NCBI RefSeq assembly: GCF_963675165.1
Contig: NC_087379.1
Location: forward strand, 5,721,442 to 5,785,441
Source: Halichondria panicea
Lineage: Eukaryota; Porifera; Demospongiae; Suberitida; Halichondriidae
Length of the DNA: 64,000 nt
Direction of reading: 5' to 3'
Below are positions 1-64,000 of the stretch, piece after piece; within the stretch, counting starts at the first letter, position 1; every line of letters starts with the position of its first letter. The notes below the pieces were generated by a model, which made no database searches, was not told where the DNA came from, and worked only from the letters and a program-made list of their open reading frames with translations. The position numbers and the translations under genes are program-made.

Positions 1-638
1 GAAATTTTGGGGTCAAAGGTCGCGCCCACGGCAGCTCTTTTTATACTCAAAACTCGCTCCGAGTTCCGGAAGTTGCTAATCCGGTAATTAAAGCCAACAT
101 GCTCGTTTAAATGAAAAGGCCTATTAGAGTTGTTCACGCTCAATGTACCTTACTTTAAATTAACATTTATTAGAACCTTATTAACACCTTACGTTATGTA
201 ATATTTACTACTACCTTAACCATGATTTGATGTTGATGTTGATATCATACTCTTCTCTCATGGTTAGTGCTCCACTTCCTCCCTTTGTTGTTGTGCGAGC
301 CTCTGGGGCCCTGCTCCACGTATTTAAGGTTTTGTTTACCTTTTTTGCCTCACTTCACTTTAACTTCACTTTAAGTTCGTTTTACTCTCATTTTACCCTG
401 TATTGTCAGTTGATGTTTTGCTCCTCGATCTAAGAATTTGGTTAAGCTACACTGTGAAGTCAATTTGTCTATAACTAGTTGTTGTTACTTATAGCTAGGA
501 GCCTGTCTCTAGCTACTTTGTCTAGCCTGTCTAGAATCCCTCTACACCAAGATAAGAGCTCAACAAGAGTAGAGAGGCAATTTTAAACAATGTTAATTAC
601 TATTTATGTTTTCTGCTGATTTGGCTCATTACACCTCG
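1..638. other. gene-free left edge
   Basis: No exon with recognisable similarity was found here on either strand. The short open frames lack splice-supported homology. If LSG1 is intact, this stretch is part of its intron 8, because exons 1-8 lie to the right on the minus strand and the P-loop exon has not yet appeared by position 1. Confidence 0.4.
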
Positions 639-818
639 GGCATGCGCAAGCAAGGTATACGATAGTGTGTTTGTGGACTGCTCTCTAGGCTTCTAGCCAT
701 GTTTTCTTGGATTTGCAAAATAATTGTTGCTTCTCGAGTTATGCATTGTTTTGCTTACTTGGAATGCCATTGCAGCCTTTTTAGAAGAGTGCGTATTAGC
801 AAGTTAGTAGCTTTATGT
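639..818 (+). repeat. interspersed repeat fragment (tgcgcaagc..ggtatacg family)
   Basis: It starts with gcatgcgcaagcaaggtata and continues with a stretch about cttctagccatgttttcttgg, ctcgagttatgcattg and a gcagcctttttagaag segment. The same order of words recurs at about 35.5-35.9 kb, in reverse at 33.7-34.0 and 60.1-60.3 kb, and partly at 46.2-46.3 kb. This is a dispersed family with no visible coding capacity. Whether it is a SINE or a DNA-element remnant cannot be decided here. Confidence 0.45.
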
Positions 819-1227
819 ATATAGTAGACTCTCGTTAATCCTGTCACCCTTGGGACAGTGCAGCTTGGCCAGAATAGCGAGGTGACTGTATTCAGGAAAT
901 AGCCGCGGCTTAAAACCGACCTTACCTCGAATCTAATAACTAATTTTGCAGTTCTTGTCTCGAGGATAATGAAGGAAAACGAATCATTATGCTCTCTATT
1001 TAAGTGTATCCAATTTTATCTGCCAAACCACACCTAAAACGTCATATTCGGCCGTAATAAACGTATAAAATTACATCGAAAACCTAGTTTGGGGCAGCCA
1101 GCACTGGCCAGTATACGGAAGAGCGAGTGGCCGTACTTCAGGGTGACTTTTGTGCAATCTATGCCAAACCAACTGACTGGTATATCGAGGTGGCCGTACT
1201 TCAGAGAGCCGAAAGAGTCTACTGTAT
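819..1227. mobile_element. Tigger/pogo-like miniature element
   Basis: The left end reads tagtagactctcgttaatcc and the right end is its imperfect inverse, gccgaaagagtctactgta, beside TA dinucleotides. The CAGTAGACTCTCGTTAATCC terminus is typical of Tigger/pogo members of Tc1/mariner. A longer, better preserved relative lies at 13374-14030. There is no transposase. It lies in what would be LSG1 intron 8. Confidence 0.65.
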
Positions 1228-1343
1228 AGCTTTGACACATCCACAGAATCCATTAGCACAAATGCCATTCGCAAAAGTTTTTCACCCATAAAACACTGTT
1301 ACGTAGTTAGGAATACGTGTAACCACGCGTGTATTAAGATTGA

Positions 1344-1585
1344 TACCGTATAGCGGAAATGTTTGTGGGTGTAAATTCTCACTATTTGGCTCCAGAGCCC
1401 TCAGCAGAAATGTTGTGTGGCTCTAACATTCGCATTTTAATGCCAAGAAACCACACCCACCAATAGCTTTGAATGTGAAATACCGGTGCGTGGGAATTCA
1501 TTCCAGTTTTAATTTTCACATTAACTGCTCTGCCCTCGACAAATGTAAAATTTTGCACCTCACGAAAAGTTCCCGCTATACAGTA
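1344..1585. mobile_element. mariner-type MITE, TACCGTATAGCGG ends
   Basis: Inverted ends taccgtatagcggaaa and ttcccgctatacagta enclose 240 bp of non-coding DNA. The same terminal word occurs at 14440, 29881, 48487 and 58387. TA flanks suggest a Tc1/mariner-type element. It sits in LSG1 intron 8 just past exon 8. Confidence 0.55.
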
Positions 1586-1652
1586 TACATACATACAGAA
1601 ATTGCAATCACTTTTATCACACAAGTATAGCGGAACATAATAATCCAGCCAC

Positions 1653-3909
1653 CCACCATTCCCACTGTAGTGAGCCCCCCGTCTTGTACTGGACTGACAG
1701 ACAGCAGTAATTCAACCAACTCCTCTCCAGTTAACAGTCTAGTGTCTCCTTCTTCATCGTCATCACTCACTACATGGAAAAAAAACTAATGTAACCATGC
1801 AGCTTACAGTGATAATGAATGTATCTCTAGAGTACATGCAAAATGCATTTTTGGGTCCCTAGCTCCACTCAATAAGCAACTGGTTATGTACAAAATGTAT
1901 GACATAATTTATAAGTATTTATATATAAGTTCCTTTTTGAATCAGAATGGTCTTGATCTTCAACTGAAGGTCTAACACTTTCAACTGGAGGCTTCTTAGC
2001 TTCAATTTCACCACGTGCTGGCTCTACTGCAAAGTTCGTGTCTTGGGTTTCGATTGTTGAAGTCTTTGCATCATCAACGGCATCAGTATCTATGGTGTCA
2101 TTGACGGTGACTGTCTGGTCATCCATTGCACATTCATCAGAGGAGGTGGAGTCATGGCGACTGGATGACTCGGAGCCAGGTTCTGATCCTGATTCCAGCA
2201 TGGGACTCGGATTTGGTGAATTCAACAGCTCGAGTTGTTGCAGCCGCTCAGTTTCCATGGTAGCAGACCAGAATGCTACAGTAAGGGACGGACAGTCTTC
2301 AGTGAAGTACTTGAGCCATTCTTGCCTGCATTATAGATAACGAGCATTAGGTAATAATTATATACCGTATAGAGCACATTGAGGGTATAAGTGTTCGTGG
2401 TTTTCGCTGATTAAGCATGTATCGCTAACACATTAATTATTTTTATAACCACACATTTAATACTGCAGCTATTCCTCAAAAATTAAATCCGAGAAAACAT
2501 TTCTAACGGTTATTCCGCGAAGGTTGTGATACCAATCAGTCAAAATGATATCATTGTTAATTCTCACCGTTGCTTGAGTGTTAATAGGTCGGACTTGCTG
2601 ATGAGCACTACATTCACTTTCTCAGACTTGATTTCCTTCACATACTTCTCCTGGAGAAATGGTACCAAACAATAAGAGATCACAAAGCAACTTGTTGAGT
2701 TTACCAAATCTTCACATCGGAAGAGAAGAGGATTTCGTGCATCAACGATCTGCACCACCACATCACTGAGCAAAATACAGCACTCAATCATGTGACAATC
2801 CACATCTACCATAACACCAGAGGAGGTACGACACGAGCACCTCTATTAGGCTTGGTCACATGTGACTAATCGAGGTACTCGTGTCGGACCTCCTCTGAAC
2901 ACCGTAAATGCAATAGCTAAACACACTCTATCTCGATCATTCTCACCTTCTCTCGATAACTCTCCACAGTTGTCTCCAGAACTCGAGGTTCCTCTCAAAT
3001 GGAGTGAGGACCAACTTCTCGTTCTCCTCCAGTACCACGAGGCCCCTCCTCCACTCTAGGAATGAGTCCCTCTCCAACTGGTCCAGCTCTTTTCCTGTTG
3101 TCGTGGAGTCCCAGTGAGGCCTGGAGGGGAACAAAAACAGCACTTAGTGGCTCTATTCTCTCATTCAAAGGTAGCTAACAACATCAAATCTTTTGACAAG
3201 TATATAATGCCATTATGGGCCTTCAAATCTCCACATAAAAAAAACTATGCCAGTTTATTGTGTGTTCTGATACTATACCTTACCTTCTGGGGATGCATAG
3301 GAACTCTTGATGATCTTTCTGAGCTTGCTCGATCTCTGCATACTCTGATGCACTGGGCAGACCCGTGTAAACACTAAAGTCCACCACCCGTATATTCAGC
3401 TTCTCTGCAACGACAAAGAATGAGACACAAACCTCCAAACTATATAAACTACTAAAATCGAGTATAGGCATTAAAAAATAATTATCATTGTGTAGTTTTA
3501 AAATAATATGCGCTCTGCACAGCGTACCTGCTGTGAATTCAGTTCCTGCCAGTTTAGCGGTGTTGAGGAACTCGTCCAACCTACTCTCCTCAGTCACAGA
3601 GCGGAGGTTCAGGCGACCCCACTCGTACCCATCCTCCAACTCACTGCTATGCAACTACAGAGAATTGAATACTCTTTGGTAAGCTAGCTAGGTGCTCAGA
3701 CAGAATAGACATTGGTTTGATGATGATAATTGAGCTGGTATCAAAAGTGTACATGCTATCTCTAGCTCTTGGACTCAGATCATTGGATATCATAGTCTTA
3801 CCCAACTGTCTGCCTGGGCTTTTCCAGCACCTCTTCTCCTTCTGTTTTTGTCCTTGATGATGGCCTTCCCCAGACCAGTCTTCCCACCTTTCTTTCCAGG
3901 TTGACTCAT
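1653..3909 (-). CDS. LSG1: LSG1, large-subunit GTPase 1, exons 1-8 (5' part)
   Basis: LSG1 is a cytoplasmic GTPase that releases Nmd3 from exported pre-60S ribosomes. Exons read from GT/AG sites and phases are 3802-3909 (start ATG, MSQPGKKGGKTGLGKAIIKD), 3528-3654, 3284-3404, 2947-3120 (PFERNLEFWRQLWRVIER), 2705-2765 (VVQIVDARNPLLFRCEDL), 2568-2650 (VVLISKSDLLTLKQR), 2012-2325 (donor tentative) and 1653-1769 (ends at VGMVG, GTG G|gt). Frames join without a break, giving about 368 codons; the human protein has about 660. The GTPase is circularly permuted: G4 (SKSD, normally NKxD) is here, and G1/P-loop should follow in exon 9. Exon 7 carries a Ser/Asp/Glu-rich insertion, as in the family. Exon 9 onward is not found between position 1 and 1653. 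It may lie off the left edge, or the gene may be truncated. Confidence 0.85.
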
Positions 3910-4188
3910 GTCTCAACTGTACATATATCTGTGTTTGTTTTGCTGAGCTGACTACACGAGGGTAAAGCAACGCCCATGCGCAGCCACACCCTTCTTTGCT
4001 TAGCCTGGATTTTGAGAAGCGTTTGGAATCGAGGCTATAATTATACCCATTCGCCATTAATTAATTTTTTGAGCAAATTATGTACTCATAACTATTATGC
4101 CATCCATGCTCATGACTGTGAAATAATGACAAAAGACAAAAGACGGGACTGCTGATTCTATGAGATGCACACAGCGCATGCACATGTA

Positions 4189-4464
4189 CTAATAATGAAC
4201 TCCTAACACATTGAGCAATGGCTCAGTATATGCTTCGAGAGAGTTCAGTACTTTCTTGACTGAGAGAACAAGAGTGGGAGTAGCGTAAATATCTTGTATC
4301 CTAGCAATAGTGTGGTTGTTAATTGATGAAGCTGAGATGGTAGGGAAGAGTCCCGTCCTCCCTGCATGGAGGGAGAAAGAGAACAGATAATTTATAGAGC
4401 ATAATACTGTAACAGTAATACAATGGCATGCATCTGCCGATGTGATTGCATTGCTAAGTAGCAA
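4189..4464 (-). other. unassigned open segment 5' of LSG1
   Basis: This is a 91-codon open stretch containing a possible acceptor (tccctccatgcag) and the segment RTGLFPTISASSINNHTIAR. I do not recognise the product. It lies between a copied LSG1 P-loop exon and LSG1 exon 1, so it may be intron or spacer from a duplicated unit. It is probably not a gene. Confidence 0.15.
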
Positions 4465-4709
4465 CTCCCCAAGCTGGTTGGTAGTGGAAATAATTATGCT
4501 CTAAAATTAGTGGCTATGTATAGACTTAGTGGTTGGCACACTAACAACCCAAAATACATCTCAGAAAATCTCTCCTCACGACAATTTCCGGTAGAGGACA
4601 CCCGGACTCCTCACATGTAAGCATTTCCTCCTATAATTATATACCAGATAAATATCTGTATTAAATCCTGGCCTATATGGCACAGTTACACAATTATAAA
4701 TAAGCTCAC

Positions 4710-4807
4710 CTGAAAGTGTTTCGCCTCCTTGGAGTGGCAGACACTGGGACCTTCTTGCACTGAATGAGGTCATTGATGGTGGAGCTCTTGCATGCCATCA
4801 TTGGGGT
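4710..4807 (-). pseudogene. LSG1 P-loop exon copy 1
   Basis: On the minus strand it encodes a decayed version of the LSG1 exon that follows VGMVG: the inferred intact exon reads YPNVGKSSTIN then KKVPVSATPGG then NTFR. Here the P-loop glycine region is garbled (CCCCAATGATGGCATGCAAG) but the ATP-like end (KKVPVSA) and the donor AGGTGAGC are intact. It lies 5' of LSG1 exon 1, so it cannot be the native exon 9. It follows transporter copy A, as in the other units. Confidence 0.75.
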
Positions 4808-5001
4808 ATATACCTCACCTGTACACAATGGAATAGTATTTTAGACAATAATTGCTCTACTAAAACTCCCTTGGTTACTTTTCACTACGAATTTGTCCAA
4901 GTCATTACTATACTAAATTATAACAATCCTTATTTCAACAACAGTTTTATAACTCCAAACCTAAATATCTCGCTAAACAGTCTATTGTTATCACTACACA
5001 G

Positions 5002-5964
5002 TCATGGGGTCTCTGAGTCAGAATCACTCTCAAAGTGAACATCTAGATCTTCAAATTCCCGATTGTGATTAACATCCTTCTTGTAAACTTCTTCAATGAA
5101 TTTTCTTACATTGCAATCTTCCTCACACTGACGATACTGATACTTCTTTGCTGCTACTATGAAAACTACAACACCTACGACTGAGATCACAAATGTTTAC
5201 CAAGAAATAAACCAGTCATAATTCAGCTGCACTTCATACTAGTTTCACAAAGCTTATTCCAATATAGAGTGTGAAGAGAAACCAGTGAATGAAAAGAAAG
5301 CTGTCTCTAGAAGGAGAATCATTTAATTGGTCAACCCCAAACTGAATAACATTGGCTAAAAATCCAGCAAATGCAATCCAAATGGATATAAGAAAAAAAA
5401 GTCCAAGTACACCCATCACTAACAAGAACAAAACCCATAGGGCTGTGTAGGAAGGGTCATTTGCAAACCTAATTCGAGATAACATCAGTGGCCAAACAAT
5501 GGCATTTGCAATACCACCGATAACAGTCACAGTCAAGAGTCCACACCACGTGGTACAAACACCACATCTCACAACTTTATATCTGCCGTATCGAATATCT
5601 GCACAGTATCCGGCTAGAGGATAGAAGAGGAGCCCGAAAGCAGATACAGCATATATATATATATGCCACTAGCTATAAAAAATACCTCAATATTCTCCAA
5701 ACCAGATTGGGGTATAATGAACACCAACAAGTAAGCTTCAGGATTCAGACAACTACCATAGATCAACGACATTAATTAAAGCAGTCCAACAGAGAATCAT
5801 TATTGCAGCCTTTGACTTGATTAGTACACTTTTCTTGTTGCCATATTTCCCGTGAATACTTGTCACGAGTGGTGTGGCTTCAGTGGCATCTCTGCTGGCA
5901 TCTGGTGCAGGAGTTTCATGAAGGGAAGCTTGCTCTATATAGTTCCTTGCTCACAACTAGCCAT
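5002..5964 (-). pseudogene. POT-like transporter copy A, internally deleted
   Basis: The 5' end matches the family start (MASCEQGTIEQ) at 5964, with an early frameshift where ctatagttcc became ctatatagttcc. The middle (5234-5572) encodes the CGVCTTWCGLLTVTVIGG to LYIGISFVKLV region. The 3' end (5002-5190) encodes the cytosolic tail ending SDSDSETP. Between 5190 and 5234 about 900 bp are missing: the loop with GGPFTTEQVENV and membrane segments 7-10. A dead copy. Its closest relative by the RLRF/ASYTALW-type loop is copy L or J. It lies directly before LSG1 P-loop exon copy 1. Confidence 0.85.
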
Positions 5965-6652
5965 TGGTCTGAGTGTATAGCTACCTAAAGAGTCTCCCAA
6001 ACTTAACAAGCAAAGCCCTTGTTTACAGCACCTTTGCAACACATGAACACGTACATGAAACCACAATGTACTGTTGTAGTAAATTGTGGTTACTCAAATT
6101 TGGTGCATGGGAGACCATCTTCAGTGTTCTCCTAACTGTCCAGTGAGTGGTGTAGAACCAAGCCCCTCCTTAACACTGCATGCTTGCTTTTTGCCCAAGC
6201 TCAATGGAATCAAAGAATCAAGCTTTTAATTGTACGCAAATACACCAATCAAGCCCAGAGCATGCAAAGTTAATATCTTTTTTAAGGGACCACCCCAAGA
6301 TCCCTTTGCAGGCGCATTTTAATATGTGTGCACATGCGTATCAGCTCCCCTTCTAAGCTCTTTCTACTATCCATGTTCTCTAAGTGATAACTCTCTTCCT
6401 ACGCCACTGCTGTCAAAATGTTCACGTTTCAAATTGCTAGCTATTAGTCTGTGTGATATGAGATAGACCAAGTACACACCTCTGGTACACACGTCTGTGG
6501 AGTAGGCCTTATTTCTGCAACCGTGTATAGCTAGATCTATTATAGTTGTTGTGTTAGTACACTGGTCAATTTTGATTTGATACTGCAATTGTAAAGAAAT
6601 CAAATCACTCAAGTATATGTAGTCCATGTTTACATTGTGGTCTACCCATTAA
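5965..6652. other. upstream flank of copy A
   Basis: No gene seen. The first 150 bp resemble the upstream flanks of other transporter copies (cctaaagaaatgcccag, then a stretch with acaagggctttt). The rest is unique, non-coding sequence. Confidence 0.3.
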
Positions 6653-7074
6653 TGTGACAGGGCCTAGGAAAACAACCCTTATGGAGCAAACTAATTAATT
6701 GTATTTTATTGCTTAATTAAATAAAGCAGTGCTTAAGCTTCAAATTGATTACAATATCACTCACTTTGCACCTTCCTACCCCAAAATATTTTCGGGTGAA
6801 AGGGGGACAGTATTGACCTACCGTTTTGAGAAACTAATGTTCGAAGTTCTATCCGCATACAAGAACAGCATGAAAAAATTCAATGGCTGCCTTGTAACGG
6901 CTAATACAAAAAAATTTTCGGATAAAAAAATTTTTTTTTAGTTAGAGGAGATATTGAAGTTACTTCTTATGAAAGAAAACCAAAATCCTAAAATAGCTCT
7001 AAATATTTTACTTTGTAGTGTACTGAACATTATTAGTTTGCTCCATAAGGGTTGTTTTCCTAGGCCCTGTCACA
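6653..7074. mobile_element. MITE with 40-bp inverted ends (TGTGACAGGGCC)
   Basis: Ends tgtgacagggcctaggaaaa and ttttcctaggccctgtcaca are perfect inverses, and the match extends through gttgctccataagggttgt-type sequence for about 40 bp. The interior is non-coding. No clean target duplication was seen, so the superfamily is open. Confidence 0.7.
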
Positions 7075-7261
7075 ATTTGTGTGTGTAATAGAATTAAAAA
7101 GGAGCCCACAACAACATGACAAACATGCACGCAGAAAACACCAATTAATATGCAAATCACTTTTACTAGAAGGCGAGCGAAGCGAGCATAGATTGACGTA
7201 CGTAGATCAATCAAACAACTTCCTTGAGTATAAAAGAGCGTAAGTTTTGCTTGATTCAATC
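7075..7261. repeat. shared 5' flank block of transporter units
   Basis: Contains catgacaaacatgcacgcag, then a tract near aaggcgagcgaagcgagcat, then taaaagagcgtaagttttg. The same block precedes copies D (20.7 kb), F (26.2 kb), G (28.5 kb), J (51.3 kb) and appears at 14.7 kb. It marks the upstream part of each duplicated unit. It could include promoter sequence, but nothing specific was identified. Confidence 0.5.
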
Positions 7262-8197
7262 ATAGATTATAGAGGAAAGGGATTGGAAATGGGAAATGCA
7301 TGCGTGGACTCAGTACAATTCTGGCCCATCCGTGTTTTGCCAACGCCCACGCTGTAGTGGCAACCTGAAGCAAGGCGTCTTTTTAGAAGGACAGAGAAGT
7401 GCCTTGGCCTCAGGAGTATTGCACAGGGCTATGCCAGCGAGTACTATATGCATGCTCTTAGTGTACCTATAGTATAGTTGTAACCTTAAGAAGTGTCTAC
7501 TAAAGGAGTTTTTTTTAGCTTTACTTGACTGGCTGAGGATTGTGGGATTTTTTTTATCTCTAGTACAGCCTGTTCGAGATTGAAGACAAGTACAGTGGTG
7601 TGTTAAGTGTGTTTTGAATGTAGCAACTTTGTGATTGACTCTCCGTGGTAGTGTTTGCAGACAAATTTATTATCACACTCGTGATTTTCATTTGTGGGAT
7701 TGTGGAAGTGTAGGTGTTGAAGTAGCAAATGTATATAGGCTAGAAGTGACCCTTTAATGTTACTACATTATTTCTGTCTTTACATCACGAGTACAAACAG
7801 TGCAATGACTGTATAATAAATTGTTTATGATCTAGATCAATAAAAGAGGAGTTAACATATTCTTGAACTTCTATTAATTAACACTGTGTCTGATCCCACT
7901 GTAAATTATTTCATACAATGGCGAAGAGCTCCTCTAATACTAACTTCTAAAACACGAATGGAAGCTAGTAGCCTAAATTGATCCTAGTAGCCTTCCTGCC
8001 TGTCTCATGTCTCTTTCTGGCTAGTCAGTAGTAGCCTTCCTGCCTGTCTTTTGGATGTTAAAGATGAATTTACTAAATTATCATAGAACAAAGGTCAATT
8101 TCATGTGACGGAGGCAGGAAAGGAAGAAATATAACCGTGACACGGATGGGCCAGGCATTTACGTATGCGTTTCCAATCCCTTTCCTCTATAATCTAT
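7262..8197. mobile_element. Mutator-like MITE, 936 bp, 9-bp TSD
   Basis: Inverted ends atagattatagaggaaaggg and its inverse are flanked by identical 9-bp direct repeats gattcaatc (7253-7261 and 8198-8206). The interrupted sequence ...gattcaatcgagcgacg is found uninterrupted at 26.37 kb as gaatcaatcgagcgacg. A 9-bp duplication suggests Mutator/MULE. No transposase is visible. Confidence 0.8.
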
Positions 8198-9185
8198 GAT
8201 TCAATCGAGCGACGTACGACACATACATGCATACAAACATCGCACAAACATACATACATACATACATGCATACGCTTCGTTGTATACATACACAACAATA
8301 GCAAGACATAACTTAAGCACTAAATGTTAACCGTCGGCTGGTGACAGCTAGGATAATAAAGAAACCAGAGGAGTGATATATGTACAGTAGTAGTATGTAT
8401 GACCATATGACTGAGTTGGACAGCACAGCAAACTAACAGGAACTAAACTAGGTCTATAGAGCCTCTGCAGAGGCGTATACTGAAACTTTTAAAAACAGAG
8501 TTTTAGTAGTGTACATGTATGAGGCATTCATTGTGGACTAGGATCACAGTGAAGTCATGAAATAAAGAAGCCCTGGAGTCTTAGAAAGATATGGCTCCTG
8601 TGGTATATTCTGGGCATAGATATTCGAATATTTATGGTTCTCAGTAGTGGGGCAAAGATCTCAGGATAAGCTACAACCACAATCAAAATTCTAGCATTCT
8701 ACTTTAGTGACCCTGCTCCATTGTTCCTGTTACCGGATAACTTCAGCTGTAAATACGTATGTTATACTTTATTCGAGTAAGGTTCAAGCTTCTTAGCTTT
8801 CAATAACCTTTCATGGCTTTTATTGGACAACAAAGTAACCTCAAAATCAAAACTAGTAACTTGTTGTGTGAAGACTATATCCATGCTGTAAACGCAGTGC
8901 TATGGAATCCAGGTAAGCAGTCACAAACAAATACACTAGAGCACTGAAGTGCTAACCCTCGGCTGTTGACATGAATAAATAGATCAGTGTTCAGTTATAC
9001 TGAAGCAACGAACTACAATTCTACTTTCAATAGAGACTATGCAGTAAAGGATCACTTTAGCTGCAAATATGTAGTTAGTGACCATGCTTTGTTTTCGCTC
9101 TAGTGTTATAGAGAGGAATTATGCAACGGTGCGCATGAGCAAGCGAGGTATACGGTAGTGTACTTTGTCTTTGTGGCTTTGTACA

Positions 9186-9374
9186 TACCGTATGTTTTGT
9201 ATGGTGGAAATTTTCGTAGATTTCGTATTGAGAGCACCATACGAAAATTAAAACTACGAAATTATTCTACTGCAATACATCACTATCCTGAGCTGAACCA
9301 ATAAAAATACGAGATATTTAAATGGATTGTTCGTACGAAAATTTCCACCAAGGAAAATGACCCGTTATACGGTA
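9186..9374. mobile_element. mariner-type MITE (taccgtatg..catacggta-like)
   Basis: The left end taccgtatgttttgtatggt and right end cccgttatacggta are inverse at the tips, with inner inverse words ggtggaaattttcgta and tacgaaaatttccacc. TA flanked. The duplicate is at about 55066-55252. Confidence 0.55.
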
Positions 9375-9459
9375 TAATTGTATGTTTTATAAATTGTGGA
9401 TTGGGCTATCCTCATTCCCAGGCTAATTTTTCTCTAGAAAAACGGGGGTGGTGATGAGG

Positions 9460-9663
9460 TAGTTGGGCGTGGCCCGACCTTCCGTTAGGACAGGGAGGTC
9501 AGGTTGCAAGCTTATCTGAGATTTGTTCTGGGGAAGTGTAACCAACCATATGAAAAATACTGCAATCTGATAGGGCGCCCTATATAGTGGCGGCAGAACA
9601 AATCCAAGATAAGCTTGCAACTCGACCTCCCGTCCTAACGGAAGGTCGGGCCACGCCTAACTA
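9460..9663. mobile_element. Mutator-like MITE (TAGTTGGGCG family), 9-bp TSD
   Basis: Inverted ends tagttgggcgtggcccgacc and its near inverse are flanked by gtgatgagg on both sides (9451-9459, 9664-9672). It sits in the transporter 3' flank block. Relatives lie at 12482-12797 and, duplicated, at 55338-55541. Confidence 0.85.
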
Positions 9664-9689
9664 GTGATGAGGTTTACCCCGCTATATAT

Positions 9690-10020
9690 AGGATTGGAGT
9701 GCTATACACTGTGCAACTATTGAGCCCTGTGGCGACAGGTGGCATTGTGGGCATGTGGCTACCAGGCTTCAATGTGACCACAACACCAATAATTCCCACC
9801 ATTGCAAGTACAGTACATAGCACCTTTCACTTCTGAATTTGCCTCAAGGAAGAGAGAGGGGTGGATTACTATACTATAGATATATAAATAGATACACAAT
9901 TCAAACATTTAACAATAGCTAATCTCCAATATACATTACATGTACACGTAATACAAACCAACACAATTAAGTTAGTATATATATATAGCTATCGGCGTCT
10001 GTTATTATCACTATACACAG
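9690..10020 (-). repeat. conserved transporter 3' flank with hairpin
   Basis: A block of about 300 bp containing ggtggcattgtgg, then caccaggcttcaatgtgacc, then caataattcccacca recurs 3' of copies B, D, E, I, K and L, and alone at 33.6 and 59.95 kb where the transporter is gone. The words ttgtggtca and tgaccacaa can pair as a stem of about 9-12 bp. Probably 3' UTR or nearby spacer carried along by duplication; function unknown. Confidence 0.6.
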
Positions 10021-11905
10021 TCATTGGGTCTCTGAGTCAGAATCACTCTCAAATTGAACATCTAGATCTTCAAAATCCCGATTGTGATTAACATCTTTCT
10101 CGTAAACTTCTTCAATGAATTTTCTTACATTGCAATCTTCCTCACGCTGACGATACTGATATCTCTTTGCTGCCACTATGAAAGCTACAACACCTGCGAC
10201 TGAAATAACAATGTTCACCAGGAAATAAACCAGTCCAACAAAAGGGGACTTCCGCCAGAAACTAAAAGGTAAAAGAATTCCAAGAACACCGATCAATTGA
10301 AATAGTCCTTTAATGGCAAAGAAAATTCCAATGAGAAATCCTTTCATAGAGTGAGGGCTTTGAGCACAGATGAATTCAAACACTCCACCATAGATAAAGA
10401 CATAGGCCACAGCAATAAGGACTTGCTGAATAATGAGAATGTATGGGGAGACATTAAGGGAGGGAGCATCAACAAAATAAGGATATGGGTAATTTACACC
10501 ATCATAATTATACAAAATGTCCAGGAGCAAACATTGAAATAGTAGCATTATAGCTGCTAGGGAGGTGACCAAACGTCTCAACAAATAGCGAGCAAAACAG
10601 ACTAACAGTGATAAGACAAAGACCAATTCCAATTCGCCTCAGAATACCAGGGAAGTACTTTTGAAACAGAGGATGAATAAACTTGAGAAAAATAGGAACA
10701 AAAAAAATTAAAAAGACGGGGTACAGAGTGCTACCATTAGTGAACATAGAGTAAACAATTTTACTCACACTAAAAAATGACAAATTGTAATAAATATCTG
10801 CCTCCATGTGATCTCTAAGTATACTGAGAAAAGGTGTTGCAGCAATATCAGCCGTGAAAAATGGTCCTACTGAAAATAAAAGGATAAAGATTCCAAAAAA
10901 GGATTTCACATTCTCCACCTGCTCAGTTGTGAATGGTCCTCCATACTTGTCCTTGCCTAGATCCAGTCCAGTGGGTATGTCATCCTCCCAGAATGTAAAG
11001 GCACTGCGTTGAATAGGAATCTTGTTTCTTCTTGCAAAGTTGACAACTCTTGCAACCTCTTTGTAAGGGTTACCAATGCCATTGTCAATAACAAACCACC
11101 TGCGCTTAGCAACACAGAATGTTACTGGTACACAAATCAGCTCAACTAACAGGACAAGTCCAAATATAGAAAAGCTTAAGAAACCAGTGGCATTACCTGC
11201 ACTCCATACCAGTTTTCCAAAGCTTATTCCAATATAAAGTGTGAAGAGAAACCAATGAACGAAAAGAAAGCTGTCTTTAGAAGGAGAATCATTTAATTGG
11301 TCAACCCCAAACTGAATAACATTGGCTAAAAATCCAGCAAATCCAATCAATAAAGAGAAAAGTAGAAAAAGTCCAAGTGCACAATTCACCACCACCATAA
11401 AAATTGATAGAGGCGTGGAGTCGATAAAATTTAATAGCATCAAGATGACGTTCACAATACCACCGATAACAACCACAGTCAAAAATCCACACCACATGGT
11501 GCATACACTACATCTCACAACCTTATATCTTCCATATCGAACATCTGCCAAGTATCCAGCTAGAGGATAGAAGAGGAGCCAGAAAGCAAATACAGCATAT
11601 ATGCCACTATCTATCATCTCACTGTTAAGTACTGGCCCTACTTGGTTTACTCTCATCAATAGGTAAGTGAGTAAGAAATAATTGTCAGGATTCAGAAAAC
11701 CACCATATATCAAAGACATTAAGGCAGTCCAAATAAGAATCATTATTGCAGCCTTTGATTTGATCACCACACTTTTCTTTTTGCTATATTTACTGTGATT
11801 ACTTGTTACGAGTGGTGTAGCTTCAGTGGCATCTCTGCTGGCATCTGGTGCAGGAGTTTCATGAAGGGAAGCTTGCTCTATAGTTCCTTGCTCACAACTA
11901 GCCAT
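10021..11905 (-). pseudogene. POT-like transporter copy B, one frameshift
   Basis: The start MASCEQGTIEQASLHETP is at 11905. The first 465 codons are open through the PTR2-like segment AGYLADVRYGRYKVV, the loop DLGKDKYGGPFTTEQ and membrane segment 9 (RRIGIGLCLITVSLFCSLF). At about 10510, in the extracellular loop, five bases are missing relative to copy L (gtataattatg versus gtatatatatatg). The frame breaks after FAPGHFV and resumes in another frame for the last 170 codons to SDSDSETQ. The lesion lies in an AT-rich run, so a sequencing or assembly error is possible. If real, the product loses the last three or four helices. Confidence 0.8.
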
Positions 11906-12227
11906 TGGTCTTACAGTGAGCGTATACAGCTACCTAAAGAAATGCCGAGTTATTGCCCACTTGCACAATTAAAACATTCACAAGCAATAGCCCTTGTTGA
12001 TATCTAATCTGAAGATCTGTGGCAAGACTACCGTACCCTCGCGAAAATAAGCCCATCTTGAATAAACGCCCATCCCCTCTTTTGCATGCTTCGAAGTTCT
12101 TACACAAGGGTATTTTCACTCGATTATAAGCCCACCCAGGATAAGAAGTTGAGCATGCGCAGTAGCTGAATGCCACATGTTCACTATTGAAGAAAGGAAG
12201 TTTTAGGTAGTAGCTAGACTCTTTGCT

Positions 12228-13256
12228 CAGTGGCGTAGCCAGAGGGGGGCAGAGGGTGCTCCAGGACCCCCCTCTGGCCTCAGACTCTGCTCCACAAGTT
12301 CATTTTACTAACTAGCTAAGCTAGCTAGCTGATATGAGATCGAGAGTAACTAGAGCTCTATAATTGCAATTGCACGATCAACTCAAAACTCCACCTCTAA
12401 CTATCTAGCTCCACCTCCAAATATTCATTCCAGTCAGTGCACATGCGCAAAGCCACGTGCTGAGCAGACCAAGGTCCCCCATAGTTGGGCGGAGCCCGAC
12501 CGTCCCTGACGGGAGGTCGGGTTGCAAGCCTATCTGGGATTTGTTCTAGCGCCACTATAGTGGCGCCCTATCAGATTGCAGCATTTTTCACGTGGCTTGG
12601 TTACACTTCCGCTTGCATCTAGTTGCAAAACCGCATGCAGTATTGCTGTGCCATCCTGTGGTTTCACGTCATCAAGTCGGTTAACACCCACTTGAGAATA
12701 ATAATATTCATAGCAGTACTACATAATGCGCAGAACAAATTCCAGATAGGCTTGCAACCCGACCTCCCGTCAGGGACGGTCGGGCTCCGCCCAACTAGGT
12801 CCCCCACAGAGTTGCAGACTGTTAATGTTCAGCAGCTATCACCATCATCATCATGAGTATTTTTCCGTTGAGCCCAGTTCACAGAGCAGCACTGCAACTG
12901 CAAGTGGCTTGCCACCCTGTCCTGCTAATTCACAAGCAGAACCTGGTTAGCAGCTGCATGATTTAATTAATTGTCACAACTCAAAACAATGCGAGGACAT
13001 CTTCAAATGAAGATGTGGCTTAACCACCAGAACCCTCAAAGCAGCAGTGCCCTCATTTCTTTAGCCAGATTGCGTTAGAATCAATCTCAGAGCATGTATA
13101 TAACAACAAAAGTTTCTGAGGGAGTGCCCCCACCCCCATTGGTAATTCGTTCATCAAGCACCCCCCTAGCCTCGATTCAAGGCCGATTAAACGTATTTTA
13201 ATCGGCCTGGAATCGAGGCTAGCACCCCCCTATCTCAAATCCTGGCTACGCCCCTG
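12228..13256. mobile_element. hAT5-like element, 5-bp TSD ttgct
   Basis: Left end CAGTGGCGTAGCCAGAGG, right end CCTGGCTACGCCCCTG, flanked by ttgct (12223-12227, 13257-13261). The same end structure and a 5-bp duplication occur at 19024-19757 and 31178-33361. No transposase ORF, so it is non-autonomous. It carries a nested Mutator-like MITE at 12482-12797 and, near its right end, a 50-bp hairpin of agcctcgattcaaggcc and its inverse. Confidence 0.8.
12482..12797. mobile_element. nested Mutator-like MITE (TAGTTGGGCG family)
   Basis: Long inverted ends (tagttgggcggagcccgacc and inverse, more than 60 bp) are flanked by ggtccccca (12473-12481 and 12798-12806). It is inserted into the hAT5-like element, so it is younger than that insertion. 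Same family as 9460-9663. Confidence 0.85.
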
Positions 13257-13373
13257 TTGCTGGACCAGACATTATAACTTTCTCTGTATGGATCTGTTTG
13301 CCCCTAAAGATGTATATGCAGGGAACAAGTAGTCCTATATGCTGAGAAAGGAAAACGCAAAGTCCAAGAAAGT

Positions 13374-14030
13374 TACAGTAGACTCTCGCTATTCCGGCTC
13401 TCTGAAATGCGGCCACCTCGATATACTGGCCATTTGGTTTGGCACGGAATGCTAGCTATATGTTTTCTACACAAAACTCGACCTAAAGTACGGCCACTCG
13501 CTATTCCGTTTACCGGCCAGTGCTGGCTGTCCCAAATAACGTTTTCAATGTAATTTTATATGTGTATTACGGCCAGATATGATGTTTTGGGGGTGGTTTA
13601 GTAAATAAAATTGGATTACACTTAAATAGAGAGCAGAATGATTCATTATCCTCGAGACAAGAACTGCAATCAGTGATTAGATTCGAGGTAAGGTCTTTTT
13701 AAGCCGCGGCTAATTATCTGAAGTACGGCCACCTCGCTATTCCGGCCATACGGCAAGCCGTGTGGTTCAAAAATAGAAAGCACAAAACGTACTGTTATTA
13801 TGCCTATAAACGTACGTTTATAATAAAACACGTACGTTTATAATAAAACACTTTATGTTGCAGGAAGACGTAGCGGTATAATGAAACACGTACGTTTATA
13901 GCCAAAACACGTACGTTTATAGGCATAATAACAGTACGTTTTGTGCTTTCTATTTTTGAACCACACGGCTTGCCATACGGCCAAGCTGCATGGTCCCAAG
14001 GCTGGCCGGATTAACGAGAGTCTACTGTAT
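13374..14030. mobile_element. Tigger/pogo-like element, interrupted
   Basis: Ends tacagtagactctcgctatt and ggattaacgagagtctactgta-type inverse, with TA flanks. The body matches 819-1227 in opposite orientation (gagcagaatgattcattatc, atctcgaggtaag words). It is split by the MITE at 13754-13972. No transposase remains. Confidence 0.75.
13754..13972. mobile_element. 219-bp hAT-type MITE nested in Tigger element
   Basis: Near-perfect inverted ends of about 60 bp, starting caagccgtgtggttcaaaaa, are flanked by ccatacgg (13746-13753, 13973-13980). Removing one copy restores the Tigger sequence ggccatacggcc. The 8-bp duplication fits hAT. The interior carries repeated cacgtacgtttata units. Confidence 0.85.
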
Positions 14031-14439
14031 CACACAGGCTAATTTTGCAGGTTACCTTGCCTTGGTTTTCTGAAACAAAGTACCTGATAGCTGCTCTGTA
14101 GGGGTATGACCTACCATCCTTCGAGAAGTTTCTGCTACATCTAACATCAACAAGCAACGAATAGAGTCAGAGTCCACTTCTTCATGTTCATTCTCTTGTC
14201 ATGCTTTAATCATACTCATGCATTAGTTTATAACATTGTTGTTGTCAATAAAATGTTCATACTATGTATTAAAATGAAAATACATAAAGAATTGGCATAG
14301 CAAAGTGTAAACCTCGATTTGAGGCCAGGGGTGGGCGTATATTCCAATGAAAACTAGCAGTTCGGGATTAAAGGCACAGTCCCCTAATAAGGCTAGACTT
14401 CTTGCAGAAAAGGGTGGGCGTATTTTCGCGAGGGTACGG

Positions 14440-14655
14440 TACCGTATAGAGGGTAATTTTCGTGGGGGGCAAATTATTCGTGGTTTTCATGGTTGAAGGT
14501 CTGACCACAAATATTTTACCCGCGAATGAAGCAACCTTGCCTACCTTTACCTGCAGTGCAAGCAGCAACCACGAAAATATTATCCACAAAAATTAATGAC
14601 TAAATATTGCTCAACCACGAATAGTTTTCCCCCCGAAAATTACCCGCTATACGAT
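14440..14655. mobile_element. mariner-type MITE (TACCGTATAGAGGG)
   Basis: Ends taccgtatagagggtaattt and aaaattacccgctatacgata are imperfect inverses. Inner words cgtggttttcatggttg and caaccacgaatag also pair. Same family as 29881-30220. Confidence 0.55.
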
Positions 14656-14866
14656 AATAGAATTATAGCGGAGCCCTAAAACATGACAAACATGCACGGT
14701 AGAAAACACTAATATGCAAATCACCTTTACTAGAGAACATTCAAGGCGAGCAAAGCGAGCATTATATATTGATACACACGTGCACATACAAATATACATG
14801 TAACAGAAAATGCATGTGTAAGTGCTAGTGTAGGGCTCACTTTGCTCGCCCAATCACACAACTACA
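14656..14866. repeat. 5' flank block belonging to copy B unit
   Basis: Contains ccctaaaacatgacaaacat, aaggcgagcaaagcgagcat and a gcatgtgtaagtgctagtgt tract, the block normally upstream of each transporter. Here it has been pushed about 2.8 kb from copy B by the insertions at 12.2-14.7 kb. Confidence 0.5.
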
Positions 14867-15276
14867 TACCGTATTTACTTGATTAAACGCCCTCATTGAA
14901 TAAACGCCCATCTCGTTTAAATGCCCAGGGTAAAAGCTCTGTCTTTGTCAATAAACGCCCATCTTAAATAATCGCCCATGTAGTGGCACTGTGGGTGGAG
15001 CTGAAATAGCACGTGGAACCAGTTTCAAACGTGGCAGCATAGAATAAAAATACTTTTTTACGATGCATCGATGGCAGAGAGAGAGATACCGACACAGAGG
15101 GCACTCCTATGACTTAAATTTAAGCTGAGACAGCAGCCCAAGAAGAGCACCATAACTGCTGCTGTGCAAGAGTTTTGGAGGAGACATAACAATAAATGCC
15201 CTCCTGGATTAAACGCCCCCTCTAAAGACTTCGATCTGAAATAAACGCCCTGGCGTTTAATCAAGTAAATACAGTA
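14867..15276. mobile_element. MITE with TACCGTATTTACTTG ends
   Basis: Inverted ends taccgtatttacttgattaa and its inverse before atacagta, followed by repeated aaacgcccat/aaacgcccctg words on both arms. TA-flanked, about 410 bp, no coding capacity. A related aaacgcccatc fragment is at 12.04 kb. Confidence 0.65.
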
Positions 15277-15294
15277 TACATACACAATAATAGC

Positions 15295-15332
15295 AGAGCA
15301 TAAATCCAGCCACCCACCATAATTACCATTTT
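15295..15332 (-). pseudogene. LSG1 exon 8/intron 8 junction copy
   Basis: The minus strand reads atggtgggtggctgg followed by an intron-like attta...tgct, matching the end of LSG1 exon 8 and start of intron 8 at 1660-1620. It is also present at about 51575-51605. This ties the transporter upstream flank to LSG1 intron 8. Confidence 0.55.
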
Positions 15333-15524
15333 TGTTTGCAGCGAACTAAGCGAGTGCTATAATGGCTTGGAAAAAATCGCAAAAACCTGCACCATGCAAG
15401 CTTTGTTAAAAAGTACTGAAGTATATAGGCAGATACCTATTAGAGCTACGTTAACGACTATGATGTGTTTAGTGAGCACACTATAATATATATTACTCCA
15501 ATTACAGCCATAAGCTCTATACAG

Positions 15525-15640
15525 CTCCTCAGCATAAGGTGGTCGATCAGGGTCTTCCCCTTCCTCTCCTGGAGACAAGCCGTGAGATGCGTGAGGCCAC
15601 GACGAACACTGGGGGAATGAGGTCCCTCATCTGGTCTATG
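15525..15640 (-). pseudogene. LSG1 late exon copy, fused to transporter fragment
   Basis: The minus strand encodes IDQMRDLIPPVFVVASRISR then a frameshift, then EGEDPDRPPYAEELYRAYG. This corresponds to the LSG1 region DQMRDHVPPV..EDEDPHRPP..EELLTAYG. The fusion point to transporter copy C is at about 15641: the reading ...GGVFEFTIDQMRDL... is open across the join. Intact junction relatives are at 34.2, 51.9 and 60.5 kb. Confidence 0.75.
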
Positions 15641-16340
15641 GTGAATTCAAACACTCCACCATAGATAGAGACATAGGCCACAGCAACAAGGACTTGCTGA
15701 ATAATGAGAAAGTATGGGGAGACATGAAGGGAGAGAGCAGGATCAAAATTAATTCTTGTATAACAAGTCTAGGAGCAAACACTGAAGTAGCATTGCGGCC
15801 GTTAAGGATAAAGTGACCAATTGTGCCAACAAATTAAACAGTGAGCAAAACAGACTAACAGCGATAAAACAAAGACCAATTCCAATTCACCTCAAAATAA
15901 CAAGGGAGGAACTTTTGAAACAGAGGATGAATAAAGTAGACAAAAAGAATGATGAAGACAGGGTACAGAGTGCCACCATTAGTAAATATAGAGTCAACAT
16001 AAACTAATATCAGGTGGTCAAATGTAAATCTCTGCCTGCAAGTGATCTTTAAGTATACTGAGAAATGGCGCTGCGGCAATATCAGCCGTAAAAAATGATT
16101 TCACATTTTCCACTTGCTCAGTATAGTGAATGGTCCTCCATACTCGTCCTTGCCTAGATCCAGTCCAGTGGGTATGTCATCCTCCCAGAATGTAAAGGCA
16201 CTGTACCAGTTTCCCAAAGCTTATTCCGATATATTATAATTATTGTGAAGAGAAAGAAAAGAAAGCTGTCTCTATAAGGAGACTCATTTAATTGGTCAAC
16301 ACAAAACTGGCTAAAAATCCAGCAAATGCAATCAACAAGG
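15641..16340 (-). pseudogene. POT-like transporter copy C, heavily decayed
   Basis: Fragments in family order on the minus strand: about 16340-16200 (segment around ANVIQF and LYIGISFGKLV, with deletions), 16200-16120 (AFTFWEDDIPTGLDLG), 16100-15820 (AAPFLSIL to FVPIFLKF-like), 15810-15641 (loop and YVSIYGGVFEF). The N-terminus and the conserved C-terminal tail are missing. Several short deletions and stops. Non-functional. Confidence 0.8.
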
Positions 16341-16480
16341 AGATAAGTAGAAAATTACAAGTATACCCCGCCCCCCACCTGTAGACAATGGTTAGATTTG
16401 CACAGTGGTGATTGGCCGGAAAGTTTCTGAGTGATAGTATATCTGTCTGGCATATGGGCAGTGCTATATAACTGACTTGT

Positions 16481-17067
16481 CAAGGTTTCATACAGAAGGG
16501 GGGGGGGGGGGGCGCCCTGGGATTTCCCCCCTTGGAAATATGAAAAATTAATGATGTCATACCAAATTGTACAGTGATTCAGATAGATCTACATGTAGAC
16601 TAGCTATAATGATTATTCTACGTGTATCAGTCAAATCAGTTGAGAAAAAGCCTCTTACATACATCAGGAGTGCATACATGTATATCCAATCTAGCACATG
16701 GTACAGTTCAAAAGTTCAGAGAGGGTATTATGTACACAAAATGCATGTATACAATTAATTTAAACCTTACAACATAAGCAAAGCACGTACATAGTGGGAC
16801 CACAGGCTCTGTACACACACTAGAGAGGTTAATTTGAGTACCTTTTCTGCTTTGCTCCCAAAAAATTTTTTGCAGGTGAGTTGAAGGTATACAAGAACAG
16901 TTAAGAACTAGACTGAATAGTTTTAAGCACAAAAACCTCCAAATTGCACCTTAGACAATCATTCTGCCAAATTTTTTCCGGGGGCTGCCCCCGGGACCCC
17001 AAATGTTCAACGGCGTACGATCGTCGTTATTTCCCCCCCTTGGCTAAAAATCCTGTATAAAACCCTG
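16481..17067. mobile_element. hAT5-like element (CAAGGTTTCATACAG), TSD cttgt
   Basis: Ends caaggtttcatacag and ctgtataaaaccctg, flanked by cttgt (16476-16480, 17068-17072). The unoccupied site is preserved in the paralogous spacer at 21.6 kb (actgacttgtggttaac). It contains a poly-G run of about 16 and a G/C-rich gggggctgcccccgg stem near the right end. 587 bp, no transposase. Confidence 0.85.
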
Positions 17068-17558
17068 CTTGTGGTTAATTATCCTAGTGGCTTTGTATAT
17101 ATATGCTATAAAAATTGTGGATTGGGCTAGCCTCAATCTCAGGCCGATTTTTCTCTAGAAAACTGGGGCGGTAATGAGGCTATATAGGATTGGGTATATG
17201 AATTGGAGTGCCATGCATGCACGTACAGCAACTATTGAGCCCTATATGGCGGACAGGTAGTATTGTGGTCATATGGAACCTGTGGCCACCAGGCTTCCAA
17301 TGTGACCACAACACCCACAACACCAATAATTCCCACCAATTCAAGTACAGAAGGTATATATACCATCAAAGAGTTCTCTCACTGTACTACTGAATGAATT
17401 TGCCTCAAGGAAGAGGGAGTGGATCACTAATAGGGGAGATCAATTATTTTCACTTAAATATACGAGCATTAGCACTTAAATATACATTATACACGTAACA
17501 CAAACCAATTACACATTTAACTATCCGCATCACAGTCGGTTAATATATCACTACACAG

Positions 17559-20156
17559 TCATTGGGTCTCTGAATCAGAATCACTCTCAAAGTGAACATC
17601 TAGATCTTCAAATTCATGATTTTGATTAACAGCCTTCTCGTAAAACTCTTCAATGTACTTTTGCTCATTGCACAATTCATCACGCTGACGATACTGATAC
17701 CTCTTTGCTGCTATTATGAAAACCACAACACCTGCGACTGAAATCACAATGTTCACCAGGAAATAAACCAGTCCAACAAAAGGGGAGTGCGACCAGAAAC
17801 TAAAAGGTAAAAGAATTCCAAGAACACCGATCAATTGAAATAGTCCTTTAATAGCAAAGAAAATTCCAATGAGAAATCCTTTCATAGAGTGAGGGCTTTG
17901 AGCACAGATGAATTCAAACACTCCACCATAGATAAAGACATAGGCCACAGCAACAAGGACTTGCTGAATAATGAGAATGTAAGGGGGGACTTCAAGGGAG
18001 GGAGCAGCAATAAAATCATATGTAAAATTAGAATAAAATAAGTCAAAATGTCCAGGAGTAAACATTGAAATACTAGCATTATAACCGTTAGGGAGGTGAC
18101 CAAACGTCTCAACAAACAGTGAGCAAAACAGATTAACAGTGACAAGACAAAGACCAATTCCAATACGCTTCAGAATACCAGGGAAGCACTTTTGAAACAG
18201 AGGATGAATGAACTTGAGAAAAATAGGAACAAAAACAACAAGAAAGGCAGGATAAAGAGTGCCACCATTAGTGAACATAGAGTCAACTACGTTGCCTGAA
18301 CCAGTATTAAACAACGAAAATTTAATGTTCTCAGCCTTCATGTGATCTTTAAGAATACTGAGAAAAGGTGCTGCAGCAATATCAGCCGTAAAAAATGGTC
18401 CTACTGAAAATAAAAGGATAACGATTCCAAAAAATGATTTCACATTCTCCACCTGCTCGGTAGTGAATGGTCCTCCATACTTGTCCTTGCCTAGATCCAG
18501 GGTATGTCATCCTCCCAGAATGTGAAGGCACTGCGTTGAATAGGTATCTTGTTTCTTCTTGCAAAGCCGACAACTCTTGCAACCTCTTTGTAAGGGTTAC
18601 CAATGCCAGTGCCAATAACAAACCACTTGCGCTTAGCAATACAGAAAGTTACTGACATACAAATTAGCACAACAAACAGGACAAGTCCAAATATAGAAAG
18701 GCTTAAGAAACCAGTGGAATTTGCTGAACTCCATACCAGTTTCCCAAAGCTTATCCCAATGTATAATGTGAAGAGAAACCAATGAATGAAAAGAAAGCTG
18801 TCTCTAGAAGGAGAATCATTTAATTGGTCAACCCCAAACTGAATAACATTGGCTAAAAATCCAGCAAATGCAATCAATAAGGAGATAAGAAGAAAAAGTG
18901 CAAGTGCACAATTCACCACTATCATCGAAATAAATAGAGCCATGCAGGAATGAATACGGGTAACTCGCAATAAACAAAAGTTGACAATACAACTGATAAC
19001 ACCCGTCAAGAGTCCACACCACACAGGGGCGTAGGGAGGGGCAGGGCTTTGGGGGCTGGAGCCCCCCCTTCCTCTGCAAAAACCACACTAAGAGCCCCAC
19101 CTTCTCTGATGACTGTCTTCACTGAGCCTGGGAATTACAGGTATAGATTAGTGGCAGACAAACAGCATGTCCAAGAGCTAGCTCTATACTATACTAGTAA
19201 CTTTGATTCTTCAGTGTAACTAAGCTAGCTAGCTAGCTGGCTAGCATGCACCATTTAATTGAAACAGGTGTGGCTATAAACTATTTCTTGCACATGCGCA
19301 ATGCACTGTGCAACTGATCAATAATCTACCACAGAGGTTGATTGAGAGCAGCAACTATGTCGCAGAAACTGGACCATTATTTCTCAAGCGTGAGTCAAGG
19401 CCAAGATCTAGTGCCAACTTGCCAAGCTCTAGTGCCAGTTTGCCAAGCTCTAGCCTCTAGTACTGCCAGCCTGAGTACTGATGAAGAGCCAGCAAAGTAA
19501 TGATCAGCTACATTATCATATACATTGTACATGTAGTTAGCACTGTAAATATTAGCAATGTTTCATGCATATTAACAACAAAATAATTATTGTAACATCA
19601 TAAATCGTACACAACCAGACACTCCTGGTACAACAGCTATTCCCGGAAATCAGTCATTAATTAGGAGGTGTGGTTTCCGGTCGCCGAAAATTTTCGGCGC
19701 TCCTTCACACCCTTTCAGCTCAGCCCCCCCTTCCTCAAATTCCTGCCTACGCCCCTGCCACATGGTGCATACACTACATCTCACAACTTTATATCTGCCA
19801 TATCGAACATCTGCCAAGTATCCGGCTAGAGGATAGAAGAGAAGCCAGATAGCAAACACAGCATATATGCCACTATCTATCATCTCACTGTTAAATATTG
19901 CCCCAGGGTATACTCTTGTAAATATGTAAGTGAACAAGAAATAATTTTCAGGATTCAGAAAACCACCATATATGAAAGACATTAAGGCAGTCCAAACGAG
20001 AATCATTATTGCAGCCTTTGACTTGATCAGCACACTTTTCTTTTTGCCATATTTACTGTGATTACTTGTCACGAGTGGTGTGGCTTCAGTGGCATCTGGT
20101 GCAGGAGTTTCATGAAGGGAAGTTTGCTCTATAGTTCCTTGCTCACAACTAGCCAT
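17559..20156 (-). pseudogene. POT-like transporter copy D, split by a transposon
   Basis: The start MASCEQGTIEQTSLHETP is at 20156. Exonic sequence runs to VVRCSVCTMW at 19763, is interrupted by the element 19024-19757, and resumes at 19018 with the MWCGLL segment. A second lesion at about 18500 removes seven bases in DIPTGLDLG. The rest (18452-17559) is open and ends SDSDSETQ. Apart from these two events it is well preserved, so inactivation looks recent. Confidence 0.85.
19024..19757. mobile_element. hAT5-like element inside transporter D, TSD ccaca
   Basis: Ends CAGGGGCGTAGGGAGGGG and CCTGCCTACGCCCCTG are flanked by ccaca (19019-19023, 19758-19762). Removing it and one repeat restores the coding sequence caccacatggtg seen in every paralog. 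Inside, on the plus strand, 19357-19500 encodes a 47-codon ORF beginning MSQKLDHYFSSVSQG, similar in style to the N-terminus of hAT transposases. The rest of the transposase is gone. Confidence 0.9.
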
Positions 20157-21110
20157 TGTTCTTACTGTGACTGTATTCTTACTGCACTTATAGCTATACC
20201 TAAAGAAATTTCCAGTTATTGCTCACTGAACACCCTTGTTCTAATCAAAAGATCAAATTATTGTGGCAAGGAATTATAGAAAAGCCCTACAACATGTACC
20301 AGAAAACACCAAATCATTACCTCGCTGCATGGGAGCACACAGCAGGGGTAGAGTGATCGGTGTGTGTGGACACAAAAAATGAGCGAACTATACCGTATTA
20401 CTACAACACTTTGCTGGTGAAAAACTTTTATGAATGAAAGAACCAAATTATCAGACCCTTTGCGATCTAACTATTGCATTCTGGCAAGGATCGTGTGTAT
20501 AATTTTTCGGATTTTATTGTTGTGAATTGATCAACCATCGCAAAGTTCGCAAATGTTTAGATGCTCGCAAAACATTCTAGTAATACGGTAGATCGATTCA
20601 CTTCATCAATCTAATCGTTGCTTCATAGATTCACGATCATTCTCCATATAATTATAACGATATAATGAAGGTAATTATGGTAAAACGTTATTGTCCGTTT
20701 TGGTAAACATTGAGGGCAAGCGAAGCCAGCATATATATAGAAAAGGTACATAGATCAATCGAACGACTTAATTCATTAAGTGAGGTATAAAGAGGTTTGT
20801 TTACTTCGCTTCAACGGAGCGGTTTGATTTGAGTACAGTAATAAAGAGCGTAAGTTTTGTTAGTGCGATGTACAATTACATACATACATATAAATATACA
20901 GTCTTACATATACAAACAGAAAAATGCATGTGTATAAGTCGCTAGTGTAAGGCTCGCGAATTATGCTGACATGCATAATTATATATTAAGAATATACTTA
21001 TATTAAGTATACTTCTAGAACATTCTCTGTGGACTCTTATAATGCCATGTGTTCTTAGTTCATTTCTTGTATGATTTGTGTTTGAATGTTTCATTTTCTT
21101 TGATCTAGCT
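20157..21110. other. upstream flank of copy D
   Basis: No gene. It carries the shared unit flank (gagccctacaacatg-like at 20.28 kb, gagggcaagcgaagccagca at 20.71 kb, gcatgtgtataagtcgctag at 20.93 kb), then unique AT-rich DNA. Confidence 0.4.
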
Positions 21111-21119
21111 GAGCACATG

Positions 21120-21450
21120 CAGCTGAACCGGATTTCAATAGGTTATGGGCCTAGTGTCACAGTGCTAGCTAGCTGAAGTGAATAGAGACTATTTTGTCGT
21201 TGTCTTGGTGCTTAACTTGTTCGTTGCGGTAGAGACTATTTTGTAAGCCAGGTTCTTCTGTTTGTCGTCTTGGTGTTAACTTGTTCGTCGCGACAGTAAA
21301 CTTGTTTGTTACAGCAGTTGCATGAACATGGCTGAGAGCGTTAGAAGTACGGTATCGGTTGTTCCGCTGAACAGTAGTAACTATGCTACGTGGAAGATTC
21401 AAGCGAAGATGACACTGTTGAAGGAGAGACTGTGGAAGATAGTCAATGAT
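21120..21450 (+). mobile_element. Ty1/Copia retrotransposon 5' fragment
   Basis: gatttcaataggttatgggc resembles the LTR end plus Met-tRNA primer-binding region of Copia elements. A leader follows, then a gag start at 21322 whose residues VVPLNSSNYATWKIQAKM and LLKERLWKIV fit the Copia gag N-terminal domain. After about 45 codons the sequence switches abruptly to LSG1 P-loop exon sequence, so only the 5' end survives. The second LTR was not seen. Confidence 0.7.
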
Positions 21451-21464
21451 TGCACCAAATGGTG

Positions 21465-21500
21465 TACAGATGGTGGAGCTCTGTCAACATTGGGATACCA
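21465..21500 (-). pseudogene. LSG1 P-loop exon copy 2 (fragment)
   Basis: ggtggagctctgtcaacatt followed by gggatacc is the inverse of the YPNVGKSST segment with one substitution. The flank actagtataaacaatgg-like onward matches the sequence next to the other P-loop copies. It is truncated on its 3' side by the Copia fragment. Confidence 0.65.
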
Positions 21501-22133
21501 GTATAAACAATGGAATGACATTTTAGATCTGCACAGTGGTGGGTGGCCGCAAAGGTTCTGAGTGACAGTATATCTGCCTGGCATATGGCAGTGCTATAAC
21601 TGACTTGTGGTTAACTATCCTTGTGGCTTCATACATTTGTGGAGTGGGCTGGCCTCATTCCCAGCTAATCCCAGGCCAATTTTTATCTACGGGGTGGTAA
21701 TGTGAAGTGCCATGCACGTATGTATGCAGCAACTATTGACGTACAGCAACTATTGAGCCCTGTGGCGACAGGTGTATGGCATTGTGGTCATATGGAACCT
21801 GTTACCTGTGGCAACAGGTGGCATTGTAGTCATATGGAACCTGTGGGCTGTGGCTGTGGCCACCAGGCTTCAATGTGACCACAACACCCACAACCCATTA
21901 GTTCCACATTAGTTCTAAGTACATTACATACCACCAAAAAGTACTTTCACTACTGAATTTGCTTCAAGGAAGAGAGGGTGGATTACTATACAGTATACTA
22001 GATCTTCAAACATTTAACAATAGCCAATCCCACTTAAATATACATTACACGTAATACAAACCAATTACTCAACTATCCGCATCACAGTATTTTATTATCA
22101 CTACACAGTCATTGGGTCTCTGAGTCAGAATCA

Positions 22134-23395
22134 CTAATGAACATCTAGATCTTCAAATTCCCGATTGTGATTAACATCCTTCTCGTAAACTTCTTCAATG
22201 TACTTTCTTACATTACAAAGTTCATCTCGCTGTCGATACTGATACCTCTTTGCTGCCACTATGAAAGCCACAACACCTGCGACTGAAATAACAATGTTCA
22301 CCAGGAAATAAATCAGTCCAGCTCTAGGGGATTCTTGCCAGAAACTAAACGGTAGAAGAATTCCAGGAACACCGATTAATTGAAATAGTCCTTTAATGGC
22401 AAAGAAAATTCCAATGGGAAATCCTTTCATAGAGTGAGGGCTTTGAGCACAGATGAATTCAAACACTCCACCATAGATAAAGACATAGGCCACAGCAACA
22501 AGGACTTGCTGAATAATGAGAATGTAGGGGCTAAGTTGAAGGGAGGGAGCAGCAACAAAATATTTATTTTCGTAATGTCCAGGAGCAAACACTGAAATAT
22601 TATTGCCACTAGGGAGAATGTGACCAATCGTGTCAACAAACAGCGAGCAAAACAGACTAACAGTGATAAGACAAAGACCAATTCCAATTCGCCTCAGAAT
22701 ACCAGGGAGATATTTTTGGAACAGAGGATGACTGAATAAACTTGAGAAAAATAGGAACAAAAACAACGAGAAACACAGGGTACAGCGTGCCACCATTAGC
22801 GAATATGGAGTAAGAAAGGTTTCTTAAAGTAATCCCAAGGAGAGTCTCTGTATCCATGTGATTTTTCAGTATACTGAGAAAAGGTGCTGCAGCCAAAGGT
22901 CTAAAATGACAACAATTCCAAAAAATGATTTCACATTCTCCACCTGCTCGGTAGTAAATGGTCCTCCATACTTGTCCTTGCCTAGATCCAGTCCAGTGGG
23001 TATGTCATCCTCCCAGAAATTAAAGGCACTGTGTTGAATAGGAATCTTGTTTCTTCTTGCAAAGCCGACAACTCTTGCAACCTCTTTGTAAGGGTTACCA
23101 ATGCCAGTGTCAATAACAAACCACTTGCGCTTAGCAACACAAAACGTTACTGGTAAACAAATTAGCTCAACTAACAGAACAAGTCCGAAAGGCTTGTTAA
23201 AAATGTGGCAAAAACTGAACTTGATACTATTTTTCCAAGGCTTATTCCAATATAGAGATACCAGTGAATGAAAAGAAAGCTGTCTCTAGAAGGAGACTCA
23301 TTTAATTGTTCAACCCCAAACTGAATAACATTGGCTAAAAATGCAGCAAATGCAATCCAAGCAGATAAGTAGAAACACTCCAAGTACACAATTCA
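22134..23395 (-). pseudogene. POT-like transporter copy E, 5'-truncated
   Basis: Homology begins at 23395 in the LLISLWIAFAAFLANV region; the N-terminal 180 or so codons are absent and replaced by a spacer also found at 49.13 kb. Frameshifts lie at about 23200 (deleted loop), 22900 (GTADIAAAP region lost) and 22740 (FIHPLF duplicated start). The last 200 codons are open, but the tail ends early after FEDLDVH because about 10 bp are missing at 22133. Confidence 0.8.
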
Positions 23396-23557
23396 ATAGT
23401 ATTTTAGACAATAATTATTGTTGACTACCTTGCTATCACTACTGAAGTTGTCTCAAGGGAGGAGTAATTTAAAAGGTCACTACTAAATTATAACAATCGT
23501 ATTTCAACAACAATAATTTATTCACTAAACCTAAATATCTCGATACTACACATGCAG

Positions 23558-26110
23558 TCATTGGGTCTCTGAGTCAGAATCACTAAAGTGAACATCTAGA
23601 TCTTCAAATTCCCGATTGTGATTAACATCCTTCTCGTAAACTTCTTCAATGTACTTTCAAAGTTCATCACGTTGCCGATACTGATACCTCTTCGCTGCTA
23701 TTATGAAAACCACAACACGTGCGACTGAAATAAAAATGTTCACCAGGAAATAAACCAGTCCAGCTTTAGGGGAGGTCTGCCAGAAACTAAACGGTAAAAG
23801 AACTCCAAGAACACCAATCAACTGAAAAAGTCCTTTAATAGCAAACAAAATTCCAATGAGAAATCCTTTCATAGAGTGAGGGCTTTGAGCACAGATGAAT
23901 TCAAACACTCCACCATAGATAAATACGTAGGCCACAGCAACAAGGACTTGCTGAATAATGAGAATGAAGGGGCTGAGATGAAGTGTTGGAGCCGTTTCGT
24001 TATTAGTTGTATAGTTAAAAGGATCAAACATTGAGCTAGCATTATGGCCACTAGGGAGAAGGTGACCAATGGTGTCGACAAACAGTGAGCAAAATAGACT
24101 AACAGTGATAAGACAAAGACCAATTCCAATTCGCCTCAGAATACCAGGGAGATATTTTTGAAACAGAGGATGAATAAACTTGAGAAAAATAGGAATAAAA
24201 ACAACGAGAAAGAGGGGATACAGATTGCAACCATTAGCAAAGATAGAGTAAAAAATGATTTGTACCAAAATAATAGGTGTATATAAGGAGTCATATTCCA
24301 GCTCCATGTGATTCCTCAGTATCCTTAGAAACGGGGCTGCAGCAATATCAACCATAAAGAATGGCCCAAGTGAAAGTAAAATGATAACAATTCCAAAAAA
24401 TGATTTCACATTCTCCACTTGCTCAGTAGTAAACGGTCCTCCATACTTATCTTTGCCTAGATCCAGTCCAGTGGGTATGTCATCCTCCCAGAATGTAAAG
24501 GCACTGCGTTGAATAGGAATCTTGTTTTTTCTTGCAAAATCGACAACTCTTGCAACCTCTTTGTAAGGGTTGCCAATGCCAGTGTTGATAACAAACCACC
24601 TGCGCTTAGCAACACAGAATGTTACTGATATACAAAATAGCTCAACTAACAAAACGAGTCCAAAGATAGAAAGGCTTAAGAAACCAGTGACTATAGCTGA
24701 GCTCCATACCAGTTTTCCAAAGCTTATTCCAATATACAGTGTGAAAAGAAACCAGTGAACGAAAAGAAAGCTGTCTCTAGAAGGAGAATCATTTAATTGG
24801 TCAACCCCAAACTGAATAACATTGGCTAAAAATGCAGCAAATGAAATCCACAAGGAGATAAGAAGAAAAAATGCTAGTCCACCATCTATTGCATATAGTG
24901 AAATGGCTAAAGGCCCTCCGTAAGAATCTTTATTACTTAACATAATTGGTAGAATAATAGCATTCACAATACCACCGATATCGATAAAGAATATATAAAC
25001 TTCAGGGTTCAGAAAAATACCATAGATCAAAGACATTAACCCTTTCCCCGTTTTAATTAAAACAAGAAAATACAGAATAAATAACAATTTTCTTTAAAAA
25101 TTTGTATGTCATGAACCATACATTGAAATGACTTGTAACTATTTCCTACAGGTAGCGCAGACCTCAGAGATATCTTGACAACATCTTCGTTACCTAGCAA
25201 CTGACCACCCCCACTAATTAGCAATTGTTTACAAACATTCACAACTATGTACACAAATAATATTGTATGAAGGCACAGAGTGGCTAAAGACACTAAATAA
25301 GTGTTCTCAATGTTCTCACGGTGACATGGTTCAATCAGGATCTGCAGAAAGTTTTCTGCGAGGTCGTATCAGCAGACGCCCTTTTCCCGGGAAATGTTTT
25401 CTTCACCTACACACAGGTTTACAAGTTCAATGGTGGCTCATGATGTCCACTGCTGTACTAACTAGCCTAAATACAGTTATACTGAAGCTATCAAGACTAC
25501 AGACGCTACTCTAGACTTACCAGATCCAAGAAGTTGTTCCATCGCAAGAGCTTCTTCCTCAGGCCTTCAGGCTCTATATTTTCTAGCTTGAGGTAGCTTT
25601 TTATCTAGCTACGATCCCAGTCACAGTCCTCTCACTCAACAAGGCCATAAGCATCGATATTCTCACTGTCTAGCTACTTTAGAACCTCACTGAGATTGTA
25701 CTACAAAGATCTTGAAACATTATCAAACGGTCACTTTTCTTTCGACATTACTGTACAAAGGGTACCTCGAGGCAGCATATTAAAGATACCACGTGAAAGA
25801 GCAGCTCAATGCGCATGTGCTGGTACCTACAGTGTGTGCATAGCTCCAACACAGTGGGCACAACGAATTTTTGAAAATGACCACTAGAGTGGCCGTCATA
25901 TGACGGCTTCAACGGGGAAAGGGTTAACACTGTCCAACACAGAATCATTATTGGAGCCTTTGACTTGATTAGCACACTTTCCTTGTTGCCATATTTCCTG
26001 CGATTACTTGTCACGAGTGGTGTAGCTTCAGTGGCATCTCTGCTGGCATCGAGTGCAGGAGTTTCATGAAGGGAAGCTTGCTCTATAGTTCTTTGCTCAC
26101 AACTAGCCAT
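23558..26110 (-). pseudogene. POT-like transporter copy F, with piggyBac-like insert
   Basis: The start is at 26110 (MASCEQRTIEQASLHETP). Coding sequence runs to about 25928, is split by the element 25040-25923, then continues at 25035. An in-frame deletion of about 190 bp at 24976 joins NPEVYIFFID to IGGIVNAI and removes the AGYLADVRYGRYKVV signature. The following 430 codons are open. A 10-bp deletion at 23657 gives a stop after RQRDEL, and tail remnants continue to 23558. Non-functional. Confidence 0.85.
25040..25923. mobile_element. piggyBac-like MITE, TTAA target
   Basis: Ends CCCTTTCCCCGTT and AACGGGGAAAGGG are perfect inverses flanked by TTAA (25036-25039, 25924-25927). The target TTAA is the gacattaaggcagtcc site of the transporter N-terminal coding region, uninterrupted in paralogs. 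884 bp. An 83-codon ORF inside has no recognisable similarity. Confidence 0.9.
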
Positions 26111-27020
26111 TGATTTACAATAAGTACATAGCTACCTAAAGAAATGCCCAGTCTCCCAAAACAAACAATATAGCTTTTGTTTATCTAATCAGTAGATCAA
26201 TTTAATTGTGTAATTATTATTATAGAGGAGCCCACAACACGACAAACATGCACGCAGAAAAACACCATCACTTTTATTGAAGGCGAGCGAAGCTTCACTC
26301 GCATAGACTGATGTATGTAGATCCATTAACTTCCTTGAAGGAGGTAAATCGTAAGTTTTGTTTGAATCAATCGAGCGACGTACGACACATACGTACGACA
26401 CATACATACAAACATCGCACAAACATACATACACTAGACTTGTTCCCACGCTTTTGGTGTTTCTCCTGGCCAATCCTAGCAATTTTTCACATTGCAAATG
26501 TTTTCTATATAGTCAGATTCCCTTTCTTTTTCAGTACAGAAACACATTTACGTACCATGACATGCATAAGTGGAACGTCACTCAGGAAGCAGTACAGAAG
26601 TTCCAGAAGAGAAGACAGGAATATTATTGCTGTATAATGAATTTGTGCGTCAAGCAGTAATTAAAATGGCTGTCATTTAGTAAATCTACTGTATTTCAAG
26701 AGCATGGAGGCCTATTTGCCTATGATATCTAGTCAGTGCATATATATATATACCTGAGAAATGGGATCAAAAGAGCTGAGCTCACTCACAGTTTCTCAGC
26801 CATGCACGCCTAGCTATTATTGCTGAGTCATTAAAGATGGCAAAGTTTTCTAGGTAAGAGAAGTAGAGCCTGAGAGGTCATCTGCCTCGTGGAAATCTGA
26901 AGAACTGCTTTTTAATAGGTTGTGTTCGTTTGGAAACGCTATATTAAGAATGTCCTGGAGATGGCTGTACTTGGAGCAAATGCTGGGCAAGAAACTTACT
27001 TACTTACTTACTTACCTAGT
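26111..27020. other. upstream flank of copy F and spacer
   Basis: It contains the shared flank (acacgacaaacatgcacgca at 26.24 kb, aaggcgagcgaagcttcact at 26.28 kb, gaatcaatcgagcgacgtac at 26.37 kb), a short actt microsatellite at 26.99-27.02 kb and otherwise no feature. ORFs of about 100 codons here overlap on repeats and are not supported. Confidence 0.4.
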
Positions 27021-27022
27021 AA

Positions 27023-28378
27023 ACATTGAAATAGTAGCATTATATATATATGCTATGGAGGTAACCAAACATCTCAACAAACAGCGAGCAAAACAGACTA
27101 ACAGTGATAAGACAAAGACCAATTCCAATTCGCCTCAGAATACCAGGGAAGTACTTTTGAAACAGAGGATGAATTGAGAAAAATAGGAACAAACAAGAAA
27201 GACGGGGTACAGTGTGCCACTATTAGGGTGCTTATATCACTATAATCAGGTGACCAAACAGAAGTCTTCAGCTTCATGTGATATTTAAGTATACTGAGAA
27301 AAGGTGCTGCAGCAATATCAGCTGTAAAAAATGGTCCTACTGAAAATATATTCCAAAAAATGACTTCACATTCTCCACCTGCTCGGTAGTAAATGGTCCT
27401 TCATACTTGTCCTTGCCTAGATTCAGTCCAGTGGGTATGTCATCTTCCCAGAATGTAAAGGCACTGCGTTGAATAGGAATCTTGTTTCTTCTTGCAAAGC
27501 CGACAACTCTTGCAATCTCTTTGTAAGGATTACCAATGCCAGTGTCAATAACAAACCACCTGCGCTTAGCAACACAGAAAGTTGCTGGTACACAAATCAG
27601 CTCAACTAACATGATAAGTTCAATATAGAAAGGCTTAAAAAACCAAAGGCAGAAGCTGAACTCCATACCAATTTTCCTAAGCTTATTCCAATATAGAGTG
27701 TGAAGAGAAACCAATGAGTGAAAAGAAAGCTGTCTCTAGAAGGAGAATCATTTAACTGGTCAACCCCAAACTGCACAACATTGGCTAAAAATGCAGCAAA
27801 CGCAATCAACAAAGAGATAAGAAGAAAAAGTGCAAGTGCACAATTCACGACTATTAATAATAGATACCAGTAATGAGGATAACTTGCCAAAATAAAAATT
27901 GGCACAATAATGGCGTTGACAACGACACCGAGAATAACCACTGTCAAGAGTCCACACCACATGGTACACACACCACATTTCACAACCTTATATCTTCCAT
28001 ATCGAACATCTGCCAAGTATCCGGCTAGAGGATAGAAGAGGAGCCAGAATGCAAATATAGCATATACGCAACTATCCACCATCTCACTGTTAAATCCTGA
28101 TAAGGATGTAGGGTCTTCCAGGCCCATAAATAGGTAAGTGAATAAGAAATAATTTTCAGGGTTCAGAAAACCACCATATATGAAAGACATAGGCAGTCCA
28201 AATAAGAATCATTATTGCAGCCTTTGACTTGATCAGCACACTTTTATTCTTGCCATAATTATTTCCCGTGATTACTTGTCACGAGTGGTGTGGCTTCAGT
28301 GGCATCTCTGCTGGCATCTGGTGCAGGAGTTTCATGAAGGGAAGCTTGCTCTATAGTTCCTTGCTCACGACTAGCCAT
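27023..28378 (-). pseudogene. POT-like transporter copy G, 3'-truncated
   Basis: The family start is at 28378 (MASREQGTIEQASLHETP). Frame breaks lie at about 28255 (extra bases in CCATAATTATTTCC), 28190, 27610 and 27345, plus a loss of the region VGPFF to TNGG. Homology ends at 27023 within the extracellular loop (NISMF), so the last 150 codons are absent. Its 5' half is the closest match to copy L (GLEDPTSL versus GLVDPTSL). Confidence 0.85.
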
Positions 28379-28723
28379 TGCTATTACAGTGAGTGTACTG
28401 TATGATAGCTCAGCCTAGCCTATAGCTAAAGAAATTCCTAGTTACTGTTGCCTAATAAAACATTAACCCTTGTTTATCTAATCTGAAAATCTGTGGCTAT
28501 AGACTAATATGACAAACATGCAGGCAGAAAACATGCAAATCACTTTACTAAAAACGTTGAGCAACATACATACGATACATACATACATACATGATATACA
28601 TACATGCAAACATGGAACATAGAGCATGAGCATGCAGTGTTCAGAATAGTTAGAATAAACATGCAGCTGCATGCGGCTAATAGAACAGTGTGTAACTGAA
28701 TAGCTATCTAATCCTTAAAATAT

Positions 28724-29593
28724 AATTGGTGAGCATTTTGTTTCAAAATGGCGATACAAAATACCATGTGCTGGTGTCCCAAAAATCAACTCGATTTGTT
28801 TTATCAACTCGATTTTATCGACTTTATCTGGTAGGGATCGACTCGATGTGTTATATCAACTCGATTTTATCCATTTCATCTGGTAAGGATCGACTCGATG
28901 TGTTTTATTCTGGTGAGAGGATCGACTCAATTCCAGGCCGCTGGGGGAAAAGGCGAGTTTTGAGGGCGGCTTGATATCGAGGCTGTACTCTTGCAACAAA
29001 GGCGCTAGGCTCAGACAAGGCACTGAGACTCTTGAGGCCACAGGCAGGCCTACAGCAGGTCAGAGTAGCTGACCTTCCAGGCACGCCTGCAGAAGGTCAC
29101 AGCAGCTTACTTGTGCTGGATCACAGTAAATTAAACCACTATTAAAATGCTTGTCTACTTGACTCTTGAGTTCATGAAACATAGCAAGTAGCTGCTGTGT
29201 GATCTCAGGCTCAAAAGGTCCCCATCTGAGCTACTCTGAGCTGCTGTAGAGTCTCAGTGCCTTGTCTGAGCCTAGCGCCTTCGTTGCACGCTAGAGTACA
29301 GCGACTACAGCCATATCAGGCCGCCCTCGAAACTCGCCTTTTCAGCGACCTGGAATCGAGTCGATCCTTACCAGAAGCAGTCGCTAAATCGAGTTGATAA
29401 ACACATCGAGTCGATCCTTACCATGCAGATGAAGTCGATAAAATCGAGTTGATAAAACACATCGAATCGATCCCTACCAGATGAAGTCGATAAAATCGAG
29501 TTGATAAAACACATCGAGTCGATTTATCCTTCCAGTTTGGGACACCAACACATGGTATTTTGTATCGCCATTTGAAACAAAAGGCTCACCATA
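28724..29593. mobile_element. 870-bp foldback transposon with repeat-filled arms
   Basis: Terminal inverted segments start at about ggtgagcattttgtttcaaa and include gcgatacaaaataccatgtg; the inverse is at 29530-29590. Each arm then carries several copies of a 55-60 bp unit built on tcgactcgatgtgttttatc and aactcgattttatcgac. The centre repeats ctgagactc/gagtctcag-type words. Flanks aaaatat (28717-28723 and 29594-29600) look like the target duplication. The empty site is at about 58120 (ccttaaactatctatctg). There is no ORF of note. Confidence 0.8.
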
Positions 29594-29880
29594 AAAATAT
29601 CTATCTGCAGCACTCGGTCTCTTACTGGCCGGCTATAAAAAGCTACGTTGCTCATTTTTTCTAACTAAACGTGCCCTAATGGAACTGTGTTGGCTGTATT
29701 CCGTGAGGTGTAGGTTAGTGTGGCTCAACTTTTCAATATTGTCCAGATATTTAGTAATAATTATTATATAGGAGTGTCCGTTGTATTAGAACAACGAAAA
29801 TTGCCTAAAAGAGTGTCCGGTGTAATTATAGAAGTGTCCGATAAATTAGAAGATATACGGTACATGCATGCAGCCATACA

Positions 29881-30220
29881 TACCGTATAGCGGGTATCGA
29901 GGGTACAAACTTCACGGAATGACCGTTAGAAAAGTTTTCGCGGAATAGCAGCCTTTCTGCAGCATGCATGCATGCATGTGTAACATTGTGACAATGTATT
30001 ATACTATTGAACTACTAAACGTTAGATTAGTTAATATACGGCATGATGTAATGAGTGTTCTGGGCATGTCACGTATGATTGAAAGTGATAGAAAGAGTTG
30101 AGTTTGTTACACATGAGATATTACATTCGTGGGACGGGGTATATAAACGTTCGCAGTAGATGCTTAATCAGCGAAAACCACAAACATTTATATCCTCGAA
30201 AATACCCGCTATATACGGTA
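29881..30220. mobile_element. mariner-type MITE (TACCGTATAGCGGGTA)
   Basis: Ends taccgtatagcgggtatcga and tacccgctatatacggta are inverse, TA-flanked, with inner words tttcgcggaata and gcgaaaaccac. The duplicate is at 58387-58724. The interior is non-coding. Confidence 0.65.
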
Positions 30221-30341
30221 CATACAAACATAAACCGAAAAATGTATGATTCTATTCCTCACCAATAGTATGGCGTCATGCAGGTATTCTGCTACGTAAC
30301 GATTATGACATACTCCTAGGTTAGGTGTTTTAGTGAGCTCA

Positions 30342-30465
30342 CTATTAGTCCTACAGCCATAAGCTACACACAGCTTCTCCGGTTTATTTCCTGGTGAACA
30401 TTGTGATCTCAGTCGCAGGTGTTGTGGTGTTCATAGTAGCAGCAAAGAGGTATACCAATAGTAGA
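30342..30465. pseudogene. LSG1 late-exon end joined to inverted transporter tail
   Basis: 30342-30375 (gccataagctacacacagct) is the minus-strand end of the LSG1 late exon. It runs straight into ggtttatttcctggtgaaca...gcagcaaagaggtat, the plus-strand transporter segment encoding FLVNIVISVAGVVVFIVAAKRY. The two halves are in opposite orientation. The duplicate is at 58857-58980. Confidence 0.75.
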
Positions 30466-30619
30466 AAGTGAAAACTAAATGAATGTGTGCGTGCATGGGG
30501 CATGTGATGCATAGATAAGGGTATACATTTTAACTATACTAATGAACATGATGCAAAAGATATAGAAAGTATACACATTGAATCCACATAGTTTCAGGTT
30601 CAGCTCACACAAGTCACCT

Positions 30620-30702
30620 GAAAGTGTTTAGTCTCCATGGAGTGGCGACCTTCTTGCACTGAATGAGGGCATTGATGGTGGAGCTCTTGCCAACATTGGG
30701 GT
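30620..30702 (-). pseudogene. LSG1 P-loop exon copy 3
   Basis: The minus strand reads YPNVGKSSTINALIQCKKV, then a 12-bp deletion removes PVSA, then ATPWRLNTFR and a gtgact donor. The P-loop GKSS is perfect. The duplicate is at 59117-59199. Confidence 0.8.
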
Positions 30703-31335
30703 ACCATGCACCTGTAACAATGGAACTAGAGCACTGAAGTGCTTGCTAATTAACCCCTGGCTGTTTTACGTCTCACAACCAAGCAGGTAATAATACGGTG
30801 AAAGCTATGAGAAGGCTTTGAAAACGGTAGTGGTGTATGGTCAGACATACACTAGAATCATAGGATCACAGCAGAAAGAAGTCAACAAATTAAGGCACCT
30901 GAAATGCACTCTGAGAGTCCTAGACCGTTATTTGGATCACAGCAGCTAGAGCAGGCCTGAAGTGTTAAAAAGTAGGACACCATGCAAGCTGACATGCAGC
31001 TAGTGGGGATCAGCAAAGAAACCTGGAGTCCTTTCCCATGAAAATAAATAATTACGTATCCACGTGGCTGTAACAGTGCCCTGAATAAACCAACGACTAT
31101 ACAATATATACCCGTGACTGTCCATGCACTCCTCGGGTAACCAACAGACTATTATACCCCTGACTGCCCATGTGCCTCAGGGGCGTAGCCAGGATTTTGG
31201 AGAAAGGGGTGCCATCATAAATGAAAGAGGGCGCTTTGCGCCCGATTTTTAGCCGCACAGCGCCAAAATTTGGTTGACCGGAAGCCACACCTCTTATTAA
31301 TGACGTCATAATTCCGAGTGAAGCGAGGCTATAAT

Positions 31336-31984
31336 CAGAGGAGGGAGGACACGATTAACCTTAGCTCTAATTAGCTAATTATCGCGACCTTTTAATTACA
31401 TTCTTTGAACAATTCATCTTTATAACCTCTACATATTGGACACAAGAGCTAGAGCAAAGTAAGCCTTTTCTCCTACTGGAGGTACCCCTATGGCCAAGTT
31501 GTCAGGACCTGAAGGTAATACGACCCCTATAAGAAGCACCTCAAGTACTCCCATCTCTAAGATCCCTGTGAGAAACATCCCAGGCACTCTGATCTTGTCT
31601 CTGTGAGAAGCACTCTTGATCTTGGAGACAGGATCCCTATGAGGAGCACCCCAGGCACTCCTGTCTCCAAGATCCCTGTGAGAAGCACCCCAGGCACTCC
31701 TGTCTCTGTGATAAAGTTGCAACATGGAATTGTTTAGTTCAGAGTGTCTCCAACATGAAGAACATCAATGACACCAACAGTCTCAGCTTCTAGCACCCCT
31801 TTATTTGTATGGTTTGCTCTGTGCCTGCAAGAATTGCCTGTCACTCATACTACAGTACTGTTCTGTGTGTCCCAATATGTAGAGGTTATAAAGAAAGAAA
31901 AGATGAATCGTTCAAAGAATGTAATTAAAAGGTCGCGATAATTAGGTAATTAGTGCTAAGGTTAATCGTGTCCTCCCTCCTCTG
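31336..31984. mobile_element. nested Mutator-like MITE, 9-bp TSD
   Basis: Inverted ends of about 110 bp (CAGAGGAGGGAGGACACG..., tataacctctacatattgg inward) are flanked by ggctataat (left copy 31326-31335 reads aggctataat; right copy from 31985). The interior 31540-31710 holds imperfect tandem units of about 45 bp built on gagaagcaccccaggcactc. Confidence 0.8.
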
Positions 31985-32245
31985 GGCTATAATCGGGTCA
32001 CGTTGAGATTTTGGCGAAGAAAAAGAAAAAGAAAAAATGGACAACATAGGACTCAATGGAACTAGTGGCTCTGGTTGCTGCAGACCGTAACGGTTTGACT
32101 TCAAAGTTGGAGGACGCGTTAGCCACTGTACTGAGGACACTTCAGCTCCATTCTACAGCTCAGAAGGCCTTTTTTCAAGCGTTCTACTCATAAGCTAGAC
32201 AATGCTTCTTAAATTGACGATTCGTGACATTTCGATCATTACCTA

Positions 32246-32774
32246 GATCAAAGAATTTGACAAAGTCAATGTCAAAGTCAAAGTCTTGGATGTCAAGGAC
32301 CCTCAAACCGTTGGAAACCAATTGCAGAAACAGGAGATTACTATTGCAGACTCCTCAGGCAACTGTGTTCTCACTATTTGACAAGAAGCAATAGGTTCAT
32401 TGGAAATAGGTGAGAGCTATTACATTACTAAGCTAACTGTCAGAGTATTTCGTGGCGAGTATTCTGTTTCCATGTCAGCAAATGGTTCGTCCGTAACTAA
32501 ACTTGACAACATTGACGATGTTGACGAATGTCTAACCGAATCTAATGAACTTTCACTCATGGGTGCTACCATCATTGCTGTCAAGAAGTTCGAAAAGTTC
32601 AATGCTTGCACTTACTGTAAAGGTAAAGTTAAAGTCGTTGAAGATGACATCGTCGAATGCTCAAAATGTAGTGCAACACTCCTACTGTCTCGTTGCCCTT
32701 TTAATCAGATGGCTAAACTGGACTTGGAAGGGCCAGATACCACGTTTGTTACGGTTGTTGTTTACAACGATTAA
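32246..32774 (+). pseudogene. RPA-like OB-fold protein remnant inside hAT5-like element
   Basis: After a possible acceptor (cattacctag) the plus strand reads IKEFDKVNVKVKVLDVKDP ... ITIADSSGNCVLTI, then a TGA, then QEAIGSLEIGESYYITKLTV and an OB-fold continuation. A C-x2-C...C-x2-C zinc ribbon (CTYCKGKV..VECSKC) follows. Layout and residues resemble replication protein A-type single-strand-DNA-binding OB folds. The TGA at 32380 replaces an expected Trp (LTIWQE). No supported start exon was found. Such genes are carried by several eukaryotic transposons. Here it is probably cargo and broken. Confidence 0.65.
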
Positions 32775-33379
32775 TTTAATCAAAGCCATTGTCGAACAAG
32801 ATCAGCAAACTACTACTTCCCTCCTGAAAGCTAAACCGTTCGATATTACGTACAATCAATACCATGTAGCTTCAAGTGTCTCTCGGCGACGTTGACACCA
32901 GGATCAAGCTACAACTATTAAGATTTAACAATTCCTTTTCCCATGTGCTGTTTCAACAATTATTACTCAAAAGCCTTACCTATGAATTAGCCTCGATCCC
33001 AAGACAATTAAAAAGGCCTTGGATTCGAGGCTAATAGTGCGTAGCGAGGTTGCACTCCAGTGTATCCCTAGTTAACTTATCTGCCAAGTAGGGCGTGGCT
33101 GAACCATAGAGAAGCTGCATGGCCACGATCACAAAAGAGAACTAGTTCATAGATTTAAGCCAGATTAGCTCACAGTTTAGAGACTGAATCGTTTTCCTTG
33201 CTATACTAGCTAGCTAACAGCCTAACTGCAGCAAGATCTGAAAGAGAAGGGGTGCTCAGCTGGATAATCAGATACATTTCTCTGTGATTTGTATACTTGA
33301 CTCAGGCTGGTTGGGGGTGCTCGAGCATCCCTAGCACCCCCCCCCCCCCCCTACGCCCCTGTGCCTCATATTAGATCTG

Positions 33380-33700
33380 CACAGTGGTAGGTGGCCGCAA
33401 AGTTTCTGAATGATAGCATGCCTGCATGGCATACAAGTATATCTGCACCACTCCTGGCTATATACACTATGCTTTAAAAATTATGGATTGCGATAGCCTC
33501 AGGCCAATTTTTCTCCAAAACAACCGGGGTAGTGTAATGAGGCTATAATTATAAGGATTGAATGTGCCATGCAGTACAGCCTGTGGTGACAGGTGGTATT
33601 GTGGTCATATGGAACCTGTCTTCAATGTGACCACAAAGCCAATATTGCTAATACATGTACACACAGATATCATTATGTTCTTATGGTAATCACAGGGAAA
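33380..33700 (-). repeat. orphan transporter 3' flank
   Basis: tagatctgcacagtggtagg through ggtggtattgtggtcatatg and cttcaatgtgaccacaaagc is the usual block between a transporter and the P-loop exon. No transporter coding sequence adjoins it; it is replaced by a dispersed repeat and an LSG1 late exon. Duplicated at 59720-60040. Confidence 0.6.
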
Positions 33701-33734
33701 CTAAAAAGTGGACTGAAAGCTAACATTAATGGCT

Positions 33735-33975
33735 GCTGCATCAGTAAAAAGCTTACAGCTCTTTTTCTCACTCTTGCAGCTACGTATATACCAATAGCTA
33801 TAGTGTTCTTGTGCAAAGCTAACAACTAAGAACACTCCATAGACAAGTTTTGCTACGCACTCTTCTGAAAAAGCTGCAATAACATTTATAGGCATAACTC
33901 GAGAACAATTAAAGCATTATTTTGCAAATCCACGAATTAAAATCCAAGAAAACATGACAGAGGCCTATAGAAACT
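33735..33975 (-). repeat. dispersed repeat (inverse of the 35.5-kb family)
   Basis: ttacagctctttttctcact through aagcattattttgcaaatcc is the inverse of the family seen at 639-818 and 35.6-35.9 kb. Duplicated at about 60085-60300. Confidence 0.5.
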
Positions 33976-34154
33976 CTTATACTTTATACTTGCACTTCAT
34001 TGATCCTTGAGTAGCTGTTACAGTAGCAGTCTACAAGCACATGCAGCAGACACACACACAGGCACAAAGGAAAACATGCAAACACACTACCGTATACCGT
34101 ATCCACATTCCTATATGTTATGAATGTATACATTATGTTAATGATATGCTTACA

Positions 34155-34380
34155 GCCATAAGCTCCACACAGATCCTCAGCATATAAGGTGGTCGATCAG
34201 GGTCCTCCCCTTCTTGCGGGTGTGGTATGATTCCATAGGTATCCTCGAGGACAAGCCGTGGGATTCGTGAGGCCACGAGGGGCACTGGGGGAATTAATGT
34301 GATCTCTCATTTGGGTAAGAGTCATTTTGGAGGTTACAAAGGTGTGGGAGAGGAGGACACACGTGGGGGAAACCTCTCAC
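34155..34380 (-). pseudogene. LSG1 late exon copy (34.2 kb)
   Basis: The minus strand encodes TFVTSKMTLTQMRDHI, then VASRIPRLVLEDTYGI after a small insertion, then a frame-shifted EGEDPDRPP and YAEDLCGAYG. This matches the human LSG1 order STKAEM..DQMRDHVPPVSLV..IPRHVLEATYGI..EDPHRPP. It lies 150 bp downstream, in transcription sense, of P-loop exon copy 4, a natural exon-intron-exon spacing. Confidence 0.8.
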
Positions 34381-34527
34381 TCATTAAGGGGTCGAATTTG
34401 ATTATGTGTGTGTACGTGTGGAGTAGGGAGTATATTATAGGGGATGGTAATTAATAAGAATGCAAAAGGATATAACACAAAAAGTACACCGTACACATAA
34501 TTAATTCATAATTTCACTCAGCTCACC

Positions 34528-34626
34528 TAAAAGTGTTTCGTCCTCCCTCAGAGTGGCAGGCAGACACTGGGACCTTCATGCACTGAATGAGGGCATTGAT
34601 GGTGGAGCTCTTTCCAACATTGGGGA
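34528..34626 (-). pseudogene. LSG1 P-loop exon copy 4
   Basis: The minus strand reads PNVGKSSTINALIQCMKVPV followed by the SACHSEGGRNTF region and a donor AGGTGAGC-like site (ttaggtgagc). The acceptor side is damaged (ggagttcccc). The duplicate is at 60807-60906. Confidence 0.8.
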
Positions 34627-35500
34627 ACTCCACGGCCTGTTGCCAACACATTTCAGATGTGCAGAGTGCATGTACGTCAAAATGGCAGTATCTGCCCAGC
34701 GCTATATGATGGCAATAATTATCATAACTTGTATCCTAGCTTGAGGCTTTGTGCTGTGCTTTTAAAAATCAAACTAGGCTGGCCTATAGTTCCCAGGTGA
34801 CGAGAAAAAAGACGTGCTGATTTAGCACAGTTTGAATGTCTCCAGTTTTAGCACGTTCGCACATGTGATAAACAACCTGATGTGCTAAACTGGCACATGT
34901 CTAATGTGTTGAAACATCTGTGCTGATTGTAAATCAATTATTTCACATCAATTCAGTATTAAAATTGTATCTAAACAAACGATAAGGATATACAAAAGTG
35001 AAAGGTTTCTTTTAACATATAGTTAAGCATAACAAGTCTGCACTCAGTTCACTGCAATTGCAAGATACTGCCTTTGACTTCTCAGCATCACCTGCATGCG
35101 TGAAGTAGAAAAAATATGTCACATAAAAGCCAGTAGAATTATAACCAAGTATAAGAATAATTAAGTGCGTATAGACATAACATCAGTCATAGCATGAACA
35201 AAGTATGCATTGCGATGAAACTTATAATTATTATGGGGCGAAATAAGAAAAGTATTTGCTGTGATCCATGACAAATGCCGAGTGCATGAAAAAGTACACG
35301 AGCCAAAAGAAAAGAATTCTACCTACAGAAAGAGCCATATAACACAGGTAAGACCAAGAGGAAGAGTACACAACTCCAATAGTCTGTACACAGGAGGCAA
35401 ACTCACTATTGCATGTAACCACAGTCACTTGAGATACAAAAATGATAATAACAATGCTGATAAGGAATAAAATTAGTGGTAATCATCACTAATGTTTATT

Positions 35501-35551
35501 ATGCCTCGAGGCGTAGCCGCACGAGGGATACGGTAAAGCTGACTGTGTGTG

Positions 35552-35582
<31 letters not shown>

Positions 35583-36363
35583 GTGTGTGTGTATTCCAGC
35601 TATAACTGCTCAACGGTTACAATGCGACGAAAACTAACAGCTTCTATAGGCTTCTAGCCACGTTCTCTTGGATTTTGATTCGTGGATTAGCAAACTAAAG
35701 CTTCTTTCTCGAGTTATGGCTAGTTTTGACTCACATTGAAGGCTGTTGCAGTCTCTTCAGAATCTTTCATAGCATCATCTGTCCGCACAAACTTTCTATT
35801 CAACATATGAGTTAGCCTTGCACTAAAGCGCTAGCTTTTTGTTAGCTACAATACTCAGAAAATATCTGTTAAAACAGCTAGCTAGCAGTAGCCATTTGTG
35901 AAATTGATCTCTTTGGACACACCCTTTAATTATTCCTGTGGATGTAATGCGCATGCGCGCTCATTCCCCATGTGTGAGAAAATAATATCCAAGATCCAGA
36001 TCCAGATCCTCCTGGCAGAATCATCTTTGTCTTGAGGGCCTGGTAAGCCACAAAACACTACCATATAACAATATAGATAACAATATGCATGTACACAGGT
36101 CTTTTCTTCTTAGATATTATATACACTGAACTACAGATCCTGGAAGAATCAATTTTCTTCTTTCTTGATGTCCTGGTAAGCCACATAATACAATAAATAA
36201 CAACTTACAATAGATGCATGTAAATAAGTCTTTTCTTCTCAGTGACTTTATATAGATAAGCTAACTTTAATATAAAATTCATTATAGATAACACTCTAAT
36301 ACTTTTGAGCGAAAGCAAAAACATGGCGAGAGGCATTAGCACAGCGCCAGCTTGAACACTAGT
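35501..36363 (+). repeat. insert absent from the duplicate; dispersed-repeat cluster
   Basis: Between aatgtttatt and catccattcatcgcag, copy 1 has about 860 bp that copy 2 (61.79 kb) lacks. It begins tgcctcgaggcgtagccgca, then a (tctg)n/(tg)n microsatellite at 35545-35592, then the dispersed-repeat family. At 36003-36250 there is an imperfect tandem pair of about 125 bp ending cctggtaagccac. Target duplications are unclear. Confidence 0.6.
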
Positions 36364-38770
36364 TCATCCATTCATCGCAGATTAATTTTAAGATTTACAG
36401 TTTATACAACAGCATGTGGTTGTGACGTAGGTTAGACAGAATGCTTACTATGGTTAGTGGAGTTGCGTACTCTTCCTAATGAACTCTTAGTAAGACATTA
36501 TAGTCGTTTTTACGCACAATTAAGTTTGCGAGACTATGATAATGCAAATGAGTTCTTGTTGTGCTATTATAGAGCAGCATCAATATTCGGGCCCATCAAT
36601 TATCTCGTACAGAGAGCAGATTGAGAAGTTGTCTTCCACTGACAATACTCGTTGTAAGGGCTAAACAACAAATATAATCCACTACAAGCCTTCCCTTAAT
36701 TGTCAGAAAAGAGCTGCATATAAAGCTTAATCCGAAACGATATAAAAGTTTAATTAAACTGCGTTGTCCTATAAATTATTATATCAATAGATTATTATTA
36801 TTATTACTATTATTATTATTATTATATCAATATAACTGTTAGCTTAAGAGGAACAGCTACAGCTGCAAGGCCGGGCAGACAATGTGCTACCAGGTGGCAG
36901 TATAGATTTGCATTAATTAGGAGGGTGTGTGGCAATCGAAAATCGTTTTGCGCACAAGGAAATTTGGCATTTCCGTAGCAGCAATTTTTATCAATTATGA
37001 ACTTACAAAGTGGTAAATATAAAGTCCCTGTTCCGTTTACATGCATAATACACTGATACAGCGCAAATTAAACGCTAAAAAGGACGCTCAAGATAAGAGC
37101 TTTTTTCTGTTGTTAAAATTACTTTGGCCATGCACCCATGCAGCTATAGAAATTTTGCAGCTTGCTAGCTTTGTATTATAGCTACATGTAAGTTAGCTAT
37201 AGCAATTATGCTAAGATTAAAATAGTGCAGTGAATGGTGCGTTCTATTTCTTTGTTAGATCTATGTAGACTATAGGCTTATAGCTAAGCATAATTTAGCT
37301 GGGTATAACCATATTATGTTACTAAAGGATTGTCGCTTTGTATTCAAAAACACAGCAAACCGCATTTGTAAAGTGAAATGGTATATAGCAACGGTACAGT
37401 AAAATACGCTTTTAATACAGTATCAAAATGGAAACACTTTAAACGTACTATACGTAAACGGAATGGGATATTGAGCGCTGTATACATATATAGACAGATA
37501 ACTAAGTCAGATAAGTATGGTATACTGTTGCAATTGTTTTTTTGGGCGAAGCCACTATACCATTAAATTAACATTGTGGCAATACAGCAGCATAATAATA
37601 CATACCTCCAATTGTGTCGATACTTTACAGTGGTCTGGTCATACAAGGGTGTCCAGTATAATGCTCTCTCCAACAAGTGTCACTTTCAACATCATCCTGC
37701 AATATATTTTTTCACATCAATTCTTACAACAATAATTATAGTACCTTCAAAAAAGTACGACCACCATTTTGAAAGAACTTTAGACGTGAGAGGGAATTAG
37801 CTGTATTGTTGCGAATGGCGTGGTTTCCCTCTGGGCTGTTGGCGTCTCACAACTATAATGTACACGTGAAAAGCAGTAGATCTAGTATGTACAATAATTA
37901 TAAATCAAAAAACATAGCATCAAGTATGTACAGCATATAGCTAGATAACTAGTCTAGCTACGATACTCGAGGTGACTAGGATTGTCTCTTTGTTTGTTTT
38001 TTTGCAAAACGTATACTTGCAACGTGCAACGGTAAATTGGAACGCTTTTAATACAGTGTAAACGTACTGGTGTACTACATAAATGGAACTTATATTGACC
38101 GCTTACTGCATGCATCTATACAATAATAGTGCAACGTACGCTATGACAAGTACAGTCGAAAACGGCAGTGGTTCTTGGTCAGACATGCATGCAATGGAAC
38201 TAACGAATAGCTATTATATAGCACTCTGGACATTCACCGGGACCAGAGTATAGTCTCACAGTAAAGAAGCCAGAACTCAAGCATGGCTGTATAGTGCGCA
38301 TTTGATGTATCAAGCTTTAAAATGAAACTGTATTTAGCTAGCTTCAATGCATGTGTGTATACAAGATTTAATTTATACTTCTTAGCTTTTACGCAACTAA
38401 GCTTTTTACCATTTGAAAATCTGTCCAAACAAATAACTTTTTTGGCACTTATAATATTATTTAGAGTGGTGCTTAGCAACTATAGTGTAGCTGTTTCCAC
38501 GAGGCTATCAGATCAGTTGTGCATGTAGCCTTGAATTAAGGATGCGTTATTTCTAATTATGTAAGCGCTAGCAACTTGGCGCTTAATTGGATAATTTGTT
38601 TTGTGAATTTGGCCCTTCAATTAGAGTGGCGCTGTAATTAGAAGAAGTAAATAACTCACTTATTGCGTGCTATGAAACTTGGGCAATATAGGCTTCAATT
38701 GGTCTCCACTTTGTTTGAGCCCTTTTACTTGCTTGTCCTTCCTGCATATTATACGTATATTGTAGAGTTA
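36364..38770. other. unique non-coding DNA
   Basis: No gene recognised. A tat/att microsatellite lies at 36785-36830. Short ORFs (62-81 codons) conserved with the 61.8-64.0 kb block are explained by recent duplication, not by coding constraint. Confidence 0.4.
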
Positions 38771-38773
38771 TTA

Positions 38774-38989
38774 CAGGGTGTCATACAGGATTTTAAAGTA
38801 GAGGGGGAAAATATAAGGCATTCTTTTAAGCTAAAAAAAGTCAACTGCATGTTATTTCAATACCCTCGTTAGTATACAGGCTATGGACACTCAGTCATAC
38901 AACATTACTAATACCTGAATGCAAATTTTAGGGGGAGGGGGAGCGGAGCCAGAGGGAAATACTCCCCCTGTGTACTGTATGACACCCTG
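38774..38989. mobile_element. small element, CAGGGTGTCATACAGG ends
   Basis: cagggtgtcatacaggattt and its inverse gtactgtatgacaccctg bound 216 bp. The ends resemble those of the hAT5-like element at 16481-17067 (CAAGGTTTCATACAG). Its right end is the first unit of the minisatellite that follows, so a target duplication cannot be read. Confidence 0.55.
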
Positions 38990-39590
38990 GTACAATAATT
39001 ATTATACAATAGCTGTGCAAATACATTGTACAGATGCTCCCCTGTGTAATGTAAGACACCCTGGTATAATAATTATTATACAATAGCTGTGCAAATACAT
39101 TGTACAGATACTCCCCCTGGCCTGTGTACTGTATGACACCTGGTACAATAATTATTATATTATACAATAGCTGTGCAAATACATTGTACAGATGCTCCCC
39201 TGTGTAATGTAAGACACCCTGGTATAATAATTATTATACAATAGCTGTGCAAATACATTGTACAGATACTCCCCCTGGCCTGTGTACTGTATGACACCTG
39301 GTACAATAATTATTATATTATACAATAGCTGTGCAAATACATTGTACAGATGCTCCCCTGTGTAATGTAAGACACCCTGGTATAATAATTATTATACAAT
39401 AGCTGTGCAAATACATTGTACAGATACTCCCCCTGGCCTGTGTACTGTATGACACCTGGTACAATAATTATTATATTATACAATAGCTGTGCAAATACAT
39501 TGTACAGATGCTCCCCTGTGTAATGTAAGACACCCTGGTACAATAATTATTATATACAATAGCTGTGCAAATACAATTGTACAGCATTGT
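38967..39590. repeat. minisatellite, alternating about 74/83-bp units
   Basis: caatagctgtgcaaatacat occurs eight times at about 74- and 83-bp intervals, giving a higher-order dimer of about 157 bp repeated nearly four times. Each unit includes gacaccctggta, the element terminus from 38989, and a hairpin-prone aataattattat. The array seems to have grown from the end of the adjoining element. The peptides read from it are artefacts. Confidence 0.85.
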
Positions 39591-39699
39591 TCAGCATGCA
39601 TGTTGAGGGAAACTTACCTAGTTCCACAGTTTTGTCAAACAGCTCTCAAACCATGTCTAAACTCAACTTCTTTTCTTCTTTGCAAGAACAGCAAATTAA

Positions 39700-39915
39700 A
39701 CCTGTTTCAGCACACCCATTACATTTAGCACAGTCCATTTAGCACATTAATCGAACATCAAAATTACAAGCCATGAAAAAGCACACTAATACAACACGTA
39801 GGCTGTGCTATATGCCTACAAAACAGCACATGTAGTGTGCTGAATCACTGTTTAGCACACCACAGTGCTAATATAGCATACGCTCAGGGTCTAAAACAGC
39901 ACACCTCTTTTCTCT
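39700..39915. repeat. tagcacac-rich MITE-like repeat
   Basis: Ends in acacctcttttctctgtgta, the inverse of tacacagagaaaaaagacgt at 61.09 kb (tip lost at 34.80 kb). Both contain many tgtgctaa/ttagcaca words. Related non-autonomous elements, but the left limit here is not clear. Confidence 0.4.
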
Positions 39916-39987
39916 GTGTAGGGTTGGGCATGATTTGGAGTGCCACAGCAATTATATTGAGCACTGTGGGGACTGGTGCATGGCATT

Positions 39988-40291
39988 TAGTCTCAAGTCC
40001 AGGCCGCACTTTTGTCTGGTCCAATTCCTATGTGAACTCGTTAGAAGTCCAGACATTTCTTGGACTGGTAATTAATCGCACAGGACATCTACCTACGCAC
40101 ACGATCGGGCATGAATATAATCAATCCAAGTACAGAAATAGGATCGATAAATTAATTGCCAATTGTGGGCGTGCACGTCCTGCATGTGCGGTTAATTATC
40201 GGTCCAAGAAATTCCTGGACTTCTACACGAGTTTCACATAGGACCTTGACTCTCTGACCAGACTATCTCCCCTAAGGAGGCCTCCAGACTA
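39988..40291. mobile_element. Mutator-like MITE in 3' flank of copy I
   Basis: Arms pair over most of their length (aagtccag..atttcttggac, cctatgtgaactcgtt and inverses). Tips are tagtct and agacta. It interrupts the conserved ggtggcattgtggtc block. The flanks catggcatt and ggtggcatt are an imperfect 9-bp duplication. The 134-codon ORF across it is a by-product of the palindrome. Confidence 0.7.
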
Positions 40292-40567
40292 GGTGGCATT
40301 GTGGTCCTAATTATAGAACCTGGCCATCAGGCTTCAATGTGACCACAATGCCAACAATTCCCACACATGGTAGAACCCAATGAAAGCATGCAATTATTAA
40401 GTACACTAGAATCACTACTGAATATTTGCCTCAAGGTAGAGGGTAAATCACTACTATACTATAGACACAACATAAATATACGTTATACACGTAATATAAA
40501 CTAACGCAACTATACGTATAATTCTATCCGCATACTGTTATTTTCACTACACTTGATATACATGCAT

Positions 40568-42451
40568 TCATTGGGTGTCTGAGTCAGAATCGCTCTCAAA
40601 GTGAACATCTAAATCTTCGAAGTCACGATTATGACTCACATCTTTCTCGTAAAAATCTTCAATGTATTTTCTTACATTACAAAGTTCATCACGTTGTCGA
40701 TACTGATACCTCTTTGCTGCTACTACGAAAACCACAACACCTGCGACTGAGATCACAATGTTCACCAGGAAATAAACCAGTCCAGCTCGAGGGGAGTCTT
40801 GCCAGATACTAAACGGTAGAAGAATTCCAAGAATACCAATCAACTGAAATAGTCCTTTAATGGCAAAAAAAATTCCAATGAGAAATCCTTTCATAGAGTG
40901 AGGGCTTTGAGCACATATGAATTCAAACACTCCACCATAGATAAATACATAGGCCACAGCAATAAGGACTTGCTGAATAAAGAGAAAGTATGGGGAGACA
41001 TTAAGGGAGAGAGTAGGATCAAATTCATTGTAATAATTATTTTGTCCAGGAGCAAACACTGAAGTAGCATTGCGGCCGCTAGGGAGAAGGTGACCAATTG
41101 TATCAACAAACAGTGAGCAAAACAGACTGACAGTTATGAGACAAAGACCAATTCCAATTCGCCTCAAAATACCAGGGAAGTATTTTTGAAAAAGAGGATG
41201 AATAAATTTGAGAAAAATAGGAACAAAAAGAATAATAAAGACGGGGTACAGAGTGCCACCATTAGTGAATATAGAGTCAACAATGTTGCTTACACTAATA
41301 ACAGGTGGCCCAATGTTAGGAGGCTCTGCTTTCATGTGATCTTTCAGTATACTGAGAAATGGCGCTGCAGCAATATCAGCCGTAAAGAATGGTCCAATTG
41401 AAAATAAAAGGACAACGATTCCAAAAAATGATTTCACATTCTCCACCTGCTCGGTAGTGAATGGTCCTCCATACTTGTGCTTGCCTAGATCCAGTCCAGT
41501 GGGTATGTTATCCTCCCAGAATGTAAAGGCACTGCGTTGAATAGGAATCTTGTTTCTTCTTGCAAAGTTGACAACTCTTGCAACCTCTTTGTAAGGATTA
41601 TCAATGCCAGTGTCAATAACAAACCACCTGCGCTTAGCAACACAGAAAGTTGTAGGTAAACAAATAAGCTCAACTAATACGACAAGTAGAAATAGGGAAA
41701 GGCTTAAGAAATTAGTGGCATAAGCTGCACTCCATACAAGTTTTCCAACGCTTATTCCAATATATAGTGTGAAGAGAAACCAGTGAACGAAGAGAAAGCT
41801 GTCTCTAGAAGGAGAATCATTTAATTGTTCAACCCCAAACTGAATAACATTGGCTAAAAATGCAGCAAATGCAATCAACAACGAGATAAGAAGAAAAAGT
41901 GCAAGTGCACTATTCACCACTAAAAGCAAAATAAATACTAGAACCCAGTAATGAGGATAACTTACCAAAATAAAAATTGGCACAATAATGGCGTTGACAA
42001 CGACACCGAGAATAACCACTGTCAAGAGTCCACACCACATGGTACACACACCACATCTCACAACTTTATATCTTCCATATCGAACATCTGCCAAGTATCC
42101 GGCTAGAGGATAGAAGAGGAGCCAGAAAGCAAATACAGCATATATACCACTATCTATCATCTCACTGGTAATGGTAATTATTGGTGTGAAAGGTATTTTC
42201 ATCAATAGGTTAGTGAATAAGAAATAATTTTCAGGATTCAGCAAGAAACCATATATGAAAGACATTAATGCAGTCCAACAGAGAATCATTATTGCAGCCT
42301 TTGACTTGATTAGTACACTTTTCTTGTTGCCATATTTCCTGTGATTACTTGTCATGAGTGGTGTTGCTTCAGTGGCATCTCTGCTAGCATCTGGTGCAGG
42401 AGTTTCATGAAGGGAAGCTTGCTCTATAGTTCCTTGCTCACAACTAGCCAT
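40568..42451 (-). CDS. POT/SLC15-like transporter copy I, intact, 627 aa
   Basis: Single-exon gene, the only undamaged member of the array. A cytosolic N-tail of about 50 residues precedes 12 or so predicted membrane helices. Helix 1 lies at about 52-72. The segment AGYLADVRYGRYKVV (117-131) fits the PTR2 signature at the helix 2-3 turn. HWFLFTLYIGISVGKLV (223-239) sits at the second PTR2 site, with Gly where Asn is usual. A cytosolic loop holds GGPFTTEQVENVKSFF (328-343). An extracellular loop at about 455-485 has one N-x-S/T site. The tail is acidic (FESDSDSDTQ). The family moves peptides or histidine-like solutes with protons. Helix 1 lacks the ExxER motif, so substrate and coupling are uncertain. 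EATPLM in the N-tail could act as an acidic dileucine-type sorting signal (inference). Confidence 0.85.
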   Translation of the reverse strand: MASCEQGTIEQASLHETPAPDASRDATEATPLMTSNHRKYGNKKSVLIKSKAAIMILCWTALMSFIYGFLLNPENYFLFTNLLMKIPFTPIITITSEMIDSGIYAVFAFWLLFYPLAGYLADVRYGRYKVVRCGVCTMWCGLLTVVILGVVVNAIIVPIFILVSYPHYWVLVFILLLVVNSALALFLLISLLIAFAAFLANVIQFGVEQLNDSPSRDSFLFVHWFLFTLYIGISVGKLVWSAAYATNFLSLSLFLLVVLVELICLPTTFCVAKRRWFVIDTGIDNPYKEVARVVNFARRNKIPIQRSAFTFWEDNIPTGLDLGKHKYGGPFTTEQVENVKSFFGIVVLLFSIGPFFTADIAAAPFLSILKDHMKAEPPNIGPPVISVSNIVDSIFTNGGTLYPVFIILFVPIFLKFIHPLFQKYFPGILRRIGIGLCLITVSLFCSLFVDTIGHLLPSGRNATSVFAPGQNNYYNEFDPTLSLNVSPYFLFIQQVLIAVAYVFIYGGVFEFICAQSPHSMKGFLIGIFFAIKGLFQLIGILGILLPFSIWQDSPRAGLVYFLVNIVISVAGVVVFVVAAKRYQYRQRDELCNVRKYIEDFYEKDVSHNRDFEDLDVHFESDSDSDTQ

Positions 42452-42910
42452 TGTTCTTATAGTGAGTGGGATAGCTATCTAAAGAAATGCCCAGTTATTG
42501 CCCACTGCATGAACAAGTAAAAGCTAATCAGAAGATCAATTCAATAAAAATTATTGTGGCAAGACTAATAGAATTATAGAGGAGCCCTACAACATGCACC
42601 CAGAAAACACCAAATCATTACCCTGCCCACGCAGCAGTGGACACAAAAATGAGCAAACTAGACACTTTCATTGGACTGCTTTATTGATTCACGTCATTCC
42701 CGATTCACGATCATTCTCCATATAATGATAATAATTATTATTATAATAAGGACATTACAGTAAAAAGTTATTGTATCCATTTTGCCGCTGTGGATCCGAT
42801 GTTATCCAAAGCCCCCAGATACTGGGGGGATATTAGCGCATGCGCAAGCAGTCGATACTAGGTCAACTTCCCTAAGTGAAGTGGGAAGTGTGGCCTGGGA
42901 TCGAGGCTAC
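42452..42910. other. upstream flank of copy I
   Basis: cctacaacatgcacccagaa and cccgattcacgatcattctcc resemble the flank of copy D (20.3-20.65 kb). No specific promoter motif was identified. 42.82-42.91 kb is repetitive (gcgcatgcgcaagcag, then a ggatcgaggct word). Confidence 0.4.
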
Positions 42911-42911
42911 C

Positions 42912-43470
42912 CACTGCCCGGATGTTGTTTGTCTAGTAGAAACATGGTTGTGTAGTATAGATAATGAGTTGCACATTCCTAACTACAATGTTGATAGAAC
43001 AGGAATGCTATGAAATTCACAATAATATAGCATTCGTTTAGTATTTTACTTTCAGGACCTCGTGGTCTTGAATTTGGGCTTGTCACTTTAATCAGAGATC
43101 ACCTCAAATTATGTCTTGGTGTCTTTTATCGTCCACCGTCCTCAAGATATTCTATTTTTGATACTTTCTCAGACGCATTACTTACTTACTATAAATCAGT
43201 CTTGTCTATCGGATTTAAGTGACTTCAAGTTAGTTTCTATCCTTCACATTACATGTATGCACACTTGTTAAAATGTTTGTGTAACTTTTCGTTATCACAA
43301 ATTGTCACTCGTTTTTCGGGCACAGGCCACTCATCGACCATTGATTTGGTGCTTGTTTCAAGGCTGAACAGTGTAGAGAACTCTGCTTCCATACCTGAAC
43401 TGGCCAATTCAGGTTTATTCCTCGTTCTGAAAAAAGACTGTCCACTCAAAGAAAGAGTTATCAGAAGACA
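42912..43470 (+). mobile_element. non-LTR retrotransposon endonuclease fragment
   Basis: The plus strand encodes, in broken frames, PDVVCLVETWLCSIDNELHI, then GLEFGLVTLIRDHLKLCLGV, FYRPPSSRYSIFDTF, and GHSSTIDLVLVSRLNSVENS. These are the ETW, GVFYRPP and TxIDLV motifs of the APE-type endonuclease/phosphatase domain of LINE-like elements. Deletions separate the parts and no reverse transcriptase follows. A dead 5'-region fragment. Confidence 0.8.
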
Positions 43471-43929
43471 ATAGGGCCGTAGATAGCTTAGGTTTTCTGG
43501 GGTGGTAACATAACAGCAGACACAATTTACTAAAAAAAAAAAGGTCAACTCATATCCTACGAGTATAGCTGTTTATGACAACTTGTAACTTGTTGTGGCA
43601 CCAACTTAGCTATTCATGGAGCAAGAAAAGCTCTGCCTAAAAAAAAGGTAATAGCTTTTTCCAGCAGGCTAGCTGCATGCATGCGAAAAATGGTTTGGAA
43701 TGACCCATTCTTGAATTGCAAAATTGCACCCAAATGCAATTCAAGTAACCAAAAATGGGTCATTTCTTTTTTTACAGTGCAACTTTGTTCACCTTACGTA
43801 ATTATAGCAGCACGCTAAATATAGACCAAGTCCTGTATGTACTTTGGCTGATCGAACACTTTTTATATATACGCGTACGCTAGAATATAAATTAAGCGTA
43901 AGCCTGTAAGACCATGCCCCAATTCGCGT

Positions 43930-44640
43930 ACGTAGAGTACAGAAAACTTTTATCACTCCCTTCCCCTTCAGAGCTTCCATAAAAGCCTCTGGAGTACCAC
44001 TTTTGGACCTCAGTGTCACCAGAGCGCTGTGCTCAAGGCCAAGTTGGACCAGTCTCTTTGCCTGGGCTGCAGTAATGCTTGGCTTCCCCAGAGACCTGAT
44101 GAGGGCATCAAATCGGTGGAACCTCTACTTTTGTGAGGTCCATAGCTCCATCTGCTTCTTAGCAGACCGAATAGGGAGGTTGGGGAGGCAGCTGATCAGT
44201 GCATGGTGTGTCATAACTGCCTCCATCGCCAGGACATCTGGAAATGCCCTATGAGCTCCTGTGCATGAGTATGATCATAATATAACACAGTTTGCCAACC
44301 TTCCAGACAAGTTCTATCGTGTGTAAGTATAGGTCCTACATCCCAAGTTTTTTTGCCAGCAAGGTGACTGTCCCCATTTTTCTTCCTGTGGACAATACAT
44401 GTGCATGTACAGTGAATAATTATGTAGTGGCCCCGGGTCAGGTATATAGAATCCATCATAGGAACCAACCCATTTTTTGTCATCACCCCTGTTCACAACA
44501 TTTTTTCGTACCTGACCACAGGACCATTCTGCTAACTTGGTGGCATGGATCTCCAGCTTCTGAAGGATGCGATGCCATTGTGTGATGGAACATGGTGGAA
44601 GACCCAACCATGCAGCCATTCAACCGAACGTATCAACGTG
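43930..44640 (-). mobile_element. decayed transposon protein, superfamily uncertain
   Basis: On the minus strand, pieces in order are WLGLPPCSITQWHRILQKLE, KNVVNRGDDKKWVGSYDG, FYLTRGHY, then a frameshift and FDALIRSLGKPSITAAQAKR with LVQLGLEHSALVTLRSKSG. The xSYDGxYxTRGHY pattern resembles a Mutator-like transposase family seen in cnidarian and sponge genomes. I hold this loosely. Several stops, so it is not functional. Confidence 0.4.
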
Positions 44641-45054
44641 CAGGTGGCCATTGAGGAGAAAGGACAACACTGCCATGGATAGTATTGTTGCCATGAACAG
44701 CTCAAATCGTGGATAGTACAACGTCCAAAGCACTGAAGAGAAACGCCTCCACTCGACACAAATGAAGACAGTGTATTAACATCAAGAGACAACCAACCTG
44801 CTGTGCGACTAATGCTAGTTTAGGAACTTGGACACTCGTGCTGATTGTACCGAGACTGGGGTCTGTTGGCATACTTGCGTTTGTCCCATCTACTACTGAA
44901 GGCACTCCTTTGCTACAAATCTGGCTCTGTATTTATGTGGATTGTGTTATTTTGTTATTGTTTGTGTAGCTACCTGATTTTTTTGCAGCTTGTAGTTAAT
45001 TTAATTGAAGATATTCTCACCAAACCACAATGTTGTTACTTGTGGTTACTACTA

Positions 45055-45388
45055 CCGTAAGACCTCGATTTAAAGCGACACTTTTTTTTAATAATTACGA
45101 AGCCAGAGGTCGCTTCTTTTGGAGGTTGAAAAATTATATTGAAGTCCTGGTGTCGCATATTTAGAGGGTCGCATCTAACTTTACAGAGTCCACTTGCCTC
45201 GATTTCAGGTCGCTTAAAAACACTATTTTCCAATCGAGGCTAGGGAGTGGCTACATTTACCTCTATTTAGAATGCGACATTAAAAAATAATTGTCAACGC
45301 AGCTGTCGCTATTTTTAGAGGTCAGAAAATTGCTGAAGCTCCTGGGTGTCGCACATTTGGAGGGTTGCCTTAAATCGAGGTCTTACGG
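45055..45388. mobile_element. mariner-type MITE (CCGTAAGACCTCG)
   Basis: Ends ccgtaagacctcgatttaaa and its near inverse are flanked by TA on each side. The interior repeats gtcgcat/gtcgctt words in both arms. 334 bp, non-coding. Confidence 0.75.
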
Positions 45389-45957
45389 TATACTAGCGTA
45401 TGCATTGAAATTGAGTGCAAGTCTCAGATTGCACACGTGATCTAAACGTTGCATTTTTGTGGTTAAGTTATGTCAATTTGTTACTATGTGCGCCCACCCT
45501 TAAACGAAAAATTCCCTGGATCAAAGGAAATTATCAGAGCAATAACCAATACTTTTTCGGAGCTGGTGATGCTAAAAAGTTCAAAGAAACCTTGTGGTGT
45601 CCATGATTCAGAAAAGCAAGAACAATTTGTTTGACATATTGAATACTCATGATGATAAACTGTTTTGAAACAATAAACATCCTGAATGGTAACACTTGTT
45701 CGATCCCTATACAGAGAATGGCAGGACACCAATTGTAAAGGCCACTGCACTAAACATTTTTTCCATTCTTGTTGCCTTTTGACCTCTGAGATCAAAGGAA
45801 ATGCAGTGCCAATATATAGCATATTGCACTGTGGTCAGTTCTGTATATGGCATACAGAAATAGAGTGAAGATCCCATCTCCCATCCAATCATAAGACAGT
45901 TATGCATTATTATGCTAGACAGCATAATAGCTAATGCATGGCAGTTACTATATATAG

Positions 45958-46098
45958 GTTATAGGCTGAGTCCAAGGTCTCTATGGGGTTTTGAGAACCG
46001 AAGGTCCGAGGCTGTAGCATCCCGAGCGTAGCGAGGGTGCTACTAAGGGCCTAAGGGTCTCAAAACTCCATAGTGACCGTTGGACGAGGCCTATAACT
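45958..46098. mobile_element. short palindromic element
   Basis: ggttataggctgagtccaag, ggtctctatggggttttgag and their inverses form a foldback of about 140 bp with a short loop rich in gaggtgctac-like words. Possibly a MITE; target duplication not resolved. Confidence 0.5.
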
Positions 46099-46189
46099 GA
46101 TTTAGAATAGTGCTAAGCAAGCTAAGCTATTATTAACACAAAGAAGACTCTGTTTCTACAAACCTCAAGCAACATTAAAAGCTTTGCTC

Positions 46190-46345
46190 TGGCTAGTCTA
46201 CATAAAAAAAAACTCACATTGAAGGCAGTTTCCGTCTCTTGCATAGCAAAACCGGTTAATAGAAAGTTGCTATTCTACTTAGTAGTTAGCTCTGCACTAG
46301 AGCACTAGCTATTGGTAACTGCAAGAGTGAGATAAAAGCTACAAA
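46190..46345 (+). repeat. dispersed repeat fragment
   Basis: ctcacattgaaggcagtttc through ctgcactagagcactagcta and gcaagagtgag matches the 35.5-kb family in the same orientation. Confidence 0.45.
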
Positions 46346-46821
46346 GCGGCACTGCAGAACACACAGTCAAACAGCAACTGGAATAAATGCGAGAAGTTTA
46401 TTTTCCAGGAAGTGGGCGTGTCCGGAAGCAAATAGCTGGTGCCATTGTGTGAGTAGCTGCCTGTAGTTAGAGCTGTGTAGCATAGACCCAGACCACTGTT
46501 AGAAGCTGTTTAAAGCTCAGAAGGTAAGTACAGAAGTTGGTTTTGTAGTATATGTTTGAAATTAGGGGTATACTTCAAGTTGAAGCAAGTTTTGTTGAGT
46601 AATGTAGCCAAAATTGCCATTCCTGTAAACATGATTTTGGGCTTTTACATGGAGTAGCTAGTCTGTTACGGGTGGGACACAACTTCTAACTATATAAGTA
46701 TGTTCCAATGTTATTAAGCTAAGTGTATGCAGAGTTTTGTAAGTGTATTCTCTTTGCAACAATTTGTCAGTTGACTTTTGTAGATGGCACTACATTGTGA
46801 ATATATCATAATAGTATGTAA

Positions 46822-47096
46822 GGCCACTCCAAGTGATACTCTGGTTTCTGGTCCACCGCCCGCATCAGATTTTATTATTGGATTTCTATCTCATTATTGG
46901 ATTTCTATCCCATTATTTCTACTACACATGCGCATAATGGTCCATGTGGTACAAAATAGTGTGATAATGATATTTATTTGCAAAATAATGAGATTCATAA
47001 GGTGAAATTGATAATGACATAATGAGAAAAGCCGCCCGCCCGCATGCAATTAGAAAAACTTCAGGACCAGAAACCAGAGTGTCACTTGGAGTGGCC
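46822..47096. mobile_element. Harbinger-like MITE, TAA target
   Basis: Ends ggccactccaagtgatactc and its near inverse (cacttggagtggcc) are flanked by TAA (46819-46821, 47097-47099). The match continues through ctctggtttctggtcc. 275 bp. The 3-bp TWA duplication fits PIF/Harbinger. Confidence 0.8.
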
Positions 47097-47099
47097 TAA

Positions 47100-49030
47100 A
47101 CAATACAAAGAGCATAGTTAAAACATTATCTATGGTTAAACGTTCAGTCATGTTTGCATATCTATCAATTCGTCTTTTACTCCAGGCCAGTCATGACTTT
47201 TGTCTCTATATTCTCCTTGTCACTGTCACTGGTCTTCGCTGTCCGAGTCCAATTCAATTTCCGGCTCTTTCGTTTCAGCAATCTCTCTGCAAATGGACCA
47301 GAAGTACACCCTGGTCCACAGCCACAGTAATAATGGCTGTATCCCACTGCTGCTAACATTTAGAAATGCTTAAAAACTCGCTATTACGTGGCAAATAACG
47401 GTGAGATTAATTAACCTGTTGCTCGTTAATGTTGGATGTTCAGGAATAATTTATGAGTAACATTACAGGTTTATTCCACTTGCTAGGTATACTAAATAAG
47501 CTGGGTAGGTTAGCTGAGCTTCTCTACAGTGGGGTAAGCATATACAGTGGTCTGTTCAGGCAATTCCTGATAAAAAAAATTATTTGACCTGTAATAATAG
47601 CGTATTTTTCATACCACACAGAATACAAGTACGACTGATCTGAACGATGCTTGGAATGTATTGAGGAGGACATCTGTTGGATGTAATACACAAAATGTGG
47701 CTTATTGTGTGCTCACATATCTCCGACTAGTACTATTTTGTGGTTTTTTATACAGCATTTTCAACGATGCATTTCTCGACTCTCAATGGGTCGACACGAA
47801 AAACAATTACATATAGATGTTCATCAATCCTATAAGATAGCACTGAACATGTTCAAATTCATCTCATACCTTTGCAACAATTTGTCAGTTCAGTTTGCTG
47901 TGGCATGTAAATTTGTCTAAATTTGTTTGTGTTGAAGTTTCTAAGCAAAGCCACATGGCGGCTTTGTGGCTATATTTAGTTCCTGCCATGTGTAATAGAT
48001 TGGTGCAGGAAGCAGGAAACAAACTGCAAGGGAAGAGAGTTATAAAAAAATGCTACTTTTGCGCAAGCAATTGCGAATAGCTCATTAATATATTCATGAG
48101 AAAATAAAACTCCACGTAGGAGCATGCGCTGGAACCATTGCGGTTCGACTGCACAAAGACTTTTAAAAATTAGTTTTTAATGATGCACTGCATCATCGTT
48201 ACTATGACTTCGGTGTACTTGTGCATGTACAAAATAGATGTTGCTAAGCATTCCATGTATAATTGTATGTATCATGTAAAAAATGTTAAATGCATGTAGT
48301 GAACATAATTATAATGGACCTCCATAGAAGACCTCTGAATGACTGAGAGGTCTCTATGAGAAACAAAGGACCTCCAAGTAACCAATCAGATTGCACCATT
48401 TGTGACAAGCATTTTCTAAACAATAATTATTGTAATTCCAGCCACTGAAAAGCAGAGCAAAAAACTACCATTATTTTTTTCGCATCTACCGTATAGCGCG
48501 AAATTTTTGAGGGGCTTAATTTTCGCGGATTTCGTGGGTTAGAATTCTACCACAAAAATTGTTCTTTAATTAGAATTACCTGCTATAACCAAGAATCTTG
48601 GGGATTGAGATATCTTAGTCAGTATACTGCAATGATCCACCCACGCGCAAACAATGGATATATACCAGGCCCTCTTTTCACTAAATAGCCTGGGCTAGCA
48701 GTCTATGAAAGTGTCTAGTTCGCTCAACAGCTCATTTTTGTGCCCCCACCAACACACACCGATCATTCTACCCCTGCTGTGTTCTGCGCATGAATGGGGT
48801 AACATTCCCAAACAGGGTTTCAAAGAGAGTAGGGGTGGGGGGTGCCCTGGGATTTCCCTTCCAGCCCAAGAGTTTGGGAAAATATGTTATTATCCGAGAA
48901 ACATAGCTTTGATTCTTGCTAACTCTCTCACGACTATTTCCGGGAGAGGACTGCTCATTTAAGCATTTCCCCCATTATATATACTACCAGCTAAATATCT
49001 TGTATTAAACCCTATGGCACAGTTACACAA
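47100..49030. other. gene-poor spacer
   Basis: No supported gene. A mariner-type MITE end (taccgtatagcgcgaaattt) is at 48489. A ggtttcaaagagagtagggg-type hAT5-like fragment is at 48.81 kb. Frames of 60-85 codons lack recognisable similarity. Confidence 0.4.
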
Positions 49031-49036
49031 TTATAC

Positions 49037-49120
49037 TTGAAAGTGTTTAGTCCTCCCTGGAGTGCATGGCAGACCTCCGTGCACTGAATGAGGGCATTGA
49101 CGGTGGAGCTCTTGCCAACA
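49037..49120 (-). pseudogene. LSG1 P-loop exon copy 5
   Basis: The minus strand reads VGKSSTVNALIQCTEV with damaged VCHALQGG..NTF; the P-loop is intact (GKSS) and the 5' part of the exon is cut at 49120. It lies 150 bp downstream, in transcription sense, of transporter J. Confidence 0.75.
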
Positions 49121-49347
49121 ATCAGTTTAGACAATAATTATTGTTGACTACCTTGCTATCACTACTGAAGTTGTCTCAAGGGGAGGAGTAATTTAAAAGG
49201 TCACTACTAGATTATAACAATCGTATTTCAACAACAATAATTTATTCACCAAACCTAAATATCTCGCTACTACACATGCAGCCATTGGGTCTCTGAGTCA
49301 GAATTACTCTCAAAGTGAACATCTAGATCTTAAACTTAAATTCAAAT

Positions 49348-51156
49348 TCACGATTGTGCATGATTAACATCCTTCTCGTAAACTTCTTCGATGTATTTCC
49401 TCACATTACAAAGTTCATCACGTTGCCGATACTGATACCTCTTCGCTGCTATTATGAAAACCACAACACCTGCGACTGAAATAAGAATGTTCACTAGGAA
49501 ATAAACCAGTCCAGCTCTAGGGGAGGTCTGCCAGAAACTAAACGGCAAAAGAACTCCAAGAACACCAATCAACTGAAAAAGTCCTTTAACAGCAAACAAA
49601 ATTCCGATGAGAAACCCTTTCATAGAGTGAGGGCTTTGAGCACAGATGAATTCAAACACTCCACCATAGATAAATACATAGGCCACAGCAACAAGGACTT
49701 GCTGAATAATGAGAATGTAGGGGCTGAGATGAAGTGTTTGATCAATCAGAGTTTCGTTATTAGTTGTATAGTTAAAATTAACCTGAGGACCAAACACTGA
49801 GCCAGCATTATGGCCACTAGGAAGAAGGTGACCAACGGTGTCGACAAACAGTGAGCAAAACAGACTAACAGTGATGAGACAAAGACCAATTCCAATTCGC
49901 CTCAGAATACCAGGAGAGTACTTTTGAAACAGAGGATGAATAAACTTGAGAAAAATAGGAACAAAAACAACAATAAAGACAGGGTACAGAGTGCCACCAT
50001 TAGTGAAGACCGAGTAAAAAATGTATTTTACCCTATTATCAGGCATGTAAAAGGGGTCTTCCGCCTCCATATGATTCCTCAGAATACTAAGAAAAGGTGC
50101 TGCAGCAATATCAGCCGTAAAGAAAGATCCAATTGAAAGTAAAATGACAACAATTCCAAAAAATGATTTCACATTCTCCACCTGCTCGGTAGTGAATGGT
50201 CCTCCATACTTGTCCTTGCCTAGATCCAGTCCAGTGGGTATGTCATCCTCCAAGACTGTAAAGGCAGCATTGCGTTGAATAGGAATCTTGTTTCTTCTTG
50301 CAAAGCCGACAACTCTTGCAACCTCTTTGTAAGGATTACTAGTGCCAGTGTCAGTAACAAACCACCTGCGCTTAGCAACACAGAATGTTACTGGTACACA
50401 AACTAGTACAACTAACAAGACAACTCCAAATAGAAAAAGGCTTATGAGACCAGAGGCATAAGCTGCACTCCATACCAGTTTCCCTAAGCTTATTCCAATA
50501 TAGAGTGTGAAGAGAAACCAATGAATGAAAAGAAAGCTGTCTCTAGAAGGTAATTGGTCAACCCCAAACTGAATAACATTGGCTAAAAATCCAGCAAATG
50601 CAATCCAAATGGATATAAGCAGAAAAAATCCAAGTACACCCATCGCTAACCCGAAAAAAGCCCATAGAGCTGTGTAGAAGGCGTCATTTCCACTAGATAA
50701 TATCAGTGGCCAAGCAATGGCGTTCACAATACCACCAATAACAGTCACAGTCAAGAGTCCACACCATGTGGTAAACACACCACATCTCACAACTTTATAT
50801 CTGCCATATCGAATATCTGCACAGTATCCGGCTAGAGGATAGAAGAGGAGCCAGAAAGCAGTTGCAGCATATGTGCACGTAGCTACAATTATCTCAATAG
50901 AGTCCAAACCAAATTGGGGTGTAACAAATACGAACAAGTAAACTTCAGGGTTCAGAAAACTACCATAGATCAACGACATTAAGACAGTCCAACAGAGAAT
51001 CATTATTGCAGCCTTTGATTTGATCAGCACACTTTTCTTGTTGCCGTCATTAATTGTCACGAGTGGTGTGGTTTCAGTGGCATCTCTGCTGGCATCTGGT
51101 GCAGGAGTTTCACAAAGGGAAGCTTGCTCTATAGTTCCTTGCTCACAACTAGCCAT
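49348..51156 (-). CDS. POT/SLC15-like transporter copy J, 602 aa, altered C-terminus
   Basis: Single open frame from MASCEQGTIEQASLCETP at 51156. It has all family landmarks: AGYCADIRYGRYKVV, FGVDQLPSRDSFLF (three residues, NDS, deleted in frame), AFTVLEDDIPTGLDLG, GGPFTTEQVENV and the extended loop with FNYTTNNET, which has potential N-glycosylation sites. Near the end a 4-bp insertion (tgca at about 49360) shifts the frame after VNH, so the last 20 acidic residues are replaced by AQS. The N-tail lacks the usual SNHxKYG segment. It could still make a transporter with a shortened tail. Closest relatives are A and F. Confidence 0.7.
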   Translation of the reverse strand: MASCEQGTIEQASLCETPAPDASRDATETTPLVTINDGNKKSVLIKSKAAIMILCWTVLMSLIYGSFLNPEVYLFVFVTPQFGLDSIEIIVATCTYAATAFWLLFYPLAGYCADIRYGRYKVVRCGVFTTWCGLLTVTVIGGIVNAIAWPLILSSGNDAFYTALWAFFGLAMGVLGFFLLISIWIAFAGFLANVIQFGVDQLPSRDSFLFIHWFLFTLYIGISLGKLVWSAAYASGLISLFLFGVVLLVVLVCVPVTFCVAKRRWFVTDTGTSNPYKEVARVVGFARRNKIPIQRNAAFTVLEDDIPTGLDLGKDKYGGPFTTEQVENVKSFFGIVVILLSIGSFFTADIAAAPFLSILRNHMEAEDPFYMPDNRVKYIFYSVFTNGGTLYPVFIVVFVPIFLKFIHPLFQKYSPGILRRIGIGLCLITVSLFCSLFVDTVGHLLPSGHNAGSVFGPQVNFNYTTNNETLIDQTLHLSPYILIIQQVLVAVAYVFIYGGVFEFICAQSPHSMKGFLIGILFAVKGLFQLIGVLGVLLPFSFWQTSPRAGLVYFLVNILISVAGVVVFIIAAKRYQYRQRDELCNVRKYIEEVYEKDVNHAQS

Positions 51157-51569
51157 TAATTGGTCTTACAGTGAGTGTAGCTACCTAAAGAATGTCCAGT
51201 TATTATAACAAAAAACAGCCCTTGTTTATATCTAATCTGAAAATCTGTGGCAGACTAATAGAATTATAGAGGAGCCCTACAACTGACAAACAGGCACCAG
51301 AAAATAATAAAAACGAATCACTTTTACTTGAACATTGAGGGCAAGCATACGTATAGATAATGTACTTACATCAATTGAACGGCTTCATTCAGTGAGGTAA
51401 AAAGCGTAAGTTTTGTTGATTCTATCGAGTGACATACGATACATATATACATGCAAACGAACATACATACAAACAGAAAAATGCATGTGTAAGTCGCTAG
51501 TGTATAGGGCTCGGCTTGCTTCGCTCTCCCAATCGGCACGCAAGTACATAATTATACATACACACCAAT

Positions 51570-51606
51570 AGCAGGACATAATAATCCAGCCACCCACCAT
51601 GATTCA
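51570..51606 (-). pseudogene. LSG1 exon 8/intron 8 junction copy (J unit)
   Basis: The minus strand reads atggtgggtggctggattat then tatgtcctgctat, nearly identical to the LSG1 exon 8 donor region at 1660-1628 (ggattattatgttccgctat). It lies upstream of transporter J, between it and the late-exon copy. Confidence 0.75.
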
Positions 51607-51905
51607 GTAATGGTTGGAAAAAACAAGATCACAAAAACCTACACCAAGCTTTGTGAAACACACTTTTTTAATCGAACAGATACCAAAGTTAAGGAGATTC
51701 CACCCACAAGCACTCCGCCAAAAGTACACCTGTCAATATGGTTGATTCCATTCCTTACCGATAGTAAGGTGTCATGCAGGGTACTCTGACAGTATTGGAT
51801 AGCACTGAAATCTATAGGCAGATACCTATTAGAGCTACGTTAATGATTACGACATATTCCTACGTAGGTTATGTGTTTTAGTGAGCACATTATTATTCCA
51901 CTTAC

Positions 51906-52140
51906 AGCCATAAGCTCCACACATGCAGCTCCTCAGCATAACGTGGTTAATTAAGGTCCTCCTCTTCCTGGGGTGTGGTAGTCTTATTCCGTAGGTCTCC
52001 TCGAGGACAAGCCGTGAGATTCTTGAGGCCACGAGGGATACTGAGGGAATGTGGTCCCTCATGCATCTGGTCTATGGTAGGATCCAATTTAGAGGTGGGG
52101 GAGCGATGGGCTACATGATCGAGGATTGAGCCTCTCACTC
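51906..52140 (-). pseudogene. LSG1 late exon copy (51.9 kb)
   Basis: The minus strand encodes TIDQM, then a 4-bp insertion (gcat), then RDHIPSVSLVASRISRLVLE and ETYGIRLPHP, then a frameshift before the EEDLN/..MLRS region, ending at gagctgcatgtgtgg. It corresponds to the LSG1 DQMRDHVPPVSLV..LEATYGI segment. It sits between P-loop copy 6 and the exon 8 junction copy. Confidence 0.8.
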
Positions 52141-52328
52141 AAGTAGAAAACGTGAACTAAATGAGTGTGTGCGTGGAGTAAGGGATGGTAATATATATAT
52201 ACAGGGTACAGTGTATATATATATAGTCGAACAATGAACTGCTAGGATATAAGAGGATATATTTCTAAACAAAGAAAGTACACAAATTGAATTCACATAG
52301 TTTCACTGGTTCAGCTTACACAAGTTAC

Positions 52329-52407
52329 ATGAAAGTGTTTACTCCTTCCTGGACTAGGACCTTCGTGCACTTATATTGATAGTGGAGCTCTTGCCAACAT
52401 TGGGATA
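52329..52407 (-). pseudogene. LSG1 P-loop exon copy 6
   Basis: The minus strand reads YPNVGKSST, then a deletion and a stop, then CTKVL and a damaged tail. The acceptor side (atacaggtgagagtatccc) is similar to copy 1. Confidence 0.75.
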
Positions 52408-52489
52408 CTCTCACCTGTATATAGACAATGGAAGGATATTTCAGATCTTCAGCACAGTGGTGGGTGGCCACAAAGTTTCTGAGTTACAG

Positions 52490-54160
52490 TATATCTGTAT
52501 GGCATGATATGGCAGGCCACTACTGAAAGTGCTATAAGTAATTATCCGTGTGGCTTTATATATAGCTGTGCGTTTAAAAATAGTTAGTCTCATTCCCAAG
52601 CCGATTTTCTTTAACATACCATAAAGATCACATGCAGGCAGAGAACATTTGGCTGGTTGATAGTTTTAGTTTAAGCAACATTGTTTACTCTATGTTCACT
52701 AATGGTGGCACTCTGTACCCCGCCTTTATTATTCTTTTTGTTCCTATTTTTCTCAAATTTCTTCATCCTCTGTTTCAAAAATACTTCCCTGGTATTCTGA
52801 GGCGAATTGGAATCGGTCTTTGTCTTGTCACTGTTAGTCTGTTTTGTTCACTTTTTGTTGACACAATTGGTCACTGTCTTCCTGGTGGCCAGAATACTAC
52901 TTCTGAAGTAGCATTCTGGCCACCAGGAAGATCAGTGTTTGCTCCTGTATAATGATTATGGTTATTTTGTTGCTCCTCCCTCCCTTCATCTCAGCCCCTT
53001 CATTCTCATTATTCAGCAAGTCCTTGTTGCTGTGGCCTATGTATTTATCTATGGTGGAGTGTTTGAATTCATCTGTGCTCAAAGCCCTCACTCTATGAAA
53101 GGATTTCTCATTGGAATTTTCTTTGCCATTAAAGGATTATTTCAGTTAATTGGTGTTCTTGGAATTCTTCTACCATTTAGTATCTGGCAAGACTCCCCTA
53201 GAGCTGGACTGGTTTATTTCCTGGTGAACATTCTTATTTCAGTTGCAGGTGTTATGGTTTTCATAGTAGCAGCAAAAAGATATCAGTATCGTCAACGTGA
53301 TGAACTGTGCAATGAACGAAAGTACATTGAAGAGTTTTACGAGAAGGCTGTTAATCACAATCTTGAATTTGAAGATCTAGATGTTCACTTTGAGAGTGAT
53401 TCTGACTCGGAGACCCATGTGTAGATAATAACATACTTTTATGCGAATAGTTTTATAAACTTGCGTTGGTTTGTATTACGTGTAATGTATTATATTATAG
53501 TAGTAATCCACTGAGTATTAGCGAAAGTACTTTTGGTGGTACCGGTATATGTACTGTACTTGCATTGGTGGGAATTATTGGTGTTGTGGTTGTTGTGGTC
53601 ACATTGAAGCCGGTAGTGGTAGCCACAGGTTCCATATGACCACAATGCATGCTCAATAGTTGCTGTGGCACTCCAAATTAAATCATACCCAATCCTCTAT
53701 AGCCTCATCACTATACCGGTTTTTCTCTTCTCTAAAGAAAATTGGCTTGGGAATGAGACTAACTATTTTTAAACGCACAGCTATATATAAAGCCACACGG
53801 ATAATTACTTATAGCACTTTCAGTAGTGGCCTGCCATACCGATTTTCTTTAGAGATGAGAAAAACCGGTATAGTGATGAGGCTATAGAGGATTGGGTATG
53901 ATTTAATTTGGAGTGCCACAGCAACTATTGAGCATGCATTGTGGTCATATGGAACCTGTGGCTACCACTACCGGCTTCAATGTGACCACAACAACCACAA
54001 CACCAATAATTCCCACCAATGCAAGTACAGTACATATACCACCAAAAGTACTTTCGCTAATACTAAATTTTCCTCAGTGGATTACTACTATAATATAATA
54101 CATTACACGTAATACAAACCAACGCAAGTTTATAAAACTATTCGCATAAGAGTATGTTAT
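52490..54160. repeat. inverted duplication around transporter copy K
   Basis: Sequence 52490-52615 (gtatggcatgatatggcagg ... ccgattttcttt) recurs in inverse at about 53745-53865. The 3' flank of K at 53440-53720 recurs in inverse at about 53870-54140, including ccggtatagtgatgaggcta and its inverse. The result is a long imperfect palindrome with a centre near 53.8 kb. It explains why K faces opposite to the rest of the array. Confidence 0.8.
52623..53424 (+). pseudogene. POT-like transporter copy K, inverted 3' half
   Basis: Begins mid-gene at KDHMQAEN, with no 5' half. It runs through IVYSMFTNGGTLYP, LRRIGIGLCLVTVSLFCSLF to GHCLPGGQNTTS. At 52880-52925 it contains a small palindrome (cttcctggtggccagaatac and its inverse), so the frame breaks at FAPV. 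The last 160 codons are then open to a tail ending SDSDSETHV. The only copy on the plus strand. Confidence 0.85.
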
Positions 54161-54165
54161 TATCT

Positions 54166-56800
54166 ACACAACAATAGCAAGACATAACTAAAGCACTAAA
54201 TGTTAACCCTCGGCTGGTGACAGCTAGGATAATAAAGAAACCAGAGGAGTAATATATGTACAGTAGTAGTATGTATGACCATATGACTGAGTTGGACAGC
54301 ACAGCAAACTAACAGGAACTAAACTAGGTCTATAGAGCCTCTGCAGAGGCGTATACTGAAACTTTTAAAAACGGAGTTTTAGTAGTGTACATGTATGAGG
54401 CATTCATTGTGGACTAGGATCACAGTGAAGTCATGAAATAAAGAAGCCCTGGAGTCTTAGAAAGATATGGCTCCTGTGGTATATTCTGGGCATATAGATA
54501 TTCGAATATTTATGGTTCTCAGTAGTGGGGAAAAGATCTCAGGATAAGCTACAACCACAATCAAAATTCTAGCATTCTACTTTAGTGACCCTGCTCCATT
54601 GTTCCTGTTACCGGATAACTTCAGCTGTAAATACGTATGTTATACTTTATTCGAGTAAGGTTCAAGCTTCTTAGCTTTCAATAACCTTTCATGGCTTTTA
54701 TTGGACAACAAAGTAACCTCAAAATCAAAACTAGTAACTTGTTGTGTGAAGACTATATCCATGCTGTAAACGCAGTGCTATGGAATCCAGGTAAGCAGTC
54801 ACAAACAAATACACTAGAGCACTGAAGTGCTAACCCTCGGCTGTTGACATGAATAAATAGATCAGTGTTCAGTTATACTGAAGCAACGAACTACAATTCT
54901 ACTTTCAATAGAGACTATGCAGTAAAGGATCACTTTAGCTGCAAATATGTAGTTAGTGACCATGCTTTGTTTTCGCTCTAGTGTTATAGAGAGGAATTAT
55001 GCAACGGTGCGCATGAGCAAGCGAGGTATACGGTAGTGTACTTTGTCTTCGTGGCTTTGTACATACCGTATGTTTTGTATGGTGGAAATTTTCGTAGATT
55101 TCGTATTGAGAGCACCATACGAAAATTAAAACTACGAAATTATTCTACTGCAATACATCACTATCCTGAGCTGAACCAATAAAAATACGAAATATTTAAA
55201 TGGATTGTTTGTACGAAAATTTCCACCAAGGAAAATGACCCGTTATACGGTATAATTGTATGTTTTATAAATTGTGGATTGGGCTATCCTCATTCCCAGG
55301 CTAATTTTTCTCTAGAAAAACGGGGGTGGTGATGAGGTAGTTGGGCGTGGCCTGACCTTCCGCTAGGACGGGAAGGTCAGGTTGCAAGCTTATCTGAGAT
55401 TTGTTCTGGGGAAGTGTAACCAACCATATGAAAAATACTGCAATCTGATAGGGCGCCCTATATAGTGGCGGCAGAACAAATTCAAGATAAGCTTGCAACT
55501 CGACCTCCCGTCCTAACGGAAGGTCGGGCCACGCCAAACTAGTGATGAGGCTTACCCCGCTATATATAGGATTGGAGTGCTATACACTGTGCAACTATTG
55601 AGCCCTGTGGCGACAGGTGGCATTGTGGGCATGTGGCTACCAGGCTTCAATGTGACCACAACACCAATAATTCCCACCATTGCAAGTACAGTACATAGCA
55701 CCTTTCACTTCTGAATTTGCCTCAAGGAAGAGAGAGGGGTGGATTACTATACTATAGATATATAAATAGATACACAATTCAAACATTTAACAATAGCTAA
55801 TCTCCAATATACATTACATGTACACGTAATACAAACCAACACAATTAAGCTAGTATATATATAGCTATCGGCGTCTTTTATTATCACTATACCCAGTCAT
55901 TGGATCTCTGAGTCAGAATCACTCTCAAATTGAACATCTAGATCTTCAAAATCCCGATTGTGATTAACATCCTTCTCGTAAACTTCTTCAATGAATTTTC
56001 TTAAATTGCAATCTTCCTCACGCTGACGATACTGATATCTCTTTGCTGCTACTATGACAACTACAACACCTGCGACTGAAATAACAATGTTCACCAGGAA
56101 ATAAACCAGTCCAACAAAAGGGGAGTTCCGCCAAATACTAAAAGGTAAAAGAATTCCAAGAACACCGATCAATTGAAATAGCCCTTTAATGGCAAAGAAA
56201 ATTCCAATGAGAAATCCTTTCATAGAGTGAGGGCTTTGAGCACAGATGAATTCAAACACTCCACCATAGATAAAGACATAGGCCACAGCAACAAGGACTT
56301 GCTGAATAATGAGAATGTATGGGGAGATATTAAGGGAGGGAGCACCAACAAAACTACGAAATGGGTAATTTACATCATCATCATATATATATACAAAATG
56401 TCCAGGAGCAAACATTGAAATAGTAGCATTATAGCTGCTATGGAGGTGACCAAACGTCTCAACAAACAGCGAGCAAAACAGACTAACAGTGATAAGACAA
56501 AGACCAATTCCAATTCGCCTCAGAATACCAGGGAAGTACTTCTGAAACAGAGGATGAATAAACTTGAGAAAAATAGGAACAAAAACAACAAGAATTTGAA
56601 AGACGGGGTACAGAGTCCCACCATTAGGGTCAAAAATGTTGCTTATATCACTATAATCAGGTGGCCAAACAGAAGTCTTCAGCTTCATGTGATCTTCAAG
56701 TATACTGAGAAAAGGTGCTGCAGCAATATCAGCCGTAAAAAATGGTCCTACTGAAAATAAAAGGATATAAAAATTCCAAAAAACGACTTCACATTCTCCA
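54166..56800. repeat. segmental duplication, right copy of 8290-11000
   Basis: Same order of words as 8.29-11 kb, including the mariner-type MITE at about 55066-55252 and the Mutator-like MITE at 55338-55541 with its gtgatgagg flanks. The inner junction with the G-like 5' half of copy L lies within the transporter gene. Confidence 0.8.
55338..55541. mobile_element. Mutator-like MITE (duplicate of 9460-9663)
   Basis: tagttgggcgtggcctgacc ends with inverse, flanked by gtgatgagg (55329-55337, 55542-55550). It was copied with its surroundings, not inserted independently. Confidence 0.85.
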
Positions 56801-57703
56801 CCTGCTCGGTAGTGAATGGTCCTCCATATTTATCCTTGCCTAGATCCAGTCCAGTGGGTATGTTATCCTCCCAGAATGTAAAGGCACTGCGTTGAATAGG
56901 AATCTTGTTTCTTCTTGCAAAGCTGACAACTCTTGCAACTTTTTTGTAAGGATTACCAATACCAGTGTCAATAACAAACCACCTGCGCTTAGCAACACAG
57001 AATGTTACTGGTACACAAATCAGCTCAACTAACATGACAAGTCCAAAAATAGAAAGGCTTAATAAACCAGAGGCATTAGCTGAACTCCATACCAGTTTTC
57101 CAAAGCTTATTCCAATATAGAGTGTGAAGAGAAAAAGTCCAAGTACACCCATCCCTAACCCGAAAATAGCCCATAGAGCTATGTAGGATGCGTCACTTTC
57201 AAACCTAAGTCTAGATAATATTAGTGGCAAAACAATGGCATTCACAATGACACCGATAACAATAGAAGTCAAGAGTCCACACCACGTGGTACAAACACCA
57301 CATCTCACAACTTTATATCTGCCATATCGAACATCTGCCAAGTATCCGGCTAGAGGATAGAAGAGGAGCCAGAAAGCAAATACAGCATATATACCACTAT
57401 CTATCATCTCACTGTTTAATGCTGGTAAGGATGTAGGGTCTACCAGGCCCATAAATAGGTAAGTGTGAATAAGAAATAATTTTCAGGGTTCAGAAAACCA
57501 CCATATATGAAAGACATTAAGGCAGTCCAAATAAGAATCATTATTGCAGCCTTTGACTTGATTAGCACACTTTCCTTGTTGCCATATTTCCCGTGATTTC
57601 TTGTCACGAGTGGTGTGGCTTCAGTGGCATTTCTACTGGCATCTGGTGCAGGAGTTTCATGAAGGGAAGCTTGCTCTATAGTTCCTTGCTCAAGACTAGC
57701 CAT
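55897..57703 (-). pseudogene. POT-like transporter copy L, three lesions
   Basis: The start MASLEQGTIEQASLHETP is at 57703. Lesions are a 2-bp insertion at about 57463 (gtaagtgtgaat), an in-frame loss of about 105 bp at 57135 that deletes the FAGFLANVIQFGVDQLND segment, and a 2-bp insertion at about 56765 (ggatataaaaa) after FFGIF. The 3' part (56688-55897) is open and ends SDSDSEIQ. Its 3' half matches copy B and its 5' half copy G, so L is a recombinant. Confidence 0.85.
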
Positions 57704-58386
57704 TGCTATTACAGTTAGTGTACTGTATGATAGCTCAGCCTGTAGCTAAATAGTTATTGCTCACTTGCCTATTAAAACATTAACCCTTGTTTATCTAATC
57801 TGAAAATCTGTGGCTAGACTAATAGGACAAACATGACACACATGCAGGCAGAAAACAACATTAATTATGCAAATCACTTTACTAAAAACGTTGAGCAACA
57901 TACATACGATACATACATACATACATGATATACATACATGCAAACACGCAAAAATACCGTACATGCATGTTCTAATTTATCGAACAGCAAAAACTAAAAA
58001 TTGTCCGGGAACATAGAGCATGAGCAGTGTTCGGAATAGTTAGAATAAACATGCAGCTGCATGCGGCTAATAGAAGAGTGTGTAACTGAATAGTTGCACA
58101 AGCTATCTAATCCTTAAACTATCTATCTGCAGCACTCAGTCTCTTACTGGCCGGCTATAAAAAGCTACGTTGCTCATTTTTTCTAACTAAACGTGTCCTA
58201 ATGGAACTGTGTTGGCTGTATTCAGTGAGGTGTAGGTTAGTGTGGCTTAACTTTTCAATAATGTCCAGATATTTAGTAATATTATAGGAGTGTCCGTTGT
58301 ATTAGAACAACAAAAATTGCCTAAAAGAGTGTCCGGTGTAATTAGAAGTGTCCGATAAATTAGAAGATATACGGTACATGCATACA

Positions 58387-58724
58387 TACCGTATAGCAGG
58401 TATCGAGGGTATAAACTTCGCAGAATGACCGTTATAAAAGTTTTTGCAGATTTAATTTTCGCAGAATAGCAGCTTTCTGCAGCATGCATGCTTGTGTAAC
58501 ATTGTGACAATGTATTATACTATTGAACTACTAAACGTTAGATTAGTTAATATACGGCATGATGTAATAAGTGTTCTGGGCATGTCACGTATGATTGAAA
58601 GTGATAGAAAGAGTTGAGTTTGTTACACATTCGTGGGACGGGGTATATAAACGTTCGCAGTAGATGCTTAATCAGCGAAAACCACAAACATTTATATCCT
58701 CGAAAATACCCGCTATATACGGTA
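58387..58724. mobile_element. mariner-type MITE (duplicate of 29881-30220)
   Basis: taccgtatagcaggtatcga and tacccgctatatacggta ends, with a few internal differences from the 29.9-kb copy. Confidence 0.65.
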
Positions 58725-58856
58725 CATACAAACATAAACCGAAAAATGTATGATTCTATTCTTCACCAATAGTATGGCGTCATGCAGGTATTCTGCTACG
58801 TAACGATTATGACATACTCCTAGGTTATGTGTTTTAGTGAGCTCACTATTAGTCCT

Positions 58857-58980
58857 ACAGCCATAAGCTACACACAGCTTCTCCGGTTTATTTCCTGGTG
58901 AACATTGTGATCTCAGTCGCAGGTGTTGTGGTGTTCATAGTAGCAGCAAAGAGGTATACCAATAGTAGAAAGTGAAAACT
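58857..58980. pseudogene. LSG1 late-exon end / transporter tail junction (duplicate)
   Basis: Same opposite-orientation join as 30342-30465, copied with the block. Confidence 0.75.
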
Positions 58981-59116
58981 AAATGAATGTGTGCGTGCAT
59001 GGGGCATGTGATGCATAGATAAGGGTATACTATACTAATGAACATGATGCAAAAGATATAGAAAGTATACACATTGAATCCACATAGTTTCAGGTTCAGC
59101 TCACACAAGTCACCTG

Positions 59117-59199
59117 AAAGTGTTTAGTCTCCATGGAGTGGCGACCTTCTTGCACTGAATGAGGGCATTGATGGTGGAGCTCTTGCCAACATTGGGGTA
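59117..59199 (-). pseudogene. LSG1 P-loop exon copy 7
   Basis: Duplicate of copy 3, with the same deletion after CKKV and an intact GKSS. Confidence 0.8.
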
Positions 59200-59719
59200 C
59201 CATGCACCTGTAACAATGGAACTAGAGCACTGAAGTGCTTGCTAATTAATCCTTGGCTGTTTTACGTCTCACAACCAAGCAGGTAATAATACGGTGAAAG
59301 CTATGAGAAGGCTTTGAAAACGGTAGTGGTGCATGGTCAGACATACACTATATATAGGATTATAGGATCACAGCAGAAAGAAGTCAACAAATAAGGCACC
59401 TGAAATGCACTCTGAGAGTCCTAGACCGTTATTTGGATCACAGCAGCTAGAGCAGGCCTGAAGTGTTAAAAGTAGGACACCATGCAAGCTGACATACAGC
59501 TAGTGGGATCAGCAAAGAAACCTGGAGTCCTTTCCCATGAAAATAAATAATTACGTATCCACGTGGCTGTAATAGTGCCTCGAATAAATTACAAACAGAC
59601 AGACAAACAAACAAACAAACCAACGGACTACTATATATACCCGTGACTGTCCACACACTCCTCAGGTAACCAACAGACTACTATACCCCTGACCGCCCAC
59701 GTGCCTCATATTAGATCTG

Positions 59720-60040
59720 CACAGTGGTAGGTGGCCGCAACATTTCTGAATGATAGCATGCCTGCATGGCATACAAGTATATCTGCACCACTCCTGGCAG
59801 TGCTATACACTATGCTTTAAAAATTGTGGATTGGGCTAGCCTATGCTTTAAAAATTGTGGATTGGGCTAGCCTCAGGCCAATTTTTCTCCAGAACAACCG
59901 GGATAGTGTAATGAGGCTATATAAGGATTGAATGTGCCATGCAGTACAGCTTGTGGTGACAGGTGGTATTGTGGTCATGTCTTCAATGTGACCACAAAGC
60001 CAATATTGCTAATACATGTACACACAGATATCATTATGTT
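59720..60040 (-). repeat. orphan transporter 3' flank (duplicate)
   Basis: Counterpart of 33380-33700, with a 47-bp tandem duplication (tatgctttaaaaattgtgga ... gggctagcct) at 59811-59872 absent from copy 1, and part of the hairpin lost (ggtcatgtcttc). Confidence 0.6.
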
Positions 60041-60432
60041 CTTGTGGTAATCACAGGGAAACTCGACTAAAAGCTAACATTAATGGCTGCTGCATCAGTA
60101 AAAAGCTTACAGCTCTTTTTCTCACTCTTGCAGCTATATACCAATAGCTATAGTGTTCTTGTGCAAAGCTAACTACTCTATAAGAACACTCCATAGACAA
60201 GTTTTGTTATATACGCACTCTTCTGAAAAGGCTGCAATAACATTTATAGGCATAACTCGAGAACAAAGCATTATTTTGCAAATCCACGAATTAAAATCCT
60301 GTTACAGTAGCAGTCTACATGCACATGCAGCAGACACACACACAGGCACAAAGGCAAACATGCAAACACACTACCGTATACCGTATCCACATTCCTATGT
60401 TAAATGTATACATTATTTTAATGATATGCTTA

Positions 60433-60660
60433 CAGCCATAAGCTCCACACAGCTCCTCAGCATATAAGGTGGTCGAGTAGGGTCCTCCCCTTCCTGGGTG
60501 TGGTATAGTCTGATTCCATAGGTATCCTCGAGGACAAGCCGTGGGATTCGTGAGGCCACAAGGGACACTGGGGGAATGTGATCTCTCATTTGGGTAAGAG
60601 TCATTTTGGAGGTTACAAAGGTGGGGGAGAGGAGAACACACATGGGGGAAACCTCTCACT
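60433..60660 (-). pseudogene. LSG1 late exon copy (60.5 kb)
   Basis: The minus strand encodes TFVTSKMTLTQMRDHIPPV, SLVASRIPRLVLEDTYGI, then EGEDPTRPPYMLRS after a small deletion, ending EELCGAYGC in another frame. The best preserved late-exon copy. P-loop copy 8 lies 150 bp upstream in transcription sense. Confidence 0.8.
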
Positions 60661-60806
60661 CATTAAGGGGTCGAATTTGATTATGTGTGTGTACGTGTGG
60701 AGTAGGGAGTATATTATAGGGGATGGTAATTAATAAGAATGTAAAAGGATAAAACACATAAAAAGTACACCGTACACATAATTAATTCATAATTTCACTC
60801 AGCTCA

Positions 60807-60906
60807 CCTAAAAGTGTTTCGTCCTCCCTCAGAGTGGCAGGCAGACACTGGGACCTTCATGCACTGAATGAGGGCATTGATGGTGGAGCTTTTTCCAACA
60901 TTGGGG
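60807..60906 (-). pseudogene. LSG1 P-loop exon copy 8
   Basis: Duplicate of copy 4. One substitution changes GKSST to GKSSTI with AAAGCTCC spelling; the rest matches. Confidence 0.8.
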
Positions 60907-63900
60907 AACTCCATGGCCTGTTGCCAATACATTTCAGATGTGCAGAGTGCATGTACGTCAAAATGACAGTATCTGCCCAGCGCTATATGATGGCAATAAT
61001 TATCATAACTTGTATCCTAGCTTGAGGCTTTGTGCTGTGCTTTTAAAAATCAAACTAGGCTGGCCTATAGCTCCCAGGTGACGAGGTTATATATACACAG
61101 AGAAAAAAGACGTGCTGATTTAGCACAGTTTGAATGTCTCCAGTTTTAGCACGTTCGCACATGTGATAAACAACCTGATGTGCTAAACTGGCACATGTCT
61201 AATGTGTTGAAACATCTGTGCTGATTGTAAATCAATTATTTCACATCAATTCAGTATTAAAATTGTATCTAAACAAACGATAAGGATATACAAAAGTGAA
61301 AGGTTTCTTTTAACATATAGTTAAGCATAACAAGTCTGCACTCAGTTCACTGCAATTGCAAGATACTGCCTTTGACTTCTCAGCATCACCTGCATGCGTG
61401 AAGTAGAAAAAATATGTCACATAAAAGCCAGTAGAATTATAACCAAGTATAAGAATAATTAAGTGCATATAGACATAACATCAGTCATAGCATGAACAAA
61501 GTATGCATTGCGATGAAACTTATAATTATTATGGGGCGAAATAAGAAAAGTATTTGCTGTGATTCATGACAAATGCCGAGTGCATGAAAAAGTACACGAG
61601 CCAAAAGAAAAGAATTCTAGCTACAGAAAGAGTCATATAACACAGGTAAGACCAAGAGGAAGAGTACACAACTCCAATAGTCTGTACACAAGAGGCAAAC
61701 TCACTATTGCATGTAACCACAGTCACTTGAGATACAAAAATAATAATAACAATGCTGATAAGGAATAAAATTAGTGGTAATCATCACTAATGTTTATTCA
61801 TCCATTCATCGCAGATTAATTTTAAGATTTACAGTTTATACAACAGCATGTGGTTGTGACGTAGGTTAGACAGAATGCTTACTATGGTTAGTGGAGTTGC
61901 GTACTCTTCCTAATGAACTCTTAGTAAGACATTATAGTCGTTTTTACGCACAATTAAGTTTGCGAGACTATGATAATGCAAATGAGTTCTTGTTGTGCTA
62001 TTATAGAGCAGCATCAATATTCGGGCCCATCAATTATCTCGTACAGAGAGCAGATTGAGAAGTTGTCTTCCACTGACAATACTCGTTGTAAGGGCTAAAC
62101 AACAAATATAATCCACTACAAGCCTTCCCTTAATTGTCAGAAAAGAGCTGCATATAAAGCTTAATCCGAAACGATATAAAAGTTTAATTAAACTGCGTTG
62201 TCTTATAAATTATTATATCAATAGATCATTATTATTATTATTATTATTATATCAATATAACTGTTAGCTTAAGAGGAACAGCTACAGCTGCAAGGCCGGG
62301 CAGACAATGTGCTACCAGGTGGCAGTATAGATTTGCATTAATTAGGAGGGTGTGTGGCAATCGAAAATCGTTTTGCGCACAAGGAAATTTGGGATTTCCG
62401 TAGCAGCAATTTTTATCAATGAACTTACAAAGTGGTAAATATAAAGTCCCTGTTCCGTTTACGTGCATAATACACTGATACAGCGCAAATTAAACGCTAA
62501 AAAGGACGCTCAAGATAAGAGCTTTTTTCTGTTGTTAAAATTACTTTGGCCATGCACCCATGCAGCTATAGAAATTTTGCAGCTTGCTAGCTTTGTATTA
62601 TAGCTACATGTAAGTTAGCTATAGCAATTATGCTAAGATTAAAATAGTGCAGTGAATGGTGCGTTCTATTTCTTTATTAGATCTATGTAGACTATAGGCT
62701 TATAGCTAAGCATAATTTAGCTGGGTATAACCATATTATGTTACTAAAGGATTGTCGCTTTGTATTCAAAAACATAGCAAACCGCATTTGTAAAGTGAAA
62801 TGGTATAATTATAGCAACGGTACAGTAAAATACGCTTTTAATACAGTATCAAAATGGAAACACTTTAAACGTACTATACGTAAACGGAATGGGATATTGA
62901 GCGCTGTATACGTATATAGACAGATAACTAAGTCAGATAAGTATGGTATACTGTTGCAATTGTTTTTTTGGGCAAAACCACTATACCATTAAATTAACAT
63001 TGTGGCAATACAGCAGCATAATAATACATACCTCCAATTGTGTCGATACTTTACAGTGGTCTGGTCATACAAGGGTGTCCAGTATAATGCTCTCTCCAAC
63101 AAGTGTCACTTTCAACATCATCCTGCAATATATTTTTTCACATCAATTCTTACAAAAATAATTATAGTACCTTCAAAAAAGTACGACCACCATTTTGAAA
63201 GAACTTTAGACGTGAGAGGGAATTAGCTGTATTGTTGCGAATGGCGTGGTTTCCCTCTGGGCAGTTGGCGTCTCACAACTATAATGTACACGTGAAAAGC
63301 AGTAGATCTAGTATGTACAATAATTATAAATCAAAAAAACATAGCATCAAGTATGTACAGCATATAGCTAGATAACTAGTCTAGCTACGATACTCGAGGT
63401 GACTAGGATTGTCTCTTTGTTTGTTTTTTTGCAAAACGTATACTTGCAACGTGCAACGGTAAATTGCAACGCTTTTAATACAGTGTAAACGTACTGGTGT
63501 ACTACATAAATGGAACTTATATTGACCGCTTACTGCATGCATCTATACAATAATAGTGCAACGTACGCTATGACAAGTACAGTCGAAAACGGCAGTGGTT
63601 CTTGGTCAGACATGCATGCAATGGAACTAACGAATAGCTATTATATAGCACTCTGGACATTCACCGGGACCAGAGTATAGTCTCACAGTAAAGAAGCCAG
63701 AACTCAAGCATGGCTGTATAGTGCGCATTTGATGTATCAAGCTTTAAAATGAAACTGTATTTAGCTAGCTTCAATGCATGTGTGTATACAAGATTTAATT
63801 TATACTTCTTAGCTTTTACGCAACTAAGCTTTTTACCATTTGAAAATCTGTCCAAACAAATAACTTTTTTGGCACTTATAATATTATTTAGAGTGGTGCT

Positions 63901-64000
63901 TAGCAACTATAGTGTAGCTGTTTCCACGAGGCTATCAGATCAGTTGTGCATGTAGCCTTGAATTAAGGATGCGTTATTTCTAATTATGTAAGCGCTAGCA

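Follow-up and report, generated by a model that had tools for sequence, protein, structure and literature searches.

The kind of system closest to the locus described here is modular duplication, such as that of RCCX in the human MHC (STK19-C4-CYP21-TNX). Extracts from a description of RCCX (PMC8362596) report modules in which working genes are accompanied by truncated parts of neighbouring genes (TNXA and STK19B), in a locus reshaped by unequal crossover and gene conversion. As far as these extracts go, the array of the sponge Halichondria panicea is similar in its tandem modules, with a repeated unit that pairs a complete gene with truncated pieces of a neighbour. By contrast, each of the one to three RCCX modules has its genes next to one another or with overlapping 3' ends, whereas in the LSG1 array one gene lies within an intron of the other, the pieces number 33 and inner exons of the host appear as passengers. 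The Sdic cluster of Drosophila melanogaster, derived from sw/Cdic and AnnX, is likewise a tandem cluster, one that arose when adjacent genes were duplicated and partly lost; Sdic itself is a chimera of its two source genes. Among the titles and abstract openings listed for nested genes in tandem arrays and for SLC15 genes in sponges or SLC15 expansions, no such arrangement was found.

The window (the whole stretch of DNA that was analysed, 64,000 nucleotides of contig C3) is part of an array about three times its length. Across 188 kb of C3 are spread 33 pieces of SLC15A4-like POT transporters, 29 of which are on the strand of LSG1 (minus), together with 20 copies of exon 9 (the P-loop exon) of LSG1 and nine places with exon 10, all on the minus strand (blastn, E <= 1e-3). 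Protein matches to the 3' half of LSG1 concentrate at C3:5.66-5.84 Mb (24 of 26 in the genome; the other two, on C7 and C13, are weak), in searches that may overlook relics that are decayed or lie in withheld stretches. Beside its LSG1 copy (LSG1-B), the window includes eight exon-9 and four exon-10 copies, all minus (E <= 1e-3), and 13 POT pieces, ten minus and three plus. A sequence-only reading of the window had reported copies of the P-loop exon and of a late LSG1 exon, everything on the same strand; both sets of exon copies are borne out, while the common strand holds for LSG1 and not for the POT pieces, which at ten minus to three plus are not single-stranded in orientation.

The identity of the host is indicated by the window copy, whose stretch from the last part of exon 4 through exon 6 matches LSG1 of the pre-60S structure 6lsr (E 4.3e-41), and by LSG1-A, which aligns at 49% over 674 columns to an approximate human LSG1 sequence. 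The LSG1-A translation has the permuted motif order DARNPLL ... KSD ... GxPNVGKS ... DCPG, which we take to be that of LSG1, a circularly permuted 60S GTPase; in LSG1-B the last of these motifs reads CGCPG and is followed by a frameshift.

Three 5' halves of LSG1 are noted in the array (A, B and C), and these whole-gene copies extend beyond what could be seen in the window. LSG1-A (C3:5670675-5661878) stands 51-60 kb to the left of the window and marks the array's edge on that side; with 13 of 13 exons, 12 GT-AG introns and a frame free of internal stops, it is a complete LSG1 copy, the only one in the array to stay so. LSG1-B occupies window positions 3909-1657 (minus), with exon 1 and its start codon at 3802-3909 (blastn to LSG1-A exon 1, 97.2% over 108/108), exons 2-6 at 2568-3654 (98-100% by BLAST; exons 2, 3 and 5 identical to LSG1-A, 4 and 6 at 98.3-98.8%), exon 7 at 1934-2325 (92%) and exon 8 at 1657-1769 (95%). 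Over exons 1-6, A and B differ at 7 of 674 sites (~1%), all seven synonymous third positions. LSG1-B is nonetheless broken: the 5' splice site of exon 7 is GG (window ~1933) instead of GT, exon 10 has a frameshifting 55-nt deletion, and the remaining downstream part, which lies to the left of the window, is both out of frame and cut short, with exon 13 missing. The GG donor, the exon-10 frameshift and the lost exon 13 rule out LSG1-B as a working gene, and LSG1 copy C is a pseudogene. Among A, B and C, exons 1-6 diverge by 1-2% and introns 1-6 by 7-11%. An exon-limited, cDNA-type conversion was considered for this pattern and dropped as unproven, because the seven synonymous A/B exon differences are also explained by recent loss of function.

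In both LSG1-A and LSG1-B, a whole transporter gene is found within intron 8, intronless and on the strand of its host. Intron 8 of LSG1-A (C3:5668254-5663838) contains an uninterrupted transporter at 5666635-5664764. The 5' part of LSG1-B intron 8 (window 1-1656, minus) extends left of the window, and its uninterrupted POT transporter is just left of position 1 (C3:5718094-5716247; window -3347 to -5194), flanked by exon 8 (window 1657) and exon 9 (window -5385). The two nested transporters differ at a dS of 0.27, against the ~1% divergence of host exons 1-6, and are not recovered as sisters in the tree of array transporters, in which the root and the fork holding both are without resolution. 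Thus, in A and B the nested gene has not simply shared the descent of its host exons, and with this discordance neither of today's nested transporters is necessarily the founder.

The sequence-only reading was partly confirmed in its observations and partly supported in its interpretation. The presence of LSG1 exons 1-8 at the left stands, while their intactness fails on the GG donor and the frameshifted, truncated remainder. An intronless transporter in intron 8 is confirmed, and an exon 9 left of position 1 with no intervening transporter, which was named as counter-evidence, is not what is found, as a transporter separates exons 8 and 9. The claim that the 3' half of the host gene was itself multiplied and shredded, at the cost of the host, is not supported, as LSG1-A is complete with 13 exons; the broken pieces are those of extra copies.

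A recurring association of transporter and exon 9 is observed across the array (LSG1-A and LSG1-B included). Exon 9 is within 1 kb on the 3' side of 13 of the 29 minus-strand POT pieces, compared to a mean of 3.41 and a maximum of 12 in 20,000 random placements, and within 1 kb on the 5' side of none of the 29. The stretch from transporter through 3' flank to exon 9 is homologous among six units (z 8-30 vs shuffles), in four of which (P04, P25, P09 and P30) the former intron-8 acceptor region is recognisable. Three findings run counter to amplification of LSG1 together with its nested transporter: 16 of the 29 minus-strand pieces lack exon 9 at this distance, the spacer from POT to exon 9 in LSG1-B matches the mini-units weakly (z -0.3 to 6.0), and that of LSG1-A measures 926 bp.

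Within the window, the exon-9 relic upstream of LSG1-B exon 1 (4710-4808, 90%) is 3' of the partial piece P25 (5008-5938), and another (49038-49120) is 165 bp 3' of P16 (49285-51156), a 602-aa open frame that stops before the usual C-terminus. Exon-9 and exon-10 relics stand in order at 34154-34633 and 60434-60913, and further exon-9 relics are at 21450-21499 (partial), 30618-30705 and 59114-59201, all of these features being minus. P17 (40568-42451, minus, 627 aa) is the only uninterrupted full-length transporter of the window. The other minus-strand pieces are P24 (10024-11905, full span but frameshifted), P22 (17562-20156, interrupted), P21, P20 and P19 (22137-28378, partial or interrupted) and P14 (55900-57703, interrupted), while inverted fragments on the plus strand include P18 (30349-30477) and P13 (58853-58981), of 129 nt each, and P15 (52611-53418).

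A join of intron 10 to the start of intron 8 is common to four places (C3:5773041, 5736765, 5696855 and 5686297) and is the scar expected from unequal exchange, although at 5736765 just part of the common stretch is kept and at 5686297 the immediately preceding bases differ. Two places of the window, ~51600 and ~15324, have the first bases of intron 8 only. The former (51568-52408, minus) includes an exon-9 relic (71%), an exon-10 relic (52085-51906) and the join, followed by 30 bp from the start of intron 8 (51597-51568); the latter (15324-15641, minus) includes an exon-10 relic (15641-15506, 72%), overlapped by position by the end of the partial minus-strand piece P23 (15562-16202), and the join ending at ~15324. 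The sole full exon 8/intron 8 junction of the window is that of LSG1-B (1657/1656), and full exon-8 ends are those of LSG1-A, -B and -C, with three decayed ends outside the window. Thus, the repeated full junctions proposed from the sequence reduce to one plus two intron-8-start scars; the proposed exchange of intron and neighbouring exons agrees with the four joins, of which it would be the likely cause.

With a probability of roughly 80%, the array was seeded by a transporter in LSG1 intron 8 and amplified through unequal exchange and whole-gene copying. The founder unit would be an ancestral LSG1 whose intron 8 housed a same-strand, intronless transporter resembling SLC15A4. Unequal exchange may then have fused one copy's intron 10 to the intron 8 start of the next, to form a repeatable mini-unit of intron 8 start, transporter, exon 9 and exon 10. 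Whole-gene copies (A, B and C) would also have been made, and probably later than the transporter-exon 9 unit upstream of LSG1 exon 1, since the spacer from that exon-9 relic to exon 1 is alignable in all three. LSG1-A, at the left edge, alone would have stayed complete, with splicing, frame or ends lost in B and C; the transporter copies are presumably the part retained and the LSG1 pieces passengers.

Alternatively, the mini-units may be eroded whole-gene duplicates from which exons 1-8 and 11-13 were deleted copy by copy, with no repeated intron-10/intron-8 exchange. The three 5' halves, each with its upstream exon-9 relic and alignable spacer, fit this account and indicate that whole-gene copying happened. 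Such erosion is unlikely to be the source of the mini-units, as an identical join at four places would hardly arise from independent deletions and exons 1-7 are kept in just three places vs 20 copies of exon 9. On the favoured origin by exchange and copying, the readable scars show how an intronic gene can multiply while its host survives: surplus host copies decay and the complete one is at the array edge. According to an excerpt on yeast LSG1 (PMC4623693), the gene is essential there; thus, selection should preserve the complete edge copy where it stands. Non-coding exons of the host supply a clock from within the young gene family.

Late copying is shown by two pairs of near-identical blocks, one pair of 9.7 kb (97.5% identity) and one of 11.7 kb (98.8%). 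In highly polymorphic animals allelic divergence can reach such differences, and heterozygous haplotypes placed end to end could have lengthened the array in assembly. This is very improbable for the array as a whole, as the 212 kb of assembly are free of N, dS is 0.17-0.32 in 35 of the 36 pairs of intact transporters (well above allelic) and the array pattern is independent of the two young block pairs. Least credible is a mobile element (e.g., a Helitron-like carrier of gene fragments) that captured the transporter and LSG1 exons and then spread, for while transporter relatives are noted on C2, C5 and C3:5.37 Mb, and a dispersed transporter fragment on C4 (3,349 kb) adjoins a 70% relic of LSG1 exon 4, the LSG1 relics found are otherwise confined to one locus and one strand, and the stretches retrieved with the relatives on C2, C5 and C3 (5.37 Mb) contain no LSG1 exon. 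The C2 stretch has a single 15-bp match to exon 10 (E 0.035). The C4 relic is absent from the results of the genome-wide protein search, so further decayed relics may be missed.

Judged by homology, the array genes are SLC15A4-like POT transporters, which may perform proton-coupled transport of peptides or histidine. P17 and the P16 frame match Pfam PTR2 (PF00854) at 48.6 and 50.5 bits (gathering score 27), and the nearest solved relative by sequence is SLC15A4/PHT1 (E 2.9e-15). SLC15A4/PHT1 also ranks first in Foldseek for the predicted fold (E 1.4e-11), from a weak AlphaFold model (mean pLDDT 62.4), and identity to SLC15A4 entries is 17-20% in fold alignments. The POT/SLC15 family has an ExxER motif on helix 1; in an alignment read by eye, none of 12 proteins has it at helix 1, the site being WTALMS or similar.

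The array includes nine intact full-length transporter frames. By plain pairwise counts (Nei-Gojobori style), dN/dS is 0.38-0.59 in 35 of 36 pairs and 0.81 in the youngest (P12/P17); thus, the intact transporters are under purifying selection overall. Recombination among the copies is detected by a custom script following the PHI idea (the observed value is attained in none of 2,000 permutations), and this segment exchange most likely occurs by ectopic conversion.

Variation among the transporter copies is greatest in the extracytosolic loops, with sides assigned by helix order from the GxLADxRxGR loop, presumed to be cytosolic. This variation poses the question of whether a transporter family may evolve like a receptor family. 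A tentative and rather doubtful possibility is that an SLC15A4-like family in the intron of a housekeeping gene generates diversity, its cytosolic face near-fixed and its extracytosolic loops differing in both length and sequence and swapped among copies by ectopic conversion; unlike ordinary peptide transporters, its members may present surfaces for recognition or uptake towards microbes, food peptides or self/non-self, with the exon-9 and exon-10 relics as neutral tags of duplication order. At 0.323, pS of the extracytosolic loops is about three times that of the cytosolic loops (0.101), so the loop contrast partly reflects regional divergence or uneven conversion instead of selection. Gaps in the loop alignments may inflate loop pN; in gap-free columns the loop picture is similar.

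The transporter array is best explained by an LSG1 gene with a transporter nested in its intron 8, multiplied by unequal exchange so that the LSG1 pieces travelled as passengers (probability about 0.8); confidence is lowered because one of the four joins described below is only partial and the nested copies are not shown as sisters. The sequence-only reading, which had proposed such a structure, is largely upheld, with the differences that the complete LSG1 lies elsewhere and that the transporter family is livelier than expected. The window (C3:5721442-5785441) derives from a 131-Mb genome of 39 contigs, of which 212 kb of NC_087379.1 (C3) around the window, free of N, were analysed by mapping LSG1 exons with an own exon model (blastn, E <= 1e-3) and transporter pieces by chained tblastn (E <= 1e-6). 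The transporter, a POT family member, is found as 33 pieces (labelled P) from C3:5664764 to 5852879, 29 on the minus strand and four on the plus strand. Nine of them span the full length without interruption (P04, P06, P09, P12, P17, P26, P27, P31 and P33), with P17 the sole such copy inside the window (window 40568-42451). Nearby, at window 39000-39554, a 158-bp unit is repeated head-to-tail in about three and a half identical copies.

The LSG1 exons of the 212 kb, all on the minus strand, are unevenly represented: working exons included, exon 9 (the P-loop exon) has 20 copies, exon 10 occurs at nine places, exon 8 at six, exons 1-7 three times each, exons 11-12 twice and exon 13 once. Exon 9 lies less than 1 kb 3' of 13 of the 29 minus-strand transporter pieces (random placement: mean 3.41, maximum 12 in 20,000), and within 1 kb 5' of 0/29. 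Ten of the 13 transporter-exon 9 pairs were cut out and the seven with short spacers aligned, A33, P28 and P32 being excluded for their long spacers. Six units are homologous across the stretch between transporter stop and exon 9 (pair z 8-30), and P04, P25, P09 and P30 still show the former intron-8 acceptor region, while the corresponding spacer of the window's LSG1 matches other units weakly (z -0.3 to 6.0).

A genome-wide protein search finds three LSG1 5' halves, all at the array locus (LSG1-A, -B and -C), and no further LSG1 among its matches, those on C7 and C13 reaching 51% over 37 and 36% over 58 residues. LSG1-A, located 51-60 kb to the left of the window (C3:5670675-5661878) and modelled by hand, has 13 exons, 12 GT-AG introns and no internal stop. 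The exons 1-8 reported at the window's left end are present (window 3909-1657, minus strand) and match the LSG1 of solved pre-60S structures; however, this copy, LSG1-B, is inferior to LSG1-A. LSG1-B retains exons 1-12, its exon-7 donor is GG compared to GT in LSG1-A and LSG1-C, its exon 10 is frameshifted by the loss of 55 nt (213 vs 268 nt), and exon 13 was not found (blastn, E <= 1e-3, 212 kb). LSG1-B was probably functional until recently, as all seven differences from LSG1-A among 674 sites of exons 1-6 are synonymous. LSG1-C (C3:5840351-5837805) includes exons 1-8 only, with the start codon lost and a 10-nt deletion in exon 2. While LSG1-C is a clear pseudogene, its exons 1-6 are 98% identical to those of LSG1-A and introns 1-6 differ by ~11%, a contrast that may reflect either recent loss of function or exon-biased conversion. 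Introns 1-7 are mosaic (A/B 64-99%, A/C 64-97% and B/C 86-99% alike), as expected from patchy exchange.

Within intron 8 of LSG1-A (C3:5668254-5663838), a transporter frame runs uninterrupted for about 625 codons (matched at 5666635-5664764), and within that of LSG1-B another does so for 616 codons (5718094-5716247), both on the strand of LSG1. The predicted intronless transporter in intron 8 is thus found in two copies, and one half of the contrary case, no transporter before exon 9 left of window position 1, is ruled out by LSG1-B. The two nested transporters differ by a dS of 0.27 and the tree does not resolve the fork holding them, whereas host exons 1-6 are 99% alike, which speaks against simple co-descent; exchange within intron 8, or exon conversion, must have intervened. 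Just inside intron 8 of LSG1-B, window ~1400-1590 forms part of a dispersed repeat: window 1400-1760 has 42 genome matches, the majority confined to this part.

The mini-units (intron 8 start, transporter, exon 9, exon 10) could instead be whole-gene duplicates eroded afterwards, an improbable alternative to amplification by unequal exchange, against which stand four joins of intron 10 to the start of intron 8 (C3:5773041, window ~51600; 5736765, window ~15324; 5696855; and 5686297). Each join runs from the exon 10 end and intron 10 start through about 180-330 bp of largely shared sequence into the first intron-8 bases; only part of the shared stretch is retained at 5736765, and the sequence just before the join differs at 5686297. 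A single founding exchange would have made the join, which would later have spread; whether confined to a single LSG1 or involving two whole copies, such an exchange yields the identical join. Decayed exon-8 ends with an intron-8 start occur at 5705471, 5824211 and 5855645, the latter two in the same duplicated block. Thus, in the window the complete junction of exon 8 with intron 8 occurs once, not repeatedly as had been thought.

Along transcription, the order is LSG1-C exons 1-8, mini-units, LSG1-B, more mini-units and LSG1-A. A transporter-exon 9 unit upstream of exon 1 probably predates the split of the three copies, since each carries an exon-9 relic (36 bp in LSG1-A) some 1 kb ahead of exon 1 and the spacer between is alignable in all, closely for B/C and partly for A. 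The 10 kb left of LSG1-A include PHD and SNF2 exons and no LSG1 exon or transporter piece (blastn, tblastn). An assembly artefact from haplotypes placed end to end is very unlikely, and a mobile element that captured the transporter with LSG1 exons and then spread is the least credible explanation. The arrangement is undescribed among the open-licence literature matches listed on nested genes in tandem arrays and SLC15 expansion; its likeness to RCCX lies in modular duplication with truncated neighbour genes (PMC8362596).

In both sequence and fold, P17 comes nearest to SLC15A4. The ExxER motif of POT transporters is missing from all 12 proteins aligned, including distant paralogues. Pairwise dN/dS of the nine intact copies is 0.38-0.59 in 35/36 pairs and 0.81 for P12/P17. 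Their extracytosolic loops are strongly variable in length and sequence. Assigned extracytosolic loops have a pooled pN of 0.314 and pN/pS of 0.97, compared to 0.033 and 0.33 for cytosolic loops; pS is likewise higher (0.323 vs 0.101). By loop, pN/pS is 0.82, 0.91, 1.20, 0.53, 1.43 and 1.65 on the extracytosolic side and 0.11, 0.96, 0.48, 0.21 and 0.44 on the cytosolic side. The bootstrap range of extracytosolic loop 7-8 is entirely below 1 and none of the six is entirely above 1 (loop 9-10: 0.95-2.36); thus, positive selection is not shown. Extracytosolic loops, with 121 of 531 residues, hold 60 of 65 core gap columns. Segments are exchanged between copies: a PHI-type recombination test is positive (0/2,000 permutations), and P12 resembles P17 outside a segment at about alignment codons 91-210, which shares 89-100% identity with P31, located some 106 kb from P12. 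A diversity-generating family with possible recognition surfaces is a doubtful reading, as no loop ratio is clearly above 1 and pS is raised in the same loops; a recognition role is a guess. SLC15A4 itself is reported to transport bacterial peptides and to act in innate signalling (PMC11275134, PMC10502012).

Transporter relatives on C5 and C2 share 55-62% identity in longer matches, and an inverted, broken group lies to the left of the array at a distance of about 290 kb (C3:5369500-5378000, at 5.37 Mb). The stretches analysed around these three have no LSG1 exon; pieces of LSG1-A intron 8 flanking the transporter match there, partly inverted, and are taken for dispersed repeats. One copy of the 5.37-Mb group probably moved out of the array, as the tree nests it within the clade of the array copies (support 84/86), a clade that does not include the C5 and C2 copies. 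Some 150 bp ahead of the start of a dispersed transporter fragment at C4:3348.9-3350.1 kb lies an LSG1 exon-4 relic (70%), a join not seen in the main array.

Among neighbouring elements, an 11.7-kb block with a PPR-repeat gene (Pfam PPR_2) occurs twice (C3:5817463-5829110 and 5848860-5860566; 98.8% identical), a recent duplication. The fragment just beyond both ends of the blocks, which we take to resemble EMC1, has zero Pfam families in a Pfam scan. In the stretch following LSG1-C exon 8, an open frame of 494 codons (C3:5834387-5835868) is probably a tyrosine-recombinase element, with 351 scanned codons matching DUF3504, Phage_integrase and QRICH1.
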